In this document: piece by piece, positions 1 to 36,909 of the stretch
How the letters are laid out: every line of letters starts with the position of its first letter
Numbering within the stretch: the first letter of the stretch is position 1
Origin: Dechloromonas sp.
Lineage (GTDB): Bacteria > Pseudomonadota > Gammaproteobacteria > Burkholderiales > Rhodocyclaceae
DNA: 36,909 nucleotides
NCBI GenBank assembly: GCA_016790815.1
Contig: JAEUOG010000028.1
Coordinates: 1-36,909, forward strand
Direction: 5' to 3'
The notes under the pieces: generated by a model
Database searches by the model: none
Told to the model about the DNA's origin: nothing
What the model saw: only the letters and a program-made list of their open reading frames with translations
Position numbers and translations under genes: made by a program

Positions 1-1442
1 TGCTCCAGCGCCTCGGCCAGCGACACCGGCTTGTTCTGGACGATCGGAATCAGCTTGGAAATGCGGTCGCACATCGAATACGGCAGGCCGAAGACACGAC
101 CGACGTCGCGGATCACCGCCTTCGACGACATGGTGCCGAAAGTGGCGATCTGGCTCACCGCATCGGCGCCGTAATGGCCGCGCACGTACTCGATGACGCG
201 CCAGCGGTTGTCCTGGCAGAAGTCGATGTCGAAGTCGGGCATCGACACCCGCTCGGGATTCAGGAAGCGCTCGAACAGCAGGGCATAGGCCAAAGGGTCG
301 AGGTCGGTAATGCGCAGCGAGTAGGCAACCAGCGAACCGGCACCGGAACCTCGCCCCGGCCCCACCGGCACGCCATTGTTCTTGGCCCAGTTGATGAAGT
401 CGGCCACGATCAGGAAGTAGCCGGGGAAGCCCATCTGGAGAATGGTCTTGCACTCGAAGACGAGGCGTTCGTCGTACTCCGGCCGGCGCTTGGCGCGCAC
501 TTCCGGGTCCGGATACAGCTCGGCGAGGCGGACCTCCAGCCCCTTCTCCGCCTCAGCGACCAGAAATTCGCCGATGGTCATGCCCGGCGGAATCGGGAAA
601 TCGGGCAGGAAGTTCTTGCCCAGCGTCATCTCGATATTGCAGCGCTTGGCAATCTCCAGCGTGTTTTCCAGCGCCTCCGGCAGATCGGCGAACAACGCTG
701 CCATCTCGGCCTGCGTCTTGAAATACTGTTCCTCGGTGTACAGCTTCGGCCGCCGCGTATCGCCCAGCACGTAACCTTCGGCGATGCAGACGCGCGCTTC
801 GTGGGCGCGGAAATCGTCGCGGTTGAGAAACTGGATCGGATGTGTCGCGACCAGCGGAATGCCCGTTTCTCCGGCCAGATCGGCCATCTGCTGAACGATG
901 GCCTCCTGCTGCGCCTGGCCGTAGCGCTGCACTTCCAGGTAAAACGCGCCGGGAAAAATCGCCTCCCAGGCCTTGGCCCGCTGGCCGGCCAGATCGAAAT
1001 TGCCGTTCAAGAGCGCTTCGCCGACATCGCCCAGATGCGCCCCGGACAAGGCGATCAGCCCGTCGCAACCCACCTCACCGAACCATTCGCGGCGAATTTC
1101 CGCCCGGTCACGCCGGCCTTCGACCAGATAAGCCTTGCTCAGCAACTCGCACAACTGCTTGTAACCAGCGTTGTTGCGCGCCAGCAGCAGCAGGCGATAC
1201 GCATCGTCCGGTGACTCCGGATTCGCGATCCAGACATCCGCCCCGGCAATCGGCTTGATCCCCTTGCCGCGCGCCCCGGAATAGAACTTGACCAGCCCGA
1301 ACAGATTGCCGAGGTCGGTCACCGCCATCGCCGGCATGCCGTCCCCCGCCGCGCGCTTGATGGCATCGCCGATGCGCACAATGCCATCGGTGACGGAGTA
1401 TTCGGAATGGAGGCGAAGATGGACGTAGCGCAGCGAAGTCAT
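1..1442 (-). CDS. dnaE: DNA polymerase III alpha subunit, N-terminal 480 codons (cut by window edge)
   Basis: This is the catalytic subunit of the replicative polymerase, which extends DNA in the holoenzyme together with the beta clamp and epsilon. The window holds the start codon (1440-1442) and about 480 residues; the remaining C-terminal part lies left of position 1. The N-terminus shows the PHP-domain signature HLRLHSEYSVTDG (about residues 8-20). At residues 402-408 the sequence PDFDIDF carries the two catalytic aspartates of C-family polymerases (D403 and D405 here, matching D401/D403 of E. coli). The motif GPGRGSGAGSLVAY just before it is also typical. A TAAAAT hexamer ends 7 nt before the ATG and there is no clear Shine-Dalgarno sequence. 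Identification is secure. Confidence 0.97.
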   Translation of the reverse strand, partial: MTSLRYVHLRLHSEYSVTDGIVRIGDAIKRAAGDGMPAMAVTDLGNLFGLVKFYSGARGKGIKPIAGADVWIANPESPDDAYRLLLLARNNAGYKQLCELLSKAYLVEGRRDRAEIRREWFGEVGCDGLIALSGAHLGDVGEALLNGNFDLAGQRAKAWEAIFPGAFYLEVQRYGQAQQEAIVQQMADLAGETGIPLVATHPIQFLNRDDFRAHEARVCIAEGYVLGDTRRPKLYTEEQYFKTQAEMAALFADLPEALENTLEIAKRCNIEMTLGKNFLPDFPIPPGMTIGEFLVAEAEKGLEVRLAELYPDPEVRAKRRPEYDERLVFECKTILQMGFPGYFLIVADFINWAKNNGVPVGPGRGSGAGSLVAYSLRITDLDPLAYALLFERFLNPERVSMPDFDIDFCQDNRWRVIEYVRGHYGADAVSQIATFGTMSSKAVIRDVGRVFGLPYSMCDRISKLIPIVQNKPVSLAEALE

Positions 1443-1449
1443 AGCCGAC

Positions 1450-1455
1450 ATTTTA
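1450..1455 (-). promoter_or_regulatory. Candidate -10 hexamer of dnaE (possible leaderless start)
   Basis: TAAAAT on the minus strand ends 7 nt upstream of the dnaE ATG, so a transcript starting at the usual distance would begin at or next to the start codon. No good -35 lies 16-18 nt upstream. The TTGACC inside the nearby dispersed repeat is 27 nt away, too far to act as its -35. Confidence 0.35.
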
Positions 1456-1476
1456 CCGCGGCATGCGGACGGGGAT

Positions 1477-1512
1477 GGCTGCGGTCAACTGGAAAATTGC
1501 CCGATTTGAAAC
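1477..1512 (+). repeat. Dispersed bipartite repeat, copy 1
   Basis: GCGGTCAACTGG is followed by AAAATTGCCC and ATTTGAAA. It lies just upstream of dnaE and matches the family consensus CTGCGGTCAACCGG, then AAATTGGCCAATTT, then GAAA. Confidence 0.7.
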
Positions 1513-1739
1513 GCTTTCTCCTTTCGCGCCGAATGCAATTTTGAGGCGAAATGAACGCTATCCGGAGTGTCTCGTTTGCACAATGGTCCATCCAACGATC
1601 AATTATTGGCACGCTTTCGCACATCAGCAATTCTTGAAAGCATAGTCCGATACGGCTGCGTTACCGTCATTTGCCGCATTGGGCTGGCTGGTCGTGGCCG
1701 AACGCTGCCGCCGAGCTTGCAAACCCATCAGCATCCACA

Positions 1740-1776
1740 GTTCAATTCTGGCCAAATTTTCTGGTTGACCGCAGGC
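1740..1776 (-). repeat. Dispersed bipartite repeat, copy 2
   Basis: On the minus strand it reads CTGCGGTCAACCAG, AAAATTTGGCC, AGAATTGAA. It lies immediately downstream of the MBL-fold gene stop and is inverted relative to copy 1. Confidence 0.75.
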
Positions 1777-1804
1777 TTGCCCCGCAGTCAATGATCAAAC
1801 GCTA

Positions 1805-2749
1805 TCAGCCGAGGCTATCCAGCCACCACGAGAGCCCCTGCGCGTTGAGCTCGATGTCGGTGGCGAGGATGTCGAGGATGGTGGCGTCGGGCAGGGTGCA
1901 GCCGTGGACGCGGAGTTCGGCGAGCAGGTAGGCGGTGAGCGCCTGCTTGATGGCGGCGAGGCGGGCTTCGCCGTCGTTGGCGTGGGCTTCGGCGATGGCG
2001 ACGTGGGCGTCGAGGCGGCGATGGAGGTCGGCAGCGCGGGCGGGGACGTCGTGCACTTGGGCGTAGTGCGTTAGGTACATGGCTTGTGGGCCGTAGCTCA
2101 TCAGGCGGTCGATGGAGGCACGCATGTCAGCGTGGTCGAACTGGGTCGGGCTGGTCGTCGGCTGGATGAACTGGCGGCCGTCGACGTCGAATTCGCGGTA
2201 GGACAGCCCGAACATGTCGCCGGTGAAGATGGCCTTGGCTTTCTGGTCGACGATGCAGATGTGGTGCTTGGCGTGGCCCGGGGTGTCGATCATGAGCAGT
2301 TCGCGGCCGCCGAGCTGGATGGTCAGGCCTTCGTGGGCGTCGATGATGCGCTCGGCCGGGATGGGCAGGATGTCGCCGTAGACGTTCTCTACGTAGTCCT
2401 TGCCGTAAACGGCGGTGACGCCGGCGACCAGCTTGGACGGTTCGGCCATGTGGCGCGAACCGCGCGGGTGCACGACCAGCTTGGCGTTCGGGAATTCGCG
2501 CATCAGCGCACCGGCACCGCCGGCGTGGTCGAGGTGGATGTGGGTCAGGATGACAAAATCGACAGCCTCCCGCCCCAGGCCGACCTTGTTCAGTGCTTCC
2601 AACACGTTGGGCAGCGAGTCGTTGCTACCGGTGTCGACGAAGGCGACGCGGCCGTCGTCGACAATCATGTGGATGGCGGCCAGGATCGGGCGCACGTAGC
2701 CGGCGTCGAAAGCGATGATGCCGTTGCCGTAGTCTCTCCAGTCGAACAT
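1805..2749 (-). CDS. MBL-fold metallo-hydrolase
   Basis: This is a metallo-beta-lactamase-fold hydrolase, cytoplasmic (no signal peptide), probably acting on a thioester or phosphoester; the substrate cannot be told from sequence. Numbered from the upstream ATG at 2755, all seven ligands of a two-metal site are visible: HIHLDH at 72-77 (H72, H74, D76, H77), H161 in TPGHAKHH, D180 in TGDMFG and H230 in LTHYAQVHD. A GGAG sits only 1 nt before that first ATG but 7 nt before the second ATG at 2749, so I take 2749 as the start (314 residues). The C-terminal third (about 235-316) is an alpha-helical extension seen in some members of the family. It is transcribed divergently from the alpha/beta hydrolase gene. 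Confidence 0.85.
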   Translation of the reverse strand: MFDWRDYGNGIIAFDAGYVRPILAAIHMIVDDGRVAFVDTGSNDSLPNVLEALNKVGLGREAVDFVILTHIHLDHAGGAGALMREFPNAKLVVHPRGSRHMAEPSKLVAGVTAVYGKDYVENVYGDILPIPAERIIDAHEGLTIQLGGRELLMIDTPGHAKHHICIVDQKAKAIFTGDMFGLSYREFDVDGRQFIQPTTSPTQFDHADMRASIDRLMSYGPQAMYLTHYAQVHDVPARAADLHRRLDAHVAIAEAHANDGEARLAAIKQALTAYLLAELRVHGCTLPDATILDILATDIELNAQGLSWWLDSLG

Positions 2750-2778
2750 TTCCATACTCCTGCGTATTGATGGCGGCG

Positions 2779-2805
2779 ATTATACTGGCGGCCTGACGAT
2801 TTCAA
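2779..2805 (-). promoter_or_regulatory. Probable sigma70 promoter of the MBL-fold gene
   Basis: On the minus strand TTGAAA (2800-2805) and a perfect TATAAT (2779-2784) are separated by 15 nt, slightly short. A transcript would start near 2772, giving a leader of about 23 nt that includes the GGAG ribosome site. Confidence 0.5.
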
Positions 2806-2816
2806 AGAGTGTGCCG

Positions 2817-3653
2817 ATGACGCATTTCGTGGCCGACGACGGCGAGAAGATCCACGTCCGGATTTCCGGCGAGGGATCGCCGCTGATTTTGCTCCATGGC
2901 TGGACTTCCAGCAGCCAGGAATGGTTCCCCTTCCTGGGCGAACTGAACGCCCATCACCGCGTCTTTCGCTGGGACGCGCGCGGTCATGGCGGCCATACGC
3001 TGGCCCATGACGGTTCAGCGACGGTCGAGCGCATGGCGCGCGATCTCCGGAACCTGATCGACCATTACGGCCTTCACGACGCCACGGCCGTCGGCCATTC
3101 GATGGGCGCGCTGACGCTCTGGCAATATCTGCGCGACCACGGCACGCACGGCCTCGCCAAGCTTTGCCTGATTGACCAGTCACCCAAGCTGCTGACGGCT
3201 GATGACTGGGAGCACGGAATTTACGGGGATTTTCCGGTTGACCGCAGCAATGAGCTGGTTTCGTGGCTGCGCGAGGATTTTGCCGAGGGCGTGCTGAAAC
3301 TGACGGCGCACGGACTCAACAAGCGAGCCGAGGAAAAGTACCTGCAAAACGCTACCGGCTGGCAACGCTCACGCACTGCGCTGCAGGCCCAGAACCCGGA
3401 GCCGCTGATCAACTGCTGGTTGAGCCTGACCGCCGCCGACTATCGCGACGTGCTTGCCAGGATTCCCCTGCCGACGCTATTGGTTTATGGCGGCGAGAGC
3501 AATTTCTACCATGCATCGACAGCGCAGTACGTCGCCGACAACATCCCGAACGCCGTGCTGCGCATCTACGAAGGCACGGACCATTCGCCGCACCAATGGC
3601 AGCGCGAGCGCTTCGTCCGGGAGTTGATCGAGTTCATCAACGTCCCGGATTGA
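2817..3653 (+). CDS. Alpha/beta hydrolase
   Basis: This is a cytoplasmic serine hydrolase of the alpha/beta fold; the substrate is unknown. Counted from a GTG at 2811, the oxyanion-hole motif HGW is at residues 29-31, the nucleophile elbow GHSMG at 95-99 (Ser97), the probable acid E229 in YGGES, and the catalytic His in TDHSPH (H258). I prefer the ATG at 2817 (278 residues), with AAAGAG 7 nt upstream. Residues around 139-147 (GDFPVDRSN) are encoded by copy 3 of the dispersed repeat, so that repeat has been accommodated inside the lid region without breaking the frame. The gene is divergent from the MBL-fold gene and followed convergently by the lytic transglycosylase gene. Confidence 0.85.
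   Translation: MTHFVADDGEKIHVRISGEGSPLILLHGWTSSSQEWFPFLGELNAHHRVFRWDARGHGGHTLAHDGSATVERMARDLRNLIDHYGLHDATAVGHSMGALTLWQYLRDHGTHGLAKLCLIDQSPKLLTADDWEHGIYGDFPVDRSNELVSWLREDFAEGVLKLTAHGLNKRAEEKYLQNATGWQRSRTALQAQNPEPLINCWLSLTAADYRDVLARIPLPTLLVYGGESNFYHASTAQYVADNIPNAVLRIYEGTDHSPHQWQRERFVRELIEFINVPD
3217..3250 (-). repeat. Dispersed bipartite repeat, copy 3 (inside a CDS)
   Basis: On the minus strand it reads TGCTGCGGTCAACCGG, then AAAATCCCCG, then TAAATT. It lies wholly within the alpha/beta hydrolase gene, in frame, where the plus strand is translated as FPVDRSN. Confidence 0.65.
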
Positions 3654-3660
3654 AGCAGAA

Positions 3661-4350
3661 TCAGGTCGTCCTGGGTTTCTGGACGGCCTGTTCGAGGCGC
3701 TGCTTTTCAGCCAGCACCTTGGTGGCGTAGCGCCGCTCCGGATCACCGATCGCCCCGGCAAATTGCTGCAGGCCGCTTTCCAGCCCGCCGTTGCGGCGGA
3801 TCGATTCCTTGAGCACCTTGGCACCGACCTGAACGTTGATGACCGGGTCAAGGAAGGCTGCCTGATCGGCGTCTTCAGGCAACTTGTCCTGATGGAAACG
3901 CGGCATGACCTGCATCAGCCCCTTGGCGCCAACGACGCTTTCGGAAAACGGATTGAAGCGCGACTCGATGCCGATGACGGCGATAATGAGCAACGGATCG
4001 AGATGCAGTTGCCGACCGGCCGCCTGAGCCGTGGCGAAAATCGGCTCCAGCGCATCCGGCGCAACGCGATAGCGGCGGGAGACATAGTCCATCGCAACCC
4101 GCATGCGGGCACTGAGGCTCTCGCCAGCGGGGTCGATCTCCTCGACCGCCAATTCGTCGTCAAGCACGACAGCTTCGTTGGCCGGTATCAGCGACTTCAG
4201 GCCGCCAAGCATGGTGGGATTGCCACTTTGAACGCCAACCAGGGCGAGCAGGAAAAACACGCCAATGAGCATCAGGAACTTCTGGAACACGTTGGATGCG
4301 AGCTCGGAATAACGCAGCATCGACGCGGGGGAAACTGTTGAGGACAACAT
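3661..4350 (-). CDS. Membrane-anchored lytic transglycosylase (SLT domain)
   Basis: This 229-residue protein is predicted to cleave the MurNAc-GlcNAc bond of peptidoglycan with formation of a 1,6-anhydro product. A transmembrane segment at about 24-42 anchors it with the catalytic domain in the periplasm. The SLT domain starts near residue 95. The catalytic Glu is E129 in GIESRFNPFSES, followed by the conserved GAKGLMQVMP (141-150). The usual third SLT motif (YNAG) is replaced by FAGAIGDPERRY. The start at 4350 is set by a strong GGAGG. The frame stays open further upstream, but that stretch is best read as the leader. A near-consensus promoter lies about 160 nt upstream. Confidence 0.88.
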   Translation of the reverse strand: MLSSTVSPASMLRYSELASNVFQKFLMLIGVFFLLALVGVQSGNPTMLGGLKSLIPANEAVVLDDELAVEEIDPAGESLSARMRVAMDYVSRRYRVAPDALEPIFATAQAAGRQLHLDPLLIIAVIGIESRFNPFSESVVGAKGLMQVMPRFHQDKLPEDADQAAFLDPVINVQVGAKVLKESIRRNGGLESGLQQFAGAIGDPERRYATKVLAEKQRLEQAVQKPRTT

Positions 4351-4510
4351 GCGACCTCCTTCACTGTTGCCACTGCCGAAAAGCATCTTCGACAGCGAAC
4401 GGTTACAGGGGGTACGACACCGGCCAGGCCCCAAGATGGGGGTCGCTGGATACCGCAGCCAAACTAGAGAATTGCCACGGAAACCGATGCTGCACCGCAG
4501 CATTAAATCC

Positions 4511-4539
4511 AGTGTATTGATTTATATAGTTATTGTCAA
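4511..4539 (-). promoter_or_regulatory. Strong sigma70 promoter of the lytic transglycosylase gene
   Basis: On the minus strand a perfect -35 TTGACA (4534-4539), a 17-nt AT-rich spacer and TACACT (4511-4516) form the best sigma70 promoter in the window. The transcript would begin near 4504, leaving an untranslated leader of about 150 nt that contains a CCCC-ATCTT-GGGG hairpin (about 4427-4440). Confidence 0.75.
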
Positions 4540-4620
4540 TGCGGCACCCAGCCATAACGGCATTCGGTGTTGCATTGCCGCAACACAATCCCCCGATAAC
4601 GGCGCCCGGAGCTCCGCCAG

Positions 4621-4660
4621 AAAAAGGCCGAAAATCAGGTTTTCGATTTGGGCCTTTTTT
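4621..4660 (-). terminator. Rho-independent terminator of msrA (bidirectional form)
   Basis: AAAAAGGCC (4621-4629) pairs with GGCCTTTTT (4651-4659), with an inner CGAAAA/TTTTCG pairing. Read on the minus strand, the hairpin lies about 20 nt after the msrA stop and ends in a T run. It overlaps the AT-rich half of repeat copy 4. Confidence 0.65.
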
Positions 4661-4675
4661 CCGGTTGACCGTGGA
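4635..4675 (-). repeat. Dispersed bipartite repeat, copy 4
   Basis: On the minus strand it reads CCACGGTCAACCGG, then AAAAAAGGCCC, then AAATCGAAAA. It starts just beyond the msrA stop codon and is fused with the terminator hairpin. Confidence 0.65.
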
Positions 4676-4680
4676 ATCGC

Positions 4681-5232
4681 CTAGCCGGCCTTGATCCGCT
4701 CTGCGAATACCTTGCGCAATTTGAGCGCCTTGGGCGCCACCACCGCAACGCAATAGCCTTGGTAGGGATTGCGCTGGAAATATCGATGGTGGTATTCCTC
4801 GGCCACGAAAAAGGTGGTGGCCGGCGTCACCTCGGTGACGATGGTCGTACCCCAGATTCCCTGGCCATTGAGGCGGGCGATCATGCCCGCGGCGATGGCT
4901 TGCTGGCCGGCATCGTGGAAGAAAATGGCCGAACGGTATTGTGTACCCGCATCGTGCCCCTGACGGTTCAGTGTGGTCGGATCGTGGATCGTGAAGAAGG
5001 CCGTGAGCAGCGTCTCGAAGTCGATCTTCGCCGGGTCGAACTCGATCTGCACGACTTCGGCGTGGCCCGTGTCACCGCCACACACAGCTTCGTAGCTCGG
5101 CTGCGGATCGTGGCCGCCCATGTAGCCAGGCAGCACCGAGACAACGCCATCCAGTTGCTCGAAAGCAGCTTCCAGGCACCAGAAACAGCCTCCGGCCAGC
5201 GTTGTTTTCTGCGCAAGCATCGTTTCCGCCAT
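4681..5232 (-). CDS. msrA: Peptide-methionine (S)-S-oxide reductase
   Basis: The enzyme reduces the S-epimer of methionine sulfoxide in proteins and free methionine, a repair function after oxidative damage. The catalytic motif GCFWC is at residues 15-19 (nucleophile C16) and the downstream EEYHHRYF motif is typical. A further Cys in QGYC near the C-terminus may be the resolving residue. The predicted length of 183 residues fits the family. GGGA lies 6 nt before the ATG at 5232, which I choose; an ATG at 5238 is possible but too close to that site. The upstream region divides it from the divergent glyQ gene. Confidence 0.95.
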
Positions 5233-5351
5233 TTTCATTCCCGTTTTCCATTCAGACACCCGGAAGACAGTATGCCGCCAGCTTCGTTCCGCGCCATCCA
5301 TGGCAAAAGCAAGTAAAATCGTACGTCTCAGAACATCACCGATTGCATCCG

Positions 5352-6296
5352 ATGAGCACCGCCAAAAAACCGACGTTTCAGGAAATCATCCTGCGCCTGC
5401 AGCAATACTGGAGCGACAAGGGCTGCGCCCTCCTCCAGCCGTACGACATGGAAGTTGGCGCTGGCACCAGCCACACCGCCACCTTCCTGCGCGCCATCGG
5501 CCCCGAGCCATGGAAAGCCGCTTACGTGCAACCATCGCGTCGCCCAAAGGATGGCCGCTACGGCGAAAACCCGAACCGGATGCAGCATTACTACCAGTAT
5601 CAGGTCGTGCTCAAGCCGGCGCCGGACAACATCCTAGAGCTCTACCTCGGCTCGCTCGAAGCCCTCGGTTTCGACCTCAAGAAAAACGACGTCCGTTTCG
5701 TTGAAGACGACTGGGAAAACCCGACGCTGGGCGCCTGGGGTCTCGGCTGGGAAGTCTGGATGAACGGCATGGAAGTGACGCAATTCACCTACTTCCAGCA
5801 GGTCGGCGGCATCGACTGCAAGCCGATCACCGGCGAAATCACCTACGGCATCGAACGCCTGGCCATGTACCTGCAAGGTGTCGAGAACGTTTTCGACCTG
5901 ACCTGGACGGAAGGCCTGACCTACGGCGACGTCTATCACCAGAACGAAGTCGAGCAATCGGCCTACAACTTCGAACACAGCAACGTCGACTTCCTGTTCC
6001 ATGCCTTCGGCAAGCATGAAGAAACCGCCGTGCACCTCATGGGCAACCAGCTCGCCCTGCCGGCCTACGAACAAGTCCTGAAAGCCGCCCACACCTTCAA
6101 CATGCTTGATGCCCGTGGCGCTATCTCGGTCACCGAACGCGCCGCCTACATCGGCCGCATCCGCAACCTGGCCCGCGCCGTCGCCCAGGCCTACCTCGAT
6201 TCCCGCGCCCGCCTCGGCTTCCCGATGGCGCCGAAGGAATGGGCCGCCGAAGTGCTGGCCAAGCTGGAAGAACAGAACGCAAAGAAAGCTGCCTGA
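5352..6296 (+). CDS. glyQ: Glycine--tRNA ligase alpha subunit
   Basis: This is the alpha chain of the bacterial alpha2beta2 glycyl-tRNA synthetase; it carries the class II aminoacylation site and activates glycine with ATP. The 314 residues match the usual length, and the sequence is highly conserved throughout ([18 protein letters not shown] at the start, [17 protein letters not shown] at about 60-76). The ATG at 5352 is chosen from the conserved N-terminus. A TAAAAT at 5314-5319 is a plausible -10. The stop is followed after one base by the glyS start, so the two are co-translated. Confidence 0.98.
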
Positions 6297-6297
6297 T

Positions 6298-8508
6298 ATG
6301 TCGTCGAAAAACCTGCTCGTTGAACTGTTTGTTGAAGAACTGCCGCCCAAGGCGCTCAAGAAGCTGGGTGAAGTGTTTGCCCAGACGCTTGCTACCTCGC
6401 TGAAAAATGCCGGTTTGGCCGCGTCGACCGCAGCAACCACCGCCTACGCCTCGCCGCGCCGCCTCGCCGCACACGTCACCGATGTCGCTGCTGTGGCCGC
6501 CGACAAGCCGGTCGTCCAGAAGCTGATGCCGGTCGCCGTTGGCCTCGACGCCACCGGCAACGCCACCCCGGCCCTGCTCAAGAAGCTGGCTGCGCTGGGC
6601 GCCGACGCTTCCTGCGTGCAGAAACTGCGCCGCGAAAACGACGGCAAGGCTGACGTACTGTTCTACGAAAGCCTGGCCAAGGGTGCCACGCTGGCCGAAG
6701 GCCTGCAAAAGGCACTCGAAGCCGCCCTCGCCGCGCTGCCGATTCCGAAGGTCATGACCTACCAGCTGGCCGACGGCTGGAACACCGTCAACTTCGTTCG
6801 CCCGGCGCATGGCCTCGTCGCCCTGCACGGTAGCGACGTCGTGCCGCTCGCCATTCTCGGCCTGACTTCCGGTCGCGAAACGCATGGTCACCGCTTTGAA
6901 GCTGCAGTCGATCCTGTCGTCTTCGCCAACGCCGACGAGTACGCGGCCAAACTGGCGTCTGACGGCTCCGTCATCGCCTCTTTCGCCGAGCGCCGCGCAG
7001 AAATTGTCCGGCAACTCGATGCAGCAGCGGCCAAGGCTGGTGGCAAGCCAATCGACGACGAAGCCCTGCTCGACGAAGTCACCGCGCTGGTCGAACGCCC
7101 GAACGTGCTGATCGGCCAGTTCGAGGAAGAATTCCTCGCCGTCCCGCAGGAATGCCTGATTCTCACGATGAAAGCCAACCAGAAATACTTCCCGCTGCTC
7201 GGCGACAGTGTGGAAAATGCAGGCAAGCTGACCAACAAATTCCTCGTCGTCAGCAACATCAGCCCGGCCGACCCGAGTGCGGTGATCGGCGGCAACGAGC
7301 GCGTCGTGCGCCCACGCCTGGCCGACGCCAAGTTCTTCTTCGACCAGGATCGCAAGAAGTCACTGGAAAGCCGCGTCATCGGTCTGTCCAAGGTCGTTTA
7401 TCACAACAAGCTGGGCACTCAGGGCGAGCGCATGCAACGCGTTGCCGCGATTGCCCGTGCCATCGGTCAGCAGTTGGGTGGTGACGCCCTCGCGCTGCAC
7501 GCCGAACAGGCCGCCGTGCTCGCCAAGGCCGACCTGCTGACCGACATGGTCGGCGAATTCCCGGAACTGCAGGGCATCATGGGCCGCTACTACGCCCAGC
7601 ATGACGGCCTGGCTGCCGACATCGCCGATGCCATCGAAGACCACTACAAGCCACGCTTTGCCGGCGACAGCCTGCCGCGCGGCCAAGTCGGCACGGTCGT
7701 CGCGCTGGCCGACAAGCTTGAAACGCTGGTCGGCATGTTCGGCATCGGCCAGATTCCGACCGGCGACCGCGACCCGTTCGCGCTGCGTCGCCATGCACTC
7801 GGCACCATCCGCATGCTGACAGAGAACGACCTCAATCTTTCGCTGGGTGAATTAATCGATATTGCCATGTTACCGTTTGGCAAGGCCGTATTTGGATCAT
7901 CGCCAGCCCCCTCTGCCCCGACTCCGCAAGCGGCTGGCAGCCTACTCTCCGGCGGAGCAGTTGCTTTATTCGGTATGACTATAAATCAAGACACCCCAAG
8001 CTTGGTTATCGACTTCATCTATGACCGCCTTGCTGGCAGCCTGCGCGAGCAGGGCTACACGGCACAGGAAGTCGATGCCGTGGTCAGCCAGCGGCCGCAA
8101 CGCCTCGGTGACATTCCCAAACGCCTGGCCGCCGTGCGTGCCTTCGCCGCGCTACCGGAAGCCGCCGCGCTGGCCGCCGCCAACAAGCGGGTCAGCAATA
8201 TCCTGAAGAAGGTCGAAAACCCGGTCGAGCCTACGGTCAATAACACCCTGCTCAAGGAAGCCCCCGAAATCGCCCTGCACGACGCGCTCGTCGATGTCGT
8301 GCCGCAGGCCGACGCTGCCTTCGTTACTGGTGACTACACCGAATCGCTGCAGGCCCTCGCGGCGCTGCGCGCTCCGGTTGACGCCTTTTTCGATGGCGTG
8401 ATGGTGAATGCCGATGATGCCGCACTGCGCGCCAACCGTCTCGGCCTGCTCGCCAAGCTGCACGTAGCGATGAACAAGGTCGCCGACATTTCCAAGCTTT
8501 CCGCCTGA
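6298..8508 (+). CDS. glyS: Glycine--tRNA ligase beta subunit
   Basis: The beta chain binds tRNA-Gly and completes the alpha2beta2 synthetase. The start ATG follows the glyQ stop by one base. At 736 residues it is somewhat longer than usual. The family core is clear (LLVELFVEELPPKALKKLGE at the start, the HD-like region with MVGEFPELQG, and AAANKRVSNILKK near the end). Between about residues 522 and 562, however, there is a low-complexity stretch rich in Ser, Pro, Ala and Gly (SSPAPSAPTPQAAGSLLSGG) where other GlyS proteins have a short linker. Rare codons (TTA, ATA) cluster in this part, unlike the rest of the gene. Confidence 0.97.
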   Translation: MSSKNLLVELFVEELPPKALKKLGEVFAQTLATSLKNAGLAASTAATTAYASPRRLAAHVTDVAAVAADKPVVQKLMPVAVGLDATGNATPALLKKLAALGADASCVQKLRRENDGKADVLFYESLAKGATLAEGLQKALEAALAALPIPKVMTYQLADGWNTVNFVRPAHGLVALHGSDVVPLAILGLTSGRETHGHRFEAAVDPVVFANADEYAAKLASDGSVIASFAERRAEIVRQLDAAAAKAGGKPIDDEALLDEVTALVERPNVLIGQFEEEFLAVPQECLILTMKANQKYFPLLGDSVENAGKLTNKFLVVSNISPADPSAVIGGNERVVRPRLADAKFFFDQDRKKSLESRVIGLSKVVYHNKLGTQGERMQRVAAIARAIGQQLGGDALALHAEQAAVLAKADLLTDMVGEFPELQGIMGRYYAQHDGLAADIADAIEDHYKPRFAGDSLPRGQVGTVVALADKLETLVGMFGIGQIPTGDRDPFALRRHALGTIRMLTENDLNLSLGELIDIAMLPFGKAVFGSSPAPSAPTPQAAGSLLSGGAVALFGMTINQDTPSLVIDFIYDRLAGSLREQGYTAQEVDAVVSQRPQRLGDIPKRLAAVRAFAALPEAAALAAANKRVSNILKKVENPVEPTVNNTLLKEAPEIALHDALVDVVPQADAAFVTGDYTESLQALAALRAPVDAFFDGVMVNADDAALRANRLGLLAKLHVAMNKVADISKLSA
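7870..7990 (+). other. In-frame low-complexity insertion within glyS
   Basis: This stretch encodes an extra Ser/Pro/Ala/Gly-rich linker in the beta subunit. Its base composition is more AT-rich at its edges, with TTA and ATA codons. It contains an inverted pair CTCCGC/GCGGAG around 7922-7957. It could be a small palindromic insertion tolerated between two helices. I judge it from memory of the family's usual spacing, not from an alignment. Confidence 0.45.
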
Positions 8509-8524
8509 TATCCGGAAGAACGCC

Positions 8525-9076
8525 ATGCCAGCCAAGCTCGTCATTCTCGACCGCGACGGGGTCATCAACTTCGATTCAGCCCAGTTCATCAAGAGCCCGG
8601 CCGAGTGGAAGCCGATCCCGGGCAGCCTGGAAGCGATCGCCCGCCTGACCCAGAGTGGCTACAAGGTTGTCGTGGCGACCAACCAGTCAGGGGTCGGCCG
8701 CGATCTGTTCGACATGGAAACGCTGAACCACATCCACACCAAGATGCACAAGGCTGCGGTTTTGCTCGGCGGACGGATCGACGCCATTTTCTACTGTCCG
8801 CACACCGCCGACTCGGAGTGCGATTGCCGCAAACCAAAACCGGGCATGTTCAAGCGCATATCCGAAACGCTGAACATCGACCTCAAGGGCGTGCCGGCGA
8901 TTGGCGATTCGCTGCGCGACCTGCAGGCTTGCGCCGTCTACGGATGCCAGCCGATGCTGGTCATGACCGGCAAGGGCGAAAAGACCAAGTCCGAAGGGGG
9001 TCTCCCGGAGGGCACACTTGAGTTCCGCGATCTGTCAGCTGCGGTGGACGCCATCCTCAAGGAAAAAAAGGCATGA
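8525..9076 (+). CDS. gmhB: D-glycero-beta-D-manno-heptose-1,7-bisphosphate 7-phosphatase
   Basis: This HAD-family phosphatase removes the C7 phosphate of heptose bisphosphate in ADP-heptose synthesis for the lipopolysaccharide core. It shows the DxDGxxN signature (DRDGVIN, nucleophile D9 and acid D11), the TNQSG motif (52-56), the zinc loop CPH...CDC (C91, H93, C99, C101) and the late Asp in GDS (D128). The 183 residues fit the family. GGAAGA lies upstream of the ATG. It is 16 bp after glyS and overlaps plsC by 4 bp (ATGA), so it is part of one operon. Confidence 0.95.
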   Translation: MPAKLVILDRDGVINFDSAQFIKSPAEWKPIPGSLEAIARLTQSGYKVVVATNQSGVGRDLFDMETLNHIHTKMHKAAVLLGGRIDAIFYCPHTADSECDCRKPKPGMFKRISETLNIDLKGVPAIGDSLRDLQACAVYGCQPMLVMTGKGEKTKSEGGLPEGTLEFRDLSAAVDAILKEKKA

Positions 9077-9825
9077 AGGCCGTGCGCTCCTCGCTGTTCA
9101 TGGTCTGGGCCCTGGTCTGGTCCGTCCTCACCGCCCCCCTCGTCGTCATCGCTGCCCTCGCCCTGCGCGGCCTGTGGGGTTACCGTTTCGGGAAACTGTG
9201 GCGCCTGGGCATCCAGTTTGGCGTCGAGAACATCCTCGGCATCCGCCCCAAAGTCATCGGCCTCGAAAACATGCCGAAGGAGCCTTGCGTCATTCTTGCC
9301 AAGCACCAGTCGGCGTGGGAAACGATGACCATTCAGGATCTTGTGCCAGCAGGTGCCTACTGCGTTTTCGTGCTCAAGAAAGAGTTGCTGCGCGTGCCGT
9401 TAATCGGCTGGGGTCTGGCCGCCATGAAGATGATTTCGATCGACAGGACCGCCGGCAAGGATGCCCTCGACCAAGTCGTCACCCAAGGGCGCGAACGCCT
9501 GCAGCAGGGCTTCTACGTCATCCTCTTCCCGGAAGGCACACGCGTCGCACCGGGCCAGAAAAAGCGCTTTAAGCCGGGCGGAGCCTACCTCGCCACCCAC
9601 GTCGGCTGCAAGGTCGTACCGCTCGCCCATGATGCCGGCGAACTGTGGCCGCGCCAGGCTTTCCTCAAAACACCGGGCACTGTCACGATGAGCATCGGCC
9701 CCGCTTTCGACGCCACCGGTATGACCGAGGCCGAAGTAAACCAGCGCGCCGAGGCGTGGATCGAAGACGAGATGCACCGCATTTCCCCGCATCGCTACGC
9801 GGATGCCTCCCATAACGCCACCTGA
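9073..9825 (+). CDS. plsC: 1-acyl-sn-glycerol-3-phosphate acyltransferase
   Basis: The enzyme acylates lysophosphatidic acid at position 2 to give phosphatidic acid at the inner membrane. A hydrophobic segment at about 8-31 anchors it. Motif I appears as KHQSAWET, with H78 and Glu (E83) in place of the more usual Asp of the HX4D motif, a variant I believe is common in betaproteobacteria. Motif III is FPEGTR at 152-157. The start codon overlaps the gmhB stop in ATGA. The 3' end overlaps the next gene by 23 bp. Confidence 0.94.
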   Translation: MKAVRSSLFMVWALVWSVLTAPLVVIAALALRGLWGYRFGKLWRLGIQFGVENILGIRPKVIGLENMPKEPCVILAKHQSAWETMTIQDLVPAGAYCVFVLKKELLRVPLIGWGLAAMKMISIDRTAGKDALDQVVTQGRERLQQGFYVILFPEGTRVAPGQKKRFKPGGAYLATHVGCKVVPLAHDAGELWPRQAFLKTPGTVTMSIGPAFDATGMTEAEVNQRAEAWIEDEMHRISPHRYADASHNAT

Positions 9826-10522
9826 GCCGGCGCGCAGCATCGTTATTGGCGGCCTGCCGGTCGCCTACCAGCTGCGGCGCAGCCAGCGCCGGACCATCGG
9901 CCTGACCGTCGACCACCGCGGCCTGCGCGTCGGGGCGCCAACGCGGGCAAGGATCGGCGACATCGAAACACTGATCCATGAGCACGGCCAGTGGGTGCTC
10001 GACAAGCTGGCCGCCTGGCGCGATCGCCCGGCCCAAGTCAAGCTGGCGATCACCAACGGTACCGTGCTTTCCATACTTGGCGAGCCGTTGACCGTGGCAT
10101 TCACCGATGTTGGCCGTAACCGCTGGCAGTTTGGCCCCGGCACGCTTTACCTGCGCCCTGACGGCACGCACCCCGCCAGCGAACTGCTCGAAAAAGCCCT
10201 GCGCGAGAAAGCCCGCACCGTCTTCACCGAACGCCTGGCTGTCCACGCCCCTTTGATCGGCGTCGCCACCCCGCCGCTACGCCTGTCATCGGCGCGCACA
10301 CGCTGGGGCAGTTGCAGCCACCGCGGCGGCATAGCGCTCAACTGGCGGCTCGTTCTCATGCCGCTGGCTATCGTCGATTACGTCGTCTGCCACGAACTCG
10401 CCCATCTCCGTGAGATGAACCACAGCCCGCGTTTCTGGGCAGAGGTCGAGAAACTTTGCCCTGACTGGCGCCAACTCCGCCTCGAACTGCGGCAACTTGC
10501 CCCCAACCTGCCTCGGCTCTGA
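9803..10522 (+). CDS. YgjP-like metal-dependent hydrolase (M48/DUF45 type)
   Basis: This 239-residue cytoplasmic protein belongs to the YgjP/WSS1-like group. It has a central RTRWGSCS motif (about 165-172) and a zinc site HELAH (H197, E198, H201) with the third His in NHSPRFW (H207). E. coli YgjP has been reported to hydrolyse UTP, but the role in most species is open. The ATG at 9803 lies inside the end of plsC (23-bp overlap), so the gene is the last member of the glyQ-glyS-gmhB-plsC run. I see no clear terminator after it. Confidence 0.88.
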   Translation: MPPITPPEPARSIVIGGLPVAYQLRRSQRRTIGLTVDHRGLRVGAPTRARIGDIETLIHEHGQWVLDKLAAWRDRPAQVKLAITNGTVLSILGEPLTVAFTDVGRNRWQFGPGTLYLRPDGTHPASELLEKALREKARTVFTERLAVHAPLIGVATPPLRLSSARTRWGSCSHRGGIALNWRLVLMPLAIVDYVVCHELAHLREMNHSPRFWAEVEKLCPDWRQLRLELRQLAPNLPRL

Positions 10523-10567
10523 CATCCCTTCGAACGCGCGCTGCTTTATCCCGTAAAATTATGCCAA

Positions 10568-10587
10568 TCGACAGTCTGTCGACAGTC
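10568..10587. promoter_or_regulatory. Candidate operator upstream of the type I secretion operon
   Basis: Two direct copies of TCGACAGTC (10568-10576 and 10579-10587) have a period of 11 bp and contain the overlapping palindromes GACAGTCTGTC and CTGTCGACAG. The site lies in the 189-bp gap before the ABC transporter gene, near a TTGCAC that could be a -35. The arrangement suggests a dimeric regulator on one helix face; the factor is unknown. Confidence 0.4.
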
Positions 10588-10711
10588 ATTTTTGCACCCG
10601 TCGTGAATTAGTTATCCATCGTTTTTCGCTCGGTGTGCCAGCATCATTCTCTGTCCAGTGAACACTACTGAACACTGCCTCCTGCCCATCTTCCGGAAAC
10701 GCCATTTGCCC

Positions 10712-12859
10712 ATGTCTGAATCTTCACCAGCCAACATCGAGACAATTCCGGCAACCGGATTCATAGACCAACTGATTTTCCTCGCCCACTTCTTCGGCAA
10801 GCGGGCAGATCGCGTTCAGTTACTGGCCGATACACCCATCGTCGACGACCGCATCAGCGAAGCGCACATCCACGAGTGCGCCGCCCGTGCCGGACTTGCC
10901 CTGACCCGTTCGGAAAGCGGCCTGCGCGACTTCAAGAACTCCGAACTCCCCGTTCTGCTCACATCACCCGGTGGCCAGTCGCTGGTCATCCTGAGCCGCA
11001 GCGGCGAGCAATTCGAATGTGTGCTCGCCGGCATAAAGGGCAGCAAGAAAATGTCGCTTGCCGAAATTCGGCGCGACTTTGACGGTACCGCCTATTTCAC
11101 CCGACCGATGGTGTTTTTCGACACCCGCAGCCTGCTCTACCACCTGAAGCGCCCACGTCGCTGGTTCTGGGACACGCTGCTCATGAACAAATCGATCTAT
11201 GGCTGGGCCTTGCTTGCCACCGTGCTGGTCAACGTCTTCGCAGCGGTCATCCCCTTCTACACCATGTCGGTCTATGACCGCGTCGTCCCCAACAACGCGC
11301 TCGACAGTCTCTGGGTGCTGACCTCGGCCGTGATCGTGGTCGCTCTCTTCGACATCGTCATCAAGATGCTGCGCAGCTACTTGCTGGAATCAGCAGCGCG
11401 CAAGGCCGACATTTCGATTTCGTCGCACATTTTTGCCCACACCCTGCGCCTGCGTGCGGCCTCGCGGCCGGCTTCCGGCGGCGTGCTGGCCAATATCGTC
11501 CGCGACTTCGAGTCGGTACGCGACTTCGTCACTTCATCAACGCTGACGCTGCTCGGCGATGTTCCGTTCATGCTGTTCTTCCTGGTCATCATCGCCTTGA
11601 TCGGAAACTGGCTGGTCCTCGTCCCCTTGATTCTGATCCCGCTGACGATCGCCGTGTCGATGCTGATCCGGCGCCCGCTCTCGCGGATTCTGAGTGGCAA
11701 CATGAAAGAGTCTGCCCAGCGTACTGCCCACCTGTTCGAGGTCATGAACGGCATCGACACCATCAAGTCGATAGGCGCCGAAGCCTGGGCCCGTCGGCAA
11801 TGGGAAATGCTCACGGTAAAAATATCCGAGAGCTCCGTGCATCTGCGTGAGTGGTCGGCTTTTGGCACCCAGTTTTCGCTGTTGATGACCAGCCTGTCGT
11901 CCATCCTGCTCGTCATGTTCGGCGCCATGCTGATCGCCGACAGCACGATCACCATGGGCCAGTTGATTGCCGTCACCATGCTGGCCGGTCGCGCTATCGC
12001 CCCAGCCACCCAGATCGCCTCGCTGATCGTCCGCTACGAGCAGACCAAGCAGGCGCTTGAAGCGCTCGACAAGGTCATGGAATCCGCGATTGACGAACCG
12101 GCAGACAGTCTCCACCTGCCCCAGCTTCAGGGTCGAATCGATTTTCGCGATGTGCATTTCGCCTACCCGAACTCCGCGCCGCTGCTCAAAGGGCTCAACC
12201 TGAGCATCCGGCCAGACGAGAGAGTCGGCTTCATCGGCCGCATCGGTTCCGGCAAGAGCACGCTTTTCCGGCTGATTCTGAACCTCTACGGCCCGGAACA
12301 AGGCAACGTTCTGGTGGATGGCATCGCCGCCAATCAGATCGAGCCGCAGAGCCTGCGGCGGCAGATTGGCTACGTGCCACAGGACATCACCTTGTTTCAC
12401 GGCGACATTCGGGAAAATATCCTGCTCGGCGGAACGCAGGTTGACGATCAGCAACTTCTCGAGGCCATCCGCCTGGCCTGCCTTGAGGACACGCTGGCCC
12501 AGTTGCCGCAGGGCTTGGGTACACAGGTTGGCGAAGGTGGCAGCAGGCTCTCCGGCGGCCAGCGCCAGGCCGTTGTCATCGCCCGGGCACTGGCCCAGCA
12601 GCCGCAGATGCTGCTGCTCGATGAACCTACCAGCATGATGGATCCCGGCACCGAGCAAAAGCTGATCGAAAACCTCCGCTCGATCAAGGACAGGACCATC
12701 CTGCTCGTCACCCACCGCATGGCCATGCTACCGCTGGTGGATCGACTGATCGTCCTCGAACAAGGCCGTGTGGTGCTCGATGGGCCACGCAATGAGGTGC
12801 TGCGTACCCTGCAGGGTGGCAACCGGTCACAAGCCGCGCAACCGGAGGCATCAGCATGA
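10712..12859 (+). CDS. Type I secretion ABC transporter/ATPase (LapB/RtxB-like)
   Basis: This is the inner-membrane energiser of a type I secretion system: it binds the C-terminal signal of the substrate and drives one-step export with the adaptor and the TolC-like channel. Order of domains in 715 residues: a degenerate C39-peptidase-like domain at about 30-140 that lacks the catalytic Cys (so it does not process leader peptides), a six-helix membrane domain at about 160-440, and an ATPase with Walker A GRIGSGKST (about 509), signature LSGGQRQ (about 614) and Walker B MLLLDEPT (about 633). Absence of the catalytic Cys is typical of RTX and adhesin exporters. The ATG at 10712 is the best start; a GTG at 10658 is in frame but unsupported. 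It overlaps the next gene by 4 bp. Confidence 0.93.
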   Translation: MSESSPANIETIPATGFIDQLIFLAHFFGKRADRVQLLADTPIVDDRISEAHIHECAARAGLALTRSESGLRDFKNSELPVLLTSPGGQSLVILSRSGEQFECVLAGIKGSKKMSLAEIRRDFDGTAYFTRPMVFFDTRSLLYHLKRPRRWFWDTLLMNKSIYGWALLATVLVNVFAAVIPFYTMSVYDRVVPNNALDSLWVLTSAVIVVALFDIVIKMLRSYLLESAARKADISISSHIFAHTLRLRAASRPASGGVLANIVRDFESVRDFVTSSTLTLLGDVPFMLFFLVIIALIGNWLVLVPLILIPLTIAVSMLIRRPLSRILSGNMKESAQRTAHLFEVMNGIDTIKSIGAEAWARRQWEMLTVKISESSVHLREWSAFGTQFSLLMTSLSSILLVMFGAMLIADSTITMGQLIAVTMLAGRAIAPATQIASLIVRYEQTKQALEALDKVMESAIDEPADSLHLPQLQGRIDFRDVHFAYPNSAPLLKGLNLSIRPDERVGFIGRIGSGKSTLFRLILNLYGPEQGNVLVDGIAANQIEPQSLRRQIGYVPQDITLFHGDIRENILLGGTQVDDQQLLEAIRLACLEDTLAQLPQGLGTQVGEGGSRLSGGQRQAVVIARALAQQPQMLLLDEPTSMMDPGTEQKLIENLRSIKDRTILLVTHRMAMLPLVDRLIVLEQGRVVLDGPRNEVLRTLQGGNRSQAAQPEASA

Positions 12860-14175
12860 AACAAACGCCAACGCGGCTTGAACCGCTTTCCTCACACCAC
12901 GATTACGATCGCGGGCCACGCCGGGCCGTGCAGTATCTGGTGGGTACGACCGCACTGTTTTTCGTGCTGCTGATTGGCTGGATGAGCTTTGCCAAGCTGG
13001 ACATCTCGGTCAATGCGATCGGTTCTGTCGTTCCTTCAAGCCGCATCCAGCAAATTCAGAGCATGGAGGGCGGCATTCTCCAGAGCGTTTCAGCTCGCGA
13101 AGGCTCGCAGGTCAAAAAGGGCGATTTGCTGGCAACAGTACAGAATCTTCAGTTCAATTCGGAACAAGGCGAAAGCCAGCAGACCTATTGGGGCGCCCAG
13201 GCGTCACTCATTCGCTTGCAGGCCGAAGCGCAGAACCAGACGCCGGAATTTCCGCCTGAGCTTGAGGCAAGCGCACCCGAACTGGTGAATGAGCAGCGAA
13301 GGCTGTGGCAAACCCGGCGACTGGAGCGTCAGAATACGCTGGCAACGCTAAACCAGCAGCTCGCCCAGCGCCAGCAAGAGCTGGCCGAAGCCAGAGCCCG
13401 CCACCAGGCACTGAACGATGCCATCGGCCCGGCCCGCGAAGCGCTGGCCATCGAGGAAAAGCTGGCTACCGCTGGCGCCGGTGCCCGAGCCGATCTCCTG
13501 ACCGCGCAACAGCGCTATACCGCCCAGAAGGGTGAGCAGGAAACGACACGCATCGCCATTAGCCGGATTCAGTCCGCCGTCCAGGAAGCCCAGGCACGAC
13601 TGCTCGAAACCAAGTCCCGCTTCGCAACCGAGACCAGCAAGGAGAAGAGCGAGGTCGAGTTGCGGGCTGCCACGGTCAATCAGCAACTGACCAGTCGCAA
13701 CGACAAGGTTGCGCGCCGTGAACTGCGCGCCCCGATGGATGGCACGGTCAATCGTTTGCTCCTCAACACGGTGGGCGGTGTGGTCAAGGCGGGCGAAACG
13801 ATTATGGAGATCGTTCCGGCCGAAGACAAGCTGCTCATTGGCAGCCGAGTGAAGCCGACCGACATTGCCTTCATCAAGATCGGTCAGGAGGCAAAAATCA
13901 GGATCAGCGCCTACGACTCTTCCATATTCGGTTCGATACCAGGCAAGGTGGTACGGGTTGGTGCCGACGCCATCTTCGACCCGGAGCGCAAGGATACGTA
14001 TTTCGAAGTATTTCTCGAGGCTGAGCGCAATTTTGTTGGCCTGTCCGAGGAGCGCCTCACCATATCGCCAGGCATGGGTGCCGATGCGAGCATCATGACT
14101 GGCAAGCGGACAATGATGGAGTACCTGTTGAAACCCGTCGTCAAGACTTTGGACAAATCGCTGCGCGAACGATGA
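12856..14175 (+). CDS. HlyD-family periplasmic adaptor of the type I secretion system (LapC-like)
   Basis: The adaptor bridges the ABC transporter and the outer-membrane channel. It has one transmembrane segment at about 27-47, then a biotinyl-lipoyl half (SMEGGILQSVSAREGSQVKKG, here residues about 69-89 read in two parts), long coiled-coil hairpins at about 150-290 rich in Gln, Ala, Arg and Glu, the second lipoyl half (RRELRAPMDGTVNRL), and a beta-barrel domain at about 310-420 (SPGMGADASIMTGKRT). The 439 residues are normal for the family. It starts in ATGA overlap with the ABC gene and overlaps the channel gene in the same way, so the three are translationally coupled. Confidence 0.93.
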   Translation: MKQTPTRLEPLSSHHDYDRGPRRAVQYLVGTTALFFVLLIGWMSFAKLDISVNAIGSVVPSSRIQQIQSMEGGILQSVSAREGSQVKKGDLLATVQNLQFNSEQGESQQTYWGAQASLIRLQAEAQNQTPEFPPELEASAPELVNEQRRLWQTRRLERQNTLATLNQQLAQRQQELAEARARHQALNDAIGPAREALAIEEKLATAGAGARADLLTAQQRYTAQKGEQETTRIAISRIQSAVQEAQARLLETKSRFATETSKEKSEVELRAATVNQQLTSRNDKVARRELRAPMDGTVNRLLLNTVGGVVKAGETIMEIVPAEDKLLIGSRVKPTDIAFIKIGQEAKIRISAYDSSIFGSIPGKVVRVGADAIFDPERKDTYFEVFLEAERNFVGLSEERLTISPGMGADASIMTGKRTMMEYLLKPVVKTLDKSLRER

Positions 14176-15956
14176 ACCAACACCTTCCCAGGCTCTTCAA
14201 GGCCACACTTCTGAGCGGCCTGGTCGCTGCGCTCGGTTTGCCTGCCCTCGCGAGCGCCGAGGCGCTGCCAGTCGTGGTCGAACGCGTATTGCTGCAACAA
14301 CCCAGCGTTCGTTCGGCGCAAGCCCTGCTCAATGCCGCTGAATCGCAGGTTTCCCAAGTCCGCTCCGACTATCTGCCGACCGCCAGTTTGGGGTATCGCA
14401 ACAGCAGGTCTCGAGATGAAACACAGGGCGTCCCTTTCGACCGCACGGTACGGCGCAGCGACGCGACACTGCGCTGGAACCTGTTTAACGGCGGCGCCGA
14501 CTTCTATCGGCTACGCTCGATCAAACTGAGCCGGGATGCCGCCGAAACCGATCTCGACGAAGTGCTTGAACGCGTAGCCGCCGAGATTACCGAAAGCTAC
14601 GCAGATGTCGTGCGACTGCGTCAAACGATCAACAGTCTGGACGACACCATTACGCGCCAGGAACGGCTCAAGCAACTGGTCGTCAGCCGTGTCGACGCCG
14701 GGCGCATTCCCCCGGCCGAGCTTGATCAGGTGAGCGTCCGGCTGATCCAGAGTCGCACACTGCTGGGCCAGCTACGCACCCAACTGGCGACGGCAGAGTA
14801 TCGCTACCGACTGCTTACTGGCGTTCCACCCGAGAATCTGGTGCTTCCAGCCATTGCCCTCTCCTCAACTGATGTCAGCGCCAGCCAGCTGATCGAACGC
14901 CTGCACGAACGAAACCCTCGCCTGCGCGCCGCGCTGCAACGCGTCTCGGCACGTCAGGCGGACGTTGGTGCAGCCCGTGGCAGTTTCATGCCCAGCGTCG
15001 ACCTGGAGGTTACCAAGCGGCTGAACAACAACACCAACCCAGTGCCAGTGACCGATAGCGATCATGGCAATCTGCTCAGGGTCAATCTCGACATCCCGCT
15101 CGGCGGAAGAAACCTAGCCCGACATAACGAAACCATTGAGCGCTATAAAGCGGCTCAGGCCGACGCCGACCAACTGAGCAACGATCTTTCACGGGAAGTG
15201 ACCGACATCCACGGTCAACTGGAAGAAATGGCCAGAATCGACAGCCTGCTTGAGCAGCGAGTGCGCTCCGCCCAACGCGTCGCAGCGGCCTACGAGCTGC
15301 ACTTTGAAGCCGGCCGCCGCTCCCTGAACGATGTTTCCATCTCTCAGGATGACCTCTTTGAGGCGCAGCGCAATCTGGTTGAAACCAGGGCCAGACAAAC
15401 CGTCATACAAGCCCGGCTTCTCAGCATGGCCGGCGAATTGCGCGAAGCACTGCAGACGCGCTACCGTGCGGCGCCGATCGCTCCGGAACTGCTTCGTAGC
15501 GAGCCAGCGGAGCCGGCCAGCGTACTTTTCGCCCGCACCCCGGCAGGTGATGGCAGCGTCAATGCCACGCCGCCTTCCCCAACGCCGTTAGCCGAGGTTG
15601 AGGCACGCCTTGCCCAGTGGGCGGCAGCCTGGGCAGACAAGAAGTACGAGACCTACCGCAGCTTCTACACTGCCGATTACCAGCCCGCCGATCGCCGTTC
15701 GACTACTGAGTGGGAAGCAGAACGCCAGCGGCGAATAAGCCAGGCCATCTCACCATCGATTCGCATTGAGTCGCTTAAAGCGGATGCTACCGATGACAAC
15801 CGCGTGTCTAGCCGCTTTGTTCAACACTACAAGGCGGAGAACTTTAGCGATACGGTGCTCAAACAGATCAATTGGGCCCGGATTAACGGGGAGTGGAAAA
15901 TCGTGAGCGAAACCGTTCGGCAACCAATGCCTGCGAAATCAGTCTCAGCCCCCTAA
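14172..15956 (+). CDS. TolC-like outer-membrane channel with C-terminal NTF2-like domain
   Basis: This is the outer-membrane exit duct of the type I system. A signal peptide (about 1-29, ending in ALASA) is followed by two OEP repeats typical of TolC (about 30-435), with the conserved NLFNGG near residue 106 and DIPLGG near 311. Unlike ordinary TolC proteins it continues after a Pro-rich linker into a domain of about 110 residues (about 474-585) with the pattern AW..K...Y.SFY....P.....WE..R and a late NFSDT...W...GEWKI, which matches the NTF2-like/Cds6 C-terminal type. The same domain ends the convergent TPR protein. At 594 residues it is clearly longer than TolC. The domain would sit in the periplasm. 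Confidence 0.9.
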   Translation: MNQHLPRLFKATLLSGLVAALGLPALASAEALPVVVERVLLQQPSVRSAQALLNAAESQVSQVRSDYLPTASLGYRNSRSRDETQGVPFDRTVRRSDATLRWNLFNGGADFYRLRSIKLSRDAAETDLDEVLERVAAEITESYADVVRLRQTINSLDDTITRQERLKQLVVSRVDAGRIPPAELDQVSVRLIQSRTLLGQLRTQLATAEYRYRLLTGVPPENLVLPAIALSSTDVSASQLIERLHERNPRLRAALQRVSARQADVGAARGSFMPSVDLEVTKRLNNNTNPVPVTDSDHGNLLRVNLDIPLGGRNLARHNETIERYKAAQADADQLSNDLSREVTDIHGQLEEMARIDSLLEQRVRSAQRVAAAYELHFEAGRRSLNDVSISQDDLFEAQRNLVETRARQTVIQARLLSMAGELREALQTRYRAAPIAPELLRSEPAEPASVLFARTPAGDGSVNATPPSPTPLAEVEARLAQWAAAWADKKYETYRSFYTADYQPADRRSTTEWEAERQRRISQAISPSIRIESLKADATDDNRVSSRFVQHYKAENFSDTVLKQINWARINGEWKIVSETVRQPMPAKSVSAP

Positions 15957-16115
15957 GTGGTCTGCTTCGCAAACAGCCGAACCATCCCCCTTGCCTTTGC
16001 ACCTGTGGCGTTGTTACTCATCCTCGCGATAGCGACGGTTATCGCTGCTGTCTGCCCCTGGCCACAGGCGCAAATCCTGCGCTATCTTTAGTTCGGCAGT
16101 CCAAGAAGCAGGCCG

Positions 16116-17846
16116 CTAACGCGGGCCTTCTCGGCGAATCCGCCATTCGGTGCCTTCCTTGACCCACTCAAGCCGCTTCCCGGCGGTGTCGCTGTAGTTG
16201 GACGATTTGTACTCCTGATCGAAAACCACCGTCGCCACGTTTCCTGAAATTGCGAAAAACGGGTTTAGAACGCGTACCTGGATTTCGCCCTTCTTTTCAA
16301 GTTTGGCTCGGCGATCAGCCTCCCAGGCAGCCATGGATTTCTTGGCTGCTGGTTCGAAGCTCTTGCTATAGAAGGACAGGTAACGCGTGACGTCCTTGGT
16401 CTCCCACGCTTGACGCCACGCTTCGAGCAGCGGGCCGATCACTTTGGCGGGCTCTTCCAGCGGCGGCTTGACCTGAGCCGAAGCGGACACTGGCGCGGCG
16501 ACCGGCATGCTCGCCGGCGCGGGCTGCGCAGAAACCGGTTTCTGGACGACCACATTGGGCACTGGCGCCATTGCCGTTGGTGCAGCTGCCACAGCCCCAG
16601 GCGCTGAAGCCGCCGCAGCAGGAGCGGCCGGTTTTGAGGCATTGTTGGGGGCTGCCTGCGCCTGCGCAAGGTGCTCACGGTAAGTTACATCGGCCGGCTT
16701 GAGTGCCAGTGCGCGCTCAAAGGACTTGCTGGCAGAGGAGGCATCGCCTCGCGCCATCTGCACCATGCCCAGGGTATCCAGAAATGGGGCCTTGCTCGAA
16801 TCAACCGAGACAGCGCGTTGCGCCAGACTGAGCGCCTCCTCCAGCTTGATCTTTCGGCCTACCAACAGGTACGCCAGATTATTCATCACGCCGGCATGGC
16901 TCGAATCGGCCGCCAACGCATCGCGATAGGCTGCCTCCGCATCGTCGAAGCGCTTCTCCCGCATGAGCAACTGAGCTCGCATGGCGTGTGGGGTGGCGCT
17001 GCGTGGTGCCTGAAGCGCGGCTTGCCGATAGGCATCAAGCGCGTTGTCGATTTTGCCCAACATCGCCAGCGCGTCGGCACGCCCAATGAGCGCACCGGGA
17101 AAAACTGCGCGCTGGGCCAGCGCCTTGTCAAATGCGACCAGAGCGCTTGCCGCATTGCCCTGTTTTAGCAATGCGAGCCCTAAACTATGAAAAGCAAAGG
17201 GATTCGAGCTATCCAGACGGGTAGCCTCGGTAAGTGCGCGAACGGATTCCTCGTGGCGTCCGGCAACTGAGGCAGCCAGGCCGAGATTCAGATGCGCCGC
17301 CGCCAAGCCGGGTTGCCGCTTTACCAAGTCGCGGAGAACCGAAACAGCCTCATCCGGCTTTTTGAGAAGGTCGAGGTAAATGCTCGCCAGATCGAGGCGA
17401 AATTGCGGATTGTCCGGATTGGTCAGAATTGCCCGTCGATAGCTGTCGACCGCAGCAGCCGGATTTCCCTGATCTGCAAACAGGCGAGCCTGTGCCTGCA
17501 GGAGCTCTGGGCGCCCAGGCGCTGCTGCAACGGCACTGGACATCCAGTCCCGGGCGCGCTCAGCCTTGCCCTGCGCCTGCGAAATCGCGGCCAGACCCAG
17601 CAACGCTTCGGCGGATTTGGGGTTGATTCTATTCACTTCGAGAAAGGCTTTTTCGGCCCTGTCGAGTTGCCCGGCCCCCAGCGCCTCCTGGCCTTCTTGC
17701 AACTTCGACTGCAGACCTGCCGTCCCGGCAAAGGTAGTTGGGGAGTCGGTCTGGCTGGCCACTGGTATGGCATGAGCTGGAAACACCCAGATGCAAAAAC
17801 TTGACACTAGAAACGCGCCGCGAATACGCCACCCCGAATACATCAT
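16116..17846 (-). CDS. Secreted TPR protein with C-terminal NTF2-like domain
   Basis: A signal peptide (MMYSGWRIRGAFLVSSF to about residue 27, ending AHA) is followed by about ten tetratricopeptide repeats (about 45-400; for example LDRAEKAFLEVNRINPKSAE), an Ala/Pro-rich linker (about 400-460), and a domain of about 110 residues homologous by eye to the end of the TolC-like protein (EAWRQAW, YLSFYSKSFEP, AAWEADRR, QEYKSSNYSDT, EWRI). TPR arrays bind proteins, so this looks like a periplasmic partner of the secretion system. GAGG lies just before the paired ATGs at 17846 and 17843. The frame is open upstream to 17930 but that part lacks a ribosome site. Exact function is unknown. Confidence 0.8.
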   Translation of the reverse strand: MMYSGWRIRGAFLVSSFCIWVFPAHAIPVASQTDSPTTFAGTAGLQSKLQEGQEALGAGQLDRAEKAFLEVNRINPKSAEALLGLAAISQAQGKAERARDWMSSAVAAAPGRPELLQAQARLFADQGNPAAAVDSYRRAILTNPDNPQFRLDLASIYLDLLKKPDEAVSVLRDLVKRQPGLAAAHLNLGLAASVAGRHEESVRALTEATRLDSSNPFAFHSLGLALLKQGNAASALVAFDKALAQRAVFPGALIGRADALAMLGKIDNALDAYRQAALQAPRSATPHAMRAQLLMREKRFDDAEAAYRDALAADSSHAGVMNNLAYLLVGRKIKLEEALSLAQRAVSVDSSKAPFLDTLGMVQMARGDASSASKSFERALALKPADVTYREHLAQAQAAPNNASKPAAPAAAASAPGAVAAAPTAMAPVPNVVVQKPVSAQPAPASMPVAAPVSASAQVKPPLEEPAKVIGPLLEAWRQAWETKDVTRYLSFYSKSFEPAAKKSMAAWEADRRAKLEKKGEIQVRVLNPFFAISGNVATVVFDQEYKSSNYSDTAGKRLEWVKEGTEWRIRREGPR

Positions 17847-17975
17847 CAACCTCACCGAAAGATCAGCCCACAAACAACACACGACAAGAATATCACCGGC
17901 GATAAATTCGCTGGGCTGGCCTACTTGCAATACCTGAGGCCAATTTCATTTCAAGCCACGAAGAAGCCTGAACGT

Positions 17976-18000
17976 AAAAATTGGGGCCGAGGCCCCAATT
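17976..18000 (-). terminator. Terminator downstream of the PEP-CTERM gene (distal hairpin)
   Basis: AATTGGGGCC-GA-GGCCCCAATT is a perfect 10-bp stem. On the minus strand it is followed by TTTTTACG, a good U tract. It lies about 55 nt past the PEP-CTERM stop and upstream of the TPR gene. Confidence 0.85.
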
Positions 18001-18025
18001 CTCCAGTCGGCCAAATGGCCAAGGA

Positions 18026-18047
18026 AAAGCGGCGCCATTTCGGCGCC
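18026..18047 (-). terminator. Proximal hairpin after the PEP-CTERM gene
   Basis: GGCGCC-ATTTC-GGCGCC (18031-18047) forms a 6-bp stem. On the minus strand it is followed by GCTTTTCC, a weak U tract. It probably acts together with the stronger distal hairpin. Confidence 0.5.
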
Positions 18048-18053
18048 ATTGTT

Positions 18054-18719
18054 TTATACCTTGCGGCGACGAGCCAGCGCCAACCCGGCCAGGCCAAGCG
18101 CTGCCAACAACGAGGTAGATGGCTCAGGAACATTGTTGCCCTGAGTTGCCTGAACGACGTCCTGGCTGTTGGGGTTCGTCCAGACCGTCAGGTTGTAGCT
18201 TCCGGTTTCTTTCGCATCGGCGTCCAATAGATTCAGATAATTCGTGGCAAAGGCTAGCGCCGCAACGCCATCTACAGCTGGGTCACCAACCCAGCCACTA
18301 TAGTTTCCGGTCGAAAGACTGATGTCATCGGTAGCTTCCCACAGCGCGATCTGGAAGCCGGCAAGTTGCGAATAGTTATTCATGTCCAAACCGGAAAAAC
18401 TCTGGTTGAACAATTTTTGCACCGAGCTAGCAGCTGCACTCTGGGCAAACGGAAGACCGGGAATGGTCAGCACGCTGCCACTGACGTCCTGCAGCAGTTC
18501 ATAGCAGAATGCCTCGAAGCTCTTGCCGGTGGTCTGGTTCGAGACGTTAAAAATTCCGGCGATCACGCTTTTGTTCTGCCCGTTGACGTCAACTAAAAAC
18601 GAGAGTGAGTTGATGTCCTGCTGCATCACCAGATCGTCGGCTTGGGCTGCCGAGGTTGCAAAAAGGCCGGCAACCATGACGGCTGCTGCGGTCGACCTGA
18701 AAAAACGTTGCATTTTCAT
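18054..18719 (-). CDS. PEP-CTERM protein with probable Cys-Gln thioester domain
   Basis: This is a 221-residue exported surface protein. A Sec signal peptide (about 1-27, ending AAQA) is followed by a domain with FCYELLQDV (C72) and GFQIALWEATDD (Q123). These spacings and contexts match thioester (TED/TQXA-type) domains, in which a Cys and a Gln form an internal thioester that can bind host or matrix nucleophiles. The C-terminus has the sorting tag VPEPS (197-201), a hydrophobic helix and RRRK, the PEP-CTERM signal processed by an exosortase; no exosortase gene is in this window. GGAG lies 6 nt before the ATG. It follows the giant adhesin on the same strand after 83 bp. Confidence 0.85.
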   Translation of the reverse strand: MKMQRFFRSTAAAVMVAGLFATSAAQADDLVMQQDINSLSFLVDVNGQNKSVIAGIFNVSNQTTGKSFEAFCYELLQDVSGSVLTIPGLPFAQSAAASSVQKLFNQSFSGLDMNNYSQLAGFQIALWEATDDISLSTGNYSGWVGDPAVDGVAALAFATNYLNLLDADAKETGSYNLTVWTNPNSQDVVQATQGNNVPEPSTSLLAALGLAGLALARRRKV

Positions 18720-18762
18720 TGATTTCTCCTACCAAAAAAACTTCAAAGAACTGATCCAAGGA

Positions 18763-18783
18763 CTCCGGCTGGCACCGCCGGAG
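18763..18783. other. Hairpin between the adhesin and the PEP-CTERM gene
   Basis: CTCCGGC-TGGCACC-GCCGGAG is a perfect 7-bp stem without a T run, so it is more likely an attenuating or mRNA-stabilising structure between two co-transcribed genes than a full terminator. Confidence 0.45.
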
Positions 18784-18802
18784 ACCGGCAGTGCCACCGA
18801 AC

Positions 18803-21800
18803 TTACGCTGCTATCAAGTCGTGCTGTTGCTGGTCATACAGACTTACCATCTGGCTCAAAGTCGCCATCGAACCATCAACCGCCGCCGAACCTCCGGCAG
18901 CGACCGCCGGCGAGCCCGTGTTCGCGCCAAGCAGCATGTCGAGCGTTGTATCGTCACCAAGCAGGGCTGAGAGACTTGGCAATTCGATACCTGCGGCCTC
19001 GGCATCGGCGCGGGAAACGTTGAAATACACATCGGCCATGTCGATCGAAGCGCCACCGACCAACTGAGCGCTACTGCGTTCGAGATGGAGATTGCCCTGC
19101 GCATCGATTGCCGGCAGTTCAACGAAGTCCGTGCGCAAGCTGAGCACACCCGCTTCTGCAAGGCTGCGCAACTCGCCCGCATCGGTCTGGTGGTTTCCAT
19201 TGATGTCCTGCCACACCTGCAACTCCGAGAAGCGGGCGTCAAGTGCATCAATCAGGCCATCATTGTTGCTGTCAAAATCTGCCAGCTTGGCAAAACCATC
19301 GCCCTTTGCCACGCCACCAAACAGCTCGGACAGGTTGTTCACTTTGCCATCGCGATTGGCATCGAACGCCAGGAACGCGTCGCCAGCCGAGATCCAGCCG
19401 CTATCAATACCATGCCCTGTACCCAGCAGATCAAACTTGCCAGAGGAGTCTTCGCGAGCGATGGTCTGAATACCATTCCCGTCAAGATCAAGCACGATCG
19501 GGGTGATACCGGCATCCCACGTCATGTCTGCCTCACCGGAAACCAAGGTGGTGTAGGCCGTGGTTGCCACATCGCTTGTGCTGTAGGCATCAGCATCAAT
19601 ACTATCGTTGGTACCGATATCCTTGCTGGACCAGGACCAGTTCGACATATCGATGCCCTTGTAGATCGTCGCGCTCTTGTCGAAGACTACGCGGTAGCTG
19701 CCCGGATCCAGATTGACGAAACTATAGTTGCCGGAGGTGTTGGTGGTCGTAGTTGCAATCGTCGTGCCGGCTGCATTCTGCAGCTTGACAGTGACGTTTG
19801 CGATTCCGGCCTCACCGGCGTCCTGCAAGTTGTTGTGGTTAACATCTTCCCAGACACGATCACCTATACTGGCTTTGCGATAGAGCCCAGCATCCCAGCT
19901 CAGGTCATTCTCGCCGGCAGTCAGGGTTGTCAGAACCGTGGTGCCCGTCGAATCGACATCAGAGTCGGTTGCGTCATTGCCTCCGAGATCCTTGCCCGTC
20001 GTGTAGTAACCCGTCGGTTTGACCACCTGAACCTTGAAATCTCCCGGCGTCACGTTGTTGAACAAATAGTTGCCGCTCGCATTGGTCGTCGTGGTGGCAA
20101 CAACCGCACCGGAAGAGTTCAGCAGCTTGACGGTCACGCCGGCAATGCCAGCTTCGCCAGCATCCTGCACGCCATTGGCATTCATGTCTTCCCATACGCG
20201 GTCGCCAATGCTGGCCGTCACCGGCGCCGTGGAAACACAGGTTGTTGCAGACACCACCAAATTCTGGAGCTTGAAGTAATCGTTGGAATCCGTAGTCGCT
20301 GCCGAAACAATCAGCATATTGCCTTCAATGTTGCCGGCATTCAGATCGGCCCAGCGAGCGGAGGAGGAAGTGGTGCTATTGACTTCAGTGAAGCCCATGC
20401 TGCTAAGGACGGCATCACTGAGCGTGACATGACTCGTAAAGGCGTTGGCTGAGTTGCCAATCCAGATCTTCATGTCGCTGTCGCCAATGACATAACCGAG
20501 GTAAGCCTTGTCGACCGTAACCACTTTCGAGAACTCGAACAGGACGTAATCGACCCTGCCGTCGTTGTCGATGGTATGCACGTTGTTGGCGGTACCACTG
20601 CCTTCGCTGCTATTGGTCACCCCGAGGCCGCCGCCGTAAGTCCCAAGCCATGCTGCGGACCACGCACCCGAAGTCTTGTCACGACTAAAGGCGCTGGCAT
20701 TTACCGAAATGCCGTTATTGGTATAGCTGCGGATATTGCCATCCGTGCCATCCGATGCCGAATTGCCGTTGAAGTCGAAGGACGCCGTGACCCGAGCGCC
20801 ACGCAAACCGGCATCCCAGGACATGTCGTTCTCGCCCGACACAAGCGTAGTCAGCGCAGATTTGCCCGTGACGGTATCGACATCGGAATCCAGTGCGTCG
20901 TTGCCGCCCTGATCCTTGGTCGTCAAGGTCGTTCCAGTCGGCGCAACCACCTGAATGGCGTAGTCACCCGGCACCAGATCCTTGAACAAATAGTTGCCGT
21001 TGGCATCCGTCGTTGTCGAAGCCACTACCGTACCGGCAGCATTGAGCAGTTTGACGACCACGCCACCAACACCAGCTTCCGTCGCATCCTGTACGCCATC
21101 GGCATCGCAGTCGCTCCACACCTTGTCGCCGATGGAGGCCTTCTGATACAGACCTGCATCCCAGCTGAGGTCACTCTCACCCGCTGTGAGCGTGGTGAGT
21201 ACGGTCTTGCCAGTAGCGGCGTCGACATCACTGTCGGTAGCATCGTTACCGCCCAGATCCTTGCCGGTAATGGTGTAACCCGTCGGCGCCACGATCTGCA
21301 CCGCGTAATCACCCGGGGTCAGATTGCTGAACAGGTAGTTGCCGTTGGCATCGGTGGTAGCTGAGCCGACAACTGCACCCGCAGAGTTAAGCAGCTTGAC
21401 AGCAACTCCGGCGATACCCGTTTCGCCGGCATCCTGAACACCATTGGCATTCTTGTCCAGCCAGACACGATCACCAATCGAGGCCGGATTCTGATACAGG
21501 CCAGCATCCCATGAAAGATCGTTTTCACCCGATTCCAGCGTGGTAACAACGGTCTTGCCCGTGGCGGCATCAACATCACTGTCTGTCGCGTCGTTGCCAC
21601 CCAGATCCTTGCCGGTGATGACATAACCATTTGGCGCCACCACTTGAACAGCGTAGCTACCCGGCATCAAGTTCTGGAACAGGTAGTTGCCGCTGGCATT
21701 CGTGGTCGAAGTCGCAACGACAGCACCAGCGGCATTCAGCAGATTGACGGCAACGCCGGCAACACCAGCCTCGCCGCTATCCTGGACGCCGTTCTTGTTG

Positions 21801-23860
21801 GCATCGAGCCAGACGCGATCGCCCAGCGAAGCCTTCTTGTAAAGGCCAGCGTCCCACGAAAGATCGTTTTCACCGGCGCTGAGCGTGGTAACGATGGTCT
21901 TGCCCGTTGTCGGATCGATATCGCTGTCAGTGGCATCGTTGCCACCCAGATCCTTACCGGTAATGGTGTAACCCGTCGGCGCCATGATCTGCACCGCGTA
22001 GTTGCCCGGCGACAGATTGCTGAACAGATAGTTACCGTTGGCATCGGTGGTCATGGAGTTGAGCACAGCACCATTCGAATCAAGAAGTTTGACCGTGACG
22101 CCCTGGATGCCGGATTCGCCAGCGTCCTGAACACCGTTGGCGTTCTTGTCTTCCCACACGCGGTCACCGAGGGTGGCCGGGAGTTCGTCAACAAAGTCGT
22201 TGCCGGTGCTGGTCTGGCCCGGATTCAGGGTGACCGCAATGCTGTTCGGGTTGCCGCCGTCAATGTCATTGACGTCAAGGTAGCCCGGCTTGTTGGTTTC
22301 CATCACCGTGTAGCTGCCAGCCGGCAGGTTGTTGAAGGCGTAGTTGCCGTTGGCGTCGGTGGTGGTGGTGCCGACCACGTTGCCGGCGCTGTCCTTGAGA
22401 ACGACGGTCACGCCGGCAATCGGGGTGTCCCCGGTGTCGTTGTTGTCGTTGTCCTGACGCACGGTGCCGGTGATGGCGCCCGGGTTGGCAACAATGCCAG
22501 CGTCCCAGGTCTTGTCCGATTCGCCGGAGTCAAGCTGGGTCTGGATGGTCTTGCCGTCGGCCGTGTTGGCGTCGGAGTCGGTGGCGTCAGCGCCGCTGTC
22601 ACGGGTGGTGAAGCTGTAACCGGCCGGCAGCGTGGCTTTGTCGAACTGGACGCTGTAGGTGCCCGGCTTGAGGTTGGTGAAGAGGTAGTTGCCGTTGACG
22701 TCGGTCAGCAGCGGGCTGCCGACGGCTGCGCCGTTGGCATCGAGCAGGGTGACTTTGACGCCTTGGACGCCGGCTTCGCCGCCGTCTTGCTGGCCGTTGC
22801 CGTTGGTGTCGAGCCAGACGCGGTCGCCGAGTTCGGCGAGCTTGTAGAGGCCGGCATCAACGTTCGGGTTGTTCTGACCGGCGGCCAGGGTGACCGGGGC
22901 GGTTTGGCCGGCGGCGTTGATGTCGCTGTCGGTGCCTTCGTTGCCACCCAGGTCCTGACCGGTAACGACGTAGCCGCCCGGGGTGACGATGGCGACGCTG
23001 TAGGTGCCCGGTGCCACTTCAAAGCCGTAGTTGCCGTTGACGTCAGTGGTGGTGGTCTTGACGACGGTACCGCTGGCGTCCTTGAGCTGGACCGTGACGC
23101 CCTGGATGCCCGCTTCACCAGCGTCCTGAACTCCGTTGGCGTTCTTGTCTTCCCACACACGGTCTCCGAGGGTGGCCGGGAGAGGAGCTGGCACAACGAA
23201 GGTAATCGTGTTTGGCGTCAGGTCGAGGTCGTTTCCTCCGCAACCATCCGTACCGCCGGTGTCACGCACCTGAAAATCGAAATTGATGGCGCCGCCGGAA
23301 TTGACCGGGGCCACGTAGGTAAGGTTTCCTGCGGCGATGTCTGCGGCGAGAATTTCCTGGCCTGCCGCAACGGCAGTGCCGTTGAGATTCAACTGGCCGC
23401 TGGCGGGGGTAGTCGTAATGACAACCGACTTAAGGGCATCGCCCTCAACGCTATCGGTGAAACCAAAATCACCCACCCCGAAAACATAGGTGCTGCCATT
23501 GGCCAGCGCGACGCTGTCGTCGGCTCCAGAAGGCGCATCGTTCACCGGGGTGACATTGATGTTGAGATCAAGAATGAAGGAGGCGCCGCTGCTGTCAGTC
23601 CCGAGAACACGAACCTTCAGAACACCATTGAAATTTGGCAACTGCGTCACGTCGACCGTAAAGGTGTCTTTATCCACTGCCGTGAAGTAGCCAGTGGTTG
23701 TTTCGACGTACTTGGTGCCGTCGAAAACGTACAGGCTCACCCTGGCGGGGTCAGTTGCAGCGTAGTTGGGATCGGCTTGGCGAAGCAGGTCATAAAGCTC
23801 GAAATTCTGACTCGTATCTTCACAAAGGGTGACGTTGGTCGAATAGCGCGTGACAGCCAT
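18803..23860 (-). CDS. Giant SdrD-type repeat adhesin, probable type I secretion substrate
   Basis: This 1685-residue extracellular protein has no Sec signal. N-terminal region (about 1-225): a cadherin/VCBS-like beta domain (VTPVNDAPSGADDSV). Residues about 226-1450: nine SdrD B-like modules of about 115 residues, most opening with GDRVWEDKNANGVQDAGE, an EF-hand-like calcium loop, and ending with WDAGLY; module 3 is divergent (ITGTVRQDNDNNDTGDTP). An unrelated block of about 197 residues (about 1017-1213) splits modules 7 and 8. The C-terminal part (1450-1685) has calcium loops DANRDGKVNNLSE and DSNNDGLIDALD and ends in a hydrophobic/acidic tail (MVSLYDQQQHDLIAA), as in type I substrates. 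CGGAGG precedes the ATG. It probably uses the exporter at 10712-15956. Likely roles are cell adhesion or biofilm; no LapG/LapD genes are nearby. Confidence 0.9.
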   Translation of the reverse strand: MAVTRYSTNVTLCEDTSQNFELYDLLRQADPNYAATDPARVSLYVFDGTKYVETTTGYFTAVDKDTFTVDVTQLPNFNGVLKVRVLGTDSSGASFILDLNINVTPVNDAPSGADDSVALANGSTYVFGVGDFGFTDSVEGDALKSVVITTTPASGQLNLNGTAVAAGQEILAADIAAGNLTYVAPVNSGGAINFDFQVRDTGGTDGCGGNDLDLTPNTITFVVPAPLPATLGDRVWEDKNANGVQDAGEAGIQGVTVQLKDASGTVVKTTTTDVNGNYGFEVAPGTYSVAIVTPGGYVVTGQDLGGNEGTDSDINAAGQTAPVTLAAGQNNPNVDAGLYKLAELGDRVWLDTNGNGQQDGGEAGVQGVKVTLLDANGAAVGSPLLTDVNGNYLFTNLKPGTYSVQFDKATLPAGYSFTTRDSGADATDSDANTADGKTIQTQLDSGESDKTWDAGIVANPGAITGTVRQDNDNNDTGDTPIAGVTVVLKDSAGNVVGTTTTDANGNYAFNNLPAGSYTVMETNKPGYLDVNDIDGGNPNSIAVTLNPGQTSTGNDFVDELPATLGDRVWEDKNANGVQDAGESGIQGVTVKLLDSNGAVLNSMTTDANGNYLFSNLSPGNYAVQIMAPTGYTITGKDLGGNDATDSDIDPTTGKTIVTTLSAGENDLSWDAGLYKKASLGDRVWLDANKNGVQDSGEAGVAGVAVNLLNAAGAVVATSTTNASGNYLFQNLMPGSYAVQVVAPNGYVITGKDLGGNDATDSDVDAATGKTVVTTLESGENDLSWDAGLYQNPASIGDRVWLDKNANGVQDAGETGIAGVAVKLLNSAGAVVGSATTDANGNYLFSNLTPGDYAVQIVAPTGYTITGKDLGGNDATDSDVDAATGKTVLTTLTAGESDLSWDAGLYQKASIGDKVWSDCDADGVQDATEAGVGGVVVKLLNAAGTVVASTTTDANGNYLFKDLVPGDYAIQVVAPTGTTLTTKDQGGNDALDSDVDTVTGKSALTTLVSGENDMSWDAGLRGARVTASFDFNGNSASDGTDGNIRSYTNNGISVNASAFSRDKTSGAWSAAWLGTYGGGLGVTNSSEGSGTANNVHTIDNDGRVDYVLFEFSKVVTVDKAYLGYVIGDSDMKIWIGNSANAFTSHVTLSDAVLSSMGFTEVNSTTSSSARWADLNAGNIEGNMLIVSAATTDSNDYFKLQNLVVSATTCVSTAPVTASIGDRVWEDMNANGVQDAGEAGIAGVTVKLLNSSGAVVATTTTNASGNYLFNNVTPGDFKVQVVKPTGYYTTGKDLGGNDATDSDVDSTGTTVLTTLTAGENDLSWDAGLYRKASIGDRVWEDVNHNNLQDAGEAGIANVTVKLQNAAGTTIATTTTNTSGNYSFVNLDPGSYRVVFDKSATIYKGIDMSNWSWSSKDIGTNDSIDADAYSTSDVATTAYTTLVSGEADMTWDAGITPIVLDLDGNGIQTIAREDSSGKFDLLGTGHGIDSGWISAGDAFLAFDANRDGKVNNLSELFGGVAKGDGFAKLADFDSNNDGLIDALDARFSELQVWQDINGNHQTDAGELRSLAEAGVLSLRTDFVELPAIDAQGNLHLERSSAQLVGGASIDMADVYFNVSRADAEAAGIELPSLSALLGDDTTLDMLLGANTGSPAVAAGGSAAVDGSMATLSQMVSLYDQQQHDLIAA
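19512..23186 (-). repeat. Nine tandem SdrD B-like modules (coding repeat)
   Basis: Repeats of about 340 bp encode modules that open near 23186, 22843, 22495, 22190, 21845, 21497, 21150, 20222 and 19880. Modules 1 and 4 are very close at DNA level in their opening segment (about 23100-23182 against 22102-22185), which points to recent duplication or gene conversion. The array is interrupted by non-repeat sequence at 20222-20812. Confidence 0.85.
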
Positions 23861-24331
23861 AAATTGCCTCCGTTATAGGTCTGATGTGCCGCCACCCAAG
23901 AAATCTGGGGCAGCGAGTTCAAATAGCTCGGAGCAGGATGCAAGATTTGATCCATACGGCATCACGCAGGTGTAAAGAAATGTAACTCCTTCACAAATAT
24001 AGCGTTCGGAGCAAACTCGGCGCCATTGAACCAACACGGGCACACGGGCAGGCATTGGGCTCTGTAAAAAAACCCGACGCACAATTTTGTGCACACTTGC
24101 CAAACAATGAATCTGCAAAGCAACTTTGATGATTTTTGGCTATTTACCGAGTTGGTGCCCTGTGTACCGATTGGGGCCATATGGGAGATGATTGAGCCCC
24201 CTTGTTTTTCAATAAGGCAAACAGCACCGAATAGTGCGTAGGCGGAGCATCGATTTGCGCCGCGTTAATCGAGAGACTCCAGCCTTTTTCCAAAGCTCAC
24301 CCAAGCGAGCAACAATCGAAAGAAACAGCAC
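23861..24331. other. 471-bp gap between the adhesin and gloA
   Basis: This divergent control region is notably more AT-rich than its neighbours. It holds the CGGAGG ribosome site of the adhesin at its left edge and the inverted repeat GCACAA-TT-TTGTGC at 24079-24092. I find no reading frame with gene-like features and no promoter close to consensus on either strand. Confidence 0.5.
24079..24092. promoter_or_regulatory. Inverted repeat GCACAA-TT-TTGTGC (candidate operator)
   Basis: A 6-2-6 perfect inverted repeat lies in the divergent adhesin/gloA gap, about 220 bp upstream of the adhesin start. Such short symmetric sites are typical of dimeric regulators; I cannot name the factor. Confidence 0.35.
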
Positions 24332-24715
24332 ATGCGAATTTTGCACACCATGATCCGTGTCGGCGATCTCGAGCGATCCATCATCTTCTACACTGAGATC
24401 CTCGGCATGCAGCTTCTGCGCCGCACTGACTACCCGGAAGGCCGCTTCACGCTGGCCTTTGTCGGTTACGGCGACGAAGCCAGCGAAGCTGTCCTCGAAC
24501 TGACTCACAACTGGGACACACCGAGCTATGAACTGGGCAACGGCTATGGCCACGTCGCCTTGGCGGTGCCCGACGCGGCAGCTGCTTGCGCAGCGATCAA
24601 GGAACGCGGCGGCAAGGTCGTGCGCGAAGCCGGGCCGATGAAACATGGCAAGACGATCATCGCCTTCGTTGAAGACCCCGACGGCTACAAGATCGAACTG
24701 ATCCAGCGCGACTGA
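24332..24715 (+). CDS. gloA: Lactoylglutathione lyase (glyoxalase I)
   Basis: The enzyme isomerises the methylglyoxal-glutathione hemithioacetal to S-lactoylglutathione, detoxifying methylglyoxal in the cytoplasm. All four metal ligands are at the positions known for E. coli GloA: H5, E56, H74 and E122. The 127 residues lack the insertions of zinc-type eukaryotic enzymes, so a nickel/cobalt-type enzyme is expected. The start is fixed by the conserved [13 protein letters not shown]. It ends 68 bp before the convergent SprA-like gene, with repeat copy 5 in between. Confidence 0.97.
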
Positions 24716-24740
24716 TCCGACGCGCACGGTGGGCGTCAGG

Positions 24741-24776
24741 TGCTGCGGTCAACCGTTGAAAATCAGTCAAATCGGG
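24741..24776 (+). repeat. Dispersed bipartite repeat, copy 5
   Basis: TGCTGCGGTCAACCG is followed by TTGAAAATCAGTC and AAATCGGG. It lies between the convergent 3' ends of gloA and the SprA-like gene. The palindromic second half is degenerate. Confidence 0.65.
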
Positions 24777-24783
24777 TTATCGA

Positions 24784-25347
24784 TCAGGCGTAGGCACTGA
24801 AGCCGGTGGCATTGCCGCCTTCGATGGCACCGTACATCCGTGCCAAAGCCTCCGGAAGGCTACCTGATGCTTCCTTACGCGCCGCGTTTGCAGCCTGCGC
24901 TTGCTCCAGCCGGGCACCCTGCTCCATTTGCGCTGCCTGGGCCGCTACCGCCCTGTCCTGTCCCGACGGATCGGTCGGCGCCAGCGCAGCCGCCTTGATC
25001 TGGCGGGCCCGTTGAATGGTTTCTTCCGGCGTTCGCCCGGGCGAAGTCGATATACCCACCTCGCCACCGATCGCATAGCTCACGCCATCCGGGCCTCGCT
25101 GATACGTAAAACTTGCCCCCGAGGTTATCAGGCCGCCCCCCGCCGCCATGTGCGCCCGCTCATGCTGGCGTACTTCACGATCACGCGACTTGAGCTCTGC
25201 GACCTGCTTGAGTTCCTCAGGCGTCAAGCCCTGCTGGCCGGTCTCGCTCCCGGCCCGCGCCCCATTCGACGCCGCGGCAGATCCCTGGCCACGGCTGAGC
25301 GACGAAGCATAGAGGCTTGCGATGGAGGACAGGCCTGACACATTCAT
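24784..25347 (-). CDS. SprA-related putative metalloprotease
   Basis: This 187-residue protein resembles the SprA-related/CJM1_0395 family of putative metalloproteases. The HExxH motif appears as QHERAHMAAGG (H62, E63, H66), followed by a conserved Gly-rich segment (GASFTYQRGPDGVSYAIGGEV, here about residues 78-98 in outline). It begins with low-complexity Ser/Ala/Gly sequence rather than a classical signal peptide, and ends in an Ala/Gln-rich helix. GGAG lies 9 nt before the ATG at 25347. The family has no firm biochemical role that I know of. It is convergent with gloA and divergent from the FmdE-like gene. Confidence 0.75.
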   Translation of the reverse strand: MNVSGLSSIASLYASSLSRGQGSAAASNGARAGSETGQQGLTPEELKQVAELKSRDREVRQHERAHMAAGGGLITSGASFTYQRGPDGVSYAIGGEVGISTSPGRTPEETIQRARQIKAAALAPTDPSGQDRAVAAQAAQMEQGARLEQAQAANAARKEASGSLPEALARMYGAIEGGNATGFSAYA

Positions 25348-25503
25348 CCGGGAGAACTCCAATCAATCAAAAATGGCTGGCAGTTCCTTCATCCTAGCAG
25401 CCCGGGACAGCACCGCAAGCGGCAGCGTGGCCCAAGGAAAAATAATCGACATCAAGGCCCTGCTCCCACCGGCTGTACATACTGCCGGCTCAAGGAGATC
25501 AGC

Positions 25504-26118
25504 ATGGCCTTTCCCGAATTCTTTTCCCGCGTTCCCACCATCACCCTGCGCGACCCGTTGGCCGAACTGCTCGGCGCAGCCGAGGGCGGGCTGATCGAGT
25601 ACGGTTTTGCCGATGCGGTCAGACTGGCCGGGCACGCCTGCCCAACGGTAGCCGGCGCCTGGTTGACCAGCGTGCGCGCCTTGCGGGCGCTCTATGGCGA
25701 CGAGATTCCCGTGCGCGGCAACATCGTTGTCGCGCTACACGAGAGCGTTGATAGTGGTGTCGCCGGCGTCATCGCCAGCATCGCCACGCTACTCACCGGC
25801 GCGGCCGGCGATGGTGGTTTCAAAGGGCTGGGCGGGCAGCATGTCCGGCGCGGATTGCTGCGCTTCGGCGTCAGCGGCAGCGTCGGCATGACTTTTACCC
25901 GGCTTGACACCCATGCTGCGGTCAACGGCAATTTTCGGGCGAATTTGATCGCGGCCGATCCGCGTCTCGGCGAACTCCTGCCCGCCGTCGTCCATGGCAT
26001 GGCGAGTTCAGCAGAGAACACGCTGTTCGGCGAGCTCTGGCAGGATCGCGTGAAACGCATCCTGATCGACCACGGAGATGATCCGGCCGTAGTGGAATTG
26101 CGTCGAATTCAGCCCTGA
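25504..26118 (+). CDS. FmdE-like domain protein
   Basis: This 204-residue soluble protein resembles the FmdE family (named from molybdenum formylmethanofuran dehydrogenase operons). It has the characteristic AVRLAGHACPTVAGAW (about 38-53, with H44 and C46 as probable metal ligands), LRALYGDEIPVRG and GGFKGLGGQHVRRGLL. In bacteria without methanogenesis these proteins are thought to bind metal, but a reaction is not established. AAGGAG precedes the ATG. Residues about 138-149 (AAVNGNFRANLI) come from copy 6 of the dispersed repeat. The 3' end overlaps the convergent glycosyltransferase gene by 10 bp. Confidence 0.72.
   Translation: MAFPEFFSRVPTITLRDPLAELLGAAEGGLIEYGFADAVRLAGHACPTVAGAWLTSVRALRALYGDEIPVRGNIVVALHESVDSGVAGVIASIATLLTGAAGDGGFKGLGGQHVRRGLLRFGVSGSVGMTFTRLDTHAAVNGNFRANLIAADPRLGELLPAVVHGMASSAENTLFGELWQDRVKRILIDHGDDPAVVELRRIQP
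25912..25950 (+). repeat. Dispersed bipartite repeat, copy 6 (inside a CDS)
   Basis: ATGCTGCGGTCAACGG is followed by CAATTTTCGGGC and GAATTTGATC. It lies in frame inside the FmdE-like gene and is more degenerate than the intergenic copies. Confidence 0.5.
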
Positions 26119-27239
26119 GTCGCCATCGCCTCGCGCACAACGTTTTCGAAGGTTTCCACGACGCCAGCCCAACTGCGCGGCAGCATTGTCTGGCGGGCCG
26201 CTTCGGCCATCTCGCCAAGGCGTTCCGAGTCGTCCAGCATCCACAGTGCGCCCGCAACGAAGCCGCGCTCGTCGCCAGGCGAGGCGACCATGCCGTTTTT
26301 CTGCTCGGCGATCAGTTCGGCCGCCGCTGCGCTGCGATAGGCAATCACCGGCAGGCCGCTGGCCATCGCCTCGGCGACAACGTTGCCGTAGGTTTCCGTC
26401 AGGCTGGGAAAAAGGAAGAGGTCGGCGCTGGCGTAGTGGGCAGCCAGGTCTTCGCCGATGCGCATTCCGGCAAAATGATGATCGGGATGATCGGCGGCCA
26501 GTTGCCTGGCTGATGGGCCGTCGCCGACCCAGATCATTTTGGCCTTGGGATGCCTGAGCTGAATGGCGGCGAAGGTATTCCTGACCAGCGCAAGATTTTT
26601 CTCGGCCGCCACCCGCCCGACATAAAGACAGGCCGGTCCGTCGCCCTCGACCCCCCAGCGCTGGCGCAAGGCCTTGCTGCGCCTGGCGGGATCGTACAAC
26701 TGCGTATCGACTCCACGGCCGACGACGCGCACGCCGGTCAGCCCTTCGCCGGCCAGATCGGCGGCCAGCGCCGCTGTCGGCACCATGGTCGCCAGCGTCC
26801 GCCGGTGCAGGGTGCGCAGGTAGGCGGCGACGGCCGGCCGCATCCAGCCCATGCCGTAATGCACGCTGTAGCGGTCGAAATTGGTGTGAAAGCCGGAGGT
26901 AACCGGGATACCCATCTTGCGTGCGACGCTGACGGCCGACCAGCCGAGCGGCCCCTCGGTCACCACATGGACCAGATCCGGCCGGTGCTGACGCCATTGC
27001 CGTGACAGCCTTCGAGCGGCCGGCAGACCGAAACGCAGGCCGGGGTAGCCGGGCAGCGGAAAGCCCGGCAAGGCCATTTCATGTGCGCCACCAGCATCGC
27101 CCTTGCCCTGTCTGGGGCGGATGACGCTGACGCAATGCCCGCGTTCACGCAGGCCGCCGACCAGCCGACCTACCGTCATCGCCACGCCATTGACTTCGGG
27201 CGGGAAAGTTTCCGTAACAAAGGCAATGGCCAGCGACAT
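26109..27239 (-). CDS. GT4-family glycosyltransferase
   Basis: This 376-residue retaining glycosyltransferase has a GT-B fold and probably uses a nucleotide sugar on a lipid acceptor at the inner membrane. The N-terminal domain opens with FVTETFPPEVNGVAMTV, the donor domain has VGRVAAEKN (about 217-225) and the EX7E motif in SLTETYGNVVAEAMASG. It resembles the PimB/mannosyltransferase-like subgroup that also includes diacylglycerol glycosyltransferases. The start ATG shares one base with the dgkA stop (TGATG), so it is translated with dgkA; that coupling supports a glycerolipid acceptor. The acceptor and sugar are not determined. It is related to, but clearly distinct from, the second GT4 at 29115. 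Confidence 0.88.
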   Translation of the reverse strand: MSLAIAFVTETFPPEVNGVAMTVGRLVGGLRERGHCVSVIRPRQGKGDAGGAHEMALPGFPLPGYPGLRFGLPAARRLSRQWRQHRPDLVHVVTEGPLGWSAVSVARKMGIPVTSGFHTNFDRYSVHYGMGWMRPAVAAYLRTLHRRTLATMVPTAALAADLAGEGLTGVRVVGRGVDTQLYDPARRSKALRQRWGVEGDGPACLYVGRVAAEKNLALVRNTFAAIQLRHPKAKMIWVGDGPSARQLAADHPDHHFAGMRIGEDLAAHYASADLFLFPSLTETYGNVVAEAMASGLPVIAYRSAAAAELIAEQKNGMVASPGDERGFVAGALWMLDDSERLGEMAEAARQTMLPRSWAGVVETFENVVREAMATQG

Positions 27240-27655
27240 CAGGCAATCTCCATGAGCACACAGCCCCAGACGACCATGACCAGGACCAGCGAAACAAGTA
27301 CTGCTGCACTGCCGATGTCCTTGGCGCGCTTGGCGAGGCGATGGTTCTCCAGGCTCACGCGGTCGACCACGGCTTCGATGGCCGAATTGAGCAGCTCGAC
27401 GACAAGAACGAGCAGCACGCTGGCGATCATCAGGCCGCGCCCTAGCCACGGCACGGGCAGCAAGAGGGCGACCGGGATGAGTAGCGTTGCGAGAATGACC
27501 TCCTGGCGGAATGCGTCTTCACACAGGTAGGCGGCCTTTAGCCCTGCCAAGGAATAGGTCAGCGCATTCCACACCCGGCGCATTCCGGTTTTGCCCTTGA
27601 AGGGCGATTCGTTGGCCGGATCGAGGCCGAGTTCGTTCGACGAGGGTTCCTGCAT
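27239..27655 (-). CDS. dgkA: Diacylglycerol kinase (DgkA type)
   Basis: This inner-membrane enzyme phosphorylates diacylglycerol to phosphatidic acid with ATP. The signature ELLNSAIEAVVDR is present with the catalytic residues E87, N90 and E94 (matching E69, N72 and E76 of E. coli), followed by AKDIGSAAV. Three membrane helices are visible. At 138 residues it is about 16 longer than the E. coli enzyme, with an N-terminal extension of about 20. GGAG precedes the ATG. It heads a two-gene unit with the GT4 gene; the two would compete for, or share, diacylglycerol. Confidence 0.95.
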   Translation of the reverse strand: MQEPSSNELGLDPANESPFKGKTGMRRVWNALTYSLAGLKAAYLCEDAFRQEVILATLLIPVALLLPVPWLGRGLMIASVLLVLVVELLNSAIEAVVDRVSLENHRLAKRAKDIGSAAVLVSLVLVMVVWGCVLMEIA

Positions 27656-27713
27656 GAGATCTCCGCGAAAGTGCTCACGTTAATCAGCCAGCACTAAGCT
27701 TTGATGACAGGCT

Positions 27714-27747
27714 CGGTCATCGCGCTGTCACAAATCAGCCCTACGCT
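27714..27747 (+). promoter_or_regulatory. Candidate PhoB box and -10 upstream of the outer-membrane gene
   Basis: CGGTCAT-CGCG-CTGTCAC (27714-27731) matches the Pho-box halves CTGTCAT at 13 of 14 counted bases (C or T accepted last), with the right 4-nt spacer. TACGCT (27742-27747) lies exactly 10 nt further, the spacing known for PhoB-activated promoters. A single extra half site (CTGTCAT on the minus strand, 27704-27710) faces dgkA. Confidence 0.55.
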
Positions 27748-27762
27748 CTCGCGCATTTGCCC

Positions 27763-28446
27763 ATGCGCCTGCCTGCCGCCCTGCTTCTCCTGCTCGCCTT
27801 CATGCCGGCCGCCTACGCCGCGCGCCCGATGATTACCGACGATGCGCGGCTGACCGACGCAGGCGCCTGCCAGCTCGAATCGTGGGTCCATCTGCACGGC
27901 AACCAGAACGAATTCTGGGCACTGCCAGCCTGCAACCCGGGCGGCAAGTTCGAATTCACTTTCGGCGGCGCTCTAGCCTACGCCCACGGCCACCAGAAAA
28001 GTGGCGCCATGACCATTCAGGGCAAGACCCTCTTCAAGCCGCTGGAAACCAACAGCCACGGCATCGGCCTTGCCGCCGGCTACGCCTCGCAACCGGGCAG
28101 CGCGCACACCGGCAACCCCTATTTCTACGTGCCGGTCAGCTTTTCGCTGGCCGATGACCGGGTTGTCATCCACACCAACCTCGGCTACACCCGCGAGCGC
28201 GAAAACACGGAAAATCGTCTCACCTGGGGAATCGGTACCGAAATTCAGACTACGCCCAGCAGCCACCTGATTGCCGAAAGCTTCGGCCAGGACAAGGGCA
28301 CCCCGTTTTTCCAGATGGGTCTGCGCCACTGGATCGTCCCCGGCCACGTTCAGATCGACACCACCTACGGCAGCCGCTTTGGCGCCATCAGCGACCAGCA
28401 CTGGTTCTCGATCGGTTTGCGCCTGATCTCGCCGACCTTGTTCTAA
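27763..28446 (+). CDS. Outer-membrane-like secreted protein, unknown function
   Basis: This 227-residue protein has a clear signal peptide (MRLPAALLLLLAFMPAAYA) and a mature part rich in alternating polar/aromatic strands (FEFTFGGALAYAHGH, NPYFYVPVSFSLADD, HVQIDTTYGSRFG) ending in Phe, the pattern of a small outer-membrane beta-barrel. I do not recognise a defined family. The ATG at 27763 is chosen because the signal peptide starts there; no strong ribosome site is seen. A PhoB-box-like promoter lies just upstream. It is divergent from dgkA. Confidence 0.75.
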   Translation: MRLPAALLLLLAFMPAAYAARPMITDDARLTDAGACQLESWVHLHGNQNEFWALPACNPGGKFEFTFGGALAYAHGHQKSGAMTIQGKTLFKPLETNSHGIGLAAGYASQPGSAHTGNPYFYVPVSFSLADDRVVIHTNLGYTRERENTENRLTWGIGTEIQTTPSSHLIAESFGQDKGTPFFQMGLRHWIVPGHVQIDTTYGSRFGAISDQHWFSIGLRLISPTLF

Positions 28447-28537
28447 GTCAAGCGCAGCGATTCTGTAACACGCCCGAAATGAAGCAAGCGCCGCGCTATG
28501 CTAAAAGGCATGGTCTCGTTCAGAAGGAAATCCAGAC

Positions 28538-28912
28538 ATGGTTTTTTTCGAGCTGTTTACGCACAACCCGACCATTATCCAAGTGCCGGCTGGCGCTGCC
28601 CTCTTTTCCGAAAATGAGGACGGCAACATGATGTACGTCCTGACCACAGGCTCGGCCGAAGTCATCGTCAATAACCGGGTCGTAGAAAGCTTGGAGCATG
28701 GCAGCATCGTTGGTGAAATGGGCCTCGTTTCGCCCGGGCCGCGCTCGGCCAGCGTGCTCGCCGTCAACGATTGCGAGTTCGTCGAAGTCGACGAAAAGCG
28801 CTTCCAGTTCCTTGTCCAGCAGACGCCGTTTTTTGCCACCCAGGTCATGCGCGTCATGGCTGAACGCCTGCGCAAGGTCAATCAGCTGGTGACGCCGCTC
28901 GAAGATATCTGA
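28538..28912 (+). CDS. Stand-alone cyclic-nucleotide-binding domain protein
   Basis: This 124-residue protein is just one CRP/cNMP-binding beta-roll with its C helix. It has PAGAALFSENEDGNMMYVL and the phosphate-binding cassette GEMGLVSPGPRSASV (59-73; E60 and R69 would contact the cyclic nucleotide). No DNA-binding or kinase domain is attached, so it may be a sensor partner for another protein. TATGCT at 28497-28502 is a possible -10. Its last 31 bp overlap the convergent Cys-rich gene. Confidence 0.88.
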   Translation: MVFFELFTHNPTIIQVPAGAALFSENEDGNMMYVLTTGSAEVIVNNRVVESLEHGSIVGEMGLVSPGPRSASVLAVNDCEFVEVDEKRFQFLVQQTPFFATQVMRVMAERLRKVNQLVTPLEDI

Positions 28913-29103
28913 GCGTCGGGTGCTGACCGGTATTCGCCGCACCAGCCGTGCGGCCCGACGACCGGATGACGCCAGTGATGCGCTTCGCGGGGTGAGCTGT
29001 CGCCGGCGAAGAGCGGCGGGTAGCGATGGCACAGGCCGGTAAGCGCGTCGCTTGGCCGGAAGAAGGCACAGCGGACGCAGCACGCGTCTGAATACTCGTT
29101 CAT
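28882..29103 (-). CDS. Small Cys-rich protein, unknown function
   Basis: This 73-residue protein shows the pattern CVRCAFFRPSDALTGLCHRYPP and, later, HWRHPVVGPHGWCGEYR. CxxC, C-H-RYPP and WCGE are hallmarks of a widespread family of small proteobacterial proteins that I recognise by pattern only; four Cys suggest a metal site. The ATG at 29103 is the best start, although the ribosome site is weak. Its 3' end overlaps the convergent cNMP gene by 31 bp, and it lies 12 bp past the end of the GT4 gene on the same strand. Confidence 0.6.
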   Translation of the reverse strand: MNEYSDACCVRCAFFRPSDALTGLCHRYPPLFAGDSSPREAHHWRHPVVGPHGWCGEYRSAPDAQISSSGVTS

Positions 29104-29114
29104 TGGACTGCCTG

Positions 29115-30296
29115 TCAGATTGCCACGGTCAACCGGAATTTTTGGCCAATTTCGCAGTGGGTCAATTCGCCATAAAGGCGCGCCAGCCGCTCGGCCATCG
29201 CCACATCGGTCCATTCCCGCGCGTAGATCGGCGCCTCGTCATTGAGGTGGCGCCATGCTTCGGGATGTTTGAGGAACTGACCAAGAACCTCACCAAAGGC
29301 CCGCGGGTCGTTTGGGGGGGAGAAAGCACCGCGGGCCGGAGCCAGAATGTCGATCGTCCCCATCTCCGATAGCGCGATGACCGGCACGCCGGCCGCCATG
29401 GCTTCGAGCAGGACCAGCCCCTGCGTTTCGGTAAGCGAGGCAAAGACGAAGACGTTCGCTGCCGCATAGCAATCCGGCAGAGCCTGCTTGCGGTCGAGAT
29501 AGCCGATGAACAGCACGGCATCCTGCAGCCCCAACGCAGTCGTCTGCGCCTTGAGGTCGGCCATGGCCGGGCCTTCGCCGGCGATCACGAGGAGGGTATC
29601 GGGGCGGATCTGGCGGGCCTGGACGAGGGCTTCGAGCAGGAAGCCGATATTTTTCTCATGCGCCACGCGGCCGACAAACAAGGCCATCGGGCGGGATTCG
29701 GCGATGCCGAATTTCTGGCGAAAGCGAAGGCCGTTGCCGCCGGCAAACTGCGCCATCGGAATGCCGGTAGGCAAAACGTGCATCGGCGACGTGACGCCGT
29801 AACTGTCGAGCCGCTGGCGCATGGCCGTCGACGGCACGACCACGGCATCGAGCTGGTTGCATTGGCGGCGCGAGAGGCTCCGCGCCTGGCCGCGCAGCCA
29901 GCTCGGCGGGATCGGCTTGGCGTAGTGCTGCAGGTATTCCTCGAACAGCGTGTGATAGGTCGCCACCACCGGCAGCCCCAGCTTTCGCGCCGCCTTGAGG
30001 CCGGCGTAGTGGGCAATGAACGGGGTCTGGACGTGGATCAGGTCGCAGTCCTGCGCTGCTTCGAGCACGGCCAGGTGCATGGCCCGCCAGCCGACCAAGC
30101 GGTCTTCGCGGTCGCCCGGCACCGGTCGGCCGGCAACGCGGACGACGCCCGGCTCGTGCAGCTCGTTGCCATAACGTGGCACGACCAGCTTGACCTCGAC
30201 ACCGTGCGCCGACAGCGTGCGGCGAAAAGTCTCGATGGAAGTCGAGACGCCATTGACGCGGGGAAAATACACGTCGGAAACCATCAAAACACGCAT
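29115..30296 (-). CDS. GT4-family glycosyltransferase, Agt-like by context
   Basis: This 393-residue retaining GT-B glycosyltransferase has N-terminal VSDVYFPRVNGVSTSIETF, HVQTPFIAHYAGL and ATYHTLFEEYLQHY, donor-site VGRVAHEKN (about 206-214) and EX7E in SLTETQGLVLLEAMAAG. It starts one base after the stop of the PlcP/LpxH-type phosphoesterase, the arrangement known for plcP-agt pairs, where the transferase glycosylates diacylglycerol released from phospholipids. That role is inferred from context; the sequence alone shows only GT4. The C-terminal dozen residues are encoded by a copy of the dispersed repeat, so the natural stop of the family may have been displaced. Confidence 0.85.
   Translation of the reverse strand: MRVLMVSDVYFPRVNGVSTSIETFRRTLSAHGVEVKLVVPRYGNELHEPGVVRVAGRPVPGDREDRLVGWRAMHLAVLEAAQDCDLIHVQTPFIAHYAGLKAARKLGLPVVATYHTLFEEYLQHYAKPIPPSWLRGQARSLSRRQCNQLDAVVVPSTAMRQRLDSYGVTSPMHVLPTGIPMAQFAGGNGLRFRQKFGIAESRPMALFVGRVAHEKNIGFLLEALVQARQIRPDTLLVIAGEGPAMADLKAQTTALGLQDAVLFIGYLDRKQALPDCYAAANVFVFASLTETQGLVLLEAMAAGVPVIALSEMGTIDILAPARGAFSPPNDPRAFGEVLGQFLKHPEAWRHLNDEAPIYAREWTDVAMAERLARLYGELTHCEIGQKFRLTVAI
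29121..29158 (+). repeat. Dispersed bipartite repeat, copy 7 (forms the 3' end of a CDS)
   Basis: CCACGGTCAACCGG is followed by AATTTTTGGCCAATTT and CGCAG, one of the best matches to the two-palindrome consensus. It supplies the last dozen codons of the GT4 gene (GQKFRLTVAI). Confidence 0.75.
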
Positions 30297-30297
30297 C

Positions 30298-31095
30298 TCA
30301 GGCCTCTACAGTTTCGCCGACGGGCTCGCCTACCGGGGAAGCCAGCATGGGCACGGGCTTCTGTTCCCCCCAGGTAACCAGCTCAAGCCGGCCGTCGAAG
30401 TGTTCGACGATGGCAGTACAGGAATCGACCCAATCGCCGCAATTCACGTAAGTCAGGCCGTCGATCTCGCGGATCGTCGCCCAGTGGATGTGGCCGCAGA
30501 TAACGCCATCCAGGCCGCGCTCCTTGGCGTGGCGGATGGCCGAATCCTCAAAATCGAAAATGAAGGTCAGCGCCGTCTTGACCTTGCGCTTGGCATAGCC
30601 GGCCAGCGACCAGTAGCCGGAAATGCCGAGCTTTCGCCGCCCCCAGGACAGCAAAGTATTGACGCGGACCAGCAGTTCGTAAGCCTTGTCGCCGAGTACG
30701 GCGACCCAGCGATGGTGGCGCGTTACCTGGTCGAACTGGTCGCCATGGATGAGCAGGAAACGCCGGCCGTCGGCCATTTCGTGGACCAGTTCGTCGATGA
30801 CCTCGACCTCGCCGAAAACGATGCCGCAGTAATCGCGCAGCACTTCATCGTGGTTGCCGGGAATGAAGACGACGCGCTCACCGTGCCTGGCCCGGCGCAG
30901 CAGTTTCTGGACCACCGTGTTCTGGGCCGGCGACCAGTTGATGCTGCGGCTCATCGCCCAGAAATCGACGATGTCACCGATCAGGAAGGTCTGCTCGGCA
31001 GGATGTTCGCGCAGGAAATCGAGGAGTCTGTCCGCCTGGCACGCCCGCGTGCCAAGGTGAATGTCGGAGAGAAATACGGATCTGACCTTGGGCAT
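30298..31095 (-). CDS. Calcineurin-like phosphoesterase, LpxH/PlcP type
   Basis: This 265-residue two-metal phosphoesterase shows all motifs in order: SDIHLG (D11, H13), GDIVDFW (D41), GNHDE (N81, H82), HGDQFD (H117, D119) and GHIH near 200. Such proteins are often annotated as UDP-2,3-diacylglucosamine diphosphatase, but this subgroup (GTRACQADRLLDFLREH, CGDWVDSCTAIVEH) resembles PlcP, a phospholipase C that frees diacylglycerol from phospholipids under phosphate limitation. The one-base link to a GT4 gene and a Pho-box-like promoter favour PlcP over LpxH. I cannot exclude LpxH activity from sequence alone. Confidence 0.82.
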   Translation of the reverse strand: MPKVRSVFLSDIHLGTRACQADRLLDFLREHPAEQTFLIGDIVDFWAMSRSINWSPAQNTVVQKLLRRARHGERVVFIPGNHDEVLRDYCGIVFGEVEVIDELVHEMADGRRFLLIHGDQFDQVTRHHRWVAVLGDKAYELLVRVNTLLSWGRRKLGISGYWSLAGYAKRKVKTALTFIFDFEDSAIRHAKERGLDGVICGHIHWATIREIDGLTYVNCGDWVDSCTAIVEHFDGRLELVTWGEQKPVPMLASPVGEPVGETVEA

Positions 31096-31101
31096 GGCCC
31101 G

Positions 31102-31135
31102 ACAATAAGGGCAGCCCGTGACCCCGAAGTTACGA
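31102..31135 (-). promoter_or_regulatory. Candidate PhoB box and -10 upstream of the phosphoesterase gene
   Basis: On the minus strand TCGTAAC-TTCG-GGGTCAC (31118-31135) has Pho-box spacing with one good and one weak half. TATTGT (31102-31107) follows after exactly 10 nt, as in PhoB promoters. It is the weaker of the two Pho-box candidates in the window. Confidence 0.4.
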
Positions 31136-31223
31136 CTGCATTAAGCTTTTGTTTCGATCCATTGCCATTTTCGGCAAACCGTCTTCCAGCGTAGCGCAGT
31201 CGCTGAGACCAGCACTCAATCCT

Positions 31224-31260
31224 GTTTTTCGCCTTTTTTCCAGGTTGACCGCAGCAATCA
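31224..31260 (-). repeat. Dispersed bipartite repeat, copy 8
   Basis: On the minus strand it reads TTGCTGCGGTCAACCTGG, then AAAAAAGGC, then GAAAAACAGG. It is intergenic, between the zinc-ribbon/Sel1 gene and the phosphoesterase gene. Confidence 0.7.
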
Positions 31261-31320
31261 CTGGCAACTGCGATTCAACCCCCTTCGCTTGGGCTCATGA
31301 CCGAAAAGCGCCCTGAAAAA

Positions 31321-32106
31321 TCACTTCCTCGGGCGAACGATGGCGACCGATTCTGTCGGCAAGGATAGTTCTTGGGCGGCCTTCAAAGACTCTTCACCCA
31401 TCGTCTGAGCCAAAGCCTCGCGCTCCAGCACGGCGTCCGCTTGCTTCGCGCTGGCGGCCCGAGTCAACCAGGCATAGGCACGTGTCGAATCCTGCGCCAC
31501 GCCTACGCCATCTCGATAGAAACGCCCCAGTTCAAGCATCGCGTCGGGACTTCCGGTCGCTGCAGCCAACTGCACCCACTTCGCAGCCTGCTCAACATCC
31601 TTCGGACGATCATTCCCTGTCGCCAGATCTCGTCCAAGCTGCAGCATCGCGCCGACATCACCGTTCTCGGCGGCCTCCTGCTGTTTTTGGGCTCGCATTG
31701 CCGGGTCGTCGCCAACATCCTCGGCAACCTTGCCTTGCGGCACCAGCCGGGGAGGTGCATCTGCTTTGCTTCCTTCTGGCTGTGCGGTCAATGCCAAGAC
31801 GCTGCTTTCGCTACTCGCTGCTTGGCTGCCATCGATCCACGGATCAGCGACGGCCCATATCCCGAAGCACAGCATCACACCTACAGCGCCGTTGATCAGG
31901 ATGCGCTCCAGGACAGCACTGCTGCGTGCCAGAAAGCGATGCGAGCAGTCGCTACAGCGATACGGGCGCAAACCCGCAGAGCACAGTTTTTCCTTCTTCG
32001 AATGCCACCGAGATACCTGGGAGTGGGCGCCACCACACTCGGGACACTTTACGCCGACGCCGACCAGCGCGGCGACATCAAGGAATTTGAGTATGGATGA
32101 CGGCAT
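31321..32106 (-). CDS. Zinc-ribbon, membrane-anchored Sel1-repeat protein
   Basis: In 261 residues the order is: an N-terminal zinc ribbon (C21, C24, C51, C54; CPECGG ... YRCSDCSHRF), a transmembrane helix at about 68-88, a linker, and two Sel1-like repeats at about 145-215 (AMLQLGRDLATGNDRPKDVEQAAKW and AMLELGRFYRDGVGVAQD, each read in outline). The ribbon would be cytoplasmic and the repeats periplasmic. Sel1 repeats mediate protein contacts, and the combination suggests a signalling or assembly role, but none is known to me. The start at 32106 has only a weak GGAAA. It is flanked by 170 bp upstream and 225 bp downstream without genes. Confidence 0.7.
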   Translation of the reverse strand: MPSSILKFLDVAALVGVGVKCPECGGAHSQVSRWHSKKEKLCSAGLRPYRCSDCSHRFLARSSAVLERILINGAVGVMLCFGIWAVADPWIDGSQAASSESSVLALTAQPEGSKADAPPRLVPQGKVAEDVGDDPAMRAQKQQEAAENGDVGAMLQLGRDLATGNDRPKDVEQAAKWVQLAAATGSPDAMLELGRFYRDGVGVAQDSTRAYAWLTRAASAKQADAVLEREALAQTMGEESLKAAQELSLPTESVAIVRPRK

Positions 32107-32276
32107 GATTTCCGGATTTCGTCATCGGCACGGCCAAACCGAAGAACGGCAAGAAGGTTAAAAATCCCTGAATTCACCTGCAGGCCGAGCCACGGCCCAC
32201 AAAAATCACGTGTTGATGAATTGCTAACAGGTACGGCGACAGTACAAACAATTGGCGGAGTCTGCAAAATAGCATG

Positions 32277-33119
32277 TCACAGATTCTCTCGGGGAAGCCC
32301 TGCAACAAGGCCTTCCAGCGGCCGCGTTGCCGCCTGCCATCCACCGCGCAGCAAGGGCAGCAGATAGAACAATACGAAGCCCCCCAGCCCCCACAGGCAG
32401 GCGACGATGCGCCATGGCCGCGTATCCGGGTAGCCCTGGCCATCAAATGGCAAGGTCGCTACACCGATGACGGCGATACCGATCAATATCCAGTGCGCAC
32501 GCACCCCCAGCCCCCAGCGAAAGCGCCGGGTCAGGCGCAGGCCGAGCCAGCCACCGGCCAGACCAATCATGGCACCAGCCAGCACATCGACCGGCCAGTG
32601 GGCGCCTACGGCGATCCGCGAAAAGCCGGCCAGCGCAGCAATGACAACGATGGGCAGGGCACGCCACCAGCCGAGCAAGGCCAGCCAGGCGACGACAAAC
32701 GAAAACGCGGAGACGGTGTGCCCGGAGGGGAAGCTGTGCGAAGTCAGCCGGGCGCCGATGATGGTGATCTGACTGGCGTCGAGCACGGCTGCCGGGCGAG
32801 GCATCGGCACCCATACCTTGAGGCCGCGGCTTATTGCTCCCGCCAGCAGCGCCCCAACCACGAGCGCCCAGAAAACCCGCGGATAGCGCAGGCAAAAGGG
32901 CAGCATGAGTGCGAGTTGAACGCGGCCGTCACCGAGCGTCGTGAGACTCTCCCAGAGCCAGGGCGGCAAGACCTGGCTGCTCGTCTGGGCAGGGATGAAG
33001 CCGGCGTACCAGTCGCCGCTCTGGCCAATGGCGATCAGCCCGAACGCGAGAAGCAGGAATAGCAACGCGATGGAAGCATCGAGCCACCGATTTGGGGCGT
33101 GCAGGCCCTGATCGTTCAC
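32277..33119 (-). CDS. PAP2-family membrane phosphatase
   Basis: This 280-residue integral membrane phosphatase has all three PAP2 motifs: KVWVPMPRP (K101 to P109), PSGH (131-134) and SRIAVGAHWPVD (S167, R168, H174, D178). Likely substrates are undecaprenyl pyrophosphate, phosphatidic acid or a lipid A phosphate; the sequence does not decide. Several helices flank the motifs and a C-terminal two-helix extension follows residue 200. Its start overlaps the stop of the ArnT-like gene by 4 bp, so the two are co-translated, which favours recycling of the polyprenyl phosphate used by that transferase. Confidence 0.9.
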   Translation of the reverse strand: MNDQGLHAPNRWLDASIALLFLLLAFGLIAIGQSGDWYAGFIPAQTSSQVLPPWLWESLTTLGDGRVQLALMLPFCLRYPRVFWALVVGALLAGAISRGLKVWVPMPRPAAVLDASQITIIGARLTSHSFPSGHTVSAFSFVVAWLALLGWWRALPIVVIAALAGFSRIAVGAHWPVDVLAGAMIGLAGGWLGLRLTRRFRWGLGVRAHWILIGIAVIGVATLPFDGQGYPDTRPWRIVACLWGLGGFVLFYLLPLLRGGWQAATRPLEGLVAGLPRENL

Positions 33120-34747
33120 GGCTTTGCCTCGGCCTCGACGCGTGCCAGCGTGACAAAGCTGCGCTGATAGACATCGCGCAGCACGAGGTTTGGCGCGAGC
33201 AACGCCTGAACCTCATGTTTGCGGTCGGTACGCGTGAACACAAGCTGACCGAGCTCAGGCACTCGCGTCGGCGTTGCCGCCTGCCGATAGACGCTGAAGC
33301 TCGGCATGATGATGCGCCAGGCAACGACGTTCGTTTCGCCGCTTTGCTTGACCAGCAAGGCCGCTTCGCGCACCGGCCCCTGCGTCACGCCGATGGCGCG
33401 CGGGGCAATGATGATGGCCACCGTGGCGGCCTGCAGCAGGCCGGCGATGACCAGCCCCTGCCAGACCGGCAGGCGGCGCCAGAACGCGAGACCGAAGATG
33501 GCAACGGCGATCAGCGGTAACAACCAGCGCGCTTCGTCGGCAAAAGCGACGGTCAGGCCGTCAAGCAGGAATTTCTCAAAGGGCCGATTGGCCTTGCCGG
33601 CAGCGAAGGCCAGCACTTCGGGCAGGGCAGCCAGCAGCAGCGCGAAAAGCAGTATCGGCAAGAAGGCCAGCCAGCGCCGCTCGAAATCGAGCCGATTGCG
33701 GGCCAGCAAAATGAAGACCGGCGTGCAGCCATACAGCAGGTAGTGCGGCAACTGCGTGCCGGAAAACGAGAAGAAGGCGAAGACGACGACAAACCAGATG
33801 ACGAGGAAGCGTTCGAACAATGCATCACGGTCGCTCTGGTGGAGAACGCCGGTGACCTTACCGGCGATGGCGAACAACCAGCCGGTGAAGGGCAGCAGGA
33901 TCAGCGGCGCTGCGGCGAGGTAATACCACCAGCGCCCGCCGTGGCCTTCGAAGGTATCGGCATAACGATTGATGTTGTGCTTGAGGTAGAAACCGCGGAA
34001 GAAGGCATCACCTTGATCGAGATAGACCGCGACGTGCCAGGGCACGACGATGGCCAGAAATACAAGCCAGCCTGGCCAGAAGAAAGCAGCCTTGAGCCAT
34101 TCACGCCAGGCGCCAGCCGAGACGAAAAACAGACCGCTGATTAGCAGTGGAAAAAAGACTGAGACGGGGCCCTTCGCGAGAAACCCGAGGCCGAGCGCGG
34201 CATAGATTGCGAACAGCAGGCGACGTGTCTGCACGGGCGACTTGCCATCCCGGCAGGCGCAGAAATAGTCGTAGATGCCGAACATGGCCAGCGCGATGAG
34301 CAGGTTGAGCAGCGCATCGGCAATCGCCGCCTTGGCGATGAAGCCGACGACCAGCGTCAGGGCCATGACCAGCGCGGCGATCTGTGCTGTCATCTGGTTG
34401 CCATGGCGCAGGCAGAAACGGTAGAGCGCGACCATCCAGAGCAGCGCAAAAATGATCGATGGCAGGCGAAAGCCGATTTCGCTGACGCCAAGCACGGCGA
34501 CCGAAGCGGCTTGTGCCCAGTAGATCAGGATGGGCTTGTCGTGACGCGGTGCGTCGTTGAGCGTCGGCGAAATGAGGTTGCCGCGCGCCATCATTTCGCG
34601 CGTTGCCTCGGAGAAAGCCCCCTCGTCGACATCGGTCAGCGGCAAACTCCACGCATTCAGCAAGAAGGCCAACACGAGCGCGAGCAACAGGCTGAACGGC
34701 GACAGCAGGAAACGCTCGATGGTAAGGGGCAAGGTTCGCAATTGCAT
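33116..34747 (-). CDS. GT39 (ArnT-like) polyprenyl-phosphate glycosyltransferase
   Basis: This 543-residue multi-span inner-membrane transferase moves a sugar from a polyprenyl phosphate carrier to a lipid or protein on the periplasmic face. The first periplasmic loop holds the family signature [15 protein letters not shown], with D and E expected to be catalytic, and [12 protein letters not shown]. About 11-12 membrane helices follow, then a small soluble C-terminal domain with a Pro/Arg-rich end. L-Ara4N transfer to lipid A (as in ArnT) is possible, but no arn synthesis genes are in the window. The start at 34747 is set by the conserved N-terminal helix; no Shine-Dalgarno sequence is visible. 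Confidence 0.87.
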
Positions 34748-34753
34748 CGCGGC

Positions 34754-34759
34754 ATTATA
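34754..34759 (-). promoter_or_regulatory. Candidate -10 of the ArnT-like gene (possible leaderless start)
   Basis: A perfect TATAAT on the minus strand ends 6 nt before the ATG, so transcription would start at the start codon. No -35 is seen at 16-18 nt. A 9-bp inverted repeat CCGGGTGCC/GGCACCCGG (34766-34790) lies directly upstream. Confidence 0.4.
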
Positions 34760-34800
34760 AGGCAGCCGGGTGCCCCTGCCCGGCACCCGGCTTGACGCCT

Positions 34801-34837
34801 CTGCGGTCGACGCCTAAATTCTGGCCAATTTCAAAAA
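34801..34837 (+). repeat. Dispersed bipartite repeat, copy 9 (degenerate first half)
   Basis: CTGCGGTCGACGCC is followed by TAAATTCTGGCCAATTTC and AAAA. It lies between the divergent ArnT-like and purT genes. The second palindrome is well kept, while the first half has lost its symmetry. Confidence 0.55.
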
Positions 34838-34857
34838 CCGTCCTTCGAGGAAATCCC

Positions 34858-36057
34858 ATGCAAATCGGCACCCCGCTTTCTCCCTCCGCCACCCGCGTCA
34901 TGCTGCTCGGCGCAGGCGAACTCGGCAAGGAAGTGATCATTGCGCTGCAGCGCCTGGGCATCGAAGTGATCGCCGTCGACCGCTATGAGAACGCGCCCGG
35001 CCATCAGGTCGCCCACCGCGCCCACGTCATTTCGATGACCGATGGCGCTGCGCTGCGTGACCTTGTGGAGCGCGAAACGCCGCAGCTCATCGTGCCCGAA
35101 ATCGAGGCCATCGCGACCGACATGCTGGTCGAGATCGAAGCCGCCGGGCTGGCCGAAGTAATCCCGACTGCCCGCGCCGCCAAGTTGACCATGAACCGCG
35201 AAGGCATCCGCAGACTGGCTGCCGAGGAGCTCGGCTTGCCGACTTCCCCCTACACATTTGCTGATTCGCTGGCTGAATTGCAGGCCGCCATTGATGCAGG
35301 CATCGGCTACCCGTGCATCGTCAAGCCGACCATGTCGTCGTCGGGCAAGGGTCAGTCGCTGCTGCGTGGTCCGGACGACGTCCAAAAAGCATGGGACTAC
35401 GCAGCGAGCGGTGGGCGGGTCAATCAGGGGCGTGTCATCGTCGAGGGCTTCATCGATTTCGATTACGAAATCACCCTGCTCACAGTCCGCGCCCGCAACG
35501 CTGCCGGCGAGGTGGTAACGCATTTCTGCGAACCGATCGGCCACATCCAAGTCGCTGGCGATTACGTCGAGTCGTGGCAGCCGCAAGCGATGACGCCAGC
35601 CGCCCTCAAGCGTTCGCAGGAAATCGCTGCTGCCGTCACGGGCAACCTCGGCGGTCGTGGCCTGTTCGGCGTCGAGCTCTTCGTCAAGGGCGACATGGTG
35701 TGGTTCTCCGAAGTCAGCCCGCGCCCGCACGATACCGGGCTGGTCACCCTGTGCTCGCAACGTTTTTCGGAATTCGAGCTGCACGCCCGCGCCATCCTTG
35801 GCCTGCCGGTCGATACGGCCCTGAGCGAGGTCGGAGCTTCGGCAGTCATCTACGGCGGCATGGACGAAAAGGGTATTGCCTTCGCCGGACTCGAGGAAGC
35901 ACTCGCCGTGCCGCGCACCGACCTGCGCCTGTTCGGCAAGCCGGAAGCCTTCGTCAAGCGGCGCATGGGCGTAGCCGTGGCCAACGGCGACACGACGGAC
36001 GAAGCACGGGCCCGCGCCAAGCTGGCGGCGGGAAAAGTTCGGCCCATCAAGGCATGA
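34858..36057 (+). CDS. purT: Formate-dependent phosphoribosylglycinamide formyltransferase
   Basis: The enzyme makes formyl-GAR from GAR, formate and ATP, the folate-independent third step of purine synthesis. It has an ATP-grasp fold: N-terminal [19 protein letters not shown] (16-34), the ATP-binding loop [12 protein letters not shown] (about 155-166) and the metal-binding VSPRPHDTG region (about 287-295). The 399 residues fit PurT closely. GAGGAAA precedes the ATG at 34858. It is a single-gene unit, divergent from the ArnT-like gene. Confidence 0.98.
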
Positions 36058-36181
36058 AGGCATTGGGCGCGGCCTGTAGCCCCGCCCCTTCTGCTTCAGC
36101 CCTCCACGGCCCCCCCCGTGAATTCGGCCCCAAACCGGGAAACCGCTGCCTCCGGATGTGCAACCTTGATCCATCGCACCG

Positions 36182-36195
36182 TTGACCTACGTCAA
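36182..36195 (+). promoter_or_regulatory. FNR/DNR-like box upstream of the hemerythrin gene
   Basis: TTGAC-CTAC-GTCAA is a perfect 5-4-5 inverted repeat close to the FNR/DNR consensus TTGAT-N4-ATCAA. AT-rich sequence with possible -10 hexamers lies at 36213-36223, roughly the distance for a class II activator site. It suggests control by low oxygen or nitric oxide. Confidence 0.55.
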
Positions 36196-36255
36196 CAGAA
36201 CTAAACCTAAAGTACTATTTACTCCTGCCATTGCACAACCATCAGGAGTAGCACC

Positions 36256-36738
36256 ATGCCGATTCTCTGGGACAGCAAGCTGGATACCGGGATTGATGTC
36301 ATTGATGCCCAGCACAAGCGCATCGTCGAATACATCAATGATCTCGAAATCGCAAAGATGAAACTCGACAAGAAAATGGTGAATGACATCATCGAGCAGC
36401 TCATCGACTACACGCAGTCCCATTTCGGCTTCGAAGAAGAGATGCTCGAAGAAGCTGGCTACAAGTTTCTCAAGCCCCACAAGAAAGTTCACGAACTCTT
36501 CATCCGCCGCGTCACCGACTTCACCTTGCGCTCCGCCCGAGGCGAAGACATTGTCGATGAGCTGCACTCGATGCTTTCCAAATGGCTGCTCAACCACATT
36601 GCGAACGAGGATCGCGACTACGCCGACGCTGTCAAGGTCATGCTGGGGGACGGCCAAAAGACTTTTCCCGCGGCTGTCATCGAGAAGGCACCGAGCCAGG
36701 GATTCATGAGCGGGCTACTCGGCCGCTTTTTCCGCTAG
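36256..36738 (+). CDS. Bacteriohemerythrin
   Basis: This 160-residue non-heme di-iron protein binds oxygen reversibly, as a store, carrier or sensor in low-oxygen bacteria. All seven canonical iron ligands are present: H20, H56, E60, H75, H79, H114 and D119. A C-terminal extension of about 25 residues ends in a basic amphipathic stretch (FMSGLLGRFFR), which may contact membrane or a partner. AGGAG precedes the ATG at 36256. An FNR-like box lies about 60 bp upstream, consistent with induction when oxygen falls. Confidence 0.95.
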   Translation: MPILWDSKLDTGIDVIDAQHKRIVEYINDLEIAKMKLDKKMVNDIIEQLIDYTQSHFGFEEEMLEEAGYKFLKPHKKVHELFIRRVTDFTLRSARGEDIVDELHSMLSKWLLNHIANEDRDYADAVKVMLGDGQKTFPAAVIEKAPSQGFMSGLLGRFFR

Positions 36739-36815
36739 CCCGGAAATTTCACCGTCCGACGCAGAGTGTCCTTTCTGAGTGGGCGAGAGCTTGATTGTGG
36801 GTAGCGGAAGAGGTT

Positions 36816-36909
36816 GTGCCCAAATATCAGGCGATGTTGCTGATTGAAGACGGACTTCCTCCCACCCCCGATGCTCAACGTGTCGGGGACGCACTCAGGA
36901 AAGGCTACG
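36816..36909 (+). CDS. Start of an unidentified gene (cut by window edge)
   Basis: A reading frame opening with GTG at 36816, preceded by GGAAGAGG at a suitable distance, encodes MPKYQAMLLIEDG and about 18 more residues to the window end. A later in-frame ATG (36834) is an alternative. The fragment is too short to identify, and the call rests only on the ribosome site and the open frame. Confidence 0.35.
   Translation, partial: MPKYQAMLLIEDGLPPTPDAQRVGDALRKGY

Follow-up and report, generated by a model that had tools for sequence, protein, structure and literature searches.

Two earlier accounts name just two bacterial families in which DNA uptake is sequence-specific (PMC7811141; PMC5031613), and the uptake-signal families known so far are those of Haemophilus and Neisseria. 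The Pasteurellaceae USS, which comes in a Hin-type (AAGTGCGGT) and an Apl-type (ACAAGCGGT) form (PMC1626085; PMC12616744), consists of a core and two AT segments, the first with a drift from A to T and the second lying about one helical turn beyond it (PMC1626085), and the rigidity and bend of such AT tracts have been linked to uptake (PMC7811141). The Neisseriaceae DUS, ATGCCGTCTGAA with its dialects, is bound by ComP (PMC3630211; PMC12616744; PMC5031613).

The 36.9-kb stretch of Dechloromonas DNA analysed here (the window) comes from an environmental genus and carries a dispersed element which, judging by its sequence, is very probably a DNA uptake sequence of Azonexus/Dechloromonas, a third such lineage, maintained by biased natural transformation. 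A literature search of incomplete coverage found no published description of it. The element is asymmetric, with a CGGTC[A/G]AC core, a dialect-specific left flank and, 3' of the core, two A-tracts about one helical turn apart, as in the Pasteurellaceae USS. When all 217 CGGTCRAC occurrences in the sample were selected by the core only, A+T reached 62-77% at offsets 12-16 and 71-87% at offsets 23-26, while the 85 copies of the reversed core showed no such pair of A/T tracts. TpA accounts for 3% of the steps inside the element's tracts versus 13% in genomic A/T runs of at least four, which identifies them as true A-tracts; both follow an A-to-T trend without mirroring each other, and the first segment is weaker in the genomes G062, G147 and G240. 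An earlier description of the element as two palindromes is not borne out, since the core extends to CGGTCRACCG in just 46 of 161 sites in the genome of the window (G000, 2.54 Mb), 23 of 105 in G147 and 28 of 87 in G240, and since the arms of the supposed second palindrome show practically no complementarity beyond that obtained by re-pairing copies (largest excess 0.005, 0.012 and 0.032, respectively).

The element resembles the Pasteurellaceae USS in its GC-rich core (GCGGT is common to the USS and one frequent spelling of the element), in its two phased downstream AT-rich segments with A-to-T polarity, and in its occurrence on both strands, within and between genes, in subclade dialects and in hundreds to thousands of copies. 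The likeness has its limits: the element belongs to other bacteria, its conserved core CGGTC[A/G]AC reaches further 3', its first tract begins about 4 nt after the core whereas the USS tract directly adjoins it, its dialects differ in the 5' flank and the A/G position, and its density is about 0.4-0.55 per kb. Its dominant cores (CTGCGGTCRAC, CCACGGTCAAC, TCACGGTCGAC and TGACGGTCGAC) are neither of the two USS words, so that it is not a USS proper. With the Neisseriaceae DUS it shares dialects, abundance, strand symmetry and a betaproteobacterial host, as well as, putatively, maintenance by transformation. However, the DUS is an unbroken word, up to about 13 nt long, that has CTG as its inner core and lacks AT segments, there is no sequence likeness between the two, and the element's consensus is not a continuous GCCGTCTGAA-type word.

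The sequence-only reading had listed nine copies in the window, and all of them were recovered with position and strand as reported. Those with the core CTGCGGTCAAC lie at 1477..1510 (+, exact core with two A/T tracts, weight-matrix score 24.0) and 1743..1776 (-, exact core, 36.4), on opposite strands of one shared intergenic gap; at 3216..3249 (-, 37.7), antisense within the alpha/beta hydrolase gene 2811-3653; at 24741..24774 (+, intergenic, exact core, 28.4); at 25914..25947 (+, 36.9) within the gene 25504-26118; and at 31223..31256 (-, intergenic, exact core, 41.9). The core CCACGGTCAAC is found at 4643..4676 (-, intergenic, 34.3) and at 29121..29154 (+, 41.1), at the 3' end of the gene 29115-30284, and CTGCGGTCGAC at 34799..34832 (+, 34.2), where the copy overlaps promoter-like TTGACG...TAAATT. 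The list was nevertheless incomplete, as the weight matrix gives 15 window sites. The six additional ones are at 6402..6435 (-, CTGCGGTCGAC, 30.4) within glyS (glycyl-tRNA synthetase beta; Pfam tRNA_synt_2f), 15207..15240 (+, CCACGGTCAAC, 34.6) within the outer membrane efflux protein gene 14172-15956 (Pfam OEP), 17424..17457 (-, CTGCGGTCGAC, intragenic with weak tracts, 27.7), 18684..18717 (+, CTGCGGTCGAC, 33.9) at the start of the PEP-CTERM protein gene 18054-18719, 23630..23663 (-, TTACGGTCGAC, a weaker copy, 23.0) within the large repeat protein gene 18803-23860, and 9037..9070 (+, CTGCGGTGGAC), a marginal site that may be false (15.9 against a threshold of 13.3). The 9-mer GCGGTCAAC is exact in six of the nine listed copies, at 1481, 1764, 3237, 24745, 25918 and 31244, as had been noted. 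Genome-wide the element far exceeds chance, but in the window the 9-mer is just mildly enriched, with 23 occurrences at up to one mismatch against 14.3 expected, too little for proof from the window by itself.

Across the 2.54-Mb genome CTGCGGTCAAC occurs in 178 exact copies, 89 on each strand, versus none for the reversed control, and CGGTCRACNNNNNWWWNNNNNNNWWWW in 241+268 copies versus 0+0 for the reversed pattern. The weight matrix finds 161 sites in a sample of 436,909 bp, which extrapolates to about 940 for the whole genome; in a single Markov control of equal size, the threshold used was exceeded about twice. Site densities are 0.37 per kb in G000, 0.53 in G147 and 0.54 in G240. With so large an excess across the genome, and with dozens of related genomes also carrying copies, the refutation proposed at the outset (no excess, or confinement to the window) fails. 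The view that most copies sit at gene borders described the nine listed copies (six intergenic and one at a gene end by the present gene calls) but not the genome, since in the 437 kb sampled from G000 119 of the 161 sites are intragenic, 40 intergenic and 2 straddling.

Strict-pattern copies number 88-877 in 41 of the 76 genomes of the Azonexus/Dechloromonas genus, to which the named carriers mainly belong, while none of 241 genomes from other genera of the family holds more than 6 and none of 344 genomes of the order outside the genus more than 8. Two genomes were judged by pattern counts because the matrix of G112 collapsed onto codon-periodic sequence and the site list of G177 was partly noise. 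Low-copy species are scattered over several separate branches of the genus tree, which suggests repeated decay of the tags. The spelling of the core shifts between close relatives in clade-specific dialects (TGCTGCGGTCRAC in G000, tttCACGGTCGAC in G147, TgACGGTCGAC in G240); all three keep both tracts. Spelling also varies at a single site: the copy at 31223 is conserved in place in all 6 alignable relatives, with three spellings of its core. The copy at 34799 is found in G607 and G651 and is missing from the tag-poor G604, G652 and G608 without an element-sized gap; at this one site, compared with three tag-poor species, the element arose by substitution and not by insertion. Recently acquired DNA is depleted of the element as far as three partly sampled inserts in comEC go, in which matrix and strict pattern alike give 0 sites in 17.8, 19.4 and 18.2 kb; two of the hosts are tag-rich and the third is tag-poor.

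These features can be accommodated by a mechanism in which the element would work as the Pasteurellaceae USS does. Free double-stranded DNA would be bound at the CGGTC[A/G]AC core and the dialect flank by a surface receptor associated with type IV pili, the two downstream A-tracts would stiffen and slightly bend the DNA, and the bent DNA would be kinked and drawn through the outer membrane secretin, after which ComEA and ComEC would hand it on and DprA/RecA would recombine it into the chromosome. Because tag-bearing fragments would be taken up preferentially, the tag would build up by biased gene conversion wherever it is harmless, resulting in many imperfect copies on both strands, within and between genes, and it would decay by mutation once a lineage loses transformation. 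It is also fairly likely that this is a third, independently evolved self-recognition code for transformation in environmental betaproteobacteria, convergent on the Pasteurellaceae design. If so, the genus, with dialects of its own, would have undergone several independent losses, and the convergence on a GC core with two phased A-tracts would mean that the physics of drawing a kinked duplex across the outer membrane, and not a shared receptor ancestry, dictates the design. A third lineage, environmental and represented by named strains in culture, would make it possible to tell adaptation to mucosal DNA apart from broader explanations and to test independently why phased AT tracts are important; its 76 genomes, with their dialects, losses and relics, would serve a receptor search by co-variation. 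It is predicted that adding the tag to donor DNA would make laboratory strains of Azonexus/Dechloromonas transformable.

Uptake was absent from the roles first proposed for the element, although the evidence favours it; the general idea of a composite protein recognition site that is neither a terminator, a REP hairpin nor part of an IS holds, putatively, whereas the particular roles suggested are a poor fit. The main rival, which appears unlikely, is that an abundant cytoplasmic protein, nucleoid-associated or a global regulator, binds the core and phased A-tracts every ~2-3 kb. Such a site could also suit a protein that wraps or bends DNA, one copy overlaps promoter-like sequence, sites are twofold denser between genes in G000 (0.65 vs 0.32 per kb), and in G240 divergent gaps hold 9 of 22 classified intergenic sites, exceeding their 27% share of bases, as a regulatory site would give. 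However, most copies are intragenic and in both senses (60 sense, 59 antisense in G000), divergent gaps are not preferred in G000 (3 divergent, 9 convergent, 27 tandem), G147 (4, 12 and 7) or G177 (1, 3 and 6), and the element is missing from the sampled comEC inserts; its near-absence from several branches of the genus and its shifting core spelling would likewise be unusual for a housekeeping architecture protein.

REP/RAYT elements and MITEs are dispersed repeats in both orientations, and so is the element, but it is very improbable that its copies are relics of a mini-transposon or of a mobile repeat of the REP type. Opposite-strand close pairs are indeed in excess in G147 and G240 (17 and 16 neighbours within 60 bp). 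Against a mobile origin, the single orthologous site compared carries no insertion signature, copies range from perfect to weak and differ in their flanks, there is no conserved hairpin, and the many copies in called genes show a preferred reading frame. That the element is a transcription terminator or Rho-related signal seems extremely unlikely given the intragenic majority in both senses and the near-absence of arm covariation; convergent gaps, about one sixth of the bases in classified gaps of G147, do hold 12 of its 23 classified intergenic sites, and paired DUS/USS are known to double as terminators. Termination would be a side function of paired copies at most. Chi and KOPS are short over-represented chromosomal words with strand bias, and hundreds of short copies over the whole chromosome would fit a strand-directed signal of this kind, which is nonetheless next to negligible as an explanation: the strands are balanced (77+/84- among the 161 sites), no bias is seen within stretches (chi2 22.9 for 21 in G000, 3.6 for 10 in G147, 2.2 for 8 in G240), the element is a 35-bp composite with A-tracts, and many species of the genus do without it.

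A search of the literature on competence in Azonexus/Dechloromonas gave no relevant title and no uptake or transformation experiment. The hosts carry the uptake machinery, with family matches for ComEC in 75 of the 76 genus genomes (68 above cut-off), for DprA in 75 (73 above cut-off), for a GspH-type pilin in 69, and, among 22 genomes chosen for it, for ComEA above cut-off in 20. GspH/FimT-type pilins, the receptor candidates considered, occur in tag-rich and tag-poor species alike, and competence genes are not consistently missing from the 35 low-copy as opposed to the 41 high-copy genomes: comEC is disrupted on one contig in 7/35 versus 5/41 (p 0.53), GspH is absent or broken in 7/35 versus 2/41 (p 0.07), and either defect is present in 8/22 versus 6/34 of the genomes at least 90% complete (p 0.13). 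Tag-rich exceptions are G651 (816 copies), which lacks ComEA above cut-off, G638 (317 copies), which lacks a DprA match, and G628, G616 and G201, in which comEC is split. Spacing gives no uniform picture of the greater-than-random evenness expected of uptake sequences: in G000, 16 gaps fall below 1 kb where 32 would be expected, but overall gap variation is not significantly low (P 0.086), and in G147 and G240 close pairs are in excess. Inserted elements recur at identical points of comEC, the DNA-channel gene.

All nine copies of a dispersed repeat of about 35 bp that a sequence-only reading had claimed for the window are present at the stated places, and exact GCGGTCAAC occurs in six of them, as it had reported. 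Because the excess of this 9-mer inside the window is only mild (23 occurrences against 14.3 expected, with one mismatch allowed), the reality of the repeat is decided by counts over the whole genome (G000, 2,544,949 bp). There, CTGCGGTCAAC occurs 89 times on the forward and 89 times on the reverse strand while the reversed control, which has identical letters in backward order, is absent, and CGGTCRACNNNNNWWWNNNNNNNWWWW, comprising the core plus two A/T tracts, has 241 + 268 copies against 0 + 0 for the control. A 436,909-bp sample of this genome, consisting of the window and 20 stretches of 20 kb, is enriched in the 10-mers TGCGGTCAAC (44 vs 1.5 expected), TGCGGTCGAC (53 vs 3.3) and GTTGACCGTG, i.e. 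CACGGTCAAC (26 vs 1.2). An iterated weight matrix identified 161 sites in the sample, at a cut-off that a single Markov control of equal size exceeded about two times; this extrapolates to approximately 940 copies per genome. The earlier best-copy consensus was too tight, since the full-length strict pattern GCGGTCAACNNNNAAATTNGNCNAATTT matches nothing in the genome.

The weight-matrix consensus of G000 reads TgCTGCGGTC[A/G]ACcggaAaAaw.gGccaAAattga. In 217 copies picked by the 8-base core alone, A+T reaches 62-77% at offsets 12-16 and 71-87% at offsets 23-26, counted from the first base of the core, and the 85 copies of the reversed core show no comparable tract pair. Both tracts avoid TpA, with 17 observed vs 93 and 14 vs 67 expected by column shuffling (3% of tract steps vs 13% within genomic A/T runs), and are therefore A-tracts, which face the same side of the helix at a spacing of about 10.5-11 bp. 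The second is strong in all usable matrices, and the first is weaker in the genomes G062, G147 and G240. The proposal that the element is built from two palindromes was abandoned, because the extended core CGGTCRACCG is found in only 46 of 161 sites in G000, 23 of 105 in G147 and 28 of 87 in G240, and because the arms of the supposedly palindromic tail hardly co-vary, their complementarity being at most 0.03 above that of re-paired copies. Head-to-head overlapping twin elements with tracts on both sides were observed in genome G588 (C40:17517-17560, C62:104476-104515 and C63:8113-8156) and in the stretch L104; the twins of L104 and of two G588 cases share a palindromic core region, so that one site is readable in both directions.

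This anatomy recalls that of known uptake signals, which published work describes as a receptor-read core with AT segments that aid helix deformation, enriched in genomes by biased uptake and subsequent recombination (PMC1626085, PMC7811141, PMC12616744). By analogy, the core of the element would be read by a putative receptor, its A-tracts would help the helix to deform, and biased uptake together with recombination would enrich the tag in the genome. The sequence features of uptake systems that were checked are found here, apart from even spacing, for which results are mixed, and the element most likely works as an uptake signal. According to two sources, sequence-specific uptake occurs in two families (PMC7811141, PMC5031613), and among the papers listed in searches outside bioRxiv and most subscription journals there is no description of the element or of such uptake in Rhodocyclaceae, Azonexus or Dechloromonas. 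The core differs from that of the Pasteurellaceae uptake signal sequence (USS) as well as from that of the Neisseriaceae DNA uptake sequence (DUS), and the element is therefore assigned to neither; most likely it is a new candidate variant of an uptake sequence.

Within G000 the strands are balanced (77/84 in total, and across stretches too). Gene calls from a simple purpose-made codon-usage caller place 119 sites in genes (60 sense, 59 antisense), 40 between genes and 2 straddling a border, which corresponds to 0.32 per kb in genes and 0.65 per kb between them. The genic copies have a reading-frame preference, with 49 of 60 sense copies in one frame and 38 of 59 antisense copies in another. 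Classified intergenic sites fall into tandem, convergent and divergent gaps at 27/9/3 in G000, 7/12/4 in G147, 7/6/9 in G240 and 6/3/1 in G177, and among these four genomes G240 alone lies above the base share of divergent gaps. As for spacing, gaps of less than 1 kb between neighbours are rarer than random in G000 (16 vs 32 expected), and overall gap variation there is not significantly low (P 0.086). Close opposite-strand pairs are commoner in G147 (17) and G240 (16), where a palindromic core, CGGTCGACCG, can be used in either direction. A very large minus-strand ORF in the window (18803-23860) encodes 1685 aa, includes repeats of about 345 bp and contains one weak element only.

The tag is concentrated in the genus of the window, the Azonexus/Dechloromonas group. 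In a scan of 249 family genomes, CTGCGGTCAAC was counted 151-178 times in five of eight members of the genus and 9-13 times in the remaining three, two of which (G147 and G240) spell the core otherwise; counts in other genera of the family are 0-7, and those of the reversed control go up to 11. The strict pattern, core plus two A/T tracts, exceeds 6 copies in none of the 241 family genomes from other genera, and in a survey of the order at a minimum completeness of 85 none of 344 genomes outside the genus has more than 8, where the reversed control reaches 15. Copy number ranges from 88 to 877 in 41 of the 76 genomes of the genus and from 20 to 79 in 8, and stays below 20 in the other 27, with controls at 0-6. 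Among the matches listed in a scan of named genomes (80 of 119 stretches), carriers are Dechloromonas denitrificans, D. hortensis, Azonexus hydrophilus, A. fungiphilus and Azonexaceae bacterium s22, and we infer that these named carriers belong to the genus of the window; the same list holds many MAGs named Azonexus, Dechloromonas or Rhodocyclaceae, as well as a Blastopirellula MAG, a Gammaproteobacteria MAG (three hits) and a Proteobacteria MAG. Small clusters of Azonexus-type elements were seen in genomes of other genera, namely G079 (contig 150, ~38.8-41.5 kb, three elements within 2.7 kb), G031 and G090, and they suggest that relatives have acquired Azonexus DNA.

In a tree of 63 of the 76 genomes (38 high, 7 middle and 18 low in copy number), tag-rich species occur in all major branches and tag-poor ones in several separate groups, a pattern that an old, repeatedly decaying tag would produce. 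Old age with repeated loss is suggestive rather than proven, because the tree is limited in sample and stretch: it is based on a single short two-gene stretch and midpoint-rooted without an outgroup, and it leaves out five genomes without a locus match, four with weak matches only (G611, G612, G618, G620), one that was too short (G602) and three whose locus was obtained without that stretch (G608, G651, G652).

Spelling of the core varies within the genus. TGCGGTCRAC is favoured by G000, G062, G177 and G201, tttCACGGTCGAC by G147 and TgACGGTCGAC by G240, and G596 mostly uses CACGGTCAACCGGAA. A k-mer search of 100 kb each in the tag-poor G591, G605, G608, G604, G587 and G635 revealed no clear other dialect. 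The pair CGAGCAGGG/CCCTGCTCG was rejected as a tag-poor dialect because it stands out in tag-rich genomes too; it is over-represented in G608, G635, G651, G177 and G201, tag-rich and tag-poor alike (in G635, 22 one-kb blocks vs 3.1 expected), and is possibly another chromosomal signal or codon usage. For G112, a matrix grown from the seed GCGGTCAAC was discarded after converging on codon-periodic sequence (334 'sites'), and the class was set by pattern count instead (47 vs 0 in the control). The words GTCATTCCCG and GGGAATCCAG mark a repeat family of this tag-poor genome that may be a REP or MITE. The 200-kb sample of G147 is extremely rich in AAGCCTGAGACG-type words (42 copies) and in CTACCCGCTA (21), which perhaps represent a clustered repeat unrelated to the element. 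Two sites bear on how copies originate. At the orthologous intergenic site 31223, G000 shares the element with six of six alignable relatives, all tag-rich, and the core is spelt CTGCGGTCAAC, CCACGGTCAAC or CTACGGTCAAC. At site 34799 it overlies a promoter-like TTGACG...TAAATT, which recurs, with single-base indels and without the core, in the tag-poor G604, G652 and G608. The respelt cores at the one and the coreless sequence at the other argue that, at the sites compared, point changes both create and recreate copies.

Genes of the transformation machinery are widespread in the genus. ComEC is matched in 75 of 76 genomes (68 over the curated cut-off), DprA likewise in 75 (73 over the cut-off, with no match in the tag-rich G638) and a GspH/FimT-type pilin in 69, and ComEA is over the cut-off in 20 of 22 chosen genomes, the exceptions being the incomplete G000 and the complete, tag-rich G651. 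Such genes are common, and their presence is no proof of competence. With comEC and GspH status classed by hand and breaks at contig ends excluded, tag loss has no significant link with a broken comEC (p 0.53) or with a missing or broken GspH-type pilin (p 0.07); in genomes at least 90% complete either defect is more frequent, not significantly so, in tag-poor than in tag-rich ones (8 of 22 vs 6 of 34, p 0.13).

Ten genomes of the genus have a comEC gene whose parts lie on one contig, separated by inserts of 2.4 kb in G630, 5.3 kb in G652 and 20-64 kb in the other eight. The splits recur near ComEC model position 146 (G201, G626, G630, G652, G653), at about 161-166 (G616, G635, G593) and at about 590 (G587, G628), and the gene appears to be a permanent target of integration in the genus. 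Published work presents insertion into transformation genes either as mobile elements being in conflict with transformation or as transformation being lost (PMC11472951, PMC12955456). The G616 insert (L363, G616:C33:107500-127400) starts with a large serine recombinase gene, and no recombinase is among four genes scanned close to the far end of the insert in G201 (L364); the mobile nature of the insert is established for G616 only. By matrix and strict pattern the tag is absent from the insert sequence sampled in G616 (17.8 kb), G201 (19.4 kb) and G635 (L365, 18.2 kb), which have 0, 1 and 1 bare cores, respectively, and a G+C of 51-52%. Two hosts of these tag-free inserts, G616 and G201, are themselves tag-rich.
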